Positions 1 to 59,229 of a stretch of 59,229 bases of DNA are shown one piece after another. Position 1 is the first letter of the stretch; each line of letters starts with the position of its first letter. Source of the DNA: Ulvibacterium sp. (GTDB lineage: Bacteria; Bacteroidota; Bacteroidia; Flavobacteriales; Flavobacteriaceae). The notes below the pieces were generated by a model. It saw only the letters and a list, made by a program, of their open reading frames with translations, was not told the DNA's origin and did not search any database. Made by a program: the position numbers and the translations under genes. Location: the NCBI RefSeq assembly GCF_028285715.1, contig NZ_JANQOO010000012.1, positions 1-59,229 on the forward strand. The letters run 5' to 3'.

Positions 1-69
1 CTATCGGAAAACCATCAAATTTTAACCAAATACTTATTTTAACAGTAAACTTAAATTAAATTTTAAATT

Positions 70-720
70 ATGGCACAGTCAAAATCAACAAAGAAATTGT
101 TTAACATGGCCTACGGCCTTGGGGCATCTGTAGTAATTATCGGTGCTTTGTTCAAGATTCTTCACTGGGAGTTCGGACCTCTGAATGGAGGTATTCTTCT
201 TGCTATAGGTCTTATTACCGAAGCACTTATTTTTGCGATCAGCGCATTTGAACCAGTAGATGACGAATACGATTGGTCTTTGGTTTATCCCGAATTGGCA
301 GGTGGAGCTTCCAACGGAAAAAAGAACGATTTGTCAGAAATAAAAGAAGCGGAGACATCTTTGTCCAAAAAGTTGGATGACCTTTTAAAAGAGGCTGGTG
401 TAGACGCCAATCTTATGGAGAGCTTGGGTGACAGTATCCGAAATTTTGAAGGAGCTGCCAAAGGTATCGCCCCTACAATGGATGCCATGGAATCTACCAA
501 GAAGTATTCTGAGGAAATGGTTCAGGCCGCGGCTCAAATGGAATCTTTGAACAGTTTGTACAAAGTTCAATTGGAGAGCGCAAGCAAACAAGCCTCTGTT
601 AACGAAGAGGTGGTACAGAATGCCAGTGCCCTTAAGGAGCAAATGGAATCCTTGGCTACTAACCTATCATCCTTGAACGGTGTTTACGGTGGCATGTTGA
701 CCGCAATGAACAGAAACTAA
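70..720 (+). CDS. gldL: Gliding motility / type IX secretion protein GldL
   Basis: GldL is the inner-membrane partner of GldM in the proton-driven motor that powers the type IX secretion system and gliding in Bacteroidota. The 216-residue protein has two adjacent hydrophobic segments at about residues 15-35 and 40-60, followed by a long polar, helical cytoplasmic region with heptad-like Leu/Met spacing, which matches the family architecture. The ATG at 70 follows an AT-rich leader. gldM starts 57 bp downstream and gldN follows, so the order gldL-gldM-gldN fits the known operon; gldK would lie to the left of the window. Identity is secure from sequence and synteny. Confidence 0.96.
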   Translation: MAQSKSTKKLFNMAYGLGASVVIIGALFKILHWEFGPLNGGILLAIGLITEALIFAISAFEPVDDEYDWSLVYPELAGGASNGKKNDLSEIKEAETSLSKKLDDLLKEAGVDANLMESLGDSIRNFEGAAKGIAPTMDAMESTKKYSEEMVQAAAQMESLNSLYKVQLESASKQASVNEEVVQNASALKEQMESLATNLSSLNGVYGGMLTAMNRN

Positions 721-777
721 TTGGATAGAATTCCTTAAACCCAAATCAGATTAATTAATTAAATCCAATTAGAAAAT

Positions 778-2337
778 ATGGCTTCAGGAAAACAAACGCC
801 ACGTCAAAAGATGATCAACCTAATGTACCTGATCTTCATTGCGATGTTGGCCTTAAATATGAGCAAGGAAGTTCTTGCGGCGTTCGGGATTATGAACGAA
901 CGAATGGAGGCTTCCAATGTAAAGACCAAAGAAAGTAACGAAGCTTTCTTGGCCAGCCTAGAAACGAAGGCATCCGAAGATTCCGCCAAATACGGGGAAT
1001 TGTATCAGAATGCACAACGGATAAAAACATTGTCACAAGAGTATTACGATTATTTGGAGGCTCTTAAGGCAGAGATGATGAAAGATACCGAAGATCCCAA
1101 GGATTATACCGTAATGGACAAGTCCGATTATCTCGATCAAAAATTCTTTCAGGGGGACAATTTGGCCGCTGATGGTAAGGAGTTCATGAAACGAATTACG
1201 GATTATCGTACCCAAGTTGCAGCAATTGTTCCTGCAGGAATCAAGGAATCTATTAATGCTCGTTTCGAGACAGGTGATGCCAATGGTAAGGTTGAGAAAC
1301 GTGATGGTACCAAACAAGATTGGATCAACTATCACTATGAAGGCTTCCCACAAGTAGCTTCTTTGGCTAAGTTGACCGCTCTTCAAGCGGATGTTAAGGC
1401 TACCGAGGAAGATGCTTTGAAATCCATGTTGGAAGGAGAGCTGACCAGCCAAGTTTCCTTAAAAAACTTTGCTACTTCTCTTTTGGCTACTAAGTCCGCT
1501 TTCTATAGTGGTGAGAAATATGACGGTAAGATAATTATCAGCAAGACCGACAATTCCTCTACACCCGTTAAGGCAGAATTGACCTTGGACGGTAGAAAAT
1601 TGACAGATGGAAAGGACTATCGTCTGGAAGCAGGCGGGGTTAAATTGCTAATAGGCGCTGGAGCTCCCGGCGACCATACCGTAGAAGGCACATTGTATTT
1701 TATGCAGGATGGTGAAGAGATTCCTGTACCTGTGAAAAATGCCTTCGCAACAATCAGCAAACCTAACGCTGCTTTGATTGCTGCCGATAAGATGAACGTT
1801 GTGTATCGAGGAGTATCCAATCCAATGTCCATTTCAATTCCTGGTATACCGAATAATAAGGTAACTGCATCTGCACCTGGTCTTACGAAAAGAAATGGTA
1901 GCAGTTATGTAATGAATCCTGGAAAAGGAAGAACCGTTAAGATTATTGCTTCAGGTATCTTGCCCGATGGTCAGCGTATCTCTACTCCTGCTACATTCAG
2001 GATAAAGGATATTCCAAGGCCTGCAGGATCAGTAAGTAAGCAGACCGGTAGTCTAAAATTGCCAAGAAGAAACTTGGAAATTGCCACGGTCAGTGCCATG
2101 TTGGAAGATTTTGACTTTGACTTGAACCTTGCCGTAAGTGGATTTAAATTTAAAGTTCCCGGACAGCCAACGGTTGCCGTTAATGGTAACAAATTGGACT
2201 CCAGGGCCAAATCCGCGTTGAAGCGCGCAAAAAGAGGTGATGCCGTTCAGATATTCGATATCAACGCTTACATCACAAACAACAAGACGTACAAATTGAA
2301 AAAAGTATCTCCGGTAGTTGTGGAGATAACAAATTAA
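778..2337 (+). CDS. gldM: Gliding motility / type IX secretion protein GldM
   Basis: GldM is the periplasm-spanning component of the T9SS motor that couples GldL to the GldK/GldN ring. The protein has 519 residues, the usual length. A short polar N-terminus precedes one transmembrane helix at about residues 12-36, with an acidic residue at its end as expected for the GldL-GldM core, and the remainder is periplasmic and beta-rich. The N-terminal part (about 40-220) is helical; later parts look like the D2-D4 Ig-like domains. It sits between gldL and gldN in the same direction. A 12-bp hairpin lies between its stop and gldN. Confidence 0.96.
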   Translation: MASGKQTPRQKMINLMYLIFIAMLALNMSKEVLAAFGIMNERMEASNVKTKESNEAFLASLETKASEDSAKYGELYQNAQRIKTLSQEYYDYLEALKAEMMKDTEDPKDYTVMDKSDYLDQKFFQGDNLAADGKEFMKRITDYRTQVAAIVPAGIKESINARFETGDANGKVEKRDGTKQDWINYHYEGFPQVASLAKLTALQADVKATEEDALKSMLEGELTSQVSLKNFATSLLATKSAFYSGEKYDGKIIISKTDNSSTPVKAELTLDGRKLTDGKDYRLEAGGVKLLIGAGAPGDHTVEGTLYFMQDGEEIPVPVKNAFATISKPNAALIAADKMNVVYRGVSNPMSISIPGIPNNKVTASAPGLTKRNGSSYVMNPGKGRTVKIIASGILPDGQRISTPATFRIKDIPRPAGSVSKQTGSLKLPRRNLEIATVSAMLEDFDFDLNLAVSGFKFKVPGQPTVAVNGNKLDSRAKSALKRAKRGDAVQIFDINAYITNNKTYKLKKVSPVVVEITN

Positions 2338-2350
2338 TAACGATTAAAAC

Positions 2351-2377
2351 CCGAGTGGCCTTAACAAGGTCGCTCGG
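2351..2377 (+). other. Intra-operon hairpin between gldM and gldN
   Basis: CCGAGTGGCCTT pairs with AAGGTCGCTCGG across an AAC loop, giving a 12-bp stem if two G-U pairs are allowed. It is followed by only a weak T run (TAATTTT). It lies 14 bp after the gldM stop and about 22 bp before the gldN start. It could partly attenuate transcription or protect an mRNA end, setting gldN dosage relative to gldLM. The hairpin is visible; its role is inferred. Confidence 0.5.
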
Positions 2378-2398
2378 TAATTTTAAAGGATTGAAACC

Positions 2399-3301
2399 AT
2401 GAATTGGAAGAATGTTTTATTGATTGGAGCTGTTGGTTTACTGCCCTTATCCATAATGGCCCAGGCGAATATATTGAACGCCAAGAAACCTGAGGATATT
2501 GGGAAAAAGACCGAAGCTCAAAAAGCGATGGACAACGACGCTCCCTTGGAATATGGCTATGTGGACGATAGGGATATCCTTTGGTCCAAGACCGTATGGG
2601 AGGTGATAGATTTGGACGAGCGTGTAAACTTTCCATTGTACTATCCAATAGACACCGTGGATATCGGTGCCGACAGAAGGTCCTTGTATGATGTTTTAAT
2701 GAAGAACATCAAAAATGGTAAACTTCAGGATGTATATGTAGATTCCTATTTTACTGAAAAAAGGAGTTTCGATGATTTAACGGCTACCTTGCAAAAAGTA
2801 GATACCACAGACTATGGTTATGAGCAATTGAATGCCGGTGAGGAGCTCTCCCAGGAATTTGTAATCCGTAGAGATCTTACTGCTGCCGATATTGAAGAAT
2901 ACCGTATTAAGGGAATCTGGTATTTTGATAAGCGTCAAGGTGAATTGAAATATCGACTACTGGGACTTGCTCCCGTAGCTCCGGATGTCAACTTTATCGA
3001 TGACGAATCCATGGATCCCGGGGATGCCAAAGTGGAATTGTTCTGGGTATGGTATCCTGGGGCACGGCAAATTTTGCATGATGCCAAGGTATTCAACCAA
3101 AGAAATTCCGCCCAGCCCATATCCTTTGATATGCTTTTGAACGCAAGAAGGTTTAATGGCGTTATCTACCGTGAGGATAACGTGCATGGGGACCGGGAAA
3201 TCAATGATTACATTTCGGACAATGCCCTGTTTCAATTATTGGAGGCCAACCGCATAAAGGAGGTCATCCGGGATCGGGAACAGGATATGTGGGCCTACTA
3301 A
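2399..3301 (+). CDS. gldN: Gliding motility / type IX secretion protein GldN
   Basis: GldN is a periplasmic protein that, with the lipoprotein GldK, forms the ring under the outer membrane that GldM contacts. The 300-residue protein starts with a cleavable signal peptide (about residues 1-22, ending in SIMAQ). The mature part carries the conserved GldN region with the segment VNFPLYYPID and a C-terminal NDYISDNALFQLLEANRIKE-type stretch, both characteristic of the family. It is the last gene of the gldLMN run and is followed about 90 bp later by a strong intrinsic terminator. Confidence 0.95.
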   Translation: MNWKNVLLIGAVGLLPLSIMAQANILNAKKPEDIGKKTEAQKAMDNDAPLEYGYVDDRDILWSKTVWEVIDLDERVNFPLYYPIDTVDIGADRRSLYDVLMKNIKNGKLQDVYVDSYFTEKRSFDDLTATLQKVDTTDYGYEQLNAGEELSQEFVIRRDLTAADIEEYRIKGIWYFDKRQGELKYRLLGLAPVAPDVNFIDDESMDPGDAKVELFWVWYPGARQILHDAKVFNQRNSAQPISFDMLLNARRFNGVIYREDNVHGDREINDYISDNALFQLLEANRIKEVIRDREQDMWAY

Positions 3302-3386
3302 CATAAGCAACTTGCATAGTAGCCCTTGCCATTGCAAAGTGGCAATCCGGTTAGACAAGATTACATTCCAATTCAATACAACTTAG

Positions 3387-3418
3387 ATACCCTTACCATC
3401 CCGTAAGGGTATTTTTTG
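3387..3418 (+). terminator. Intrinsic terminator after gldN
   Basis: ATACCCTTAC and GTAAGGGTAT form a perfect 10-bp stem with a 6-nt loop, immediately followed by a run of T. It closes the gldLMN transcript before the FAD oxidoreductase gene at 3478. Confidence 0.9.
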
Positions 3419-3477
3419 TTTATCCATACTCGGTTGGGATTTCCGGCAATAACGATTACAATTTCTACCTTTGCCCC

Positions 3478-4539
3478 ATGTTGGATTATATAGTTGTGGG
3501 CCTGGGTCTGGCCGGGGTTTCGTTCTGCGAGCAATTGGAAAGGAATAACAAATCCTTCTTGATAATTAGTGATGGTTCACAGACCTCTTCCATTGTGGCA
3601 GGCGGACTTTATAATCCCGTAATTCTAAAACGTTTTACATTGGCCTGGAAGGCCCGGGAGCAGTTGGACAAGGCTATTCCCTTTTACCAAGGGCTGGAAA
3701 AAAAATTAAGGGTAAAACTAGATTTTAAGGTTCCCGTACTAAGGCGATTTACCTCAATTGAAGAACAAAACTTGTGGTTTGAGGCAGCCGACCAAAAAGG
3801 GTTAAGCCATTTTTTGTCCACGGAGCTTATCCAAAACAGAAACACTGGAATTAAGGCTCCCTTTGGTTATGGTGAAGTTCTGCATACCGGTAGGATAGAC
3901 ACGGCAACCCTATTGAACTCCTATGCCCATTACTTACTGAAACAACAATTGTTCTTAAGGGAAACCTTTGATTATGGTGCACTTAAAATTTCGATGGATT
4001 GGGTAGAATATAAGTCCTTGAAGGCTAGACAAATTGTTTTTGCGGAAGGATTTGGATTAAAAAAGAACCCCTATTTCAGTTACCTGCCACTTAATGGCAC
4101 CAAGGGAGAGCTACTTACTATAAAGGCTCCAGCCCTATTGGAAAATAGGGTAATAAAATCTTCCGTATTTATTATTCCCCTAGGTAATGACCTTTACCGT
4201 ATAGGCGCCACATATAAATGGAAAGATAAATCCAACAGACCAACACGGGAAGCAAAATCCGAACTGTTACAAAAATTGGATACATTCCTGGACTGCGATT
4301 ATGAGGTTATGGATCAAGTAGCCGGTATACGGCCCACGGTAACCGATAGGAGGCCCTTGGTAGGCAAGCATCCCAAGTATGACAATTTGTATGTCCTGAA
4401 CGGATTTGGATCCAGAGGTGTCATGATCGCACCATTTGCTGGCCAAAGCTTATATGCAGTCATAGAAAAAAGGGAGCCGGTACCTGAGGAAATGGATATT
4501 GCCCGCTTTACGAAGAAATATTTTGAGTATTCGGATTAG
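3478..4539 (+). CDS. FAD-dependent oxidoreductase (DAO family)
   Basis: A 353-residue flavoprotein of the D-amino-acid-oxidase/glycine-oxidase fold. The N-terminal dinucleotide-binding loop VGLGLAG at residues 7-13 follows a hydrophobic beta strand. A typical C-terminal FAD-contact segment is present around GIRPTVTDRRPLVG and LNGFGSRGVM. No signal peptide is seen, so it is probably cytoplasmic. Related genes are often found next to gldN in flavobacteria, but there is no evidence of a motility role. Its 3' end overlaps the convergent DUF983 gene by 32 bp. The substrate is unknown; oxidation of an amine or amino acid is the family expectation. Confidence 0.82.
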   Translation: MLDYIVVGLGLAGVSFCEQLERNNKSFLIISDGSQTSSIVAGGLYNPVILKRFTLAWKAREQLDKAIPFYQGLEKKLRVKLDFKVPVLRRFTSIEEQNLWFEAADQKGLSHFLSTELIQNRNTGIKAPFGYGEVLHTGRIDTATLLNSYAHYLLKQQLFLRETFDYGALKISMDWVEYKSLKARQIVFAEGFGLKKNPYFSYLPLNGTKGELLTIKAPALLENRVIKSSVFIIPLGNDLYRIGATYKWKDKSNRPTREAKSELLQKLDTFLDCDYEVMDQVAGIRPTVTDRRPLVGKHPKYDNLYVLNGFGSRGVMIAPFAGQSLYAVIEKREPVPEEMDIARFTKKYFEYSD

Positions 4540-4912
4540 CGGCTTCTGCATCATATTTAACAAAGAAGTTTATCCAAATATTTCGGGACAATCGTATAAT
4601 TACCGGTAAGAAGAACACTAGCGTTCCGACAATGGCTATAAAAGTATTGAGCAGTGATAGACCTATGAACAAATAGGAAACAACGAAAGCTGCTACGGCA
4701 AAGGCGACACCAACAGCATAACTTACATACATGGCCCCATAGAAAAAAGATGGCTCCATTTTATATTTAAGACCGCAGTGCGAGCAGCGTTCATGCATCT
4801 TAAAAAGATTGCCCATATTGTAGGGGTTCCTATCCACATACATGCTTTCTTGGTGGCATCTAGGACAACATCCTGTTAAAATGCTATAGAGTTTGTTCCC
4901 TTTTTTTAACAT
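4508..4912 (-). CDS. DUF983 membrane protein with zinc-ribbon motif
   Basis: A 134-residue protein of the DUF983 family. The N-terminus has two cysteine pairs (CCPRC and CSHC) that probably bind a metal, followed by two hydrophobic segments at about residues 55-80 and 85-105 and a short charged tail. The ATG at 4912 is preferred over the in-frame TTG two codons upstream. The gene is convergent with the FAD oxidoreductase and their coding ends overlap. It is divergent from the ABC-F gene, leaving about 60 bp for both promoters. The function of the family is not established. Confidence 0.85.
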   Translation of the reverse strand: MLKKGNKLYSILTGCCPRCHQESMYVDRNPYNMGNLFKMHERCSHCGLKYKMEPSFFYGAMYVSYAVGVAFAVAAFVVSYLFIGLSLLNTFIAIVGTLVFFLPVIIRLSRNIWINFFVKYDAEAANPNTQNISS

Positions 4913-4974
4913 TTGCAAAAGTTTTAGGCAAAGGTAAAGGTTTGCCTATTTCCAAACGTTACAAAAGTCACAAA

Positions 4975-6891
4975 ATGCTCAACGTCCATAATCTTTCCAT
5001 TTCCTTTGGAGGGGAGTACCTTTTTAAGCAGGTTTCATTTCGTTTAAATGGAGGAGATCGGGTGGGTCTTATCGGAAAGAACGGGGCCGGGAAATCCACA
5101 ATGCTCAAACTGCTTTCCAAGGAGATGTCATTGGACTCTGGAACCATTGCCGTTGAGAAAAACGTGAAAATCGGTTTTCTGAGGCAGGATATCGATTTTG
5201 AACAGGGCAGAACGGTTCTGGAGGAAGCGTATCAGGCCTTTGTGGAATTGAAGGCCTTGGAATTGAAATTGGACGAGATAAATCGGGAACTTGCAGAACG
5301 TACTGATTACGAAAGTGAGGTGTACAATCAACTGATGGTGGACCTGAACGAGGTAACCCATCAATATGATATTTTGGGCGGGTACAACTATCAGGGTGAA
5401 ACAGAAAAGATATTACTGGGCCTTGGGTTTAAACGTGATGATTTCAATGAAGGAACCGATACTTTTTCCGGTGGGTGGCGTATGCGGATAGAATTGGCCA
5501 AATTACTTTTGCAAAACAATGATGTGCTGTTATTGGACGAACCCACGAACCATTTGGATATTGAATCCATTATTTGGTTAGAGCAATTCCTCATTAATTA
5601 TTCCGGTGCGGTCGTAATCGTATCACACGATAAAATGTTTTTGGATACTGTGACCAATAGAACCATCGAGATTTCATTAGGGCGCATTTATGACTATAAA
5701 AAACCGTATTCGCAGTATTTAAAGCTCCGTGCAGAAATGAAGGAGCAACAACTTAATGCACAAAAAAACCAAGAAAGGGAAATACAACAGGCGGAGCGTT
5801 TGATCGAAAAATTCAGGGCAAAATCAACGAAGGCTTCCATGGCACAATCGCTTATCAAGAAGTTGGACAAAATGGAACGCATTGAGGTAGATCAGGAAGA
5901 CAATGCGGTTATGAACCTAAGGTTTCCGGTTTCCGTTACCCCGGGTAAAGTTGTCACTGAAATTAACGACCTTTCCAAGAGTTATGGAGACAATCATGTG
6001 CTTCAAGGCATAAATCTTCTGATAGAACGCAATAGTAAGACGGCATTTGTGGGGCAAAATGGACAGGGAAAAACCACTTTGGCCAAAATCATTGTCGGAG
6101 AATTGGAGCATCAAGGTAGGGTTAAGTTAGGACATAATGTGCAGATTGGGTATTTTGCCCAGAACCAAGCCGAGTATTTGGACGGGAACAAAACTGTTCT
6201 GGATACTATGATAGATGCCGCCAATGAGAAGAACAGAAGCAAGGTCAGGGATATTCTGGGCTCATTTCTATTTAGTGGCGATGAGGTGGAAAAATATGTG
6301 AAGGTACTCTCGGGCGGAGAGCGAAACCGATTGGCATTGGCCAAAATGCTACTAAAGCCTTTTAATGTTTTGGTAATGGACGAACCTACCAATCATTTGG
6401 ACATACGTTCCAAGAACGTACTAAAACAGGCTTTGAAGAATTTTGAGGGAACCTTGATATTGGTTTCACATGATAGGGACTTTCTGCAAGGACTTACCAA
6501 CAATGTCTATGAGTTTAAGGATAGAAGGATAAAGGAGTTTTTAGGCGATATCGATTTTTATTTGGAGCAACGTCAAGTAGATAGTTTTAGGGCCATTGAG
6601 AAAAACCATACGGTACCTAAAAAACCGGTAAAAAGTGAAAAGGCCGGAAATTCGTTCAAAGATCAGAAAAAGTTGAAATCCTTAAAAAACAGACTTAGTT
6701 CTGTAGAAAGTAAGATATCCGATCTGGAAAAGGAGTTGGCAGAGATAGACCATAACCTGCTCATGGATTATGATACGACCATTGCGGCCCCCAACTTTTT
6801 TGATGATTATCAAAAAAAGAAAAAAAACCTTGAAGGGCTTATGGAGGATTGGGAACAAATCACTTTGACCTTGGATGAATTATCTTTGTAG
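4975..6891 (+). CDS. ABC-F family ATP-binding protein (ribosome-associated type)
   Basis: A soluble protein with two ABC ATPase domains and no membrane segments, as in the ABC-F translation factors (EttA/Uup group). Domain 1 has Walker A GKNGAGKST near residue 40, signature FSGGW and Walker B LLLDEPTNHLD. Domain 2 has GQNGQGKTT, LSGGERNR and LVMDEPTNHLD. A charged inter-domain linker lies between them. The C-terminal 100 residues form a Lys/Glu-rich coiled coil like Uup. The ATG at 4975 is chosen because it gives the usual MLNVHNLS start; an upstream TTG in frame is unlikely. Its role is probably translational control or rescue on the ribosome rather than transport. Confidence 0.9.
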   Translation: MLNVHNLSISFGGEYLFKQVSFRLNGGDRVGLIGKNGAGKSTMLKLLSKEMSLDSGTIAVEKNVKIGFLRQDIDFEQGRTVLEEAYQAFVELKALELKLDEINRELAERTDYESEVYNQLMVDLNEVTHQYDILGGYNYQGETEKILLGLGFKRDDFNEGTDTFSGGWRMRIELAKLLLQNNDVLLLDEPTNHLDIESIIWLEQFLINYSGAVVIVSHDKMFLDTVTNRTIEISLGRIYDYKKPYSQYLKLRAEMKEQQLNAQKNQEREIQQAERLIEKFRAKSTKASMAQSLIKKLDKMERIEVDQEDNAVMNLRFPVSVTPGKVVTEINDLSKSYGDNHVLQGINLLIERNSKTAFVGQNGQGKTTLAKIIVGELEHQGRVKLGHNVQIGYFAQNQAEYLDGNKTVLDTMIDAANEKNRSKVRDILGSFLFSGDEVEKYVKVLSGGERNRLALAKMLLKPFNVLVMDEPTNHLDIRSKNVLKQALKNFEGTLILVSHDRDFLQGLTNNVYEFKDRRIKEFLGDIDFYLEQRQVDSFRAIEKNHTVPKKPVKSEKAGNSFKDQKKLKSLKNRLSSVESKISDLEKELAEIDHNLLMDYDTTIAAPNFFDDYQKKKKNLEGLMEDWEQITLTLDELSL

Positions 6892-7066
6892 GAAAATTTC
6901 TTTGCCCACTTCATTTTGGTACACCACAGAATAACGTTCTTTCACAACAAAATGGGGCGTTTCGTCGATATTTTTTGCTTTTTATCCCTTATTAGAGTTT
7001 CTTTGTAAGGTAATTCTTTATTTGATAAGTCTAAATCTTACGGTCTATTCTTATAACTGACAACCG

Positions 7067-7945
7067 ATGAAAAAGCTATTTTGTTTTTTGACGATAAGCT
7101 TACTAAGCGCCAACATAATCTTTGCGGAGGTAACCCGTAAAGAGAAAAAGGCGCTAATAGATTTATATGAGAGCACCCAAGGTAAGGAATGGATAAAAAA
7201 GTGGAATTTGGAAGAACCCGTATCCAATTGGAGAGGTGTAAAGGTAGAGAATGGCCATGTGATTGAAATTAATCTATTTCGAAATAATCTCAATGGTATC
7301 ATTCCAGAGAGCATTGGAGACTTAGGCCATCTTAAGGTGCTTAACCTAGCATTCAACACCATTACTGGAGAATTACCGGCCACTATAGTCTTACTTGATG
7401 AATTAAGGGTGTTGAAATTGGAAATGAATAGAATTAAGGGAGAACTTCCGGAGGTCATTGGTAAAATGGAAAACTTGGAAGAGATTAGCCTCTTCAATAA
7501 TTTTATATCGGGAAGTATTCCCGAAAGCATAGGAAGTATCAAGAACTTAAAAATACTCAACCTTTCCAGTAACAACATTAAGGGAAGGATTCCAAATGCT
7601 TTAGGTGATCTGACCCAGTTGGAAAGTCTGGGCCTCTTTGAAAATGCCTTAGAAGGAAGCATTCCTCCGGAAATTGGAAAATTGGTAAAAATGAAGGAGC
7701 TGGTATTGGCCAATAATCAATTGGCAGGCGAGATTCCTGCAGAGTTTGCCCAATTGGCCAGTCTTGAAATTTTCCAGATTCAAAACAACAAATTCGATTC
7801 TTTCGAGAATCTACACATGATGGATTCCCAGCAATTTCTGGTATTCGATTATGATAAGGAAGAATTCGATCCCAATTTTAAGGACGTCAATTTTAGCAAG
7901 ACAAGAATGGCGGATACGAAATTTGAAGATGTTGAGGATGATTAG
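7067..7945 (+). CDS. Secreted leucine-rich repeat protein, plant-like type (copy 1)
   Basis: A 292-residue protein with an N-terminal signal peptide (about residues 1-20). A cap region follows (ALIDLYESTQGKEW ... WRGV) that resembles the plant LRRNT cap without its cysteines. Then come about seven 24-residue repeats of the form LxxLxxLxLxxNxLxGxIPxxIG at roughly residues 60-240. The C-terminus is acidic, and no sorting domain or membrane anchor is evident. It is followed by a terminator and by a paralogue in the same direction. The plant-type GxIP consensus suggests a protein-binding or adhesive surface. The partner is unknown. Confidence 0.85.
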   Translation: MKKLFCFLTISLLSANIIFAEVTRKEKKALIDLYESTQGKEWIKKWNLEEPVSNWRGVKVENGHVIEINLFRNNLNGIIPESIGDLGHLKVLNLAFNTITGELPATIVLLDELRVLKLEMNRIKGELPEVIGKMENLEEISLFNNFISGSIPESIGSIKNLKILNLSSNNIKGRIPNALGDLTQLESLGLFENALEGSIPPEIGKLVKMKELVLANNQLAGEIPAEFAQLASLEIFQIQNNKFDSFENLHMMDSQQFLVFDYDKEEFDPNFKDVNFSKTRMADTKFEDVEDD

Positions 7946-7979
7946 TGATTTATAATTTTTTGATTAGTTAGTTTGGTTG

Positions 7980-8010
7980 AAGGGATGCAAGGTTTGCATC
8001 CCTTTTTATT
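7980..8010 (+). terminator. Intrinsic terminator after LRR copy 1
   Basis: AAGGGATGCAA and TTGCATCCCTT form an 11-bp stem around a 3-nt loop and run into TTTTTATTT. It separates the two LRR genes into distinct transcripts. Confidence 0.9.
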
Positions 8011-8174
8011 TGAGGTTCGTGCGGATACTACAATAACACAAGAAATTGAGGAAAAAAACGTTAGAAACATACAGTGCAACGAATAAATACAATATGTGTC
8101 GGATAAATCTTGGCCTACAAATATGAAGAACAACCAAGATATTTTACGATAACCAACCTTAAATCTTTTTTATT

Positions 8175-9053
8175 ATGAATAGAAAACTACTGTATGTCAC
8201 CTTCTCTTTTTTTCTGCTATTGCAAGCTCTTACAATGGCACAAATACCTGGAAGTGAAAAATCGGCCCTTATAGACCTCTACGAGGCTACAAATGGAGAT
8301 TCTTGGAGTATTACGTGGAACTTAAAATCGGATGTCCATGAATGGTACGGTGTGGACATTGTAGAGGGTCATGTAGTTGGCCTTACCCTTTATAAAAATA
8401 ACTTGACCGGAAGGATCCCGTCAAGTTTAAAAAATCTAAAAAGGCTTGAAGTACTTGATTTGGCATTCAATGCCTTGGAAGGAGAATTGCCGGCCACATT
8501 GGCCGAACTAACCAAGCTGAAGGTCTTAAAACTTGAAATGAACAGTTTAAAAGGTGAGATTCCACAAAGCTTTACGGCAATGTTGGATTTGGAGGAACTT
8601 ATTCTATTTGATAATAAACTTGGAGGAAACATCCCAAACCATATCGGAGCGGTAAAAAAATTAAAGATTCTTGATTTATCCAATAACTATTTACAAGGCA
8701 GCCTGCCCGAAAGCATTGGAGAGCTTTCTAATTTAACAAATTTGGGGCTTTCCGGTAATAAGCTGGAAGGCGAAATAAGCACTAGTTTTGGTAACATGCA
8801 AAATCTGTCCGAGTTGTTGCTGGCCTTCAATAACTTTCAGGGAACTGTACCTAAAGGCATCGATGCTTTGCCTTATTTGGAACTGGTTCAACTTCAGGGA
8901 AACAATTTCACTTCTTTCGAAAATCTTCAGAATCTGCAGAGCAAGAATCTTCTTGTTTTTGACACGGATGACCTTAAGCTAAATCTTAAATATCGGGAAT
9001 TGTTTGATATCCACGCCCCGGTGGCCAATACAAAATTTGAAGAGGAAAATTAA
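8175..9053 (+). CDS. Secreted leucine-rich repeat protein, plant-like type (copy 2)
   Basis: A 292-residue paralogue of the preceding LRR gene, with identical length and layout. It has a signal peptide (residues 1-22, ending MAQ), a cap with ALIDLYEATNGDSW and WYGVDI, about seven plant-type repeats, and an acidic tail containing a shared VANTKFEE-like motif. Divergence between copies is spread over the whole protein, so the duplication is not recent. It has its own downstream terminator and no adjacent partner gene. The function is not known; a secreted recognition or scaffold protein is the best inference. Confidence 0.85.
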   Translation: MNRKLLYVTFSFFLLLQALTMAQIPGSEKSALIDLYEATNGDSWSITWNLKSDVHEWYGVDIVEGHVVGLTLYKNNLTGRIPSSLKNLKRLEVLDLAFNALEGELPATLAELTKLKVLKLEMNSLKGEIPQSFTAMLDLEELILFDNKLGGNIPNHIGAVKKLKILDLSNNYLQGSLPESIGELSNLTNLGLSGNKLEGEISTSFGNMQNLSELLLAFNNFQGTVPKGIDALPYLELVQLQGNNFTSFENLQNLQSKNLLVFDTDDLKLNLKYRELFDIHAPVANTKFEEEN

Positions 9054-9078
9054 GTCTTGGAGACTATATAAGAATACC

Positions 9079-9108
9079 AAAAAGGGGATGTGAAAGCATC
9101 CCCTTTTT
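9079..9108 (+). terminator. Intrinsic terminator after LRR copy 2
   Basis: AAAAAGGGGATG and CATCCCCTTTTT form a 12-bp stem with a 6-nt loop. The symmetrical A and T runs mean it could work in both directions. It insulates the LRR gene from the efflux operon. Confidence 0.9.
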
Positions 9109-9161
9109 CGTGTTTAACGAATTTGGATTACCCCTAAACAGATTTTAATATATCTTTAACA

Positions 9162-9181
9162 TTAGTTGCGTATGCAACTAA
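9162..9181 (+). promoter_or_regulatory. MarR operator palindrome upstream of the efflux operon
   Basis: TTAGTTGC - GTAT - GCAACTAA is a perfect 8-4-8 inverted repeat ending 23 bp before the marR start. Its size and symmetry fit a MarR-dimer binding site, and its place between promoter and gene fits autorepression of the whole marR-adaptor-pump-tolC operon. The site is seen; regulation is inferred. Confidence 0.75.
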
Positions 9182-9204
9182 TTCTTTTTCTATAGCTTAG
9201 CCGA

Positions 9205-9678
9205 GTGAAAACCAAAATGGTACCGGACCTTGAGTCTTCCCTGGCACCCTGGATAGGGAAGACCTCAAAAATCGTGGATTATTATCTGCAGGATGCTTTG
9301 CAACAACATGGTTTTATACTTACCAAGGAACAGTTTGTTGTATTAAAAAAACTCCATGAAAAAAACGGCCTAAACCAAAATGAGTTGGCACTGCTACTTT
9401 ATCGGGATAAATCGACGATGGCGCGACTACTGGCAAAAATGGAGGAAAGAGGTTTGGTCAGAAGGGAACAAAGCGACGAGGATAAGCGAATAAACAAAAT
9501 ATATATCACTGAAAATGGCAAAACTACCTTCAACAGGACCTTGCCGGTGGTTAATCGGATAATCAATGTTCTTGAACATAATATCACCCAAACAGAGAAA
9601 GAACAGATAATAGATATTCTTAAGAAAGTACAGTCCAACCTAAAACGAAAATCGGCGCTGCCACAAGAACAACCATGA
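9205..9678 (+). CDS. MarR family transcriptional regulator
   Basis: A winged-helix regulator of 157 residues. The recognition region QNELALLLYRDKSTMARLLAKMEERGLV and the wing with RREQSDEDKRINKIY are typical MarR features. Translation starts at GTG 9205 or at ATG 9217; neither has a clear ribosome site. The stop overlaps the adaptor start in an ATGA, so the regulator is translationally coupled to the pump it probably represses. A perfect palindrome just upstream is the likely operator. The ligand would be an efflux substrate or another small aromatic compound, as in other MarR-pump pairs. Confidence 0.9.
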   Translation: MKTKMVPDLESSLAPWIGKTSKIVDYYLQDALQQHGFILTKEQFVVLKKLHEKNGLNQNELALLLYRDKSTMARLLAKMEERGLVRREQSDEDKRINKIYITENGKTTFNRTLPVVNRIINVLEHNITQTEKEQIIDILKKVQSNLKRKSALPQEQP

Positions 9679-10805
9679 GAAAGATTATTTTATCCATATT
9701 GGGGCTTGTAATTATTGTATTGGCCATTTTTTTGGCCAAAATAATTATAGATAGCAAAAAAAGTTATCGGCCCCAGGCGCAAAAGGTAGTGAAGACCGTT
9801 TTTACCCAAGTGGTGAAAAATGGTACCGTTCCTATCGTAGTTCCCGCAAACGGGAATTTAGTGGCCAAAAATAGGGTAGAACTCTATTCGGAGGTACAAG
9901 GTGTATTTCGGGGTGGCAATAAACTGTTCAGACCTGGTCAAAATTACAATAGGGGAGCCACCATTATTAAAATAGATTCCGATGAATACGCAGCCAGTGT
10001 GAGAAGCGCCAAAAGTAATCTCTTTAATTTAATTACCTCGGTAATGCCCGATTTGCGATTGGATTATCCGGAGGCTTTCTCCAAATGGCAAACCTATCTA
10101 AATGACTTTGATATGTCCAAAAGTACTCCCCCGTTACCGGACATGGATTCGGACAAGGAGAAATTTTTTATTTCGGGTCGTGGGATACTTACATCATATT
10201 ACAACATCAAGAACTTGGAACAACGCTTGTCCAAATATCGAATTCAAGCTCCTTTTGACGGAGTATTGACCGAAACCCTGGTTACAGAGGGAACCTTGGT
10301 GAGGTCTGGTCAAAAGCTTGGGGAATTCATCAAGACCGGAATATATGAACTTGAGGTCTCGGTAGGCAAGACCTATAGCGACCTGCTAAAGGTCGGGGAG
10401 CGAGTGGAGCTTAATGACTTGGACAAAACGAAAACATATATCGGTAGTGTTACCCGTATCAATGGAAGGGTGGACCAGACTTCCCAGACGATCAAAGCAT
10501 TCATTGAAGTAGCCGATGCAACACTTCGAGAAGGGATGTATCTAGAGGCCAATCTGCAGGCAAAGGAGGAGGAGAACGCCATTGAGATCGACAGGAGTCT
10601 CTTGTTGGAAAACGATAAAATTTTTGTGGTAAGGGATTCTATTTTGGATTTGATAGATGTGAGACCGGTATATTTTACGGATAAAAGGGTAGTGCTAAAG
10701 GACATCCCTGATGGTACAAGTATAATGGCCAAACCCTTAATAGGGGCCTATACCGGAATGGCCGTACAGGTTTATAAGGACAAATCCGATAACAAGAAGG
10801 GATAA
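9675..10805 (+). CDS. RND efflux periplasmic adaptor (HlyD/MFP family)
   Basis: The adaptor links the inner-membrane RND pump to the TolC-like channel. It has 376 residues, with an N-terminal membrane anchor at about 3-25, split lipoyl-like halves around NGNLVAKNRVELYSEV and IQAPFDGVLTE, and a beta-barrel domain near 220-290. The helical hairpin between the lipoyl halves is short, as in several Bacteroidota adaptors. The start overlaps marR (ATGA) and the stop shares one base with the pump start (TAATG), which implies tightly coupled synthesis. Confidence 0.9.
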   Translation: MRKIILSILGLVIIVLAIFLAKIIIDSKKSYRPQAQKVVKTVFTQVVKNGTVPIVVPANGNLVAKNRVELYSEVQGVFRGGNKLFRPGQNYNRGATIIKIDSDEYAASVRSAKSNLFNLITSVMPDLRLDYPEAFSKWQTYLNDFDMSKSTPPLPDMDSDKEKFFISGRGILTSYYNIKNLEQRLSKYRIQAPFDGVLTETLVTEGTLVRSGQKLGEFIKTGIYELEVSVGKTYSDLLKVGERVELNDLDKTKTYIGSVTRINGRVDQTSQTIKAFIEVADATLREGMYLEANLQAKEEENAIEIDRSLLLENDKIFVVRDSILDLIDVRPVYFTDKRVVLKDIPDGTSIMAKPLIGAYTGMAVQVYKDKSDNKKG

Positions 10806-13800
10806 TGCGAAAGATTATTGAGTATTTTATTAAGTATCATGTCGCGGTAAACGTGATAGTGCTTGCCTTCATAATTTTTGGGGTAGTGGGCGCCTCCTTA
10901 TTGAAGTCCTCCTTTTTTCCATTGACGGATTCAAAGAATATACTCATAACCATTACATACCCCGGAGCTTCGCCCCAAGAAGTGGAGGAGGGTATTATTC
11001 TCAAGATAGAGGACAATTTAAAAGGATTGGAAGGGGTTGATCGCGTTACCTCTACCTCGAGGGAAAACAACGGAAGTATCAACGTGGAGATCGAGAAGGG
11101 CAGGGACATCGACTTCATGCTCCTTGAAGTAAAAAATGCAGTAGATCGGGTACCGACCTTTCCTACCGGTATGGAACCGTTGATCGTTGCCAAATTGGAA
11201 GCGGTACGGCCAACCATAAGTTTTGCCATAAGCGGTGAGAATGTGCCTTTAGTAACATTAAAGCAGATAGGGAGGCAAATAGAGAATGATATCAGGGCAA
11301 TTGAAGGTATTTCCCAAATAGAGATTGCGGGTTATCCGGATGAAGAAATTGAGATTGCCGTAAATGAAAATAGTCTTTTGGCCTATGACCTTTCTTTTCA
11401 GGAAGTGGCCCAGGCAGTGGCCAATGCCAACATACTGGTTACAGGAGGGACCATAAAGACAAATGCCGAGGAATATTTGATAAGGGCAAAGAATCGTTCA
11501 TACTACGCCAACGAGCTTTCCAATATCATCGTTAGGGCTGATGTTTCCGGACAGACCGTGCGTTTAAAGGACGTATCCCGTATTAGGGACCGGTTTTCGG
11601 AGACTCCCAATATGGCTTATTTTAATGGCAACCTTTCAGTAAATGTAACTATCACCAGCACAAATACTGAAGATTTGATAGGGTCGGCGGAAAAGGTAAA
11701 GGAGTACATAGCTGAATTCAATCAAAAATATGAAAATGTACAATTGGATGTAGTTCGTGACCTTTCCACCACTTTGGTTCAAAGGACCCAGTTATTAAGC
11801 GAAAATGCCATATTGGGTACCATACTTGTGCTTACCTTCCTTTCTTTGTTCTTGAATACACGCTTGGCCTTTTGGGTGGCTTTTGGTCTTCCCATATCCT
11901 TTCTGGGCATGTTCATTTTTGCCGGTTTTTTTGACGTTACCATAAATGTGCTTTCACTTTTTGGAATGATTATCGTTATCGGTATTTTGGTGGATGACGG
12001 TATCGTAATCGCCGAGAACATTTATCAGCATTATGAGAAGGGCAAATCGCCGGTGCAGGCTGCCGTGGATGGCACAATGGAGGTTATTCCACCCATTGTT
12101 TCAGCTATTGTTACCACTATATTGGCCTTCTCTATTTTTCTGTTTCTGGACGGCCGTATCGGGGATTTCTTTGGGGAGGTTTCCGTAATCGTTCTCCTTA
12201 CCTTGGTGGTCTCCTTAATCGAGGCCCTGATTATTTTGCCTGCCCACTTGGCACACTCCAAGGCATTGCGTCCTCCTAGCGGAGAACCGAAAAATGGCAT
12301 TGCCAAGGCCTTTGCCAAGCTTAGGGGAATCAACCGATCCGGGGACCGCGCTATGGCTTGGATGCGGGACAATATGTACAGCCCATCCTTAAAATTTGCA
12401 TTGAAATATAAACTATTAACGTTTTCCTTCTTTGCCATGGCCTTGATTCTGACCTTCGGTTCCATTGGGGGTGGTATAATACGAACAGCCTTTTTCCCCC
12501 GTATTGCCAGTGACAGGGCCCAAGTGGAGCTTTTAATGCCTAATGGCACAAATGAAAAGGTTACGGACTCCATTATTAGTCTAATTGAGGAAAAATCTAA
12601 AATTGTAAACCAGGAACTAACGGAGAAATATTTAAAGGGTACTGGAAAGGAGCTTTTTGAAAATGTAATTAAGGAAATAGGACCGGGTTCATCCTCTGCA
12701 ACATTGACCATTAACATGTTGCCTGGCGAGGAACGTCCGGATGCGGTACGTTCGGATTTGGTTACCAACAGATTACGGGAATTAGTAGGCCCGGTAATTG
12801 GGGTGGAAAGTCTTATCTATGGGTCTGGCAGCAATTTTGGAGGTGACCCCGTATCAGTTTCGCTCTTGGGAAATAACATCCAGGAACTCAAATCGGCTAA
12901 ACAAGAACTTAAGGCAGCTATGCTCAGTAATAGTTCCTTAAAGGACATTTCGGATAATGACCCCGCCGGTATTAAGGAAATCCGATTGGAGCTCAAGGAA
13001 AACGCATACCTTCTGGGATTGGATCTAAGGATGATAATGGATCAGGTGCGTGCCGGTTTTTTTGGTGCACAGGCCCAACGGTTCCAAAGGGGACAGGACG
13101 AGATAAGGGTTTGGGTACGCTATGACCGAGATAACCGTTCCTCTATTGCGGATTTGGATGAAATGCGGATCGTAACCCCCTCCGGGGATAGAATTCCTTT
13201 ACGGGAAATCGCCAATTACAGCATAGAACGTGGAGATGTGGCCATAAACCGTTTGGAAGGTCAAAGGGAAATACAGATTTCGGCCGATTTAAAAGACCCA
13301 AAGGCCACAAGCCCGGTAGATGTTATGAATGAGATCCGGACCGTCATCATGCCCGAAATACAATCAAAATATCCTACCGTAAGCGCATCTTATGAAGGAC
13401 AGAATCGGGAACGAAACAAACTATTCGACTCCCTGAATCTGGTTGGACTGTCCGTTTTGGGTTTAATTTACATAACCATTGCTTTTACGTTTAGAAGTTT
13501 TAGTCAACCGTTAATGTTACTTCTATTGGTGCCCTTTAGCCTCACTGCAGTAGCATGGGGGCACTGGATTCATGATTTCCCCATAAACATACTTTCCATG
13601 TTGGGTATCATAGCGTTGATAGGAATTATGGTCAATGACGGGCTGGTACTTATTGGGAAGTTTAATGGTAACCTAAGGACGGGAATGTCTTTTGATGATG
13701 CCATATATGAAGCCGGTCGTTCACGTTTTAGGGCAATTTTCCTTACCTCGATTACAACCATAGCCGGGCTGGCTCCCCTAATGCTGGAAACAAGTAGACA

Positions 13801-14107
13801 AGCCCAGTTTTTGATACCTATGGCCATTTCCATAGCCTATGGTATTGGTTTTGCTACTGTATTGACCCTATTGATGCTTCCCATTTTTCTTTCTTTCAGC
13901 AATAAGGTCAAGGTGAATACCAAATGGTTGGCCACTGGAAACAAAATCACGAAAGAAGAGGTGGAACGGGCCATTAGAGAACAAAAAGAGGAACTGCAAC
14001 TCCTTGGAGAAATGACCAAATCAACCAATGGTATTGATGGAGAACTGGATCAGTCCAAGGAAATGTTTCCTAAATCTGAAAAAGCATTAGAAGAACACGC
14101 AGAATGA
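10805..14107 (+). CDS. RND family efflux pump, inner-membrane transporter (AcrB/HAE-like)
   Basis: A 1,100-residue RND transporter with the expected two-fold arrangement. Each half has one membrane helix, a large periplasmic loop and a block of membrane helices. TM4 carries the proton-relay pair in GILVDDGIVIAENI. The second half has the matching IGIMVNDGLVLIGKF. The first helix begins at about residue 12. A charged tail of about 60 residues ends the protein. No HME-type metal motif is evident, so organic substrates are more likely. It is coupled to the adaptor upstream and to the TolC gene downstream (ATGA overlap). Confidence 0.93.
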   Translation: MRKIIEYFIKYHVAVNVIVLAFIIFGVVGASLLKSSFFPLTDSKNILITITYPGASPQEVEEGIILKIEDNLKGLEGVDRVTSTSRENNGSINVEIEKGRDIDFMLLEVKNAVDRVPTFPTGMEPLIVAKLEAVRPTISFAISGENVPLVTLKQIGRQIENDIRAIEGISQIEIAGYPDEEIEIAVNENSLLAYDLSFQEVAQAVANANILVTGGTIKTNAEEYLIRAKNRSYYANELSNIIVRADVSGQTVRLKDVSRIRDRFSETPNMAYFNGNLSVNVTITSTNTEDLIGSAEKVKEYIAEFNQKYENVQLDVVRDLSTTLVQRTQLLSENAILGTILVLTFLSLFLNTRLAFWVAFGLPISFLGMFIFAGFFDVTINVLSLFGMIIVIGILVDDGIVIAENIYQHYEKGKSPVQAAVDGTMEVIPPIVSAIVTTILAFSIFLFLDGRIGDFFGEVSVIVLLTLVVSLIEALIILPAHLAHSKALRPPSGEPKNGIAKAFAKLRGINRSGDRAMAWMRDNMYSPSLKFALKYKLLTFSFFAMALILTFGSIGGGIIRTAFFPRIASDRAQVELLMPNGTNEKVTDSIISLIEEKSKIVNQELTEKYLKGTGKELFENVIKEIGPGSSSATLTINMLPGEERPDAVRSDLVTNRLRELVGPVIGVESLIYGSGSNFGGDPVSVSLLGNNIQELKSAKQELKAAMLSNSSLKDISDNDPAGIKEIRLELKENAYLLGLDLRMIMDQVRAGFFGAQAQRFQRGQDEIRVWVRYDRDNRSSIADLDEMRIVTPSGDRIPLREIANYSIERGDVAINRLEGQREIQISADLKDPKATSPVDVMNEIRTVIMPEIQSKYPTVSASYEGQNRERNKLFDSLNLVGLSVLGLIYITIAFTFRSFSQPLMLLLLVPFSLTAVAWGHWIHDFPINILSMLGIIALIGIMVNDGLVLIGKFNGNLRTGMSFDDAIYEAGRSRFRAIFLTSITTIAGLAPLMLETSRQAQFLIPMAISIAYGIGFATVLTLLMLPIFLSFSNKVKVNTKWLATGNKITKEEVERAIREQKEELQLLGEMTKSTNGIDGELDQSKEMFPKSEKALEEHAE

Positions 14108-15498
14108 ACAGTATACGATTGACCTCTATTTCTTTCCTGTTTATAACCTTTGCCACATTAGCCCAAGAAGAAGTACTATCCAAGCAGGAAGCCGCAAATA
14201 TAGCATTGGAGAATAACTTTGGAATTCAAGTAGCCAAAAATCAGGTCGAAATTGCACAGAATAATCAAAGTGTCTTGAACTCGGGATTTTTGCCTAGTCT
14301 AACAGGTACGGCAAATGCCAATTACCAGCGTGATGATAACACGTTCTCGTTTCCTGGTCAATTCCTAAACGACCCTAATACCAATGAGCCCATTATTGAT
14401 CCGGACACTGGCCAACCCGTCCCCAGGCCGGATGTAGACTTGTACAAGGCCGAAGCACAACGTTACGGTACTGCTTTAAATGCGAATTATACGCTTTTTG
14501 ATGGTCTCGGCCGGTTATATAACTATAAGCGACTGAAGGAGCAGTACCGACTAAGCGAGCTTCAGGCACGGGAGACCATTGAAAATACCATGCTACAGCT
14601 CTTTAGTGTCTATTTTGAAGTAGCCCGACTTACCGAAAATGAAAATGTACTGAGGCAGGCTCTGGATATTTCCACAGATCGTATAAGACGCGCGGAATAT
14701 TCCTTTGAATACGGGCAAAACACGAAGTTGGATATTTTAAATGCCCAAGTAGATGTAACCAATGATAGCATCAATCTACTGAACACACGTCAACAATTGG
14801 AGAATACCATACGTGACCTAAATGTTGTTTTGGCCGAAGACCTGAACAGGGTATATCAGGTAGATACGACAGTTCGCTTTACCCCGAAAATGCAATTGGA
14901 GGATTTTATCTCGCAAGCTGATTTGAACAATGTGGCCCTGTTACAAACGGAACGAAATCTGGCCATTAATGAATATGACATTAAAGTGGAACGCTCGGGC
15001 TATTTACCTGTGGTGAACCTTAACGGCTCATATGGTTGGAACCTTAATCAGAATGCACCGGGAGCCTTTTTCCCCGGGGTAAATGTAAATAATACCCGAA
15101 ATTTTGCCTTGGGCGCCACGCTTACCTGGAATTTGTTCGATGGTGGCGGAACCACGGTAAGGGTTAAAAATTCCAAGTTGGCCTATGAGAACCAAGAGCT
15201 GCAAAAAGCACAAATAAAGTTAGAGGTAAAACGTGATATAGAAAACGCCTTGGCCATATATGAAAACCGATTGAACATCTATCAAATTCAAGAGCAAAAC
15301 GTTATTACGAATACGAACAATTTTGAACGGAGCAAAGAACAATTTCAATTGGGCCGTATTACTTCAATTGAATTTCGTCAGGCACAGATCAATCTTTTAA
15401 ACGCACAGACCAACAAAAATTTGGCAAAATATGATGCCAAACTGGCCGAACTACAATTGTTGCAATTGACCGGGCAATTGCTTAACGTTGAGCTTTGA
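14104..15498 (+). CDS. TolC family outer-membrane efflux protein
   Basis: The outer-membrane channel of the tripartite pump. It has 464 residues with a signal peptide (1-20, ending LAQ) and two repeats of the outer-membrane-efflux fold: long amphipathic helices with Asn/Gln-rich heptads and two short beta segments (near residues 60-130 and 300-350). The TLFDGLGRLYNYKRL and TWNLFDGGGTTVRVKNS motifs at the strand-helix junctions are typical of TolC. The start overlaps the pump stop, making this the fourth gene of the MarR-controlled operon. Confidence 0.92.
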   Translation: MNSIRLTSISFLFITFATLAQEEVLSKQEAANIALENNFGIQVAKNQVEIAQNNQSVLNSGFLPSLTGTANANYQRDDNTFSFPGQFLNDPNTNEPIIDPDTGQPVPRPDVDLYKAEAQRYGTALNANYTLFDGLGRLYNYKRLKEQYRLSELQARETIENTMLQLFSVYFEVARLTENENVLRQALDISTDRIRRAEYSFEYGQNTKLDILNAQVDVTNDSINLLNTRQQLENTIRDLNVVLAEDLNRVYQVDTTVRFTPKMQLEDFISQADLNNVALLQTERNLAINEYDIKVERSGYLPVVNLNGSYGWNLNQNAPGAFFPGVNVNNTRNFALGATLTWNLFDGGGTTVRVKNSKLAYENQELQKAQIKLEVKRDIENALAIYENRLNIYQIQEQNVITNTNNFERSKEQFQLGRITSIEFRQAQINLLNAQTNKNLAKYDAKLAELQLLQLTGQLLNVEL

Positions 15499-15535
15499 CC
15501 ATACAGTATGGCCAGTCGTTTTATCAGGGGATACC

Positions 15536-16558
15536 ATGACAAAAAAGGGGATAGGAATTATCGGTACGGGTTCTATAGTGAACACCTATATTAAATGCAT
15601 TGAAGAAATTGATGACGCAAACCTAGTCGCCTTGTTTACTAGATCATCCGATAGGGTCAAAAAAATCAAATTGGAACTCGGAATTCCGGCGTACAGCGAT
15701 CTTAGTGCATTTTTGGCCTTGCCCCAGATCGATTTGGTCTGCGTATGTAATGAAAGCGGAAGTCACGGTGAGGCGATCATCCAAGCTGCCAAATCCAAAA
15801 AACACGTATTGTGTGAAAAGCCATTGGAAGTTACCCTTGAAAAAATCGATAGGGCCATCAACTCCTGTGTACAAAATGACGTTACCTTAGGCTGTGTCTT
15901 TCAAAACCGATGTGGAGCACATTTTACCGAAGTTTTTGATGTTGTCTCCAAAGGGAAGTTGGGGAAATTGTTGATGGGCAATGCCCATATCAATTGGTAT
16001 CGCAATACGGAGTATTATACCAAAAATCCATGGCGCGGTACTTTGGAATTGGATGGGGGTGCCGCGTTTATGAACCAGGGCATTCATACCATTGATTTAT
16101 TGTTACATCTTTTCGGGCCGGTGAAGTCAGTCTTTGGAACGATCCATACTAGGGTACATAATATACAGGGTGAGGACGTCGGTTCTGGAATTCTAGAGTT
16201 CGAAAATGGAGCCATTGGGAACATCACCGCAGGTACGGCCTTTTATCCGGGACATCCAGAACGTTTGGAAATATATGGTGAAAAAGGAAGCATTCTCATG
16301 GAAGGAGGAAGAATTGTGGGTTGGAATGTCATGGATGTTCCGGAACCGGATTTTGAAAAGGGAAATCGCGATGGAAGTGGAGCCGCTAATCCCACTGCGA
16401 TCGGTCACCAAAATCATAAAAAAGTGATATTGGATATGTTGCACGCCATTGCTGAAGATAAATCGCCCATGGTGGATGGCCCCGAAGCTCGGAAATCCGT
16501 TGAGGTCATTACGGCTTTATACAAATCGTCCGAGAGCCGAGAACTGGTTTTTTTATAA
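15536..16558 (+). CDS. Gfo/Idh/MocA family oxidoreductase
   Basis: An NAD(P)-dependent sugar or cyclitol dehydrogenase of 340 residues. The N-terminal Rossmann loop is GIIGTGSIV, and the family signature CEKPLEV lies about 95 residues in. A C-terminal alpha/beta dimerisation domain carries GGGA-like GGAAFMNQGIHTIDLL with the likely catalytic His. The ATG at 15536 is preferred because it places the Rossmann strand at the N-terminus; the open frame extends 16 codons upstream. It lies 37 bp after tolC and may be transcribed with it, but its function seems unrelated. The substrate cannot be read from the sequence. Confidence 0.88.
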   Translation: MTKKGIGIIGTGSIVNTYIKCIEEIDDANLVALFTRSSDRVKKIKLELGIPAYSDLSAFLALPQIDLVCVCNESGSHGEAIIQAAKSKKHVLCEKPLEVTLEKIDRAINSCVQNDVTLGCVFQNRCGAHFTEVFDVVSKGKLGKLLMGNAHINWYRNTEYYTKNPWRGTLELDGGAAFMNQGIHTIDLLLHLFGPVKSVFGTIHTRVHNIQGEDVGSGILEFENGAIGNITAGTAFYPGHPERLEIYGEKGSILMEGGRIVGWNVMDVPEPDFEKGNRDGSGAANPTAIGHQNHKKVILDMLHAIAEDKSPMVDGPEARKSVEVITALYKSSESRELVFL

Positions 16559-16621
16559 TTCCCAGTCATTCGATAATTTCATATTTTCGATTATACAGGT
16601 AAATTATCTATAGCGTATCAC

Positions 16622-16804
16622 ATGTACGAACACTTTTTCCAATGCCCGTATTGTTGGGCGGAGATTTCGATGTTGCTCGATCCCTCTGTAGGTCAACAGA
16701 CTTACATTGAGGATTGTGAAGTATGTTGTAATCCCATAGAGATACAAACCCGGTTTGAAAACAACGAATTGTTGGGTTTTCAGGCCACACAAATTGGTCA
16801 ATAA
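16622..16804 (+). CDS. CPXCG motif-containing cysteine-rich protein
   Basis: A 60-residue protein with a CPYC pair at residues 8-11 and an EDCEVCCNPI segment at about 31-40, a probable four-cysteine metal site. These motifs define the CPXCG family. The second residue of the eponymous motif is altered here (CPYCW, without the Gly). The function of the family is unknown. It lies between the Gfo/Idh/MocA gene and an MFS exporter. Confidence 0.82.
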   Translation: MYEHFFQCPYCWAEISMLLDPSVGQQTYIEDCEVCCNPIEIQTRFENNELLGFQATQIGQ

Positions 16805-16855
16805 TAGGACCTTTGGTCCTGCTAGCTTTGTTCACCTATATTGTCTACTTTTAGG

Positions 16856-18232
16856 ATGACCAATTTCGATGCTGTTGTGAACTTCCCAAAAATAATTTCG
16901 CCCAAGATTTTCCCTATCCTTCTGGTGAACTTCATAGGTGTTCTAGGATATAGTATTGTTATCCCTATTCTCATATTCATAGTGGCCGACATGGGCGGCA
17001 ACGGGTTTATTTATGGTATTCTAGGGGCCATGTACCCATTCTTTCAGTTTATGGGTGCTCCCATATTGGGGAGCCTTTCCGATCGTATCGGAAGAAAAAA
17101 GGTTTTGGTAATTAGCCAGGCTGGTACCTTCGTAGCGTGGATGCTCTTTCTTTTGGCTTTTGCACTCCCCAAAACCGAACTTTGGTCCCAAAATACCGAG
17201 CTTACAGGAAGTTATGTTATGACCTTGCCCCTCATTATCATTTTTGTGGCCAGAATCTTCGATGGGTTCACAGGCGGAAATATTTCTGTGGCCAATGCAT
17301 ACCTTTCGGATATATCCACCGATGAAGACCGGAACAAGAACTTTGGAAAAATGGGTGCTTCCACCAGCTTAGGTTTTGTCTTGGGGCCGGCCGTAGCCGG
17401 GTTATTGGCTTCCACAGTTTTTGGGGAACTATTGCCCTTAGGTCTGGCAGCCCTAATTTCGCTTATCGCCATTTTTGTAATCAGCACAAAGTTAGGGGAG
17501 AGTAACCCCTGTGTAGTGGATACTGGTGGGCTGAATACTCATTCCTTTCGAAGGTTTTTTCAAGTTGAGCACAAGGATTGTTATCAGGAAGGCAATGTTG
17601 AGGCCAATCCGCCTAAGAAAGGTTGGGGCAGTGTTCTTAAGGAACCGGGAATTCCATTGTTGTATGCCGTATATTTTTTGACCTTTTTGGCGTTTAGTTT
17701 GTTTTATGCAGGTTTGCCAATTTATGCCAGTACACTTTTGGAATGGACAGCCATAGACTTGGGAATTTTTTTAGCTTACTCTAGCCTGATTATGATTTTG
17801 GTCCAAGGACCATTACTGTCCAGATTATCGGACAAGATCAGTAATCAATCCTTGATTTTAGTGGGATCCCTTTTACTATCCTTGAGTTTTTTTCTGCTTT
17901 CCATGGACAGTTTGATTATACTGTACATAGCCAATACGCTGCTGTCCATTGGTAATGGTTTAATGTGGCCCAGCTTTCTGGCACTGTTGGCCCGAACAGG
18001 AAACCCTCAGATTCAAGGGGCCATTCAAGGTTATGGAAATAGCATGGGCAGCATGGCCAGTATGTTCGGCCTGGTTTTAGGAGGTTTGTTGTTCGAAACC
18101 ATGGAAACCACCGTATTCGCTATCGGATCGGGAATCTTTTTAATAATTACACTCTTAATGGGGGCCAATTTTTTACAAGGTAACAGAAAGACCGTGGTCA
18201 ATACAACAAGCGAAACCATTGCCGCCAGATAG
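16856..18232 (+). CDS. MFS transporter (TetA-like, drug:H+ antiporter type)
   Basis: A major facilitator of about 458 residues with 12 predicted helices. The loop between TM2 and TM3 carries the antiporter motif GSLSDRIGRKK. A polar stretch of about 50 residues between TM6 and TM7 contains two cysteines, unusual but acceptable for the family. ATG 16856 is chosen over an upstream TTG. Its stop lies 3 bp from the stop of the convergent DUF2807 gene. Export of a small lipophilic compound is the most probable role; the substrate is unknown. Confidence 0.85.
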   Translation: MTNFDAVVNFPKIISPKIFPILLVNFIGVLGYSIVIPILIFIVADMGGNGFIYGILGAMYPFFQFMGAPILGSLSDRIGRKKVLVISQAGTFVAWMLFLLAFALPKTELWSQNTELTGSYVMTLPLIIIFVARIFDGFTGGNISVANAYLSDISTDEDRNKNFGKMGASTSLGFVLGPAVAGLLASTVFGELLPLGLAALISLIAIFVISTKLGESNPCVVDTGGLNTHSFRRFFQVEHKDCYQEGNVEANPPKKGWGSVLKEPGIPLLYAVYFLTFLAFSLFYAGLPIYASTLLEWTAIDLGIFLAYSSLIMILVQGPLLSRLSDKISNQSLILVGSLLLSLSFFLLSMDSLIILYIANTLLSIGNGLMWPSFLALLARTGNPQIQGAIQGYGNSMGSMASMFGLVLGGLLFETMETTVFAIGSGIFLIITLLMGANFLQGNRKTVVNTTSETIAAR

Positions 18233-18235
18233 CGT

Positions 18236-18916
18236 TCAATCCATAACTTTGATCTTACCACCGAAGACCTTGTCTCGATCCACTTCCTTTGGATTGCCAT
18301 AAATATAGATGGAACCTCCTGCCCGAACTTTGGCCTTTACCTTTTCCGAAGCCTTTACATCGGCTCGTCCACCAGCATTGACGGTTACCGTTGTTGCATT
18401 GGTATTCAAGGCCTTGTTGTACACCTGTCCCCCTGTGTTAACCATAACTTCCTGGGTTTTGGCTTGTCCGGTTAAGGAGACCTCGCCTCCGGAAACCGAT
18501 TTGGTGTAGAGGTCGGTCACGTTAACTTTTAGATCAATGCGGCCCCCTTCCTGGGTCTTTATTTCCACGCGATTACCGGTAAAGGTCTCGTCCGAAGTAA
18601 TTTTGGCATTTTCATTGGCGTCCAAAAGGACTAGTGTCTCGGTATAATACAAAGTGGCTCTGGCCTCGTCTCCATCCATGAAATTGTCAAACTCCATTTT
18701 TATTTTTAACAGGCCGTTCTTGTTGGAAATATCCACCTCGTCTTGATCGTCCCCGGTAATGACCAATTTATTTTCGTTGCTTTTTATCAAATCCACAACG
18801 ATACGATCATAGGCCTTAACCTCCGTAAATTTTTCAAGTTCCTTGGTGCTTGATTTCTGAGCTAAAACATTGACCGAAATGGATAGGGCAAAGACTAAAT
18901 ACACTATTTTTTTCAT
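18236..18916 (-). CDS. DUF2807 (head GIN domain) secreted protein
   Basis: A secreted protein of 226 residues: signal peptide at 1-19 (ending VLAQ), then a right-handed beta-helix-like region of repeated short strands with many Thr/Val/Gly turns. This pattern fits the GIN/DUF2807 family, which is very common in Bacteroidota. The inner ATG at 18916 is chosen because it places the signal peptide at the very start; another ATG is in frame 8 codons upstream. The function of the family is unknown; a cell-surface or periplasmic structural role is often proposed. Confidence 0.82.
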   Translation of the reverse strand: MKKIVYLVFALSISVNVLAQKSSTKELEKFTEVKAYDRIVVDLIKSNENKLVITGDDQDEVDISNKNGLLKIKMEFDNFMDGDEARATLYYTETLVLLDANENAKITSDETFTGNRVEIKTQEGGRIDLKVNVTDLYTKSVSGGEVSLTGQAKTQEVMVNTGGQVYNKALNTNATTVTVNAGGRADVKASEKVKAKVRAGGSIYIYGNPKEVDRDKVFGGKIKVMD

Positions 18917-19104
18917 GCTAATGGATTTACTAATGTTCATCCAAATATAAAGTTTTTTGGCATGGGAAATCGGTAAGAAAATTCAAGGATGGGGAAGATC
19001 GAGATTTCGTGGATGAAACAAGATTGCATATCTTGGGGGAATAGCATTAAGAAATACGGTTTCCTTTTCTTAAAAGGGGTTTTCCGGGAATCTTGGGGTT
19101 GGAA

Positions 19105-20313
19105 ATGACTGAAAGAAAATCGAGGAACTTTTTGAAATACATAGGCCCCGGATTTATAACCGCGGCCCTGGTATTGGGCCCTGGTAGTTTGGCCGTGGCC
19201 TCCAAAATAGGGGCTAACTACGAGTTTAGACTACTTTGGATAATACCCATTTGTGTGTTGTTTATGGCAGCATTTACGATGGTCTCTACCCGCATTGGGC
19301 TCTCTTCGGATTTCACCTTGATTCAATTGATTCGCGAAAAATATGGGAATGCCATATGCACTATTATAGGCATAGGGTTATTTGTGGTGGCAGCTTCCTT
19401 TCAAGCAGGTAATTCCATAGGTGCGGGGATGGTGTTCGGCGAGATATTCCATTCCTCTTCCGCACCTTGGGTAGTTTTCTTTTCCTTGACCGCCATCGTA
19501 CTACTCTTCTTTAAAACGTTCTTTAGGATTTTGGAAGGGATTATGATTGTTATGGTCGGCTTGATGCTTATTTCCTTTGCAATTACCTTGATAATTTCAA
19601 GACCCGATGTTTCGCTTGTGCTGGATCAATTTGATTTCACCCTACCCGAGGGTTCACAATTTTTGGCCTTGGCTTTGATCGCTTCCAGTTTTTCAGTAGC
19701 AGGTGCTTTTTACCAATCCTATCTGGTTCAGGAAAAAGGGTGGGATAAAAGCAAATCAAAATCCCATGAACGGGAAAGCCTGTCGGGCATTTTTATTTTG
19801 GGTATTATAACGGCGACGGTAATGCTCGTTGGCGCATCCGTATTGTTTCCACAGGGAATACAGGTCAATTCCGCTACGGAAATGGGAAAAACCTTGGAAC
19901 CGATTTTTGGCGGATATGCATCCTTGATTTTTATGTTGGGCCTTTTTGCGGCTTCCTTTTCCTCGTTGATCGGAAATGCTACCCTAGGAGGCGTTCTATT
20001 GTCGGATGCCTTGAATGTCGGAAGAAAATTGGAATCTCCCAACGTACGCTATGTGATTATGTCGGTAATTGTTATCGGGGCATTGGTCGCCATTATCTTC
20101 GGAAGCCTTCCCATAGAACTAATAGTCATGGCGCAAGGGTTTACCATTATTGTTGGCCCCTTGATCGGGTTCATGCTCTATTTAATAGCAGTGGATAATG
20201 CCAAAAAAGACCGACTAAAACTGGGTTTACCTTTGCAAATCGTGTTGATTCTTGGTTTGATACTGCTCTTAGTTTTGGCAGGAGCGAATACCTACAATAT
20301 ATTTATCCAATGA
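19105..20313 (+). CDS. Nramp-fold transporter with non-canonical metal site
   Basis: A membrane protein of 402 residues with about 11 helices that aligns with Nramp/MntH over its first helices (GPGF ... then GAnYeF..LLW). The metal-coordinating DPGN of TM1 reads GPGS (residues 25-28), and the MPH of TM6 reads AGA (about 199-201). Known Nramp proteins need the Asp, Asn and Met of these motifs for manganese or iron. Transport of Mn/Fe is therefore unlikely, and another cation or an organic solute is more plausible for this LeuT-fold protein. The stop overlaps the epimerase start (ATGA). The ATG at 19105 is preferred to an upstream TTG. Confidence 0.8.
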   Translation: MTERKSRNFLKYIGPGFITAALVLGPGSLAVASKIGANYEFRLLWIIPICVLFMAAFTMVSTRIGLSSDFTLIQLIREKYGNAICTIIGIGLFVVAASFQAGNSIGAGMVFGEIFHSSSAPWVVFFSLTAIVLLFFKTFFRILEGIMIVMVGLMLISFAITLIISRPDVSLVLDQFDFTLPEGSQFLALALIASSFSVAGAFYQSYLVQEKGWDKSKSKSHERESLSGIFILGIITATVMLVGASVLFPQGIQVNSATEMGKTLEPIFGGYASLIFMLGLFAASFSSLIGNATLGGVLLSDALNVGRKLESPNVRYVIMSVIVIGALVAIIFGSLPIELIVMAQGFTIIVGPLIGFMLYLIAVDNAKKDRLKLGLPLQIVLILGLILLLVLAGANTYNIFIQ

Positions 20314-21344
20314 ATCGGAAAACAATGATCGAGACCATTTCTGAACTTGAGGAAAAACTATCCCAACCCTCAACACGCCTCATTGCGGACATGGAGGAAA
20401 TTGAGGGGGATATTATGATTCTGGGCCTAGGAGGCAAAATGGGACCTACATTGGCAAAACTGGCGAAAAGAGCGGTAGATGAGGCCGGTGTGGATAAAAA
20501 AATAATGGGAGCCTCCCGTTTTTCGAATAAAGGACTTTATCAAGAGTTAACGGATTTTGGCATCCAATGTATACCAATGGATTTGTTGGATGACAAGGCA
20601 TTATTGCGGCTTCCTGATGCCAAAAATGTAATCTTTATGGCGGGTAATAAATTCGGAACCTTGGGTAATGAACACTTTACTTGGGCAATGAACGCCTATC
20701 TACCGGGAAGGATTTCGGAAAAATATAAAGATTCGGATATTGTCGTCTTCTCAACAGGAAATGTATACCCTTTTGTGCCTGTCGAAAGTGGTGGTGCCAC
20801 CGAGAAAGTTGAGCCATCCCCTGTTGGGGAATATGCGCAGTCTTGCTTGGGTAGGGAGCGCATCTTTGAGCATTTTTCGATTAAAAATGGGACGAAGATG
20901 CTTATTTATCGTTTAAATTACGCCCTGGACTTACGGTATGGCGTATTGCTGGAGATTGCTAAGGCCATAGCATCCAAGAAACCGATTGATTTAAGTATGG
21001 GATTTGTAAATGTAATTTGGCAGGGCGATGCCAACGAATATGCGATTCGAAGTCTGTTGCATTGCGGGTCCCCGGCCAAAAAACTTAACGTTACCGGCCC
21101 AGAGGTTATAGCCGTACAGTGGCTGGCTGAGGAATTTGGAAAATTATTGGGCAAGACACCAATTTTTAAAAACCGCCCCAGCGAAACAGCCTTATTGAAC
21201 AATTCGGCTCAGGCCTATGAGTTATTTGGAGACCCTTCCGTCTCTTTGGAGGCAATGATACAATGGACGGCCCATTGGGTCAAAACAGGAGGTGAACAAC
21301 TCGGTAAACCCACCCATTTTCAGGAGCGCAAGGGTAATTTTTGA
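20310..21344 (+). CDS. Atypical NAD-dependent epimerase/dehydratase family protein
   Basis: A 344-residue protein of the extended SDR type. An N-terminal extension of about 35 residues precedes the Rossmann loop GLGGKMG, and the STGNVYPF strand holds the catalytic Ser/Thr region. In the active-site motif the Tyr is present (EYAQSCLGRE), but the position of the YxxxK lysine is Cys. Catalysis by the standard Tyr-Lys pair is thus doubtful, or a different residue serves. Start overlap with the Nramp-like gene indicates coupling, and a DapA-like aldolase follows. A role in a sugar or sugar-acid pathway with these neighbours is inferred. Confidence 0.78.
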   Translation: MNRKTMIETISELEEKLSQPSTRLIADMEEIEGDIMILGLGGKMGPTLAKLAKRAVDEAGVDKKIMGASRFSNKGLYQELTDFGIQCIPMDLLDDKALLRLPDAKNVIFMAGNKFGTLGNEHFTWAMNAYLPGRISEKYKDSDIVVFSTGNVYPFVPVESGGATEKVEPSPVGEYAQSCLGRERIFEHFSIKNGTKMLIYRLNYALDLRYGVLLEIAKAIASKKPIDLSMGFVNVIWQGDANEYAIRSLLHCGSPAKKLNVTGPEVIAVQWLAEEFGKLLGKTPIFKNRPSETALLNNSAQAYELFGDPSVSLEAMIQWTAHWVKTGGEQLGKPTHFQERKGNF

Positions 21345-21419
21345 ACAACGCATTTTAAAAGATAGCAGGCCAATACGTCTGTGGATAATTTCGATCGACA
21401 TATATAAGGAACACCAAAA

Positions 21420-22490
21420 ATGAAAACCCTCCAACCCGAGATAAAGAAACTGCTTCATAAGGGCGCGGTGATTCCTGCCCACCCCCTGGCACTGACCGAG
21501 AATCGACAATTGGATGAAAGTAGGCAACGTCTATTGACCCGATATTATATGGCCTCTGGAGCAGGGGGAGTTGCCGTAGGGGTGCACACAACGCAATTCC
21601 AGATTCGGGATCCGAAAATTAACCTATACCGTAAGGTCTTGCAATTGGCATCGGAAGAAATTGAAAATGTCCATTTGGAAAGGCCGTTTATCAAAGTAGC
21701 AGGTGTGAGCGGAGATACTGCCCAGGCAGTTAGTGAAACGGCAATTTGTGATGAACTCGGTTATGATATTGTCTTGGTCAGTACCAATGGATTGGCAGAT
21801 TATTCGGAAAAAGCTCTTTTGCAACGTACCCGGAAGATTGCGGAAATCATGCCTGTTTTTGGGTTTTACTTACAGCCTGCGGTTGGTGGTCGAGTTTTAA
21901 GTTATGATTTTTGGCGAACCTTTGCGGAAATTGAAAATGTACATGCCATCAAAATAGCCCCTTTTAATCGCTATCAAACCTTGGAGGTGGTTAGGGCGGT
22001 CTGTGCTTCATCCCGGAATAACGAAATTGCACTTTACACGGGTAACGACGACAATATCGTTGCGGACCTATTAACTACCTATGAAGTGCAGGTCAATGGC
22101 AGATTGACCAAAAAAGATATCGTTGGTGGTCTTCTTGGCCATTGGGCCGTATGGACAAAAAAGGCGGTAGAACTGTTGGATGACATCCATAACATTAAAA
22201 AAAAAGGAACCACCATTCCAAAAGAATGGATGTCGCTAAACATCGCAATTACGGATACCAACGCAGCTTTTTTCGATGCGGCCAATAATTTTCAGGGTTG
22301 TATTGCAGGTATTCATGAAGTACTTCGTAGGCAAGGTTTGTTACAGGGAATTTGGTGCCTGGATGCCAAGGAGGGTCTGTCCCAGGGGCAAATCGAAGAA
22401 ATAGATCGGGTCTATAGGGATTACCCGGAACTGAACGACGATGTATTTGTGAAAAGCAACCTGCCACGGTGGGAAAAAGGATTGTATTAA
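21420..22490 (+). CDS. Dihydrodipicolinate synthase (DapA)-family aldolase/lyase
   Basis: A TIM-barrel protein of 356 residues in the class I aldolase superfamily that includes DapA, N-acetylneuraminate lyase and KDG aldolase. The Schiff-base lysine is K178 (HAIKIAPF) and the proton-shuttling tyrosine Y150 (FYLQP). It is about 60 residues longer than DapA, mainly at the C-terminus. The context is not lysine biosynthesis but a transporter and an epimerase-like protein. Cleavage of a 2-keto-3-deoxy sugar acid or a similar keto acid is a reasonable inference. It starts 75 bp after the epimerase gene. Confidence 0.82.
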   Translation: MKTLQPEIKKLLHKGAVIPAHPLALTENRQLDESRQRLLTRYYMASGAGGVAVGVHTTQFQIRDPKINLYRKVLQLASEEIENVHLERPFIKVAGVSGDTAQAVSETAICDELGYDIVLVSTNGLADYSEKALLQRTRKIAEIMPVFGFYLQPAVGGRVLSYDFWRTFAEIENVHAIKIAPFNRYQTLEVVRAVCASSRNNEIALYTGNDDNIVADLLTTYEVQVNGRLTKKDIVGGLLGHWAVWTKKAVELLDDIHNIKKKGTTIPKEWMSLNIAITDTNAAFFDAANNFQGCIAGIHEVLRRQGLLQGIWCLDAKEGLSQGQIEEIDRVYRDYPELNDDVFVKSNLPRWEKGLY

Positions 22491-22548
22491 GCTTCTTTTG
22501 AGTACCATTTTTCTAATAAAAATCAATACTTTTAACGAAACAAAACCA

Positions 22549-23595
22549 ATGAAATTTATTACGAATAACTTCACCAAAATTGTGGGTTTGTCAATGCTGC
22601 TGGCCATAGGGTTTCCTTCTTGCAAATCGGCAAGTACACTGTCCAATGAACATGAAGATAAGGCAGAAAAAACAATACCTCCAATGGAAGAGAAAGTCTC
22701 CTTGGATTATACAGAAAAAATCCCGGCAACAGAGCTAAGCTTTGAAATGGTTTTTATTCCGGGCGGTGAGTTTATGATGGGAAGTCCTGAAACCGAAGGT
22801 GATAGAAAACCACATGAAGGCCCCCAAAGAAAAGTAAAGGTAGATTCCATGTATATCGGGAAATATGAGCTTACCTGGGAAGTTTTTGAACTATTTTTCA
22901 AACAGAACCAAGAGTTGTTCGTGAAATTGGATAATGACCGGGTTATGAAAATAGATGCGATTACCAGACCAAGCCCCCCTTATGAAGACCCGTCCTATGG
23001 TATGGGAAAGGATGGTTACCCCGCAGTAAGTATGTCGGCATATTCCGCTTTGGTCTTCTGCAAATGGTTGAGCTCGATAACCGGAAAATTCTATCGGTTG
23101 CCCACGGAAGCGGAATGGGAATATGCGGCCCGGGCAGGAACGGATTCACCGTATAGCTTCGGAAATTCTACGGATGGGATTGATGATTATGCAGTATATT
23201 ATAAAAATTCGAATAATCAATATGCCAAGGTAGGTAGTAAAAAGCCGAATGCCTGGGGACTTTATGATATGCATGGGAATGCCGCGGAATGGACGCTGGA
23301 TGAGTACAAGGAAGACGCGTATGCTACTTTGGAACCGGATAATCCGTGGATGACCCCCACGGTAATCCACCCAAGGGTCTATAGGGGAGGTTCTTGGGAT
23401 GATGACGCGGACAAATTACGCTCTGCCAGTAGATCGGCATCCAGTTTAAAATTACAGAAACGCGACCCGCAAATACCTAAAAGCTTTTGGTGGTTTACAG
23501 ACAGTAATTTTATTGGTATGCGCTTGGTAAGCCCGGCAAAACAGCCTTCATCGGATGAGCAGAAAAAATTCTGGCAAAGGGTGTTGGATGAATAG
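22549..23595 (+). CDS. FGE/SUMF1-fold lipoprotein lacking catalytic cysteines
   Basis: A 348-residue protein with a lipoprotein signal peptide (lipobox GFPSC, cysteine near residue 25) followed by a formylglycine-generating-enzyme domain: FIPGGEFMMGSP, then WEVFELFF, RLPTEAEWEYAARAG and YRGGSWDDDADKLRSASR. True sulfatase-activating enzymes have a cysteine pair after the GGS segment; here that region has no cysteine. A sulfatase-maturing role is therefore unlikely. The T9SS lipoproteins GldJ and GldK also have inactive FGE domains, but this gene is outside the gld cluster. The ATG at 22549 is chosen for the signal peptide. Confidence 0.85.
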   Translation: MKFITNNFTKIVGLSMLLAIGFPSCKSASTLSNEHEDKAEKTIPPMEEKVSLDYTEKIPATELSFEMVFIPGGEFMMGSPETEGDRKPHEGPQRKVKVDSMYIGKYELTWEVFELFFKQNQELFVKLDNDRVMKIDAITRPSPPYEDPSYGMGKDGYPAVSMSAYSALVFCKWLSSITGKFYRLPTEAEWEYAARAGTDSPYSFGNSTDGIDDYAVYYKNSNNQYAKVGSKKPNAWGLYDMHGNAAEWTLDEYKEDAYATLEPDNPWMTPTVIHPRVYRGGSWDDDADKLRSASRSASSLKLQKRDPQIPKSFWWFTDSNFIGMRLVSPAKQPSSDEQKKFWQRVLDE

Positions 23596-23663
23596 GTGTA
23601 CTCCAAAAAAGAAAGTTTTCACTGCAATGTGTCAGTGAATCAATACATTAAATGTACATAACA

Positions 23664-24194
23664 ATGAAGAAGAAGTTTTTAACCTTAATTTTAGCAAGTA
23701 TTACCTTCTCTGGTTTCGCTCAGGAAACCTATACGCTTTCCCCGGAGAGCGCCTTGACGATTGATGGTACGTCCACACTTCACGATTGGACGGTTACGGC
23801 CAATACCATGGAGGGCAAATTAGTGGCCGAAGGCAATGCCCCAAAAGAAATAGATTTTGAAGTTCTCGTTGCTGATATCAAAAGTGAGCGGGGTGCTACT
23901 ATGGATAAAAAAACGCATAATGCCCTTAAAATGGAGGAACATCCCAAGGTTACCTTTAAGCTCAAGGAGGTAAAGGGCAGTTCTTCTGTGGTGGGGACCT
24001 TAAACATTGCCGGATACGAAAAAGAAGTGGAAATCAAGACAGAAATGACCGATGCCAATGGTCAGCTTAAAATAAAAGGTGAGAAACCTATAAAGCTTCA
24101 GGACTATGAAATGGAACCTCCATCGGCAATGTTCGGACAAATTGTGGTCGGGGACGATGTGGTGGTCAAGTTCGATTTAGTTTTTACAAAATAG
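23664..24194 (+). CDS. YceI family periplasmic lipid-binding-type protein
   Basis: A 176-residue exported protein with signal peptide (1-19, ending GFAQ) and a lipocalin-like YceI beta-barrel. The motif near the start, SALTIDGTSTLHDWTV, and the AMFGQIVVGDDVVVKF ending are typical. The family binds isoprenoid chains or fatty acids in an extended barrel. The ATG at 23664 gives a normal signal peptide; another ATG is four codons upstream. A 7-bp inverted repeat (TTCACTG, CAGTGAA at 23618-23639) lies between the FGE-fold gene and this one. Confidence 0.88.
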   Translation: MKKKFLTLILASITFSGFAQETYTLSPESALTIDGTSTLHDWTVTANTMEGKLVAEGNAPKEIDFEVLVADIKSERGATMDKKTHNALKMEEHPKVTFKLKEVKGSSSVVGTLNIAGYEKEVEIKTEMTDANGQLKIKGEKPIKLQDYEMEPPSAMFGQIVVGDDVVVKFDLVFTK

Positions 24195-24278
24195 TTGAAT
24201 CACGCCAAATAGAAACTTTACAGCCCATGAATCGGTTACCTAAGCCGCTGAAATCGTATCTGCTGTTGAGAATGGGTA

Positions 24279-25469
24279 ATGGACATACGTGAAAACATCA
24301 AATCGCTCGCACAAAAGTTCGCTCCTGAATTTGTTGCGGTAAGGCGCCACCTGCATCAAAATCCGGAATTATCCTTTCAGGAGCACAACACATCCCGTTA
24401 CATCAAGGAAAGGCTACAGGCCATTGGAATCAAGGATATTGTTGTGGTGGCGGAAACCGGTCTTTTGGCTACGATTCAAGGTGAGCGAAAGGGGGAAGCT
24501 GTTCTGTTGCGGGCGGATATGGATGCATTGCCCATCCTTGAAAAGAACAAAGTGCCCTATGCCTCCAAAAATGATGGGATAATGCATGCCTGTGGGCATG
24601 ATGCCCATAGTGCTTCACTTCTATTGTGTGCTAAAATTTTATGGGAACTAAAAAAGGAAATAAAGGGCAGTATTAAGCTGTTGTTTCAACCTGGGGAGGA
24701 AGTAGTTCCCGGAGGTGCTTCTTTGGTCATGAAAGAAAAGGCATATTTGGATTTAGGCTGTCTTCCTCATCTGGGGCAACATGTGCAGCCCAACCTTCCA
24801 GTAGGTGTGGTGGGTTTCCGTTCTGGTAAATTTATGGCCAGTATGGATGAACTCTTCTTGACGGTAAAAGGGAAGGGCGGTCATGGGGCCATGCCGGAAA
24901 GGTTGGTTGATCCGGTGCTCATTGCATCTCATATAATCGTGGCCGCACAGCAATTGGTAAGTCGCATGGCTTCCCCACAGACCCCCTCTGTATTGTCATT
25001 TGGAAAGGTGATTGCCGATGGAGCTATCAACGTCGTTCCCTTTGAGGTCCATATTGAGGGTACTTTTCGGACCTTTGACACCCTTTGGAGAAAAGAGGCC
25101 CTTCAAAGACTCGAAAAATTGGTCACGTCCATCGCCGAAGGTATGGGAGGTAGTTGTGAACTTAAAATTAACCACGGGTATCCTTATCTGGACAATGATA
25201 CCGATCTGACCCGGGATATGAAATCCGCCGCAAATGAATATCTCGGTAGCAAGAATGTGGTGGATTTAGAACCATGGATGGCCGCTGAAGACTTTGCCTA
25301 TTATTCCCAGAAGAATCCCTCCTGTTTTTATTTGATAGGCGTAGGGAACGAGCAAAAGGGAATCCGATCCGGGCTACATACACCGACCTTTGATATCGAT
25401 GAGGACGCCTTGGGAATAGGGGGTGGGTTAATGGCATGGCTTGCCGTTAAAAACTTGGGTCATGGTTAA
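24279..25469 (+). CDS. M20 family metallo-amidohydrolase
   Basis: A 396-residue zinc amidohydrolase of the M20D group (hippurate/N-acyl-amino-acid/IAA-amino-acid hydrolases). Metal ligands appear in HACGHDAH (near residue 107), in the EEVVPGG loop with the Glu base, and in the C-terminal GLHTPTFD. The dimerisation domain is inserted between about 190 and 310. No signal peptide is seen, so it is cytoplasmic. It removes an acyl group from an amino acid or similar compound. It is the last gene before an intrinsic terminator at 25635-25669. Confidence 0.9.
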   Translation: MDIRENIKSLAQKFAPEFVAVRRHLHQNPELSFQEHNTSRYIKERLQAIGIKDIVVVAETGLLATIQGERKGEAVLLRADMDALPILEKNKVPYASKNDGIMHACGHDAHSASLLLCAKILWELKKEIKGSIKLLFQPGEEVVPGGASLVMKEKAYLDLGCLPHLGQHVQPNLPVGVVGFRSGKFMASMDELFLTVKGKGGHGAMPERLVDPVLIASHIIVAAQQLVSRMASPQTPSVLSFGKVIADGAINVVPFEVHIEGTFRTFDTLWRKEALQRLEKLVTSIAEGMGGSCELKINHGYPYLDNDTDLTRDMKSAANEYLGSKNVVDLEPWMAAEDFAYYSQKNPSCFYLIGVGNEQKGIRSGLHTPTFDIDEDALGIGGGLMAWLAVKNLGHG

Positions 25470-25515
25470 AATCCGGTATTTTGACAACGCTCCTTAACTT
25501 CTTAAATGTATAAAT

Positions 25516-25634
25516 CTGGGGGAAAATCCCTAGCCTTTCGCCTTTCTCGGTACGCCAAGAGAGTGTATGGCGATATGTGGACGGTGTTCGGATGAATTTT
25601 TGAACTTTAGCCGAATTTTGGTCGGAACCCGAGC
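25516..25634 (+). other. Gene-free stretch with short hairpins before the terminator
   Basis: The 323-bp gap 25470-25792 has no convincing gene. It holds two small inverted repeats: CTGGGG...CCCTAG-like at 25516-25533 and CGCCA...TGGCG at 25553-25572. A terminator follows. These could be part of a structured 3' leader or a small RNA ending at the terminator, but no known RNA class is recognised. The remaining 120 bp before 25793 are AT-rich and probably contain the promoter of the PSD1 operon. Confidence 0.3.
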
Positions 25635-25669
25635 CCATCGGTCTTTAGCCGATGGTGGCTTTGTTTTTT
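25635..25669 (+). terminator. Intrinsic terminator after the M20 gene
   Basis: CCATCGG and CCGATGG form a perfect 7-bp stem with loop TCTTTAG, followed within five bases by TTTGTTTTTT. It ends the transcript coming from the M20 gene, or from a small RNA upstream of it. Confidence 0.75.
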
Positions 25670-25792
25670 CACAAATAGGTTGGTTTTCTAACAAAAATAA
25701 AGGCAATAGTCAATTTGCTACTTGTTGCAATACTAAGGAATTCACTAACTTTATGGATTCGCGATGGATAATGAGGATGTGAAAGAAATTCT

Positions 25793-28138
25793 ATGAAACA
25801 GAAAACAGTCATTATTGCTATTCTAGCCGTTCTGTCATCATTGCTGTATGCCTTTAAAGCAGGTATTTTCAGCAAGGGACAAGATGCGTATGCCGATCTT
25901 AAGGTACCCGATGTCGTTGATTATAATTTCCATATTAAACCTATACTTTCGGACAATTGCTATACCTGTCATGGCCCTGATGCCAACAAACGCAAAGCGG
26001 GCTTACGGCTGGATTTGGAGGAGACCGCTTTTTTGGAATTGAAGGAAAATCCTGGAAAATATGCCTTGGTCTCGGGTAAGCCTGGCGAGAGCTTACTTTA
26101 CGGACATATCATTACAGATGATCCGAATCTAATGATGCCCCCGCCGGATTCCAAACTGAAGCTAAATTCATATGAGAAAAAGCTGATTAAAAAATGGATT
26201 CAGCAAGGGGCAAAGTTCGAAAAACATTGGGCCTTTATTCCTCCGGTCAAAAAAGAGGTGCCCACTTTGGAAGCGTTGGACGGGGCAAGGAACGAGATAG
26301 ATAGATTTATCTTTAAGAAATTGGAAGAACATAATGTGCTTCCCTCCGAAAGAGCCTCTTTGGAAACCCTTGTTCGTAGAGTAAGCTTAGATCTTACTGG
26401 GTTACCGCCCCAAAGGCAACAAGTACAGGAGCTATTGGCCGACACTTCCGAAGATGGTATGGACAAAGTTATTGACAAATTTTTGGCATCTCCCGCCTAT
26501 GGGGAACGTATGACGCAGTCCTGGTTGGATGTGGCGCGTTATGCCGATTCCCATGGATATCAGGACGATAGCTATCGCACCATGTGGCCTTGGCGCGATT
26601 GGGTCATCCATGCATTTAATGAAAATATGCCCTATGATGATTTCTTGACTTGGCAATTGGCCGGCGATTTGCTACCCAATGCTACCAAGGAACAAATTTT
26701 GGCCACCGGGTTCAACAGAAATCATCCAATAACCCAAGAAGGAGGAGTCATTCAAGAAGAATATCGGACCAATTATGTTTTGGATCGTACCAATACCCTG
26801 GGTAAGGGTATCTTGGGAATGACCTTGGAATGTGCCCGTTGTCATGATCATAAGTACGATGCCATTTCCCAAAAGGATTACTTCGAACTCTTTGCGTTTT
26901 TCAATCAAGTTGATGAAAAAGGGCTTCAAATGGATGCGGTACAGGCAGCCAACCAAAAATTCTTTGCAGACCCGCCTTATATAGAAATATCCGCGGAGGA
27001 GACCGAGGATGTACTATCGTTCATCAATATGAAAAAGACACCAAAGATCAAGGTAATGGTGATGAACGATTCTGCCCCAAAAACTACCCATATTCTAAAT
27101 AGGGGCGAATACGATCAACCTGCGGATTCCGTACAACCCAACACACCTAAAACAATTTTTCCCTTTCCCGATGGGTATCCTTCAAATCGATTGGGCCTGG
27201 CCCAATGGGTGACCGACAAGAACAATCCGTTGACCGCGCGTGTTTTTGTCAATCGTATATGGGGCATGCTATTTGGCCGAGGACTCGTGGAAACCTCCGA
27301 GGATTTTGGGGTGCAGGGTAGTCTGCCCACACATCCTGAACTTTTGGATTGGTTGGCTGCCGATTTCATGGAGCATGACTGGGACATTAAGTATCTACTT
27401 AAAAAGATTATGCTCTCCGCAACTTATCAGCAAAAGTCCGAACTACGTCCCGAGCTGAAAAAAGTAGATCCGGAGAACAAGTTATTGGCCAGGGCACAAC
27501 GCTTTCGTATGAGTGGTGAAATGATTCGGGACTATATTTTGGCATCAAGCGGGCTTTTAAATGCGGAGATTGGCGGACCCAGCGTAAAACCATATCAACC
27601 CCCCGGTCTATGGGAAGAGACCAATGCAGGAGGGCATAGGGGTATTTTGACCAAGTATGTTCCAGATGAGGGGGACGATTTGTACAGACGGTCTTTATAT
27701 ACCTTTTGGAAACGTACCTTGCCCCCTCCGAGCATGACCATATTTGATGCCCCTACCCGCGATTTTTGTGAAGTTCGTCGCCAGAAAACCAATACGCCGC
27801 TGCAGGCCCTGGCCTTGCAAAATGATATACAAATATTGGAGGCGGCACGGGTACTGGCCCAGCGAACCTTGACTGATGGAGAAGAGAATAACGAATCCAT
27901 CGTTGAGAATCTCTTTCAAAGCATTTTGGTGCGCACGCCAAGAGAAAAGGAGTTACAGACTTTGGACGGGTATTATCATGATGCACTGGAGACCTATTTG
28001 AACAACACGGAAGATGCCAAAAAATTGGTTGCGGTTGGCGAATATGAACAATTGGATGTGGACTCGGCAAAAACGGCCGCCTTAATGTTGACCGCCCAGG
28101 TAATCTATAATTTAGACGAGACCATAACAAAAGAATAA
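25793..28138 (+). CDS. PSD1 and planctomycete cytochrome C domain protein (PSCyt1-DUF1549-DUF1553)
   Basis: A 781-residue exported protein anchored by an N-terminal hydrophobic segment (residues 4-22). A PSCyt1 domain with one heme-binding CYTCH motif near residue 60 is followed by DUF1549 (about 150-380) and DUF1553 (about 460-740, with NRIWGMLFGRGLVETSEDFG). This architecture is abundant in Planctomycetes and found in polysaccharide-degrading Bacteroidota. It is first in a tight five-gene run (gaps of 2-22 bp) with DUF1501, a second cytochrome, an SDR and an FAH hydrolase. A periplasmic redox role coupled to sugar breakdown is inferred; the reaction is unknown. Confidence 0.9.
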   Translation: MKQKTVIIAILAVLSSLLYAFKAGIFSKGQDAYADLKVPDVVDYNFHIKPILSDNCYTCHGPDANKRKAGLRLDLEETAFLELKENPGKYALVSGKPGESLLYGHIITDDPNLMMPPPDSKLKLNSYEKKLIKKWIQQGAKFEKHWAFIPPVKKEVPTLEALDGARNEIDRFIFKKLEEHNVLPSERASLETLVRRVSLDLTGLPPQRQQVQELLADTSEDGMDKVIDKFLASPAYGERMTQSWLDVARYADSHGYQDDSYRTMWPWRDWVIHAFNENMPYDDFLTWQLAGDLLPNATKEQILATGFNRNHPITQEGGVIQEEYRTNYVLDRTNTLGKGILGMTLECARCHDHKYDAISQKDYFELFAFFNQVDEKGLQMDAVQAANQKFFADPPYIEISAEETEDVLSFINMKKTPKIKVMVMNDSAPKTTHILNRGEYDQPADSVQPNTPKTIFPFPDGYPSNRLGLAQWVTDKNNPLTARVFVNRIWGMLFGRGLVETSEDFGVQGSLPTHPELLDWLAADFMEHDWDIKYLLKKIMLSATYQQKSELRPELKKVDPENKLLARAQRFRMSGEMIRDYILASSGLLNAEIGGPSVKPYQPPGLWEETNAGGHRGILTKYVPDEGDDLYRRSLYTFWKRTLPPPSMTIFDAPTRDFCEVRRQKTNTPLQALALQNDIQILEAARVLAQRTLTDGEENNESIVENLFQSILVRTPREKELQTLDGYYHDALETYLNNTEDAKKLVAVGEYEQLDVDSAKTAALMLTAQVIYNLDETITKE

Positions 28139-28143
28139 TAGTC

Positions 28144-29610
28144 ATGTCACACCATCATCATGAACAAAAGGAAGAGCCTTCGTTAAAGGTTAACCGAAGA
28201 CATTTTTTCTCGCAATTGAGTGTGGGCATTGGCTCATTGGCCTTGGGTTCACTTTTGATTCCCGATCTTTTTAAGGGGACAACCAAAAATGTAGCTGAAA
28301 GGGCCTTAGGTGTTCCCCATTTTGCTCCAAAGGCCAAACGCATCATTTATTTGTTCCAGGCGGGGGCACCCTCCCAATTGGAAACTTTTGATTACAAGCC
28401 CACCCTGCGCAAACGTATGGGGCAGGATTTGCCGGAATCTATTCGCAAAGGACAAAGGTTGACAGGGATGACTGCCAACCAGGATAAATTCCCCTTGATG
28501 CCTCCTAAAGTTGGATTTCAACAACATGGCCAAAGTGGAACTTGGATTAGCGATTTTTTTCCGCATACGGCAAAAATTGCAGATGAAATTACGGTAGTGC
28601 GCAGCATGCATACGGAAGCCATAAACCATGATCCCGCCATAACCTTTTTCCAAACCGGGAGCCAGATTTCGGGTCGTCCCAGCATGGGATCTTGGATGAG
28701 TTACGGGTTGGGAAGCGAAAACAAGAACCTGCCTTCTTTCGTGGTCCTAACCTCTAGGGGAAAGGGCAATAGCCAAGGGCTTTATTCCAAATTATGGTCA
28801 AGTGGTTTTCTGGATTCCAAACATCAAGGGGTATTGTTGCGTTCGGGGAAAGATCCTGTGTTATACCTAAACGATCCGGACGGGCTGTCACGCTCGGACA
28901 AAAGACATCTACTGGATCATGTGTCCTCCTTGAATAAATTACATCATGTAGAAACCGGAGATGACGAAATAGAATCCCGTATTGCACAGTATGAAATGGC
29001 CTACCGTATGCAGATGTCCGTCCCTGATGTTATGGATATTTCCAAGGAGCCGGAATCCATAATCAAATTATATGGGGAAGATTGCCAAGTACCGGGAACT
29101 TATGCGGCAAATGCCCTACAGGCTCGTAGACTCGCTGAAAATGGTGTTCGCTTTATCCAATTATACCATCAAGGTTGGGACCAACACGGTAATCTACATG
29201 ATGAAATGGCCGGCCAGGCCAAGGACGTGGACAAGGCCTCGGCAGCCCTTGTCCTGGATTTAAAGCAACGCGGTATGTTGGAGGATACTTTGGTCATCTG
29301 GGGCGGTGAATTCGGTAGGGGTAACTATTGCCAGGGAAAATTTGATCCCAACAATTACGGGCGCGACCATCATCCCCGTGCTTTCAGTATCTGGATGGCA
29401 GGTGGGGGAATAAAGCCCGGACTAAATTATGGACAGACCGACGAATTTGGATACAACGTTGTTGAAAACCCTGTACACATCAATGATTTTCATGCAACCT
29501 TATTGCATACCATGGGTCTGGACCATGAACAACTCATCTATAAATATCAAGGCCGTCGTTTTCGTTTGACCGACGTAGCGGGGCATGTGGTCAAAGACCT
29601 TTTAGCATAA
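28144..29610 (+). CDS. DUF1501 family Tat-exported protein
   Basis: A 488-residue protein with a Tat signal (NRRHFFSQLSVGIGSLALGS, residues 18-37) after a His-rich start (MSHHHHEQ). The body is of the DUF1501 family, a sulfatase/alkaline-phosphatase-like fold, with GAPSQLETFDYKP, SWMSYGLGSENKNLPSFVV, HQGWDQHGNL and GGEFGRGNY, which hold the likely metal ligands. PSD1 and DUF1501 proteins are regularly encoded side by side, as here (5-bp gap), and probably act as a pair outside the cytoplasmic membrane. The substrate is unknown. Confidence 0.9.
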   Translation: MSHHHHEQKEEPSLKVNRRHFFSQLSVGIGSLALGSLLIPDLFKGTTKNVAERALGVPHFAPKAKRIIYLFQAGAPSQLETFDYKPTLRKRMGQDLPESIRKGQRLTGMTANQDKFPLMPPKVGFQQHGQSGTWISDFFPHTAKIADEITVVRSMHTEAINHDPAITFFQTGSQISGRPSMGSWMSYGLGSENKNLPSFVVLTSRGKGNSQGLYSKLWSSGFLDSKHQGVLLRSGKDPVLYLNDPDGLSRSDKRHLLDHVSSLNKLHHVETGDDEIESRIAQYEMAYRMQMSVPDVMDISKEPESIIKLYGEDCQVPGTYAANALQARRLAENGVRFIQLYHQGWDQHGNLHDEMAGQAKDVDKASAALVLDLKQRGMLEDTLVIWGGEFGRGNYCQGKFDPNNYGRDHHPRAFSIWMAGGGIKPGLNYGQTDEFGYNVVENPVHINDFHATLLHTMGLDHEQLIYKYQGRRFRLTDVAGHVVKDLLA

Positions 29611-29612
29611 AA

Positions 29613-31043
29613 ATGACATACACCCCTAAAAATGGAAAGGTCGATTATGTCGTTTTTGGACTTTCCGTATTCCTTGTTTTTTGTCTGTTGTTCGAGTCCT
29701 ACATTGAGCTTCCTATCCTTGTGGCCTGGATAGGGAGGTGGCATCCATTAGTACTCCATTTTCCCATTGTACTTTTGTTGATTGCTATTTTTTTGGGATT
29801 AACTGGGAGGAAAATCCCAAGGAGTTTGTTGACCATTGCCGTGATTTCAGCCTTGTTGACCGCCATTTCCGGATTCTTTCTGGGAAAGGAGACCGGCAGC
29901 AAGGGCGATTTGCTTTTTTGGCACCAATGGTTAGGAGGAGCACTGGCCCTGTTAGCAGCACTTTGGTATGGTTTGGAGGGAGTTCAAATCAGTAAACCAA
30001 TCTATTCGAAGATTATACAAGTAGTTATCGTCGGACTTATTATTTTCACTGGGCATTATGGAGGTATGATTACACATGGGCAGGATTTTTTGGCATTACC
30101 GCAAGGGAAAAAACAAAACATCATTCCTAAAAATCCGCTGGTCTACGAGCACATAGTCAATCGGATTTTGGAAGAAAAATGCGTAAAGTGTCACAATCCC
30201 AACAAGAAAAAGGGCGAATTATTGATGACCGATTTGGCAGGACTATTAAAGGGTGGTGAAGGTGGAAATACCCTGATTCCAGGAAACCCTGAGGAGAGTG
30301 AAATGATACGGCGTCTGTATTTGCCCATAGAGGATGAAGAGCATATGCCTCCCGAAGGGGAGCGACCCTTGGCCGATAATGAAGTACGTATCCTGGAACA
30401 GTGGATTGCCTTGGGTGCCTCGGATACCTTACAACTGAACCATTTGCAAAATTCCCACCCTTTGGCGGTCTTGATAAAGGAGATGATGGAACCGGATCCC
30501 ATGGAAAAATGGACGGCACTTCCAAAAATAGCGGACTCCACACTACGCAATCTGGCTTCCGATTATTTGACTATAACCCGATTGGCCGATGCTACGGATG
30601 CCCTAAAGGTAAATGTGTATATGCCTCCCGAATATGATGCTCAAATGCTCTTAAATTTATCCCCCGTGAACCGGAATATTGTAGAATTGGACTTAAGCGG
30701 TTTGCCCATAGGGGAAAGGGAATTGGCCTTTGCAGCTAATTGCCCCAACTTGGAGTGGTTGGAAATCGATAGAACGCCTATTACCGATGTTGAGGTAGAT
30801 ACCTTACGGAATTTATCCAGACTACGATTATTGAAGGTCTATGACACGAACATTGGAGACCGGAGCATTTCATTTTTTAAAGAATGGGAAAACTTAAAAA
30901 GCCTTTATATTTGGGGAACCCAAGTGTCTGAATCCGCTTTGGAAGAACTGAAATCCAAAAACCCCGACGTGGTAATCGAAAACGGGATCGATGAAGAAAT
31001 TGAGTCCTATTTTGTAGCTTCGGACAGTATCCCGAAAAGTTAA
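29613..31043 (+). CDS. DUF2231 membrane protein with PSCyt1 heme domain and C-terminal LRR-like region
   Basis: A 476-residue protein with three parts. Residues 10-160 hold four to five membrane helices like DUF2231/DUF420 cytochrome-related proteins (with HPLVLHFPIVLL). Residues 185-275 form a planctomycete-type cytochrome domain with CVKCH and EHMPPEGE. Residues 340-460 form leucine-rich repeats (ELDLSGL, LEWLEIDRTPITD, LKVYDTNIGD). It starts 2 bp after DUF1501 and is probably translationally coupled. It may pass electrons from the PSD1/DUF1501 pair to the membrane; this is inference. Confidence 0.85.
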   Translation: MTYTPKNGKVDYVVFGLSVFLVFCLLFESYIELPILVAWIGRWHPLVLHFPIVLLLIAIFLGLTGRKIPRSLLTIAVISALLTAISGFFLGKETGSKGDLLFWHQWLGGALALLAALWYGLEGVQISKPIYSKIIQVVIVGLIIFTGHYGGMITHGQDFLALPQGKKQNIIPKNPLVYEHIVNRILEEKCVKCHNPNKKKGELLMTDLAGLLKGGEGGNTLIPGNPEESEMIRRLYLPIEDEEHMPPEGERPLADNEVRILEQWIALGASDTLQLNHLQNSHPLAVLIKEMMEPDPMEKWTALPKIADSTLRNLASDYLTITRLADATDALKVNVYMPPEYDAQMLLNLSPVNRNIVELDLSGLPIGERELAFAANCPNLEWLEIDRTPITDVEVDTLRNLSRLRLLKVYDTNIGDRSISFFKEWENLKSLYIWGTQVSESALEELKSKNPDVVIENGIDEEIESYFVASDSIPKS

Positions 31044-31049
31044 ACACCT

Positions 31050-31826
31050 ATGAGATTTAATCTAAAAGACAAAACAGCAATAGTTACTGGAGGCGGCAGT
31101 GGTATTGGCCGTGCCATTTCCTCGACTTTGGCCGCACAGGGTGCTGAAGTACATATTTTTGAATTGAATGAAAGCAAGGCTGGCGAAACAGTGGCCGAGA
31201 TTAAAAGGAATGGAGGTAGAGCACAGGCGCATCATTGTAATATTGCCCATCAGGCCGAAGTAAAAAATGAAGTGGATCAAATTGCAGCCAAAGGTCATGT
31301 AGATATGCTGATCAACAATGCGGGTATTGCACATATTGGTGATGTGGAAAACACCACTGAAGCGGATTTCGACAAAATTTACAGCGTAAACATAAAGGGG
31401 GTCTATAACTGTATCCATTGTGTCATTCCCCATATGAAAGCCACTGGTGGTGTTATTTTGAACATGGCTTCTGTGGCCGCAACGGTTGGTATCAATGACC
31501 GATTTGCCTATTCGGCCTCCAAGGGAGCTGTTTTGACTATGACGTACTCCTTGGCCAAGGATTATCTTGAATATAACATACGTTGCAATAGTGTTTCACC
31601 GGGCCGTGTACATACCCCTTTTGTGGACGGCTATCTAAAGGCAAATTTTCCGGGAAAGGAAGAGGAGATGTTTGAGAAATTGTCAAAGACCCAACCCATC
31701 GGTAGAATGGCGAATCCACAGGAAGTGGCGCATTTGGTACTATATCTTTGTTCCGACGAAGCCTCATTTATCACGGGAACCGACTTTCCCATTGATGGTG
31801 GATTTATACGATTGAACGGAAACTAA
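31050..31826 (+). CDS. SDR family oxidoreductase, possibly 2-keto-3-deoxy-L-fuconate dehydrogenase type
   Basis: A classical SDR of 258 residues: TGGGSGIG cofactor loop at 13-20, NNAGIAH, catalytic Ser in MASVAATVG and YSASK at about residue 155. It starts 6 bp after the cytochrome gene and 22 bp before an FAH-family hydrolase. The SDR + FAH pair is the signature of the last steps of the non-phosphorylative L-fucose/L-rhamnose pathway: oxidation of 2-keto-3-deoxy-L-fuconate, then hydrolytic cleavage of the diketo acid. That specificity is inferred from context; the SDR fold is certain. Confidence 0.9.
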   Translation: MRFNLKDKTAIVTGGGSGIGRAISSTLAAQGAEVHIFELNESKAGETVAEIKRNGGRAQAHHCNIAHQAEVKNEVDQIAAKGHVDMLINNAGIAHIGDVENTTEADFDKIYSVNIKGVYNCIHCVIPHMKATGGVILNMASVAATVGINDRFAYSASKGAVLTMTYSLAKDYLEYNIRCNSVSPGRVHTPFVDGYLKANFPGKEEEMFEKLSKTQPIGRMANPQEVAHLVLYLCSDEASFITGTDFPIDGGFIRLNGN

Positions 31827-31848
31827 AAACCTAAATAATCAAGGACAT

Positions 31849-32703
31849 ATGAAATTAATTCGATTTGGCGCGATAGGAAGTGAAAAGCCCGGAGTGCAAT
31901 TGGAAAACGGCGATCGGTTGGATGTCTCAAACTTTGGACAGGACTACGACGAACAATTTTTTGGAGGGGATGGTATCACTAGATTGAAGGATTGGCTCAA
32001 TGAAAATGTTGATTCCTGCCCAAAAGTAGATAATTCCATACGCTTGGGAGCACCACTTTGCCGACCTTCAAAAATAATCTGCATCGGTCTAAATTATGCT
32101 AAGCATGCCCAGGAAGCAGGGATGGAAATCCCCAAGGAACCCGTGCTATTCTTTAAGGCCACTTCGGCAATGGTGGGCCCCAATGACAACGTAATTATTC
32201 CCAAGGGGAGCACTAAAACGGATTGGGAGGTAGAATTGGCCATAGTTATCGGCAAAAAAGCATCCTATGTTTCCGAATCGGAGGCTATGGATCATGTGGC
32301 GGGTTATGTGCTACACAATGATTATAGTGAACGGGAATACCAGATTGAACGAAGTGGACAATGGGTCAAGGGAAAGAGCTGTGATACCTTTGCACCCATA
32401 GGACCATTTATTGCCACTCCGGATGAAATTGAAGACCCCCATAATCTGGATTTATGGTTAAAGGTCAATGGGGAAACGCTCCAAAATAGCAATACCTCGG
32501 ATTTTGTATTCGACATCCCTACCTCCATAAGTTATATCAGCCAATTTATGACCCTCTTGCCCGGGGATGTCATTTCCACGGGAACGCCCTTCGGAGTGGG
32601 ATTGGGCTTTGACCCACCGCGCTATTTAAAACCGGGTGATGTCGTAGAGCTCGGTATTGATGGTCTGGGAAGTTCCCAACAAGTGGCTAAGGCCTATGGT
32701 TAA
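31849..32703 (+). CDS. Fumarylacetoacetate hydrolase family protein (2,4-diketo-3-deoxy sugar acid hydrolase type)
   Basis: A 284-residue FAH-fold hydrolase: GLNYAKHAQEAGMEIP, then TDWEVELAIVIG with the acidic metal ligands, LHNDYSEREYQ, and SGQWVKGKSCDTFAPIGP. The acylpyruvase group cleaves C-C bonds of diketo acids with a bound Mg or Mn ion. Next to the SDR it would split 2,4-diketo-3-deoxy-L-fuconate to pyruvate and lactate. Only the last two steps are in the window; the lactonase and dehydratase would have to be elsewhere. This gene ends the operon at 32703. Confidence 0.9.
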   Translation: MKLIRFGAIGSEKPGVQLENGDRLDVSNFGQDYDEQFFGGDGITRLKDWLNENVDSCPKVDNSIRLGAPLCRPSKIICIGLNYAKHAQEAGMEIPKEPVLFFKATSAMVGPNDNVIIPKGSTKTDWEVELAIVIGKKASYVSESEAMDHVAGYVLHNDYSEREYQIERSGQWVKGKSCDTFAPIGPFIATPDEIEDPHNLDLWLKVNGETLQNSNTSDFVFDIPTSISYISQFMTLLPGDVISTGTPFGVGLGFDPPRYLKPGDVVELGIDGLGSSQQVAKAYG

Positions 32704-32789
32704 ATCTTTGGGATTTATTTTTTCCTACAGTTGATGTGCTTTTAATTTTCCATATTGAAGGGAAAATAGTGTCGGTCCCATTATCGGTT

Positions 32790-32807
32790 AATAAACAAAA
32801 GTTTATT
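32790..32807 (+). promoter_or_regulatory. Palindrome upstream of the GH2 gene
   Basis: AATAAAC - AAAA - GTTTATT is a perfect 7-4-7 inverted repeat, 63 bp upstream of the GH2 start. It has the size of a GntR or LacI type operator and may control the glycosidase. No regulator is encoded nearby. Confidence 0.4.
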
Positions 32808-32869
32808 GTAAAATGATACATTGACCATTTTCTTTTAAAATTGGTTCAACATTTTTCAATTATATATAA

Positions 32870-35752
32870 ATGAATAGCATCTCTTTTAAAAGACAGGGCA
32901 CAATAGTACTTTTCAATACGCCCAGTTTTAGGGTTTTTCGGTATATCGCAATTTCATGGGTTATGTCCCTGGGAATCTCTTTTTCCGTATCGGGACAGGA
33001 GGATTATGCATATAAGCGGATATACCTGTCCGGTAAAGATGCCTCGAAGACCGTGGATTGGGATTTTAAGGTCACCGATGGGGCCAAAAGTGGTGTCTGG
33101 TCCAAACTTCCAGTACCTTCCAACTGGGAATTGCATGGATTTGGCACTTATAATTATGGCCATGATCACAGAAATGAGAATAGAAAATTAGGCAAGGAGC
33201 ACGGATTGTACCGGCATAGCTTTCAAGTACCGGCCCAATGGAAGGGAAAGATCATCAACATTGTTTTTGACGGTTCCATGACGGATACCAAAGTCACCAT
33301 TAACAACAAGTCGGCCGGAGAAATGCACCAAGGATCATTCTATAGGTTCAAATATGATATATCGAAACTATTGAAATACGGGCAGGAGAATGTTTTGGAA
33401 GTGGATGTGGCCAAACATTCGGCCAACGAGTCTGTAAACAGCGCAGAACGTCAAGCCGACTTTTGGATTTTTGGAGGGATTTTCCGCCCGGTGTTTTTGG
33501 AGGTCTTGCCTGATCGTCATTTTACAAGAACGGCCATTGATGCAAAACATACGGGTGAATTCAATGCGCTCGTGACCATCAACAGACCAATATCCAAAGG
33601 ATCGGCAAGAGTAACGCTGTTTTCCTCGGAAGGGAATCGCGTTGGGGAGATTCTATCAAAACCCTTTGCAAGGCGGAAAAGTGAGCTGAAGCTATCGGGA
33701 AGTTTTAATACTATTACGTCCTGGAATCCTGAATCACCCCACTTGTACAACGCTCTTTTTGAACTGTTGGAAAATGGTAAGACGGTTTATCAAAAAAGGG
33801 AGCGCTTCGGTTTTCGATCGGTTGAACTCCGGGAGAATGATGGGATTTATGTGAATGAAAAAAGAGTTGTTTTTAAAGGGGTAAACCGGCATTCCTTTTG
33901 GCCGGAAACCGGACGGGCGTTAAGCGGGGAAAATCATTTGGAGGATATTCGACTGATGAAGGAAATGAACATGAACGCCGTTCGGATGTCGCACTACGGC
34001 CCGGATGAACGTTTTCTTGAACTTTGTGACTCCCTAGGACTTTTTGTACTTGATGAACTTACCGGTTGGCAGGACGCTTACGATACGGTTGTCGGACCCA
34101 AATTGATCAAGGAGTTGCTATTGAAGGATGAAAATCACCCTAGTGTGGTCGTTTGGGATCATGGGAATGAGGGAGGATGGGATTTTGCCAACGAAAAATG
34201 GTTCCATAGCTATGACATCCAAAAACGTCCAGTAATCTACCCTTGGCTCAAGCGGAATGGGATGGACACCCGGCATTATCCTACGTATGATTATGGAATA
34301 AATCGTTTGGCCCGTGGCAATGAACCCTTTATGCCTACCGAATTCCTACATGGCCTTTATGATGGGGGACATGGTGCAGGCTTGGATGATTTTTGGAAGA
34401 ACTATTCGGCCCACCCCATGTTTTCGGGCGGTTTTCTCTGGGTGTTTTCGGATGAGGCGGTAGTAAGGAGGGATAGGGGCAATACACTGGATAGTGATGG
34501 CAACCACGCCCCGGATGGAATCGTTGGTCCTTATCGGGAAAAGGAAGGTAGCTTTTACACGATAAAGGAAATATGGTCCCCCGTTCAGATAGGTTCACGG
34601 ACCATTACGTCCAATTTTGATGGAAAACTGGCACTGACCAATACCTATCTGTATACCAATTTAGATCAATGTACTTTTTCATGGGAAATCCGGTCCGTTC
34701 CCGATTTTGATAAAACTTTGGTCCTAGCTTCGGGCAAAACTAAGGGGCCCAATGTCGCCCCCGGGGAAACGAGGTACTTGCAGCTTGAAATCCCCAAGAC
34801 TATTAAGCAAGGAGCTATTTTTTCAATGACGGCGACGGATAACAAAGGCATGGAAATATATACTTGGAACTGGCACATAAAACAACCGGACCAAGTGGCA
34901 GGAGAATTCCTTCAGCAGGTAGAACCGAACTTGGAAAAAAGGGAAATTGAAGTTGTGGAAAAGGGGAATGACCTTAAGGTAAATTTAAATGAATTGGGTT
35001 TTGTCTTCGACAAAGAAAATGGCCATTTGGAGAAGGTATCCTTTCAGGAAAAACCGATTTCCTTTGGCGGCGGACCACTCCCGGTGGGCATCGAATCCCA
35101 TATAAAGGATGTACAATGGGGGATGGATAAAGATGGAAGTTTTATTTTGGAAACCCGGTATAATACCTATCCAGAAAAAGTACAATGGAAATTGCTGCCG
35201 ACCGGCTTGTTAAAATTGGAAGTAAGCCCACTGCATTTTTCTGGGGATGGTTTGGATTTTATCGGTATTTCCTTTAATTATCCCGAGAAAAAGGTAAAAG
35301 GGGTCAAATGGATGGGCCAAGGACCATACCGCGTTTGGAAAAATAGGGCCAAGGGTGCCGAAATAGGGGTTTGGGAAAAGGAATACAACAATACCATTAC
35401 CGGGGCCAGTTTTGACAATCTGGTCTACCCAGAATTTAAGGGATACCATGGCAATTTGTTTTGGGCCGAATTAAGAACAGAGGAACTTCCGATTCGGATT
35501 ATTACGGAAACACCCGGTCTTTTCTTACGGTTGTATACGCCTGCCGATGCCGAACATATTGCCGGAGGCGTGGCCCCTCCCTTTCCAGAGGGGGATATTT
35601 CATTCCTCTATGAGATTCCTCCGATTGGCACAAAGTTTAAACAAGCGGATAAATTGGGGCCTTCATCACAGAAGGGCACCATTGCATATCATAAGGGAGA
35701 CCAAAGTGACCCTATTATACTTTGGTTCGATTTTGGGAGTAAATTGCCCTAG
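32870..35752 (+). CDS. Glycoside hydrolase family 2 (beta-galactosidase-like), secreted
   Basis: A 960-residue GH2 enzyme with a long N-terminal signal region (hydrophobic to about residue 42, ending SGQ). The order is sugar-binding jelly roll (about 45-215), Ig-like domain (215-325), TIM barrel (325-600) and a C-terminal beta-galactosidase small-chain-like domain to the end. Acid/base E434 lies in HGNEGGWDF and nucleophile E491 in MPTEFLHG. Exo-cleavage of a beta-galactoside or related glycoside in the periplasm or outside is expected. It follows the sugar-acid operon, and a palindrome precedes it. The exact substrate is not deducible. Confidence 0.92.
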   Translation: MNSISFKRQGTIVLFNTPSFRVFRYIAISWVMSLGISFSVSGQEDYAYKRIYLSGKDASKTVDWDFKVTDGAKSGVWSKLPVPSNWELHGFGTYNYGHDHRNENRKLGKEHGLYRHSFQVPAQWKGKIINIVFDGSMTDTKVTINNKSAGEMHQGSFYRFKYDISKLLKYGQENVLEVDVAKHSANESVNSAERQADFWIFGGIFRPVFLEVLPDRHFTRTAIDAKHTGEFNALVTINRPISKGSARVTLFSSEGNRVGEILSKPFARRKSELKLSGSFNTITSWNPESPHLYNALFELLENGKTVYQKRERFGFRSVELRENDGIYVNEKRVVFKGVNRHSFWPETGRALSGENHLEDIRLMKEMNMNAVRMSHYGPDERFLELCDSLGLFVLDELTGWQDAYDTVVGPKLIKELLLKDENHPSVVVWDHGNEGGWDFANEKWFHSYDIQKRPVIYPWLKRNGMDTRHYPTYDYGINRLARGNEPFMPTEFLHGLYDGGHGAGLDDFWKNYSAHPMFSGGFLWVFSDEAVVRRDRGNTLDSDGNHAPDGIVGPYREKEGSFYTIKEIWSPVQIGSRTITSNFDGKLALTNTYLYTNLDQCTFSWEIRSVPDFDKTLVLASGKTKGPNVAPGETRYLQLEIPKTIKQGAIFSMTATDNKGMEIYTWNWHIKQPDQVAGEFLQQVEPNLEKREIEVVEKGNDLKVNLNELGFVFDKENGHLEKVSFQEKPISFGGGPLPVGIESHIKDVQWGMDKDGSFILETRYNTYPEKVQWKLLPTGLLKLEVSPLHFSGDGLDFIGISFNYPEKKVKGVKWMGQGPYRVWKNRAKGAEIGVWEKEYNNTITGASFDNLVYPEFKGYHGNLFWAELRTEELPIRIITETPGLFLRLYTPADAEHIAGGVAPPFPEGDISFLYEIPPIGTKFKQADKLGPSSQKGTIAYHKGDQSDPIILWFDFGSKLP

Positions 35753-35883
35753 GACTATCAGGTTATTTCAGGGATAGGTGGTATCTTACAGCAGATATCA
35801 ACTTGACGAATAGAACGTAGGTTCGAATTATCAATGGACTGCATTCTACATAGTTTTTGGCATTATATATCTATTATTAGAGA

Positions 35884-36012
35884 ATGAAAAATATCATTAG
35901 GGCTGTATTGGCCGGTTGGGGCGCAAAAAAACTTGGAGGGGGAAAATGCGGTTGTATCGGGTTTTTGGTACTGTTTATTATTCTGTATTGGCTTTTGGGC
36001 CATGTTTTATAA
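35884..36012 (+). CDS. Small membrane protein of 42 residues
   Basis: A short open frame with ATG at 35884 and TAA at 36010. It encodes a basic start, a GWGAKKLGGGKCGC turn with two cysteines and a hydrophobic helix from about residue 25 to 40 ending GHVL. The composition is clearly that of a single-pass membrane peptide rather than random DNA. It stands alone between the GH2 and NlpE-like genes with its own AT-rich leader. I recall similar Gly/Cys-rich peptides in flavobacteria but cannot name a family. Confidence 0.6.
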   Translation: MKNIIRAVLAGWGAKKLGGGKCGCIGFLVLFIILYWLLGHVL

Positions 36013-36132
36013 AGATGAATCCACCTTTGCTAAAAAGCAATCCTAAGAATCCCTAGGATTCAAGTATCGGAAATTCCAGTAATCAGTTTCGGGGGTGCCC
36101 AAACAAAAAATCAATAGTAGAACACTACACAA

Positions 36133-36975
36133 ATGGAAAAGTTAAAACTATACGTACTATTTATCTTATGCGGAACTTTGGCAATGGGATGTAATTCTAT
36201 GAGAGAAAAGAAAAAGGAAAAAGAAAGGGTGGATATGAAGGAGGAAATTTCCAAGGAGGTGGAGGATACCAATCCGTCCCTTGACATGGGGCATAACAGT
36301 AAAAGTACACTGGATTGGCAAGGCACCTATCAGGGAACTATCCCTTGTGCGGATTGTGAGGGCATAAAAACCTCAATAACCTTGTTTGAAAGTGGAAAAT
36401 ATACGCGGACGCTTACCTATTTGGGAAAACAAGATAGAGGGATTACGGATAATGGCGATTTTACATGGAACGATACCGGTGCCATAGTTACCCTCACGGC
36501 AAATAATGGTTCCGAACAAGCTTACCAAGTAGGGGAAGACGTGCTTTTTCATCTGGATAGGCAAGGCCATAGAATAAGTGGAAACCTTGCCGAAAACTAT
36601 CAACTGCTTAAAAATGCTACTGACCTGGATTTAGAGGATAAAAAATGGGTATTAATAGAATTAATGGGCGAGGCGGTTACTTTTGCAGAGGGTAGTAAAG
36701 AGGCAACTATCACCTTCCATAGCCAGTTGGCCCGCGTTACGGGAAACAACGGTTGCAATGTTTTTACGGCGGCCTATGAACTGAAACCTCATGACCGTAT
36801 TGCGTTGGGACATATCGCCGCTACTTTAATGGCCTGCCAGAACATGGAACTTGCCACTACATTTAATGAAGTATTGGAAAAAGTAGATAATTATACCCTT
36901 GCCGATGGGGTATTATCCCTAAACAAGGCCAGAATGGCGCCAATGGCACGTTTTCAGCTTGTAGAAACGGAATAG
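36133..36975 (+). CDS. NlpE N-terminal and META domain lipoprotein
   Basis: A 280-residue lipoprotein (lipobox MGC, cysteine near residue 20) with a Lys/Glu-rich linker to about residue 55. Then comes an NlpE-like domain (WQGTYQGTIPCADCEGI, with the CxxC pair) and, from about residue 170, a META/HslJ domain (WVLIELMG ... TGNNGCNVF ... TLMACQNMELATTFNEVL). In enterobacteria NlpE senses surface and copper stress; META domains occur in stress lipoproteins. An envelope-stress or metal-related function is likely. It is followed by a terminator and then by the island boundary. Confidence 0.88.
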   Translation: MEKLKLYVLFILCGTLAMGCNSMREKKKEKERVDMKEEISKEVEDTNPSLDMGHNSKSTLDWQGTYQGTIPCADCEGIKTSITLFESGKYTRTLTYLGKQDRGITDNGDFTWNDTGAIVTLTANNGSEQAYQVGEDVLFHLDRQGHRISGNLAENYQLLKNATDLDLEDKKWVLIELMGEAVTFAEGSKEATITFHSQLARVTGNNGCNVFTAAYELKPHDRIALGHIAATLMACQNMELATTFNEVLEKVDNYTLADGVLSLNKARMAPMARFQLVETE

Positions 36976-36992
36976 CCTCATAAAAAACAAAA

Positions 36993-37030
36993 GCGAGCTA
37001 TGTTTTTAGCTCGCCCCGTTTTCAATTTTT
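36993..37030 (+). terminator. Intrinsic terminator after the NlpE-META gene
   Basis: GCGAGCT and AGCTCGC form a 7-bp stem with an 8-nt loop, followed by CCCGTTTTCAATTTTTTG. It also lies just 3' of the tRNA remnant on the other strand and could terminate either transcript. Confidence 0.75.
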
Positions 37031-37044
37031 TGTCGATTTATGCG

Positions 37045-37086
37045 TGATCGCGACAGGATTCGAACCTGTGACCGTCTGCTTAGAAG
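37045..37086 (-). tRNA. 3' half of tRNA-Arg(TCT), truncated; left attachment site
   Basis: Read on the minus strand, 42 nt match a tRNA from the anticodon loop (CTTCTAA, anticodon TCT) through the 3' anticodon stem (GCAGA), variable loop (CGGTC), T-arm (ACAGG TTCGAAT CCTGT) and the 3' acceptor strand with discriminator A. The 5' half is missing: the sequence before the loop cannot pair with GCAGA. A loop-proximal break next to a tyrosine recombinase is the classic trace of site-specific integration. No intact copy is found elsewhere in the window. Confidence 0.85.
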
Positions 37087-37192
37087 CGTCTTTAAAGACA
37101 ATTCTTCAAAACAGTAAGTGTGTCGTAAATGACTAATTTGTAGATACTTATATTAATTTTAGCGTCAAATGACATGGTTTAACATCAGCCAT

Positions 37193-37214
37193 TTGTTTGC
37201 AAATTGTTTGCAAA
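37193..37214 (+). repeat. Tandem 11-bp repeat upstream of the recombinase
   Basis: TTGTTTGCAAA occurs twice without a gap, 22 bp before the recombinase start. Each unit contains the palindromic core TTTGCAAA. Further left lie the palindrome GTCTTTAAAGAC (37088-37099) and two similar 12-mers, GTCGTAAATGAC and GCGTCAAATGAC. Such iterated sites near attL are probably arm-type binding sites of the recombinase or operators for its gene. Confidence 0.55.
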
Positions 37215-37236
37215 TTTTTTTACTACCTTGAAGAAT

Positions 37237-38457
37237 ATGAGAACATATTTGACGCTTTTATTAGATACTCGAAGGGCCAAAAAAGATGGTTCCTTCCCTG
37301 TCATTTTCCGGCTTACTCACTTGCGAAAAACAACTTCTATTTCGACTGGGTATTCAATATTAGAAAAATATTGGGACTCTCAAAAATGTGCGATAAAAAA
37401 GACCTACACCAAAGTCGAATCAATAGCAAGGTTAAATACTTTACTTCTCAAAGAGGAAGCAAGGGCAAATGATATTATCAACAAACTTTATGATAGTGAA
37501 AAACTCAACTATTTATCCATTACCCAAGTAAAGAATAGAATAACCTAAAATAGTACATATGTTTCCTTTTATAAGTTTGGAGAGTCCCTAGCGGAAGACC
37601 TTAGAATCGCTCATAGATATGGGACTGCCAGAAATTATGCCGGTATTATCTCTGTCTTGAGAACATTTACCAAGGGAAGAGATTTAAAGTTCAATGAATT
37701 GAACTATGATTTCATAAAAAAATTTGAGCGTTATCATTTAGCAAAGGGCAACGGTTATAATAGTCTTTCTACTTATTTAAGAGCCATCAAAGCCATTTAC
37801 AATAAAGGAATCAAGGCGGGCTTAATAGAACGGGAAGCTTATCCCTTTACCTACTATACAATTAGACAAGTTCCTACGGAAAAGCGAGCCCTATCAATTG
37901 AGAATATCAGAAAAATAATGGATTTGAAACTTCCCAAGGATATGGTTCTCTTTCGGTACCGTAATTACTTCATGTGTTCATTTCTACTGTATGGTATGAA
38001 CTTTACGGATATGGCCCACCTAAAACTCGGTAACATCGTAAATGGACGAATCAAGTTCAGGAGAAGGAAAACAGGTAAATTGTATGATATTAAAATAACG
38101 GATCAGCTTGCGGAAATACTCGAAATCTACCTTGGCGGAAAATCAAAAGAAGATTACATTTTTCCTGTAATTAAAAGAGATAATCTTGCTTTACAAGAAC
38201 GCGAAATCTCATGGGAACGTAAACGCTACAATAGAGGTTTGAAAATCATTGGAGAAATGTGTGGTATTGAGCAGAAATTGACAACATACGTTTCAAGACA
38301 TAGTTTTGCCACCCAAGCTATGCTTAACGACGTGCCTTTGCATGCTATTTCTGCTATGCTTGGACATAGCAAACTAAATACGACCCAAATTTATTTGAAG
38401 TCTTTGCCTACGAACATCTTAGATAACTATAATAAGCAATTGGTAGCAGCAATCTAA
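37237..38457 (+). pseudogene. Tyrosine recombinase/integrase with one in-frame stop
   Basis: Two frames join without shift into one 406-residue tyrosine recombinase of the Bacteroidota arm-binding type, interrupted only by TAA at 37546-37548. The arm domain is upstream (TLLLDTRRAKKDG). The SAM-like core-binding domain spans the stop (FYKFGESL, GYNSLSTYLRAIKAIYN). The catalytic domain holds SRHSFAT, LGHSKLNTTQIYL with the nucleophile Tyr near the C-terminus. The position where Arg I is usually found reads LLYGMNFTDMAHLK, so this Arg is not obvious. The stop needs one substitution from CAA, GAA or AAA. Whether protein is still made is unknown. Confidence 0.85.
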
Positions 38458-38670
38458 AATATACATTTTAAGTTTTCCGCACTTTTATTTAGAATTCATC
38501 AAGCCAGAATTTTAATAAGCTGAATACCACATTAAATCTTCTGAAACAGCTGTTTAAGAGACTTCAGTTCTTATGGGATTCGCTTCACTAAAATTTATAC
38601 TTTTATTACACATATAGTGTGCATATGATTAATGATCATAAACATTTGTTGTGTAGCATAAACCAAAGAA

Positions 38671-39585
38671 ATGTATGAAATTAGAGACCATAATGATTTT
38701 AAAAGTTCTTTAAAGCTTTTACGCATACCACATTCAGAGGTTAACAATAACTTTTATGTGTACAAGATTGAAGAAGTAAAAGAAAAAGATAAATCAGTTC
38801 ATACTCCTTTCTTCAGGCAAAATTACATGGATGTATCCCTGTTTTTATCGGCTGGCTTTGATTTCAAATATGCACACTTAGACTTTCCCATATCCAACAA
38901 AACCTTACAAATATGTGCACCGAGACAAGCACAACAAATATCCGTTGATCATAAGGTCATTGGGATAATGTCGGGTTACACACTTTATTTTAAACAAGAA
39001 TTCCTAGAGTTCAATTTCGAACATAAGAAATTCTTAAAAGAGTTTCCATTTTTTGCATATAATAGTCTAAATAATGTGTTTGAACTATCTACACAAGAAA
39101 CATTGTATTTAAAAGATCTTTATGACAGGTTGCTTTACGAACAGAACAGTGGTTGCTATAATTACCATCAAAATGTAGCATATGGCTATATCATTGCCTT
39201 GCTATACAAGATTAAGTCTCTTTGGGAAAAACAATTATCCCAAAGGGAAGTTATTCCCATTTCGTCTGAGACACAGCTTGTAACTTCTTTCGATAATTTG
39301 ATAACTACGCACTTAGGCACGTTGTATAAGGTTAGGGATTTTGCAGAAATGCTTCATGTGAGCCAGAAACACTTATCCGATGTTCTGAAGAGACAAACAG
39401 GTAAAACCGCCAAACAATTGATTGATGAGGTAGTAACTTTAGAGGCTAAAACACTATTGAAAAGAACTAAACACTCTGTAGCAGAGGTTGCCTACCGTCT
39501 TGGTTTTGAGGATAGTTCACATTTCACTAAGTTTTTCCAACGTATAACTGGGTATTCTCCTTCGAATTATAGGCAACTTCCGTAG
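38671..39585 (+). CDS. AraC family transcriptional regulator (copy A)
   Basis: A 304-residue regulator. The N-terminal 190 residues form a cupin-like effector domain (FFRQNYMDVSLFL ... YTLYFKQEFL ... EFPFFAYNSLNNVFEL). The C-terminal 100 residues have two helix-turn-helix motifs (VRDFAEMLHVSQKHLSDVLKR and VAEVAYRLGFEDSSHFTKFF). It is closely similar to the AraC protein at 45573-46472, so they are paralogues within the island. It lies between the recombinase and the hydrolase gene; a long inverted repeat in the gap to the hydrolase may be its target. The preceding gap 38458-38670 holds no gene. Confidence 0.9.
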   Translation: MYEIRDHNDFKSSLKLLRIPHSEVNNNFYVYKIEEVKEKDKSVHTPFFRQNYMDVSLFLSAGFDFKYAHLDFPISNKTLQICAPRQAQQISVDHKVIGIMSGYTLYFKQEFLEFNFEHKKFLKEFPFFAYNSLNNVFELSTQETLYLKDLYDRLLYEQNSGCYNYHQNVAYGYIIALLYKIKSLWEKQLSQREVIPISSETQLVTSFDNLITTHLGTLYKVRDFAEMLHVSQKHLSDVLKRQTGKTAKQLIDEVVTLEAKTLLKRTKHSVAEVAYRLGFEDSSHFTKFFQRITGYSPSNYRQLP

Positions 39586-39640
39586 TTTTTACAAGCATTC
39601 CCGAAATTTCTACAACTACAAATAATAGAATCAAGCAATA

Positions 39641-39670
39641 TTTGTGATTGAAATATCCGATGATCACAAA
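39641..39670 (+). promoter_or_regulatory. Inverted repeat upstream of the lipoprotein-hydrolase gene
   Basis: TTTGTGAT and ATCACAAA are perfect 8-bp arms separated by 14 bp. The distance between half-site centres, two helical turns, suits a dimeric regulator. It lies 12 bp before the lipoprotein leader and 56 bp after the AraC gene stop. Binding by the neighbouring AraC protein is a guess. Confidence 0.45.
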
Positions 39671-39812
39671 ATCTTATTGCTATGAATAAATTAATGCTTT
39701 TCATGTTTTTTGGATTGGGTGTTTCTTGTATTCAACCAAATAAAAAAGGATACTCACAGTCTGAATAAGAAAATAAGAAAGAAATGAACACGAAAATGGT
39801 TAGTAAAAACAG
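39668..39812 (+). repeat. Imperfect direct repeat, intact copy (lipoprotein leader and hydrolase start)
   Basis: From AAAATCTTAT to AGTAAAAACAG this stretch is similar to 40786-40932, with scattered substitutions and small indels. It covers the leader peptide and first codons of the hydrolase. The second copy no longer keeps an open frame. Confidence 0.8.
39682..39768 (+). other. Lipoprotein signal peptide cut from the hydrolase by an in-frame TAA
   Basis: A 28-codon frame begins with MNKLMLFMFFGLGVSC, a good lipoprotein signal peptide with lipobox GVSC. It ends at TAA 39766-39768. Five sense codons in the same frame then lead to the ATG at 39784 of the hydrolase. The natural reading is one original lipoprotein-hydrolase gene with a later nonsense codon; the hydrolase may now be made from the internal ATG without a signal, thus in the cytoplasm. 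Confidence 0.6.
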
Positions 39813-40734
39813 TATTACAATGCAGAAAGTAATGTTTCAAAGTAAAGGTTTAGACCTTGTTGGAAACTTATATGTACCTGCAAATTATGAAGAAAGAAAA
39901 CAGTATCCTGCTATTCCAATTTTAGGTCCAATGACATATGTTAAAGAGCAAGCACCTACTGAATATGCCAAAAGATTCGCTGAAAGAGGATATGTAGCAT
40001 TGGCATTTGATCCGCGTTTTCGAGGAGAAAGTGACGGTTTACCAAGAGAATTAGAAGATCCTATTGCAAAAGTAGAAGATGCTAAAGCTGCTGCACGTTT
40101 TCTTGCCTCGCTTTCTGTTGTAAATGATGAGCAAATTGTTGGATTTGCAGTATGTCAGGGAAGTTCTGAAATGTTAAGAGCGGTATCAGAAGATGACATC
40201 TTTAAGGGATTAGTTACTGTTGCAGGACATTATCGTGACCGAAAGGGTGATATTCAATGGATGGGAACTGAAGAGGCATTAGAAGAAAGAATTGCCGAAG
40301 GAAAAATAGCAATAAACACGTTCAACCAAACTGGAGAAGTTATTAATGTCCCAGCAGTTGATGAGAAAAGAATGGATGTAGGTATGCCAGGAAAATTTGT
40401 ATGGGATTGGTATCATGTATGGTCTGATAATGGAATTTGGGTGAATAATTATCCAAAAATGAGTGACGCACTACTTTTTGAATATGAATCTTTGACCGCT
40501 GCTCAAAAATTAGATAAACCATATCTAATGATTCATAGTGATAATTGTTTTTTGCCAAATGCAGCTAAAAGACAGTTTGAAGCAGTACCCACAACAAAGA
40601 AGAAACTACAATGGGAAGGTGCAACAGGGCACCTTCAATATTATGATGATCCTGAAGTTTTAGACAGGACAGCAAATCAAGCCATTAAATGGTATAATTC
40701 CATATTTGACATTCTTATAGAATCATTGAGATAA
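39784..40734 (+). CDS. Alpha/beta hydrolase with cysteine nucleophile (dienelactone-hydrolase-like)
   Basis: A 316-residue alpha/beta hydrolase. The nucleophile elbow reads GFAVCQGSS with C124, as in dienelactone hydrolases that use Cys instead of Ser. The likely acid is the Asp in IHSDNCFLPN and the base His is in GATGHLQYYDDPE. The oxyanion region is GPMTYVKEQAPTEYA. Family members cleave lactones or esters. The frame continues upstream, past one TAA, into a lipoprotein signal peptide. A degenerate second copy of this gene lies 3' (head 40786-40932, tail 41892-41966). Confidence 0.85.
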   Translation: MNTKMVSKNSITMQKVMFQSKGLDLVGNLYVPANYEERKQYPAIPILGPMTYVKEQAPTEYAKRFAERGYVALAFDPRFRGESDGLPRELEDPIAKVEDAKAAARFLASLSVVNDEQIVGFAVCQGSSEMLRAVSEDDIFKGLVTVAGHYRDRKGDIQWMGTEEALEERIAEGKIAINTFNQTGEVINVPAVDEKRMDVGMPGKFVWDWYHVWSDNGIWVNNYPKMSDALLFEYESLTAAQKLDKPYLMIHSDNCFLPNAAKRQFEAVPTTKKKLQWEGATGHLQYYDDPEVLDRTANQAIKWYNSIFDILIESLR

Positions 40735-40785
40735 GTTAAAGAAGGAGTACTAAGAAGTTTAAGGCGTATGACTAATGACAATCGG

Positions 40786-40932
40786 AAAATCTTATCGCTT
40801 TTAATGAATTAATGATTTTTCATATTCTTTGGATTGCTTGTTTCTTGTGTTCAGTCAGTTAAAAAAAAGACGCTAACAATCTGATTCAGAAAAGAGAGAA
40901 GAAATGAATACGAAAGCAAATAGTAAAAACAG
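40786..40932 (+). repeat. Degenerate second copy of the hydrolase gene head
   Basis: This stretch matches 39668-39812 but carries stops and frameshifts (for instance ATGAATTAATGA at the start). It still encodes a recognisable lipobox remnant, LLVSCVQ. After AGTAAAAACAG similarity to the hydrolase stops. Confidence 0.75.
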
Positions 40933-40974
40933 AAACTACAAAAATTGCAAAGAACCTTTCCTTGGGCAACCTGA

Positions 40975-41106
40975 GCTACTCACCCGATAGGGCGTATTGC
41001 CATAGCCAAAGAAGTAGCTGATTTGGCTGTTTTTCTTTGTTCAAATAGATCTGGTTTTAGCACAGGTCAAGCTCTGGGCATGGATGGAGGATGTATTACT
41101 CATTAA
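40975..41106 (+). pseudogene. C-terminal fragment of an SDR oxidoreductase
   Basis: Forty-odd codons encode HPIGRIAIAKEVADLAVFLC and then STGQALGMDGG, the typical last 40 residues of a classical SDR (ending TH, TAA). A TGA directly precedes the fragment and nothing upstream resembles an SDR. It is therefore a truncated remnant, cut at its left side where hydrolase-like sequence ends. Confidence 0.8.
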
Positions 41107-41120
41107 TAAATATGAATCTT

Positions 41121-41876
41121 ATGAAAGAATTCGAAAACAAAGTAGCACTCATAACCGGAGCCACTACAGGCATGGGTCAGGCCACGGCATTTGCACTGGC
41201 AAAAAAAGGAGTAAGGATTGTAGTGGCAGCAAGAAGGGAAAAAGAAGGAAATGAAACCATCGAAAAAATCCAAGACCTGGGTTCAGATGGATTGTTTGTA
41301 AAAACCGATATCACCAAAGAGTAGGAGGCCAAGGCCATGGTGGAAAGAACGATGGAACAATTTGGTAGTTTGGACATGGTATTTAACAATGCGGGATCTG
41401 GAGTTAATGTGCCCATCACACAATTAGAGCGGGCAGCATGGGATTGGGACATTGCTGTTAATCTTACGGGAACGTATCTGGGAATGAAGTATGAAATTCC
41501 CGCTATGTTGAGATCCGGAGGGGGTGCCATTGTAAACATGAGCTCTCCAGCCTCTATGGCAACTCCTGGCTATGGGGCCTATGCTGCCGCCAAGGCAGGT
41601 GTAGAAGCACTGACAAGGGTAGCTGCGGTTGAAAATGCCACAAAAGGAATTCGCGTAAACAGTGTGGCTCCTGGGGTAATCCTTACCGATATCCTGAAAA
41701 CCGTACCCGAAAAAGTCCTTAAAAATGTAAAAGCTCGAATTCCAATGGCCCGACCAGGTGAAATTGATGAAATCGCTAATACCGTGGTATTTCTATTATC
41801 TCCGGAGGCAAGCTTCATTACCGGCAAAACTCTATTGGTGGATGGTGGGTACACTTCGGGAATCACTTTGGGATAA
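41121..41876 (+). pseudogene. SDR oxidoreductase interrupted by one in-frame TAG
   Basis: Frames 41121-41324 and 41325-41876 are in the same phase and together form a 251-residue classical SDR split by TAG 41322-41324. The parts include TGATTGMGQ cofactor loop, NNAGSG, MSSPASMATPG, catalytic YAAAK, VNSVAPG and the LLVDGGYTSG end. TAG can derive from CAG or GAG by one change (context ITKE-stop-EAKAMVE). If translation restarts at ATG 41337, the product would lack the cofactor-binding strand and be inactive. Confidence 0.85.
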
Positions 41877-41891
41877 AATGATTTTTCACAT

Positions 41892-41966
41892 GATAAGTTT
41901 TATGATAACCCAGAAATTTTGGACAGAACTACAAATCAAACCATTTAGAGGTATAATTCAATATTC
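41892..41966 (+). pseudogene. C-terminal remnant of a second hydrolase copy
   Basis: Translation in one frame gives DKFYDNPEILDRTTNQTI, a stop, then RYNSIF. This lines up with the end of the intact hydrolase at 39784-40734 (QYYDDPEVLDRTANQAI, KWYNSIF). Together with the head at 40786-40932 it marks a former paralogue whose core was replaced by SDR sequences. Confidence 0.8.
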
Positions 41967-42015
41967 AAATGAAACATTCCGGATTTGACAAAATGCTCGT
42001 AATAAAAAAATAAAT

Positions 42016-42903
42016 GTGGTGAAAAAAGGTGTTATTCTATTCGCAACATTGATGTTATTTACCGTGATGAAAGCTCAAGAAACCTTAAAATTTAAAGTGA
42101 TAGGAGGATATCAATTCGCCGAAGGGTATTCTATTCAGAATGATGAACCATTGGTTTTCGCACAAGCGGGACAACTAACAGGATCTTGGCATTGGGAATT
42201 CGAAAATGGAAAAAAAGGGAATACACATATTAATGGGGCTACTGCGAATCGAGTTCTGTTCAATGGAGAGCATGAACTATTTGGAACCATGAAAATTAAC
42301 ATGTATGAGTTTGGAAGTTCTGCACCATTGACCGACCTGTTATTCCTATCCTATAAAGCTCAAAAATTTGAGGTTGATGGAAGTCAAGTGACCATAAAAG
42401 TATTGGGAGAATTCATCGGGGGAACCGGAAAATACCAAAATGCGAGAGGTTGGTTGACTGCGACTTCCATTAATGGTTTTTTTGAAGATGGAAAAGGCGA
42501 AATAATTCTAGGGGAAGTTCAAGAAATAACCGAAGAACAAGTGCTAAAATGGACGAAGGAATATTTTAACGCAACACAAAGTGGAAATGCTATTACTTGG
42601 GCGAGTACTTTTGCCGAGAATGCCTACATCAACGATCCGTATGGAAGCCCTGCACCCAATGGAAGAGGAGAAATAGTTCAAATTGGAGAGGACTTTATGT
42701 CGTCCTTTAAGTCTGCTGGACTTTATCCCGAATACATATATGTGAATGGACTTGTGGCCACTTCCAAATGGATTGGAAAGGGAATCACTAAAGATGGGAA
42801 AGAGGCTACTTTTGAAGGAATAAATATTACTACCTATAATGAGATGGGTAAAATTGTGAGTCATATAGGATATTGGAATCCAGGAAAAATGGAAATCAAT
42901 TAA
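42016..42903 (+). CDS. Secreted two-domain protein: allene-oxide-cyclase-like barrel plus SnoaL-like domain
   Basis: A 295-residue exported protein; the start is GTG at 42016 or 42019 and the signal peptide ends about residue 20 (MKAQE). Residues 25-165 resemble the small beta-barrel of allene oxide cyclase/dirigent-like proteins (FIGGTGKYQNARGWLTA). Residues 170-290 form an NTF2/SnoaL-like fold (WTKEYFNATQSGNAITWASTFAENAYINDPYG). Both folds hold small hydrophobic ligands. The combination in one exported chain is unusual. It follows the hydrolase/SDR remnants and precedes four genes of opposite direction. Confidence 0.6.
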   Translation: MVKKGVILFATLMLFTVMKAQETLKFKVIGGYQFAEGYSIQNDEPLVFAQAGQLTGSWHWEFENGKKGNTHINGATANRVLFNGEHELFGTMKINMYEFGSSAPLTDLLFLSYKAQKFEVDGSQVTIKVLGEFIGGTGKYQNARGWLTATSINGFFEDGKGEIILGEVQEITEEQVLKWTKEYFNATQSGNAITWASTFAENAYINDPYGSPAPNGRGEIVQIGEDFMSSFKSAGLYPEYIYVNGLVATSKWIGKGITKDGKEATFEGINITTYNEMGKIVSHIGYWNPGKMEIN

Positions 42904-43053
42904 AGTTAATCAAAGCATTGGGCTAAGCATAGTAATAAATATGACCTTTAAATGATGACGGTTTAGTATTTACATAACTGCCATTTCTTATTATGCATAA
43001 TCCAACTACTTTAGTCATATTAATTCAGTTTTTGGAGTTCAATACTCCAGAGT

Positions 43054-43722
43054 TTATCCGCTCCATGTTCCTTGACGTTCCCCTCCGTCAACATCAATTA
43101 TTGAGGCAGTAGTTGCCCTATTGGTTATTACTGCAACGATCATTTTGGCAATATCTTCCGCTTGCCCCTTATGTTCGACCAATTGTCGGTCGGGCCGTAG
43201 ACCTATACCTCCAGGGGAAATGGCATTCACTCGAATAGGTGCTATATCGATTGCAGCTTGCTTTACAAGTGAATTTATGCTTCCATGAAGGGTGCCCCAA
43301 ACACCATATCCTTTTAAAGGCGTTTTTGCACTACTTCCTGAAATTAAGGTCACCGAACCATTTCTATTCAAGAATTCAGGAGCAAAGTGAAGAACATTGT
43401 AGCTCGTCCAAAAACGCTCAAAAGCCTGTTTTGCATCCAGCTCCTCTGTTTGGGCAATTCCCGAAGCATTGGCCCTGACGGAAATGGTCACCACAATATG
43501 TTTCAGGCCAGACAGACTGAAAAAAAGATTTCTTAAATCTGGAGTATTCTTGGCATCGATGACCCTAAATTCACAATCGTTTCCGAGTTCTTTTGCCTGC
43601 GTTTTTAATCTATTTTCATTTCCCCCAGATATAATTACATGAAAACCTTCCTTAATCAATTGTTGAGCGGTAGCTAACCCCATTCCAGCGGAGCCTCCTA
43701 TTATCAATACTTTTTCTTTCAT
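43054..43722 (-). CDS. Atypical SDR oxidoreductase
   Basis: A 222-residue SDR-fold protein with an intact cofactor loop (IIGGSAGMG) and late SDR motifs (APIRVNAISPGGIG, DVDGG). At the active site the serine segment (LISGSSA) is present and a tyrosine is seen in KGYGVWGTLHGS, but the lysine four residues later is Gly. This resembles a group of atypical SDRs without YxxxK. It is the last of four minus-strand genes downstream of the AraC regulator at 45573-46472. Confidence 0.8.
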   Translation of the reverse strand: MKEKVLIIGGSAGMGLATAQQLIKEGFHVIISGGNENRLKTQAKELGNDCEFRVIDAKNTPDLRNLFFSLSGLKHIVVTISVRANASGIAQTEELDAKQAFERFWTSYNVLHFAPEFLNRNGSVTLISGSSAKTPLKGYGVWGTLHGSINSLVKQAAIDIAPIRVNAISPGGIGLRPDRQLVEHKGQAEDIAKMIVAVITNRATTASIIDVDGGERQGTWSG

Positions 43723-43825
43723 ATTAAATGCCGATTTGTGATAAGGATTTTCGAATAAGGTGAGGCTTTGCCAAAATCCAAAAAAGGATTCATTTTAAAG
43801 TTTTAATTCGACAGCTTCAATCTTT

Positions 43826-44674
43826 TCAATTGCCTTGAAAAGTAGAGATGTTGTCCGCGACAAATTGTCCAAAGGTTCTGGGTTTTCGACCCAAGATTTT
43901 TTCAATATCATCTGTCGCACTTGCTAGGTAACCTTTTCTCGTAATCTCATCAAGCTCCAGGAGGGCAGTGATAAGCCAATCGGACATTCCATAGCTTTTG
44001 TAGGCTTGACCAAGTTGTCCGGATTCCAGGTTTACAAACTTGATCTCTCTTCCTAGGTGTTGGGATAGTTCCCTTGCCATATCATAACTTGAGATCACTT
44101 CCGGCCCTGTGATTTCATAGGTTTTATTTGAATGGCCCTTACCAATAATGGCTTCAACACCTACAGCGGCGATATCCCGGACATCAATAAAGGCATTGGT
44201 TCCTTCACCGGTAGCGCCATAAAATACATTTTCACTGTGTATCGTTCCAAGACTACCCATAATGTTCTGATAAAAACTTGCGGGTTGAATAAAGGTGTAG
44301 TCTATCCCCGAATCTACAATCAATTGTTCTACTCTACCATGCAATTTTCCCATGGTTATAGGTGCCTGCAATGAAGCTCCCCTAGCCGAAGATCTTATGA
44401 TATGGCTTACTCCCGCATATTTGGCCGCTCGAACTGTATTCTCGGCAAGTTCAATCATATTCTCAACCAAAGGAGATACAAAAAAGAACTTATCCATTCC
44501 CTCAAATGCTTTTTCCAGATTATTTGGATTGGATACATCTGCTACCACCTCGCGGATGTTTCCGAGGTTGGTCTGCCCACTTTCTCTTACTAATAGATAC
44601 GTTTCAACACCTTTATTTGCCAAAAGATTAGCCGTTGTTAGGCCAATATTACCTCCTGTAACGAGTACTTTCAT
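43826..44674 (-). CDS. NmrA-like NAD(P)-binding protein with shortened glycine loop
   Basis: A 282-residue atypical SDR of the NmrA/QOR2 type, which reduce quinones or sense NADP. The body is normal (FFFVSPLVENM, HIIRSSARGAS, YTFIQPASFYQNI, AFIDVRDIAAVG, YEITGPE). The N-terminal loop reads VTGGNIG where the family has VTGATGNIG, so two residues of GxxGxxG are absent. Cofactor binding may be weakened or lost. The similar gene at 56258-57103 has the full loop. Neighbours are SnoaL-like and SDR genes in the same direction. Confidence 0.85.
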   Translation of the reverse strand: MKVLVTGGNIGLTTANLLANKGVETYLLVRESGQTNLGNIREVVADVSNPNNLEKAFEGMDKFFFVSPLVENMIELAENTVRAAKYAGVSHIIRSSARGASLQAPITMGKLHGRVEQLIVDSGIDYTFIQPASFYQNIMGSLGTIHSENVFYGATGEGTNAFIDVRDIAAVGVEAIIGKGHSNKTYEITGPEVISSYDMARELSQHLGREIKFVNLESGQLGQAYKSYGMSDWLITALLELDEITRKGYLASATDDIEKILGRKPRTFGQFVADNISTFQGN

Positions 44675-44910
44675 CTTTAATGGTTAAAATTATTAATAGG
44701 TTTTCCTCTTAATTCTTGCCTTGAACCCGAGCTCCAGATTTTATATCAAAGACCTAAAATCAAATGAATCTATGAAGGCATAATTTGGGGCGCATTATTG
44801 TAGCCAAGTTCCAATATTCCATACCTCTTACATTATAGCACGTAAATGTTTCTCTTATCAATTGTTCCTCAATTCACCGTTCTATTGGCCTATTACAACC
44901 CAATCAATTT

Positions 44911-45336
44911 TTATGAATGTTCCATAGTAAAACCTAATTGGGCGTATATGGTATCATTATCCCAATAACCTTTGATGTGTCTAATACGTCCAAAATCATT
45001 GAATTTTAAAATGAAAAGGTGTGGGCAGGCTTGGTGTTTTCCTGTGTTTGGGATCCCAAATAAATCTTTGGACTGCGTTCCACCTAAGACGGCCTCAACG
45101 ATTACATCACCTGAAGTGGTTATCTTAATATCCTCAACAAGTACTTTGAAATCAGGAAATGCATCGATTATGGCCCTCCAGATAGACGTACCCTTTGGTT
45201 CCACCATTCCTTTTCCAAGTTCTCTATAGGGTACATAATTGAAAGTTGCTTCATCTATACATAGCGATATCATTTCGTCAAGGTTGTGGTTATTGTAGGC
45301 TCCAAAAAAACGTTCTGCTATAACTTTATTTTCCAT
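44911..45336 (-). CDS. SnoaL-like (ester cyclase) NTF2-fold protein
   Basis: A 141-residue protein of the SnoaL/ester cyclase group: ERFFGAYNNHNLDEMISLC at the start, then AFPDFKVLVEDI, TSGDVIVEAVLGGTQ and CPHLFILKFND. These are small cone-shaped barrels that bind or cyclise hydrophobic compounds. No signal peptide is present. It lies between the AraC gene and the NmrA gene on the same strand, with gaps of about 236 bp on both sides that contain no gene. Confidence 0.85.
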   Translation of the reverse strand: MENKVIAERFFGAYNNHNLDEMISLCIDEATFNYVPYRELGKGMVEPKGTSIWRAIIDAFPDFKVLVEDIKITTSGDVIVEAVLGGTQSKDLFGIPNTGKHQACPHLFILKFNDFGRIRHIKGYWDNDTIYAQLGFTMEHS

Positions 45337-45572
45337 GTTTTATGTCCTTGAAATTGTTAAGTTGGCATATTTTAATTGATGTAACCGACTTCAAAGCTAT
45401 CTTCATAATTTTCTGGACTTTATCCTTTCAAGAATTACTTCGCCATAGATAATTGATAGGACCTTACCTAGATTATGGTGGATTGCTATCCATCTTTTGA
45501 TGTTGAAGTTCGTTTAGAAAGGGACCAGGGCCTCTATGAAAAATTCGGAATTGCGGGTAAAAATTTCTGGTA

Positions 45573-46472
45573 TCAAACAAAATTGGATGGAACCATACCG
45601 GTAACTCGCTTGAAGAAAGTTGCAAAATTGGAACTATCCTCGAACCCAAGACGGTAGGACACCTCGGAAATGGAAAGATGCTCGCTTTTCAAAAGTATTT
45701 TAGCCTCTAATGCAATTGCTTCGTCTATAAGTTGTTTTGCGGTTTTACCAGTGTTTCTTTTTAGGATTTCAGAAAGGTGTTTAGGGCTCATATGGAGCAT
45801 ATCCGCGAAATCGCTTACTTTTTGAATGGTTCCAATATTTTGAGACACCAGATTGTCGAATGAAGAAACAATAAGGGACTCCTTATTTGAATATGTTGTC
45901 TCAATCGGGTTTCTTCGTTCTTCCCATAAAGACATCAATTTATATAAAAGCGCCATTGAGTAAGCTTTGATCATTTCTTTATAAGTTGAAGCCTTGTTGG
46001 ATTGCTCATATATTATGCGCTCAAAGATTTCAATCAACTGGATGGTTTCAACATGGCTAATCTCAAAAACATTATCCAAGCTATTATATGCGAAGAATGG
46101 AAACTCTGCAAGAAAAGTACCATTATTGAATCTCAACCCAAGGAGTTCCTGTTTAAAGTAAAATGTATAGCCTCTGGCCCGCTTCAATTCTTCGGGTCTG
46201 GCAAATACTTTTTGTACTTGCCTTGGGGGACAAATTTGAATGGTATTGTTCGATACTTGAAAGTCCAAGTATGAATATTTGAGCTCAAAGTTTATTTCCA
46301 AGAATAGTGAAATCTCAAAGAAGTTTTGTCTATAATAGGGCGTATTGATTGCCTTATTTTTATTATGAATCTCATCCATTCTAAAAATGAAGAAATTTTC
46401 ATTGAGTTCCTTTTCAGGTAATCGAAGTAATTTATGTAGCTGACCGAACCCATCGATTGTTATTGCGTTCAT
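45573..46472 (-). CDS. AraC family transcriptional regulator (copy B)
   Basis: A 299-residue AraC protein and paralogue of the one at 38671-39585. It has the same cupin-like domain (YYRQNFFEISLFL, YTFYFKQELL, EFPFFAYNSLDNVFEI) and the same two helix-turn-helix motifs (VSDFADMLHMSPKHLSEILKR, ISEVSYRLGFEDSSNFATFF). It probably governs the SnoaL-NmrA-SDR genes downstream on the same strand. The C-terminus ends right after MVPSNFV, slightly short of the usual end. Confidence 0.9.
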   Translation of the reverse strand: MNAITIDGFGQLHKLLRLPEKELNENFFIFRMDEIHNKNKAINTPYYRQNFFEISLFLEINFELKYSYLDFQVSNNTIQICPPRQVQKVFARPEELKRARGYTFYFKQELLGLRFNNGTFLAEFPFFAYNSLDNVFEISHVETIQLIEIFERIIYEQSNKASTYKEMIKAYSMALLYKLMSLWEERRNPIETTYSNKESLIVSSFDNLVSQNIGTIQKVSDFADMLHMSPKHLSEILKRNTGKTAKQLIDEAIALEAKILLKSEHLSISEVSYRLGFEDSSNFATFFKRVTGMVPSNFV

Positions 46473-46987
46473 CCCATTTCAGTTATTTTCTTCATGGATT
46501 TATCGTTTAAAATATGGTCTTAGCGCATGGGATTGCTTCTATTAGAGGAAATTTGAACAAGGCAATAATCTGAATTTACGAAATCCTTTTTTCCGACCAA
46601 ATCAACTTAGGAAGCAAGTCCCTAATGCCATTCCATTCCTAAAGGTAAACCTAATTTGTTTTTTTGCTTTCTTTCTGATTACATAGCGAGAACGATTTTG
46701 GACCTGACTTGGAACTTAATAAAGACAGTCGTTTTGTATCAAACGAAGGCCAAACCCTTTAAATAAGAACCTTCCATGGATTAAATAGGTGAAAGACCTT
46801 AAAATAAAAAAAGTATTGTTTATGAAAGATCCTTGATATGTTAAGATAATGGTTGGGTAGTTTCGTAAATCGTTCACTTTACAACACGTATCATTTAAAA
46901 AACGGACGAAACAATGAGTATCCTACGCGAAAACGAAAAAGCGACCTTAAGATATGGTCGCTTTTATTGAATTTGGAAACGATTTTT
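46473..46987. other. Gene-free stretch of about 515 bp
   Basis: The sequence between the AraC gene and the SDR at 46988 is AT-rich and has no frame with coding character. It contains upstream DNA of the AraC gene, and near 46937-46965 a terminator for the SDR gene coming from the right. Nothing else is recognised. Confidence 0.5.
46937..46965 (-). terminator. Terminator after the SDR gene at 46988
   Basis: AAAAGCGACC and GGTCGCTTTT are complementary over 10 bp with a 9-nt loop. On the minus strand the stem is followed by TTTTT-CG-TTTT. It lies about 25 bp beyond the stop of the SDR gene. Confidence 0.8.
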
Positions 46988-47731
46988 TTACCAATAGCCC
47001 CCATTTGCACCGATTGCCTGTCCGGTGACCCAGCTACTTTTATCCTCTACCAAGAACGAAACTACATTGGCAATATCCTCTGGTTCCCCAATCCTTCCAA
47101 GAGATGACATCGAAGCAAACTTATTGACTATCTCATCATTTTTACCCTTCATAAAAAGATCGGTCCTGGTAGGGCCGGGTCTTAAGGAGTTTACCCTGAT
47201 TCCCCTTTGGCCCAATTCCTTGGCGGCCACTTCGGTTATCTTTTCAATGGCCATCTTACTGGCAGCGTAAACGGAATAGCCCGGAATCGGTGCCCCTTGG
47301 AAACTAGCTGAAATATTGATAATGCTTCCATTGTCTTTCATTCTCCTTGAGGCTTCTGAAAGATTCAGAAATACACCTTTAAGGTTAATGTCGACAACAT
47401 TGTCATATTCTTCTTCAGTAAATTCAACCAACGGCTTCCTTACCGCCTTGCCCGCATTATTGACTAAAATGTCCACTTTGCCATATTCTTTTTCTGCAAC
47501 GTCATAAAGGTTCTTTACATCCTTTGATTTTGAAACATCGCCCTGGACGGCAACTGCTTTTCCGCCAGCATTCACTATCTCGGCAACCACGTCTTCCGCG
47601 GCCTGTTTACTGCCAGCGTAGTTGACCACTACAGCGGTATTGTGTTTAACACCCAGTTCCTTTGCTATGGCGGCTCCCATTCCGCGTGAAGCCCCTGTTA
47701 CAATTGCTACTTTTTGGTTTAAATTTTCCAT
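46988..47731 (-). CDS. SDR family oxidoreductase (FabG-like)
   Basis: A 247-residue classical SDR with all active-site parts: TGASRGMG, NNAGKAV, INISASFQG, YAASK and VNSLRPGP. A Phe/Trp-rich end (SSWVTGQAIGANGGYW) is typical. The enzyme should reduce a carbonyl or oxidise an alcohol with NADPH/NADH. It starts 25 bp after the stop of the SDR gene to its right, in the same direction, and both follow an AraC gene, giving the order araC-SDR-SDR. Confidence 0.9.
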   Translation of the reverse strand: MENLNQKVAIVTGASRGMGAAIAKELGVKHNTAVVVNYAGSKQAAEDVVAEIVNAGGKAVAVQGDVSKSKDVKNLYDVAEKEYGKVDILVNNAGKAVRKPLVEFTEEEYDNVVDINLKGVFLNLSEASRRMKDNGSIINISASFQGAPIPGYSVYAASKMAIEKITEVAAKELGQRGIRVNSLRPGPTRTDLFMKGKNDEIVNKFASMSSLGRIGEPEDIANVVSFLVEDKSSWVTGQAIGANGGYW

Positions 47732-47756
47732 GATTTCTAAATTTTAATATTTGTTA

Positions 47757-48647
47757 TTATTGTTTTACTTGCATTAAGTCCTTTATACCGAGCCTTTCCA
47801 TAAACTCGCCCTGCATCTTTTGCGCTACCTCGTTGATGGGTTCTGCCCCATGGTGCTGTGGGTCGATTACCATTCGAAAGTTCCTTTCTCCCTTTGGCGT
47901 TTCGATTACATAGAGTATCGCTTTTGCGATATCCTCCACATGAGCCTCTTCGCCCTCGGCAACTATGCGTTGGAGATTGCCCACTAGTTCATCCGGTAGT
48001 GTTTCGATTGGAGTATAGTCCTTGACCACATCTTCCCTGTTTGGTTTTTGAGCGCCCGGAAAGTGATTAGTTCCTTGGGTATAGGCCCCTGGTTGTATAA
48101 TTACCGAATCGATTCCGAAACGAGATACCTCATAATGGGTGGTCTCGGCCAATTTATCCTGTGCCGCTTTACTCGCCACATATGGACCCTGAAAGGGACT
48201 GATGATGTTAGCAGTGACACTTCCAACATAGATTAAAAGCCCATCCTCTTGTTCGCGCATGTAGGGAAGTACGGCTTGGTTCACGCGATGGGTACCTACT
48301 GTATTCACATTGAACACGTTCAGTAATTGGTCCGCAGTAAAGGCTTCGGTGATACCAAAAACCAGCATCCCCGCATTGTTGATTAGCACATCAATGTGGC
48401 CTATACTCTGATGAATGTAATCGGCAGCCGCTTTGGCGCTATCTGAACTCATCACGTCGAGTTCTATGGGCTCCACGAACACCCTTTCCTGTAAGGCCCA
48501 TGTTCTGAGCTCGTCCGCCTTTTCTTTGTTCTTGGCATCCACCCCTCGCATCGATGCGAAGACCTTATGCCCCGCCTTGGCCAATATTTTTGTGGTGATG
48601 AATCCGAAACCACTACTGGCCCCTGTAATTAAAATTGTTTTTTCCAT
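47757..48647 (-). CDS. SDR family oxidoreductase
   Basis: A 296-residue classical SDR: TGASSGFG cofactor loop, NNAGMLVFG, YVGSVTAN serine region, YVASKAAQDKL active site and VIIQPGAYTQGT. It is longer than FabG types, with a C-terminal extension (MVIDPQHHGAEPINEVAQ). The ATG at 48647 (MEKTILITG) is chosen; the open frame reaches 13 codons further. It is likely co-transcribed with the next SDR and controlled by the AraC protein encoded just upstream. Confidence 0.9.
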   Translation of the reverse strand: MEKTILITGASSGFGFITTKILAKAGHKVFASMRGVDAKNKEKADELRTWALQERVFVEPIELDVMSSDSAKAAADYIHQSIGHIDVLINNAGMLVFGITEAFTADQLLNVFNVNTVGTHRVNQAVLPYMREQEDGLLIYVGSVTANIISPFQGPYVASKAAQDKLAETTHYEVSRFGIDSVIIQPGAYTQGTNHFPGAQKPNREDVVKDYTPIETLPDELVGNLQRIVAEGEEAHVEDIAKAILYVIETPKGERNFRMVIDPQHHGAEPINEVAQKMQGEFMERLGIKDLMQVKQ

Positions 48648-48760
48648 TGTATTGAATTTTTGGATTTTGTTTGTTTTTAATTTCAATACAAAGGTGCGGT
48701 GATGAAGGGGCGTTCACTAAACAGGATTCAAAGGGAAAGATGCACAAATCAAAGATTTGG

Positions 48761-49675
48761 CTATTTCCTGCGGAACTCTGAGGGGGTAAGACCCGTTTTG
48801 GACTTAAAAAAGCGGTAAAAATAAGATGGGCTCTGAAAATTCAATTGATAGGCAATTTCCGATGCGGTCATTGTGGTGTGCAACAACATGGATTTAGCTT
48901 CTTTGATGGTCCTTTCGAATAGGAGTTCCGATGCTGATTTTCCAGTGGTGTTGTTCACCACTTCATTGAGGTAATTTGGATGGATGTTCAAAAGCTCGGC
49001 ATAATCGCTTATTTTTCGAACTGCCGTCTCCTTGCCTTTTTGCAAAAGCTCAAATTGTTCGTTGATCAGTGCCTGATATCTTGAAAAAACGTCATTGCTT
49101 AGGGAGTTCTGATCCAGTCTTGGGGACGCATTGGTTTCGTACAATATCCTTATCTCGTTTAGAAAGACATTGAGATAGGACTGGACAATGGATACAAATC
49201 TTTTAGTGGGCTCCAAGTGATAATAATGTAGCATTTTATCACAGATATCGGAAAGCTTGACAATTTCGTCTTCTTCAAGGGGAAGGACTGCTGAAGGGTT
49301 TAGGGAAAAGAAGGGAAAATCCTTTTCCACATTTTTGTTCTCGGGGACAAGTGTAATGAATTCCGCTTTGAAGAACAGAACAAATCCACTCAAATTCTCC
49401 TGGATTTCCCAACTCTTTATATGCCCATAACCACTAAAAAAAAGACAAGGTTTGTGGATATCATAAATAACACCGCTCACTTTCTCCCTGGTATGCCCTC
49501 CTTTGAAAAAGGAAATTTGGTAAAAGTAATTCCGATAGTCACCAGTGCTTCGTACCACATCCCCCATACTATCCTCAAAACGGTGGATGTCGAACATGTC
49601 CATATCAGGTTTCCACAACTTTATATTGTTGTAAAACTGTTGAATAGAATTATGTAGATTAGTGTCTTTACCCAT
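48761..49675 (-). CDS. AraC family transcriptional regulator (type C)
   Basis: A regulator of about 304 residues, different from the copy A/B pair. The N-terminal domain has YRNYFYQISFFKGG and CLFFSGYGHIKSWEI. The C-terminus has the two HTH motifs (ISDYAELLNIHPNYLNEVVNN, ASEIAYQLNFQSPSYFYRFF) and ends LTPSEFRRK. The ATG at 49675 gives the usual start (MGKDTN); the frame is open further upstream. It is 113 bp upstream of two SDR genes in the same direction, which it presumably controls. Confidence 0.9.
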   Translation of the reverse strand: MGKDTNLHNSIQQFYNNIKLWKPDMDMFDIHRFEDSMGDVVRSTGDYRNYFYQISFFKGGHTREKVSGVIYDIHKPCLFFSGYGHIKSWEIQENLSGFVLFFKAEFITLVPENKNVEKDFPFFSLNPSAVLPLEEDEIVKLSDICDKMLHYYHLEPTKRFVSIVQSYLNVFLNEIRILYETNASPRLDQNSLSNDVFSRYQALINEQFELLQKGKETAVRKISDYAELLNIHPNYLNEVVNNTTGKSASELLFERTIKEAKSMLLHTTMTASEIAYQLNFQSPSYFYRFFKSKTGLTPSEFRRK

Positions 49676-49882
49676 GGAAACACCGTAATTTAGTGAAATG
49701 CTATAATAGCACGTGAACACAATCAAATATTGTTGTAAAAAAGTGTTTTTAAACGGCGAGTTAATGAGACAAATCCAAAAAGAACAAAGATTCCCTTAAA
49801 ATGCTCCGTTTTTTGGAACTTGAAAAAATAGTTGCCCACAGTTTCGCTTAATCAGCAGAGGACCAAGGTAGAGCATTGACAT

Positions 49883-50242
49883 TTAGTCCTTATTGGGTTT
49901 ATTGTAATTTAATAGAGCTAAAAGGTTGTTTTTTACCTCTTCCAGTTCTGCTATTTTTTTCTCGATTTCTCTTAATTTTTTTGCAGCTTTTTTCCGTCGG
50001 TACACGTCAATATTTGGATTGTTGTCCTTCTCCTGTAAGATTTCTTTCCCTTCTTTAAGGGTCAGTCCAAATTTCTTGAGGCACTTGAGAATTTTTATTC
50101 TCTCCACATTTTCACTACCATAGTCCTTATAGTTGTTCCATTCAAAGGGTCTTGTGATGTTCTTGAGCAAACCACTTCTTTCATAAAACCTTATCGTATC
50201 TCGAGTAACTCCTGTTCTCGATGCCAATTCTCCGATTTTCAT
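49883..50242 (-). CDS. MerR family transcriptional regulator
   Basis: A 119-residue MerR protein: IGELASRTGVTRDTIRFYERSGLL at the N-terminus is the classical winged helix, followed by the YKDYGSENVERIKILKCLKKFGLTLKE segment and a Lys/Glu-rich coiled-coil dimer helix. There is no large effector domain, only a short tail without conserved cysteines, so the signal is not clear. It is divergent from an SDR gene at 50330; the shared 87-bp gap has a dyad and a long-spacer promoter, as expected for MerR activation. Confidence 0.92.
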   Translation of the reverse strand: MKIGELASRTGVTRDTIRFYERSGLLKNITRPFEWNNYKDYGSENVERIKILKCLKKFGLTLKEGKEILQEKDNNPNIDVYRRKKAAKKLREIEKKIAELEEVKNNLLALLNYNKPNKD

Positions 50243-50259
50243 AAAAAGGTCATTTTTTA

Positions 50260-50294
50260 TTTGACCATTGACTATGGTCCATGGTTTAAATTTG
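50260..50294 (+). promoter_or_regulatory. Promoter with MerR-type dyad between merR and SDR genes
   Basis: A -33-like TTTG (50260-50263) and a perfect -7-like TAAATTTG (50287-50294) are separated by 23 bp, at the long end for Bacteroidota promoters. Within the spacer lies GACCAT - TGACT - ATGGTC (50263-50279). A dyad inside an overlong spacer is the hallmark of MerR-activated promoters. Confidence 0.6.
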
Positions 50295-50329
50295 TGACAA
50301 TTTAGAATTTTAACGCTAACAATGGTGTT

Positions 50330-51181
50330 ATGAATACAATAAAAAATAAATCTGTTGTCATTACGGGGGCCACCAATGGCATTGGAAAGGCCATAACCAA
50401 AGAACTTACTAAATGTGGGTATTACCTGATTATTTTAGCTAGAAACGAAGAAAAAATTAAAGGTCTTCATAAAGAACTGCTTTCCATCAACCCACAGGTG
50501 GAACTTGACTCGTATCAAGTTGACCTGTCCCTTGTCAAAGAAACCAATGAGGCCTTGATAAAAATTAAAGAAAAATACGATAAGATTGATGTCTTGGTGC
50601 ACTCAGCCGGTTTGATTCCCAATAAAATCGAAAAGACATCGGAAGGGGTGGAGCAATCTTTCGCTGTAAGTTACCTAACCCGATTCTTAATTACCGAGAA
50701 TTTATTGCCGTTGGTTTTGAAATCGGGCACAAAACTAATCTTTTCAGTGGCGAGTCCAGGTCATAATGGTACTATTCATTTTGAAGATGTTCATTTTGAC
50801 CATCGGAAATTCATGCCGGTTGAGGTAGTAAAGCAATTCAATAAATGCAATGATGTCTACACATCATACCTATCGCAAAAGTTCAGCAGTGAAGCGTTGA
50901 ACGTCTACTGCTATGACCCAGGGTTGGTAGATACAAGTATACACCTAGGCTGGCCATTCCCATTCAGCCTTTTGATGCGTGGAATTGCGAAACCTTTTTT
51001 CATGAAAACCCCCGCGAAGGCGGCGGAAATTCCTGCTAAAATCATTACCGGCGGTTTTAAGCCAGACGGGATATTTGTTAACTCGAAGGGGAAACTGATT
51101 AAATGTCCTGAGATAACGGGGAATAGGGAATATCAAGAGCGGGTCATTGACCTGGGTAATGAGATAATTGAATCAACATAG
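50330..51181 (+). CDS. SDR family protein, retinol-dehydrogenase-like
   Basis: A 283-residue SDR: TGATNGIG cofactor loop, DVLVHSAGLIPN, FSVASPGHNG and CYDPGLVDTSIH, with a substrate-loop pattern of retinol-dehydrogenase-like SDRs. In the active-site region (VVKQFNKCNDVYTSYL) the lysine is there but the tyrosine four residues before it is not evident. It may be catalytically altered. It is divergent from the MerR gene and preceded by a MerR-type promoter. Confidence 0.85.
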   Translation: MNTIKNKSVVITGATNGIGKAITKELTKCGYYLIILARNEEKIKGLHKELLSINPQVELDSYQVDLSLVKETNEALIKIKEKYDKIDVLVHSAGLIPNKIEKTSEGVEQSFAVSYLTRFLITENLLPLVLKSGTKLIFSVASPGHNGTIHFEDVHFDHRKFMPVEVVKQFNKCNDVYTSYLSQKFSSEALNVYCYDPGLVDTSIHLGWPFPFSLLMRGIAKPFFMKTPAKAAEIPAKIITGGFKPDGIFVNSKGKLIKCPEITGNREYQERVIDLGNEIIEST

Positions 51182-51317
51182 TACACTTAACAAGGGAATA
51201 TGGGCATTGCATATAACCTACATATGCGAATAACGGTTTAGCCCGAGATATTCCTTAAAATTGCGAAATATTGGAACTGATTTCACAGAGTGAAAGGATT
51301 CCTAAGAAAGGTTCGAT

Positions 51318-51536
51318 TTACGAAACTGTCTTGTAATTACCTTTCAACTTATCAAATAACTTAGTCCATAGAGGTATTAAAACAAATACCATAAGAGGGA
51401 CCAATACTCCCGTTAAGATAAGCGTACGTGCCGCTAGTGGTAGTTGGTTTAAAAAACTACCAAAAAAATATTGTATCGCTGTAATTGTGGGGTAGATGGC
51501 TACCCAAACTATAAATATTGTTCTTGATTTTTTCAT
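51318..51536 (-). CDS. Small two-helix membrane protein
   Basis: A 72-residue protein with two hydrophobic helices (about 6-27 and 36-58), a short SFLNQLPLAARTL link and a Lys-rich end. It resembles small membrane proteins of the DUF2798 kind by its WVAIYPTITAIQYF start. It begins 4 bp after the stop of the alpha/beta hydrolase gene, so it is the last gene of that transcript. The function is unknown. Confidence 0.75.
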   Translation of the reverse strand: MKKSRTIFIVWVAIYPTITAIQYFFGSFLNQLPLAARTLILTGVLVPLMVFVLIPLWTKLFDKLKGNYKTVS

Positions 51537-51540
51537 TGTC

Positions 51541-52404
51541 CTATTCTTTTAAAAATTTGAGAACATCCTTGTTAAATCTTTTAGGCTCTTCTACCATAGG
51601 TGAATGACCACTGTCTTCATAGATAATCGTAACGTTCTCTTTTATTTGTTCTTTGAGTGTTTCAATGGTTTCCATTGGTACAATGGGGTCATGTTGCCCA
51701 TGAATTATCAGGGTTTTAGCCTTGATTTCCTCCAAAGAACCCACCATTAAATCTTTTTCCTGAATTAAAGATTTGATGATTTGATAAACCGTGTAGCCGT
51801 CGTTCCAACTCAGTTTCCTTATCAGGCTTTTTTTCAAGTTTTCAGGTCTTAGTAACTCTTCATTTTGAAAATAAATGCGCTTTGTATAGTTGGCCATATC
51901 TTCAATGGTGGAAGGGTTTGCAAAAGCATATATATTATCCGCATTGGGTTCTTCGCCGAGTCCCAAGAGAAAGGCCGGGTCAACCAGAATCAGTTTATTT
52001 AGTTTATCCGGATGCTTAACGGCGAATAAAGCTGACACCCAACCGCCCATAGAATTACCGATCAACGTAGCCTCTTCAATCCCCTTCTGGACCATAAATT
52101 CATTTAAAAACTCTACCAATGTTGACCCCTTGAAGGGTATGAAAGGCTTATCCGAATACCCAAAGCCTATTTGGTCCAAGGCAATTACATTATAGTTTTG
52201 GGATAGGACATCTATATTCTTGCTCCACCGCCCAGCATTACTACCCAGTCCGTGCAATAAAATCAGTGTTTCGCCTTGACCCTTTTCGATAAATTTTATG
52301 GTTTGCCCAAATACTTTTATACTTTGAAATTCACTGTCCTTATCCTGTGCCATTAAGGCGGTACTTACCAAGCAAGTGGCAAGTACCATTACTATGGTTC
52401 TCAT
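51541..52404 (-). CDS. Exported alpha/beta hydrolase
   Basis: A 287-residue hydrolase with a signal peptide (1-19, ending MAQ). The fold markers are LLHGLGSNAGRW (oxyanion HG), GNSMGG with nucleophile Ser, HGQHDPIVP with the Asp, and GHSPMVEEP with the His. A lactone, ester or C-C hydrolase acting in the periplasm is expected. Its ATG overlaps the stop of the propeller-TIM-barrel fusion gene (ATGA), a strong sign that both act together. The small two-helix protein follows. Confidence 0.9.
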   Translation of the reverse strand: MRTIVMVLATCLVSTALMAQDKDSEFQSIKVFGQTIKFIEKGQGETLILLHGLGSNAGRWSKNIDVLSQNYNVIALDQIGFGYSDKPFIPFKGSTLVEFLNEFMVQKGIEEATLIGNSMGGWVSALFAVKHPDKLNKLILVDPAFLLGLGEEPNADNIYAFANPSTIEDMANYTKRIYFQNEELLRPENLKKSLIRKLSWNDGYTVYQIIKSLIQEKDLMVGSLEEIKAKTLIIHGQHDPIVPMETIETLKEQIKENVTIIYEDSGHSPMVEEPKRFNKDVLKFLKE

Positions 52405-54338
52405 AATCTATTGTTTAAATTTTCATAAATGGATAGAATGTTCAGCTCGCCTTCTTTGCCTGGAATGGTGCTAACGTGCTCCATATCTATAAAACCCTTG
52501 TAACCGCTTTTATAGATGTGTTTAAGGATGTTCACGAAATTCATCTCTCCAGTTCCGGGTTCACTGCGACCTGGGTTATCAGCCATATGGATGTATGCTA
52601 TTTCATCGAAGGTTTTATCAAAGTTGTTAATGACATTCCCGTTCTCAATCTGAACATGGTACATATCAAAGGTGAGCTTGATAGACGGGCTATTGACCGC
52701 CTTTACAATTTCATAGGCATCGGTCACTTTTGTGATGAACGTGCCCGGAAACTCTGTGCCATTAATGGCTTCCAGCCCTAGGATTATACCCGCCTTTTCG
52801 GCCTCTTTAGCAATTACCCGTAAGTTTTCAATAAAATTCACTTTTTGATATTGCCTTTCTAATGTGGGATGGCTCTTACCTGAAAGCAATGTCAGGTATT
52901 TCCCATTGACCCGTTTGGCGACTTCCACAGTTTCTCTAATCTCCTTGAGGATAATCTCACGAACTTCCGAAGGTTCCGAGACCAATGTGAAATCTTGCCA
53001 AGTAGTCGTGTTATGGACAAAAGAACCCAATTGCATACCTTGTTTTTCTAGTTCTTGAGCAATGGCAATTTGCTGCTCTACAGGGCGTATCTTCATAAAG
53101 TTGTCCTCAATGCCCTTGAAACCTTGAGAAGCGATAAATTGTATCTGCGCTATCGGGTCCTGGCCTGCGTGGTTGATGAACATTCCATCCTCTAAACTGG
53201 TAAGGCCGATATGGGGCGCAAATTTTAATTTGAACTCAGTTTTTTCTCTCTCTTTTGAATTGGTCGTTTTGTAGATTTTGAAATCGCCTTTCTGTAAATC
53301 CACTCCATTGTTCAGTCCCGGCAGTCTATGAAATTGTGCTGTCGTGAAATAGATGTTTCCTTCCACATCAAATGCTATACTATCCGGCCAGCTGATATAT
53401 GAACTCGTGATAACCGTTTCAAGTGCCTTGCCCTCTACATTATATCTAGAAATGGCATTGCGCTCCAAATCCGTAAGGTAGATGAAACCGTCTCTAAAAG
53501 TTATGCCATCGGAAATAACGGTGTTACCAACGAATGTTACCTGCTCTTTGATTTCATTTCGCGAAAGCGAAAAATCATTCAGTACCTTAACATCCACTTT
53601 CATCAAGGCCGAAGAACCTGCAAAGGGGCGGTATTGATAGTAAATTACTTCCTCTTCTGGGTCGTAAGCAATTCCATCGGTTGCATAAAAGTTGGCGGCA
53701 TTGTCCAAGGTGATACTTTCAATAACCAATGTTTTTTGTATGTCATTAGATGCGATCAGCTCATTTTGAAGAACCCTTTTTTGTGCACCTGTGGAAAGAT
53801 TGACAACGATAATCCCTCCATCAACGCTATCCGTGATGTAGGCAAAAGTTTGCTTTTTATCCACCCGTACATCGTTCAGATAACTCTTATTGCTAAGAAC
53901 TTGGTCAGTAATGACAACGGTTTGAAGCACGTTATTGGTCGTCAAATCAATTTGAATCAACCTCGCCCCCCCTTTAACAACTCCATTGCGTTTGGGTGAG
54001 CCTGTATCCAAAACCCATAGATCATTTTGAGCATCAATAACCAAACTTTGAATATTCAGATAGTGATTGAAAACTGTGTTTGATTTTTCGTTCCAAGATG
54101 TATTCGGATACGGAATCTGTCTCCCGTCTGCCAAAATCTCGAATACTGAAACCGAATGTGAATCCGGTGAATAACTCGAATAGGGCAAGTTGGTAAAAAC
54201 CCTACCCTCTTCTGAAACGGCTACAGCCGTGGGTCTGTGTTCTTTAAAAGAAGCGAGTTCTTTCAATTTCAATTGGTCGTTGGCTACACTTATGACCGAA
54301 GTCATAAGAGCGATTGCCATTGTGATTATTGTCTTCAT
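52401..54338 (-). CDS. Secreted fusion: royal-jelly/yellow-type propeller plus hydroxypyruvate-isomerase-type TIM barrel
   Basis: A 645-residue protein. Residues 1-19 form a signal peptide (ATG 54338, MKTIITMAIA). Residues 25-360 match the MRJP/yellow propeller related to SMP-30 (RPTAVAVSEEGRVFTNLP, LNDVRVDKKQTFAYITDS, GGIIVVNLSTG, SDGITF). From about 374 to the end lies a xylose-isomerase-like TIM barrel with metal ligands E523 (GLEAING), D558 (FDMYHVQ), H584 (IHMAD) and E620 (DMEHV). This suggests sugar lactone opening or binding followed by keto-aldo isomerisation. The stop overlaps the hydrolase start. An upstream frame extends 20 codons further. Confidence 0.85.
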   Translation of the reverse strand: MKTIITMAIALMTSVISVANDQLKLKELASFKEHRPTAVAVSEEGRVFTNLPYSSYSPDSHSVSVFEILADGRQIPYPNTSWNEKSNTVFNHYLNIQSLVIDAQNDLWVLDTGSPKRNGVVKGGARLIQIDLTTNNVLQTVVITDQVLSNKSYLNDVRVDKKQTFAYITDSVDGGIIVVNLSTGAQKRVLQNELIASNDIQKTLVIESITLDNAANFYATDGIAYDPEEEVIYYQYRPFAGSSALMKVDVKVLNDFSLSRNEIKEQVTFVGNTVISDGITFRDGFIYLTDLERNAISRYNVEGKALETVITSSYISWPDSIAFDVEGNIYFTTAQFHRLPGLNNGVDLQKGDFKIYKTTNSKEREKTEFKLKFAPHIGLTSLEDGMFINHAGQDPIAQIQFIASQGFKGIEDNFMKIRPVEQQIAIAQELEKQGMQLGSFVHNTTTWQDFTLVSEPSEVREIILKEIRETVEVAKRVNGKYLTLLSGKSHPTLERQYQKVNFIENLRVIAKEAEKAGIILGLEAINGTEFPGTFITKVTDAYEIVKAVNSPSIKLTFDMYHVQIENGNVINNFDKTFDEIAYIHMADNPGRSEPGTGEMNFVNILKHIYKSGYKGFIDMEHVSTIPGKEGELNILSIYENLNNRL

Positions 54339-54423
54339 TTGTTCTATTTTTAGTATGTTATTTTTTTGTTTAAAATTTGATGTCCGCGTTGTAGGCATCC
54401 AGGTTTTCCATTAAGTGTTCTCG

Positions 54424-55176
54424 TTAGGATGTACCGGGAATCGAGATGACATTTGGGGCATAATCCAACAGCCATTTTAAGGATAGTTGGTTTACTGATA
54501 CTCCTTCTTTTTCGGCTTTCTCGAAAGCAGTATTGTCCCAATTGTTCACCGCTATGGGTGTGTGGGCGATAAAGGCAATGTTGTCTTCCGTTGTTTTTCG
54601 TACAACCGCCTCATAACGTCTGTCGTTAAAATTGAAGGCGTTCTGTACGGCATCAATTTTTGCAATGGTCTGTGCTTTTTCCAGTTGTTCAACCGTCACA
54701 TTGGAAACACCAATGTGCTTGATTTTACCTTCCCTTTGAAAATGTGCCAAAGCACCTACCGATTCTTCGATAGGAATGTTCGGATCAACCCGGTGCAGGA
54801 AATACATATCAATGGTTTCCCGCTCTAGACGTTTTAAGCTTCCCTCAATGGCAGTTCGCAGGTAGTAAGGATGACCATTTGCCATCACAGCTCCTGGCTT
54901 GTATTTGACGGCACCACCTTTGGTGGCAAGCATAATGTTGTCCTTAAAAGGCTTGATGGCTTCCTGGACCAACAGTTCTGAGGTATATGGCCCATAAGAG
55001 TCTGCCGTATCGATAAAGTTTACACCATTTTCTATGGCGGTCCTTATCATCTTTATAGTATTTTCTTTGTTGGGATTATCTCCCCAGATTCCAGCTCCTG
55101 TTGAAGCTCTCATTGTTCCAAAACCAATTCTATTGATTTTAAAATCTTCCAATCCGAATGTGCTATCTGTTTTCAT
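54424..55176 (-). CDS. Aldo/keto reductase with premature in-frame stop near the C-terminus
   Basis: A 250-residue aldo/keto reductase with the complete tetrad: Asp and Tyr in DTADSYGPYTSE, Lys in ATKGG, His in YFLHR. The C-terminal NADP contact begins VISIPGTS and then stops (TAA 54424-54426). The same frame continues REHLMENLDAYNADIKF to a second TAA at 54370, which is the normal family ending. One substitution therefore removed 18 residues. The catalytic core is present, but the lost segment usually helps bind NADP. It is encoded 31 bp upstream of the propeller-TIM-barrel gene. Confidence 0.88.
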   Translation of the reverse strand: MKTDSTFGLEDFKINRIGFGTMRASTGAGIWGDNPNKENTIKMIRTAIENGVNFIDTADSYGPYTSELLVQEAIKPFKDNIMLATKGGAVKYKPGAVMANGHPYYLRTAIEGSLKRLERETIDMYFLHRVDPNIPIEESVGALAHFQREGKIKHIGVSNVTVEQLEKAQTIAKIDAVQNAFNFNDRRYEAVVRKTTEDNIAFIAHTPIAVNNWDNTAFEKAEKEGVSVNQLSLKWLLDYAPNVISIPGTS

Positions 55177-55286
55177 TTTGTATTGTTTTTTATTTACAGT
55201 ACAAATGTCCTACAGATGGATAGGAATTTTATGGTGAAGAATTGAGTGATACTGGTAAAAATTCCAGTTTTTACCTGATTTGGATA

Positions 55287-56192
55287 CTAAACACGATATT
55301 CGGATGGTGAAACACCCGTTTTTTGCTTGAAGAACTTGGTAAAGTTAGAGGCATCCTGAAACTTGAGGAAGTAGCCAATTTCATTTATGGCCATATCGGT
55401 ATTGGTAAGTAATGAACGTGCTTCAAGAACAATGCGGTCAGAGAGGATTTCCTTTGGGGTCTTGCCAGTTGCCTTTTTAAGCACCTCGCCCATATAGGTT
55501 GCATTTACGTTAATCCTTTCGGCGATTTCCGCTACTCCAATGATTTTTTCAACTTTGTTCTGAGTAATGTCATAAAGGTGTTCCTCGACAATATGTTCAA
55601 AGGCTTTGACAATTCGGTTTTGTTTGGTTTCTTTCTGATTTTGGTATAGAAAATTATAGTGTTCGGTACCCTGTAGAAGGATAAGTTCCAGCAGTGACTT
55701 TGCTTTATCAAAACGATGGACGCTCTTGGAATAACTGATTTCGTAAAGGTGCTGAAACATTTTTTGGGTCTCAATCAATATTTCTTCCTCTAATGGCACT
55801 ACCACTTTCGAGGTAATCTTAAAGCCATCGAAGCCGGTTATCAGTTTCTTTAGTGTAGGATGGTCTTCAAAAAAACTATCCATAAAGACGATGACATAGC
55901 CTTGCCATTCTGAGAGGCGGTTGTAATACCGCAGATGTTGTGGTGCCTGAAAGTAGATGCTTCCTTCGGTTATATGGTATTCGGAAAGGCCAATCTTATA
56001 CTTGGCTTGGCCTTTGGTCAACAGGATGATGGAATAGGTATCACTTCTGAAGATACTGGTCTCCTTAACCCAGCTAGCTGGTGTATCGGAAAATCTATGG
56101 ATGTGAAAGTCTCCGCTTAAAGGTTTTACGGTTTTTAACCCATCCAGAAGACTCTGAATGTCTTTATAATATTTTGATTGGTGTTTGGACAC
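55287..56192 (-). CDS. AraC family transcriptional regulator (type D)
   Basis: An AraC protein of about 301 residues counting from GTG 56192; an ATG at 56267 is also in frame but would add a hydrophobic stretch and overlap the NmrA gene by 10 bp, so the start is uncertain. The N-terminus has SGDFHIHRFSD and YSIILLTKGQAKYKIG. HTH motifs are VAEIAERINVNATYMGEVLKK and INEIGYFLKFQDASNFTKFF. It is placed between the NmrA-like gene and the aldo/keto reductase, all on the minus strand, and probably regulates the latter. Confidence 0.85.
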   Translation of the reverse strand: MSKHQSKYYKDIQSLLDGLKTVKPLSGDFHIHRFSDTPASWVKETSIFRSDTYSIILLTKGQAKYKIGLSEYHITEGSIYFQAPQHLRYYNRLSEWQGYVIVFMDSFFEDHPTLKKLITGFDGFKITSKVVVPLEEEILIETQKMFQHLYEISYSKSVHRFDKAKSLLELILLQGTEHYNFLYQNQKETKQNRIVKAFEHIVEEHLYDITQNKVEKIIGVAEIAERINVNATYMGEVLKKATGKTPKEILSDRIVLEARSLLTNTDMAINEIGYFLKFQDASNFTKFFKQKTGVSPSEYRV

Positions 56193-56257
56193 ATTTAAAA
56201 ATAATAAAATGAGGAGTACAGAGAGAGAAAATTTATAGTGCTTTAAAACGTCGGTTA

Positions 56258-57103
56258 TTACTTCCAATAACTTCGATAATCCTTAGCGAACACATGAGAA
56301 GTTCTGCTTTCCTTACCTGTTAGTTTTGTAAAGTCCGGTGAAACAAGACCTGTCAAGCCTGTACGATCTGCCTGATAAAGACTGATCAACTGTTTAATAT
56401 TATGTTCAGGCATATGGTATTTTCTAAACGTGTCAATGGTATCCTGGTCGGATACGGAAATATAGCTTATCCGCTTATTAAGTACTTTTCCAATTTCATC
56501 AAGTAGCTCTTGGTCGGAAATTGCTGTTCCACCTGTAATCACATAGGTTTTTGATTTGTGCTTGTCAGCTTCTTTTAGCACCGTGGCAATGGCCAAGGCG
56601 ACATCCCTTACATCTACATAACTAACTTTTGCATTATCATGTGGGAGAAATACAGCACCGTTTTTTACTGTTTGATTTTGGAAGGTTGCAAAATTCTGAA
56701 AGAAGGAATTAGGTTGAATGATGGTGTAGTTCAATCCAGAATTTTTAACGATGTTTTCAATTTCTCCCAACTCCTTAAATACAAAGTAATCCGATTCAGC
56801 ATCTGCGCCTATCCCGGAGGAACGCACTATGTGCTTAATACCTGCTTCTTTTGCCGCTTCAATCGCATTATGCACCCAATTCATGGAATTTTCAGAGTCT
56901 GGCGTTAGTAAGAAAAGTATATTATGTTCTTTGAACGCAAGTCTTAAACTTTCTTCATCCTCATAGTCAATTCTTGAGGTTGGGTACTCTTGTTTTGTTA
57001 TTGAGCTGGACCCAGCTGTAAATGGCACTTTTAGTTCTCGAAGATATTTAACCAAATATTTTCCAATATTGCCTGTTGCTCCTGTCACAAATATTTTGTC
57101 CAT
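56258..57103 (-). CDS. NmrA-like NAD(P)-binding protein (QOR2-like)
   Basis: A 281-residue atypical SDR with intact cofactor loop VTGATGNIG, HIVRSSGIGAD, YTIIQPNSFFQNF, VSYVDVRDVALA and YVITGGTAIS. Its closest relatives are quinone-reducing QOR2 and NmrA proteins. It is divergent from the HxlR regulator at 57180, a pairing well known for aldehyde- and quinone-responsive systems. This supports a role in electrophile handling; the substrate is unknown. Confidence 0.88.
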   Translation of the reverse strand: MDKIFVTGATGNIGKYLVKYLRELKVPFTAGSSSITKQEYPTSRIDYEDEESLRLAFKEHNILFLLTPDSENSMNWVHNAIEAAKEAGIKHIVRSSGIGADAESDYFVFKELGEIENIVKNSGLNYTIIQPNSFFQNFATFQNQTVKNGAVFLPHDNAKVSYVDVRDVALAIATVLKEADKHKSKTYVITGGTAISDQELLDEIGKVLNKRISYISVSDQDTIDTFRKYHMPEHNIKQLISLYQADRTGLTGLVSPDFTKLTGKESRTSHVFAKDYRSYWK

Positions 57104-57136
57104 AGGTATTTTTATTAAAATTTAGGACAAATATGC

Positions 57137-57175
57137 TACATTTGTTTTATGAAGTGTAGTAGTTACATTTTGTAA
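57137..57175 (+). promoter_or_regulatory. Promoter and operator region of the HxlR gene
   Basis: A -7-like TACATTTG lies at 57137-57144 and a perfect TTACA - TTT - TGTAA palindrome at 57163-57175, ending 4 bp before the hxlR start. The palindrome could be the HxlR autoregulatory site and also affect the divergent NmrA gene, whose start is 60 bp away. Confidence 0.5.
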
Positions 57176-57179
57176 ACCT

Positions 57180-57551
57180 ATGGCAAATATGGAAACCTTA
57201 AAAGAAAGTAAGAATCAAATTCAAATGCCAGATTTTGATTTGAATTGCTTCAACATCTATCAATGCCCCGTTACCGCAACTATGGATATAATTGGAGGCA
57301 AGTGGAAACCAATGATATTATTCCTCATTTACAAGGGTGTGAATCGATTCGGGAAACTGTCCGGTCTTTTAAAGGGGGTTAGCAAGAGAACATTGACCAA
57401 ACAACTTCGAGATTTGGAATCTGATGGCGTACTTCACAGACAAATTTTTCCCGAAGTTCCACCAAGAGTTGAATATTCCCTTACCAATAAAGGGCAATCG
57501 CTACTTGTAGTAATTAAGGTTCTATACGAATGGGGTGAAAGGAACCGTTGA
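57180..57551 (+). CDS. HxlR family transcriptional regulator
   Basis: A 123-residue winged-helix protein. Cys29 in YQCPVTATMDIIGGKWKPMI is the position that HxlR members such as YodB and HypR use to sense quinones, aldehydes or oxidants. The recognition part is GVSKRTLTKQLRDLESDGVL and the wing is PEVPPRVEYSLT. It is divergent from the NmrA-like gene, its probable target. A palindrome directly precedes the start codon. Confidence 0.92.
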   Translation: MANMETLKESKNQIQMPDFDLNCFNIYQCPVTATMDIIGGKWKPMILFLIYKGVNRFGKLSGLLKGVSKRTLTKQLRDLESDGVLHRQIFPEVPPRVEYSLTNKGQSLLVVIKVLYEWGERNR

Positions 57552-57616
57552 TTTCAGCAGTATGTTGTTCATAATTCTAAAGTTAGTTAGAATAGAGCAA
57601 TGAATCATAATTAATG

Positions 57617-58630
57617 TTAGCATAAGTACCTTTCTGCTTTGTATTTTTGGTAAACATCGAACAACAGACTATGAATCTCTGCAAAATTATCTAAGTTTGT
57701 ACATAATATTATTCCGATATTCTCACTCAAAAATCGGAAGTAGACACTACTGAAACCTCTAATATTTCCTCCGTGACCCACAACTTTAATTCCATTTAAA
57801 TCATAAAGAAACAGTCCGTGTCCAATTTTAGTGTTTTGCACTACTAACACCTGTCCGTTTGGTTTTATCCATGGCGTAATTATTTGATCAACATATTCTT
57901 TCGAAATAATATCGCCGTTGAAAAGAAGTCGTTCAAATTTCATAAAGGAGTTTAATTTGGCAGAAAATCCACCAGCCGAGAAAGTTCCAGAATTGCTATA
58001 GTACTCTATTTCTGAAAATTCATTATTAGATATCGAGTAGCCAACTATTTTTCTATCATCTTTTTCTCTATTATTTGTCTTAATAATACCGTCAATTTGG
58101 TACTTTTCGAGTATTTCTGACCTAATAAAATGAAAATAATCTTTATTAGTAATTTTTTCAATTACCAGTCCGAGCAAGAACATTCCCGTATTATTGTATT
58201 GAAATTCTGTTCCGGTATTAAATTGTAAAGGTTCATTTAAAATATAATCTAATATCCTTTTTTTGGAAACATCGTCTTGCATCTCTTTCCAATACTCCTT
58301 AGTGTCAGTATAATCTTTAATCCCTGACGTATGAGTTAGAAGGTGATTTATCTTGATTTCATCCCAATTGCTTGGTAAATCATCGAGAATTGAGGTGACT
58401 TTGGTATTTAGTCTAAGTAGATTCCTTTCGATTAGCATAAACGTGGCAGCTACGGTAAAGAGTTTTCCAATTGAAGCAATATCATAAAACGAATTTTTAT
58501 CGACTTTTGCTTTCGTAGCTAAGTTTGAATAACCAGCTGAATAGAATTGGATGTTTTCCTTATCATAAATCGAGACACCGATACTAACGGCATTAATTTG
58601 TTTTCTTTTCTGTTCTAAAAAATCGTTCAT
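57617..58630 (-). CDS. Serine hydrolase, class C beta-lactamase-like
   Basis: A 337-residue serine hydrolase of the beta-lactamase/DD-peptidase fold: SIGK (nucleophile Ser and Lys) near residue 53, YNN as the YxN element near 144, and HGG in VVGHGGNIRG as the KTG equivalent. The protein starts directly with the fold and lacks a signal peptide, whereas many relatives are exported. It is lower in GC than its neighbours, with AT-rich codons, and may have a separate origin. The substrate may be a peptide, ester or lactam. Confidence 0.88.
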   Translation of the reverse strand: MNDFLEQKRKQINAVSIGVSIYDKENIQFYSAGYSNLATKAKVDKNSFYDIASIGKLFTVAATFMLIERNLLRLNTKVTSILDDLPSNWDEIKINHLLTHTSGIKDYTDTKEYWKEMQDDVSKKRILDYILNEPLQFNTGTEFQYNNTGMFLLGLVIEKITNKDYFHFIRSEILEKYQIDGIIKTNNREKDDRKIVGYSISNNEFSEIEYYSNSGTFSAGGFSAKLNSFMKFERLLFNGDIISKEYVDQIITPWIKPNGQVLVVQNTKIGHGLFLYDLNGIKVVGHGGNIRGFSSVYFRFLSENIGIILCTNLDNFAEIHSLLFDVYQKYKAERYLC

Positions 58631-58971
58631 TGATTTGCGAAATGTTTTTTAGTGTTTATGGTAATAAGTGGACATCATTATTGACGAATATAGAAATATA
58701 TAGTCATAGATTATATCCCACTATATGAATGTCTACTTAAATGGTTTATATTCCTTAAAAACGGCCGATTTATAGGACAGCTTTTGGAATGCGCAGAATT
58801 TTTTCTAATCTATCCCAAACCTGGTCTCATTTAGTAGTTTTGTTAATTTACCTTTACTGGGGCAGGGACTCCTTTGAATGAAAATAATAGTTTAAAAGCG
58901 AGCGAAACGCAGTTTCGTGCTGCAAGTCCCAAATCCTTACCAAACTTCATCCTATCTTTTTGTGAGGCAGA
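58631..58971. other. Gene-free AT-rich stretch near the right edge
   Basis: No coding frame is convincing in these 341 bp. The left part is AT-rich and probably holds the serine hydrolase promoter. A small hairpin CGAAAC - GCA - GTTTCG occurs near 58908-58918. No tRNA half or copy of the left attachment site is found here. Confidence 0.5.
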
Positions 58972-59229
58972 TCAAAGTTCTTGATTCAAATCTTGTTTCA
59001 AACTTTCCAAATCACTTTCCTCGATTTCAATTTTGTAGTACGATTTTCCAAACCGGGGTTTTTCCAAGGTAACCCGGTCCAATACTTTCAATACCCTCTT
59101 TCGCTCCTTTCTCCAACTCTCCTTGAGCACATAATTGTCATACTGGGTCACTTTGTCCCTTCTCAAGGAATGGTCGAACATCTTTTGTTGCAACTCCAGA
59201 TCCTTTCGCCGACTCTTTTCCTCTTTCTC
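58972..59229 (-). CDS. C-terminal part of an unrecognised charged protein (runs off the window)
   Basis: The frame is open from the window edge to a TGA at 58972-58974, 85 residues. It is rich in Lys, Arg and Glu (KEEKSRRKDLE at the edge, ESWRKERKRVLKVLDR later) and ends ESLKQDLNQEL, so it is probably helical. The TTG start suggested within the frame is not credible because the frame continues to the edge. No family is recognised. It may belong to the island or to the chromosome beyond it. Confidence 0.55.
   Translation of the reverse strand, partial: EKEEKSRRKDLELQQKMFDHSLRRDKVTQYDNYVLKESWRKERKRVLKVLDRVTLEKPRFGKSYYKIEIEESDLESLKQDLNQEL

Follow-up and report, generated by a model that had tools for sequence, protein, structure and literature searches.

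The window analysed here is the whole of contig C10 (59,229 bases), which belongs to a draft genome of 5.0 Mb in 31 contigs. Beyond its first 37 kb, the window carries a tyrosine recombinase gene preceded by a piece of a tRNA gene and followed by a series of oxidoreductase, hydrolase, and regulator genes, with the following features.

37044-37086, minus strand: 3' fragment of tRNA-Arg(TCT), a putative copy of the attachment site at the island's left end; 43/43 bases identical to the intact tRNA
37195-37215, plus strand: paired TTTGCAAA motif, 21 bp, the two starts 11 bp apart; identical 21 bp at G000:C7:216-236
37237-38457, plus strand: tyrosine recombinase (Arm-DNA-bind_5, Phage_int_SAM_5, Phage_integrase), cut by a TAA at 37546
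38671-39585, plus strand: AraC-family regulator, open
39682-40734, plus strand: alpha/beta hydrolase, probably exported, with a lipoprotein-like leader, a TAA at 39766, and then the catalytic domain
40786-40932, plus strand: second hydrolase leader, degenerate, which lacks its start codon and has two 1-bp indels
40966-41097, plus strand: what is left of the C terminus of another SDR (PF13561 positions 193-234 of 236), containing a TGA
41121-41876, plus strand: SDR oxidoreductase, interrupted by a TAG at 41322
42016-54398, no strand given: further cargo in open frames (SnoaL-like, NmrA-like, and SDR proteins, AraC and MerR regulators, an alpha/beta hydrolase, and a fusion ORF)
54370-55176, minus strand: aldo/keto reductase, with a TAA 17 codons ahead of the natural stop
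55287-58630, no strand given: further cargo in open frames (AraC and HxlR regulators, an NmrA-like protein, and a PF00144 serine hydrolase)

The recombinase lies about 150 bp from the tRNA fragment. The 43 bp of the fragment correspond to positions 284-326 of contig C7, where the intact tRNA-Arg(TCT) (C7 284-358) sits close to the contig end; this C7 stretch (L119) is the one used out of 20 control stretches. The paired TTTGCAAA motif, which starts at 37196 and 37207 in the window, is also found on C7 (starts at 217 and 228), adjoining the intact tRNA. The fragment would represent an attachment site, and the paired motif is probably the arm-binding site of the recombinase. In the related locus L008, sequence similar to the first bases of C7 is located just past a DUF5712 gene. 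C10 and C7 may be continuous.

The nearest relatives of the recombinase are found in Flavobacteriaceae, e.g. Flagellimonas, Allomuricauda, Maribacter, and Euzebyella. Among the 23 relatives fetched, 15 have the same tRNA piece ahead of the recombinase (33-68 bp aligned, 88-100% identity), and in three of the 15 loci scanned (L004, L008, and L016) an intact tRNA-Arg(TCT) is present about 6-8 kb past the recombinase. In the islands of these genera and of other relatives the recombinase is 69-91% identical to that of the window over nearly its full length, except in L006 and L016, where the identity covers only pieces. The tRNA fragment is 5' of the recombinase in all 14 of them (L002-L014 and L016), and TTTGCAAA motifs are present in all 13 relatives examined for them (the 14 minus L009): 11 carry the pair upstream of the recombinase, and L014 and L016 show a single motif. 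On the basis of the matching tRNA-Arg(TCT) 3' pieces and TTTGCAAA pairs, located near the recombinase as well as next to the intact tRNA, and of the layout shared with relatives, the region, already called an island in the original prediction, is a genomic island, organised like an element that its own recombinase has inserted at tRNA-Arg. Its G+C content (0.34-0.42) differs modestly from that of the sequence to its left (0.38-0.46), and the two ranges overlap.

The closest element we found in the literature is the 10K island of Riemerella anatipestifer (10 kb; PMC6764341), which also has a tyrosine integrase beside a tRNA-Arg and is described with direct repeats at its ends and a small cargo of 12 ORFs. 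The integrase of that island is reported to integrate and excise, whereas the recombinase of the window is cut by a stop; the two enzymes are likened here by their descriptions. The islands of the relatives also differ from that of the window: ten loci were compared and share little of its cargo, and their recombinase is unbroken in 12 of 14 cases.

All four premature stops listed by the original prediction are present at the positions it gave, and after each of them sequence of the same family resumes in the same frame. In the recombinase, the TAA (37546-37548) leaves the frame intact on both sides. Pfam recognises the arm-binding domain (PF17293) before the stop and the SAM-like (PF13102) and catalytic (PF00589) domains after it, all above the cut-off; the stop is placed where the arm-binding domain gives way to the core-binding and catalytic ones. 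The corresponding site is a sense codon in all 12 relatives with an intact frame (out of the tRNA-linked set L002-L014 and L016), and compared with both L002 and L003 the inferred change is a transition. In the comparison with L002, dN/dS was 0.026 upstream of the stop and 0.054 downstream; the corresponding values with L003 were 0.061 and 0.030. As dS was high (0.5-1.9 against L002 and L003, with synonymous sites downstream of the stop saturated against L004), these values speak of constraint over most of the history of the gene only. The recombinase shows no lesion besides the stop, which suggests that it was probably constrained until recently. Coherently with the recent point mutation that had been proposed, the stop of this gene looks recent, with sense codons in relatives and dN/dS of 0.03-0.06 on both of its sides.

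The same data could be read in favour of the decoding of the stops, at a low level, by readthrough or suppression, with the genes still working. Coding signal is kept on both sides of the recombinase stop, and PMC7918605 describes in-frame stops in genes with dN/dS below 1 as widespread, with readthrough proposed for them. A low dN/dS between species is, however, equally expected from a very recent stop, and the authors of the same study assume that functional recoding is absent from most in-frame-stop events and that many of these do not last. Furthermore, none of the 12 recombinase relatives, nor either of two aldo/keto reductase homologues, shares the stop, and three of the four stops are TAA. 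None of the 35 tRNAs found in the genome has a stop-reading anticodon; this set, obtained by scoring 150 of 264 first-look candidates, is incomplete, as tRNA-Ile is absent from it. A global recoding by a suppressor tRNA was thus set aside with the reserve of that incompleteness, and readthrough, which the original prediction had put forward, is not borne out by these comparisons: we regard it as most improbable.

The hydrolase and the aldo/keto reductase are damaged to a limited extent. The TAA of the hydrolase (39766-39768) falls in frame within a leader of 28 codons, which by eye looks lipoprotein-like. The sixth codon past the stop is an ATG (39784) that precedes the catalytic domain; the stop therefore removes the leader only. 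Pfam matched this protein only below the curated cut-off. Its catalytic domain is 82-84% identical to the orthologues of genomes G002 and G217, in which the leader is unbroken but different. The idea of a wholly broken gene was rejected, since there is a separate ATG for the catalytic domain and the orthologues to which this domain aligns are intact. A DNA search over 299 genomes of the family found matches to the hydrolase in 14 of them; G217 matched at 80% over 896 of the 1,053 query bases, and the others, the genome itself aside, gave short matches only.

The aldo/keto reductase is recognised by Pfam up to its stop (TAA at 54424-54426, minus strand, frame intact), and its product would be short of the last 18 residues. 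The stop site is a sense codon both in the G002 orthologue (84.6% identical), against which the change is a transversion, and in a paralogue on contig C29 (71%). In the same 299 genomes, the DNA search found matches to this gene in 12, its own included, and those in the others were short only.

The SDR is interrupted by its TAG (41322-41324) after 67 residues counted from 41121, and the remainder is full length and in frame, with Pfam recognising the pieces on both sides. The best homologues found for it are about 44-49% identical. A protein search with the downstream piece (299 genomes, E <= 1e-40) retrieved two other genomes, about 44% identical, and the TAA flagged in one of these two homologues is its own terminal stop. 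The stop site reads as sense in both L117 and L118, which are distant (about 44%). The DNA search over the 299 family genomes gave matches in 19, including its own, with short ones only in the others, and the comparison with plasmid records gave identities below 60% throughout the at least 5,000 matches listed. As no close relative was found in these searches, the change cannot be polarised. The lesions of the SDR and of the aldo/keto reductase hit families that are numerous in the genome, with 44 matches to PF13561 and 12 to PF00248.

Between the hydrolase and the SDR, at about 40786-41097, lies a fifth damaged locus, which had been missed. It begins with the second leader copy, 1.1 kb downstream of the first, which ends before any catalytic domain and continues into the remnant of another SDR; altogether, two 1-bp indels and a deletion are seen in it, together with a TGA and the loss of a start codon. 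The statement that the usual mixture of indels and stops is absent from the island is therefore not supported, as this wreck is placed between two of the four genes. At the site matching the stop at 39766, the degenerate leader reads a sense codon, which suggests that a continuous hydrolase leader probably once existed; compared with this copy, the change in the hydrolase leader is a transversion.

Then, we evaluated if the stops are really concentrated in the island. Among the main ORFs, chosen by hand, none of the 28 of the left part has an internal stop against 4 of the 22 island genes (Fisher p = 0.03, or 0.08 when the hydrolase is omitted), a comparison that is weak because ORFs are stop-free by construction. 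Five pairs of same-frame neighbours in the left 37 kb were checked with Pfam, one member (20310-21344) being without a Pfam match, and none resulted to be a single family on both sides; same-frame pairs are the sole kind tested there, and the remaining left ORFs were judged by eye. An ab initio tally of same-frame split genes across the genome was dropped, since without homology tandem same-frame genes are indistinguishable from split ones.

As a control based on homology, three families (PF13561, PF00248, and PF00589) were searched across the whole genome and internal stops were counted. Of the 44 PF13561 matches, an internal stop interrupts only two, that at 41157 (the TAG) and that at 40966 (the TGA), which both belong to the island (p = 0.016 for this family alone). 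Two of the 12 PF00248 matches were flagged: one is the island gene, and the other, on C29, contains only its own terminal stop (the gene ends at C29:742824 and the match reaches 742827). None of the 15 PF00589 matches was flagged. Pooling the three families, an internal stop is present in 3 of 8 island matches and in 0 of 63 elsewhere (Fisher p = 0.001). The count of three includes the wreck at 40966 and omits the recombinase stop, which lies upstream of PF00589, as well as stop-free truncations such as a recombinase scrap on contig C19 (a 46-position PF00589 match), which shows that decay also occurs off the island. For these three families the clustering of stops in the island is real, in agreement with the concentration of stops noted in the original prediction.

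The same control bears on the quality of the sequence. Internal-stop pseudogenes are reported to be often artefacts and common in draft assemblies (PMC11017572), the genome is itself a draft, and the lack of further lesions in the recombinase is what would be expected if some or all stops had been miscalled in a poorly covered or strain-mixed island. The absence of internal stops from the 63 off-island domain matches indicates instead that the assembly is not generally poor, the wreck beside the stops is real decay, and four independent miscalls in 18 kb would require an unusually bad local coverage. We thus consider a sequencing or assembly error unlikely.

At every stop site compared with relatives, these carry a sense codon, and the changes for which a class could be assigned are one transition (recombinase) and two transversions (hydrolase leader and aldo/keto reductase). 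The clustering of the stops within about 18 kb would fit a mutagenic process confined to the island and acting in a single episode, as had also been suggested. Against it, the inferred changes, taken with respect to the nearest comparison available, differ in class, for which reason a single mutagenic signature was set aside, and two open neighbours have no raised protein divergence from G002. An explanation of this kind appears scarcely credible.

The nature of the lesions was also compared with a neutral expectation. The set is stop-heavy, with four nonsense lesions against one locus with indels and a deletion. In a neutral model where 4.7% of substitutions lead to a stop (kappa = 1), the chance of at least four nonsense lesions out of five is 0.17, 0.04, and 0.006 at assumed indel:substitution ratios of 0.05, 0.1, and 0.2, respectively; with kappa of 2 or 4 the stop fraction is 4.0% or 3.4%, and the chance would be smaller still. 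Nonsense lesions may therefore still be somewhat too many with respect to indels, to an extent that depends on the assumed indel rate. As regards selection, the damaged and the open island genes are alike in their identity to G002 (84.6% and 81.6% versus 78.7% and 82.4%): no rise in dN/dS or in protein divergence was seen, the lesions being too recent or the comparison too distant.

Considering the sense codons in the relatives compared, the mixed damage, and the clustering, decay, already proposed as the simplest explanation, is kept as the best reading: very probably, the four stops reflect recent and ordinary pseudogene formation in a tRNA-Arg(TCT) island that is itself probably immobilised. 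A tyrosine recombinase would have inserted the island at the 3' end of tRNA-Arg(TCT), and part of the cargo (oxidoreductases and AraC-type regulators) could then have been under weak selection, with early formation of pseudogenes. The recombinase and one SDR would have been cut by single nonsense changes, which would also have cost the hydrolase its leader and the aldo/keto reductase its tail, while a deletion, probably older, would have reduced the second hydrolase leader and the second SDR to remnants. Once deprived of its recombinase, the island would be fixed where it is. Relaxed selection may be what led to these changes, and the single products may have lost their function.

This reading fits the published descriptions of pseudogenes derived from failed transfer and of in-frame stops in the mobilome. 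Failed horizontal transfer is a documented origin of pseudogenes in prokaryotes, and according to PMC522871 pseudogenes are 2.3 times likelier than host genes to stem from putative horizontal transfer. As in the cases described there, foreign genes are here disabled by premature stops; frameshifts and integrase pseudogenes are also reported in that study, and nothing essential distinguishes the island from what it describes, apart from the fact that one lesion each is visible in four of the five damaged loci. In bacteria, in-frame stops tend to persist only briefly, and mobilome genes are over-represented among them (PMC7918605).

The position of the recombinase stop at a domain boundary means that a free arm-binding peptide may be made. 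The stops could accordingly be imagined as short-lived, selected off-switches, in which this peptide would occupy the TTTGCAAA sites and hold the island, while the leaderless and tailless enzymes would work on with a changed location or specificity; we give this idea very little credit.

Under the preferred reading of ordinary early gene decay, the four stops leave views on genetic decoding unchanged. On a small scale, the locus clearly illustrates the early decay of a tRNA island, with a recombinase that is apparently disabled but otherwise still conserved in sequence. A single tRNA target is common to the relatives of this recombinase, and three enzymes of the family are broken in different ways: that of the window by its stop, and those of L006 and L016 by frameshifts located at other places. 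For this reason, the family could be used to date the immobilisation of islands with respect to the decay of their cargo.

Within the islands related to that of the window, the recombinase is frameshifted in two of the fetched loci:

L006:9582-10801, frameshifted recombinase of a related island
L016:9524-10800, frameshifted recombinase of a related island

The frameshift sites differ from the position of the stop in the window recombinase. Both loci come from draft assemblies of uncultured bacteria, and for this reason sequence error is possible in the two frameshifts.

In the genome of the window, SDR, AraC, hydrolase, and aldo/keto reductase genes are grouped a second time on contig C29, at about 739-747 kb (L034:3926-11649), and the frames of this cluster are open. 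Compared to the island copies, the identity was only 29% for the hydrolase of this cluster but 72% for its aldo/keto reductase.

Two genes of the island itself:

52401-54398, minus strand, 665-residue fusion ORF (PF03022 and PF01261)
57617-58630, minus strand, serine hydrolase of the island, PF00144 (beta-lactamase-fold)

The former joins a major-royal-jelly-protein-like domain and a xylose-isomerase-like TIM barrel in a single ORF. In the comparison genome G002, the corresponding position, flanked by the aldo/keto reductase and alpha/beta hydrolase genes, is occupied by a 179-residue ORF, which by eye looks like a VOC-type protein. For the latter, PF00144 membership carries no implication of resistance.

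Elsewhere in the genome, a C-terminal scrap of a tyrosine recombinase (46 positions; G000:C19:269571-269708) lies ~350 bp from a tRNA-Met (269147-269220), and it is perhaps what remains of another tRNA-inserted element. The start of contig C7 (G000:C7:1-100) is similar to the sequence immediately past a DUF5712 gene of L008, a locus of a recombinase relative, as well as to stretches of two other such loci (L004 and L007). On this basis, the gap before C7 may hold a gene similar to the DUF5712 gene.
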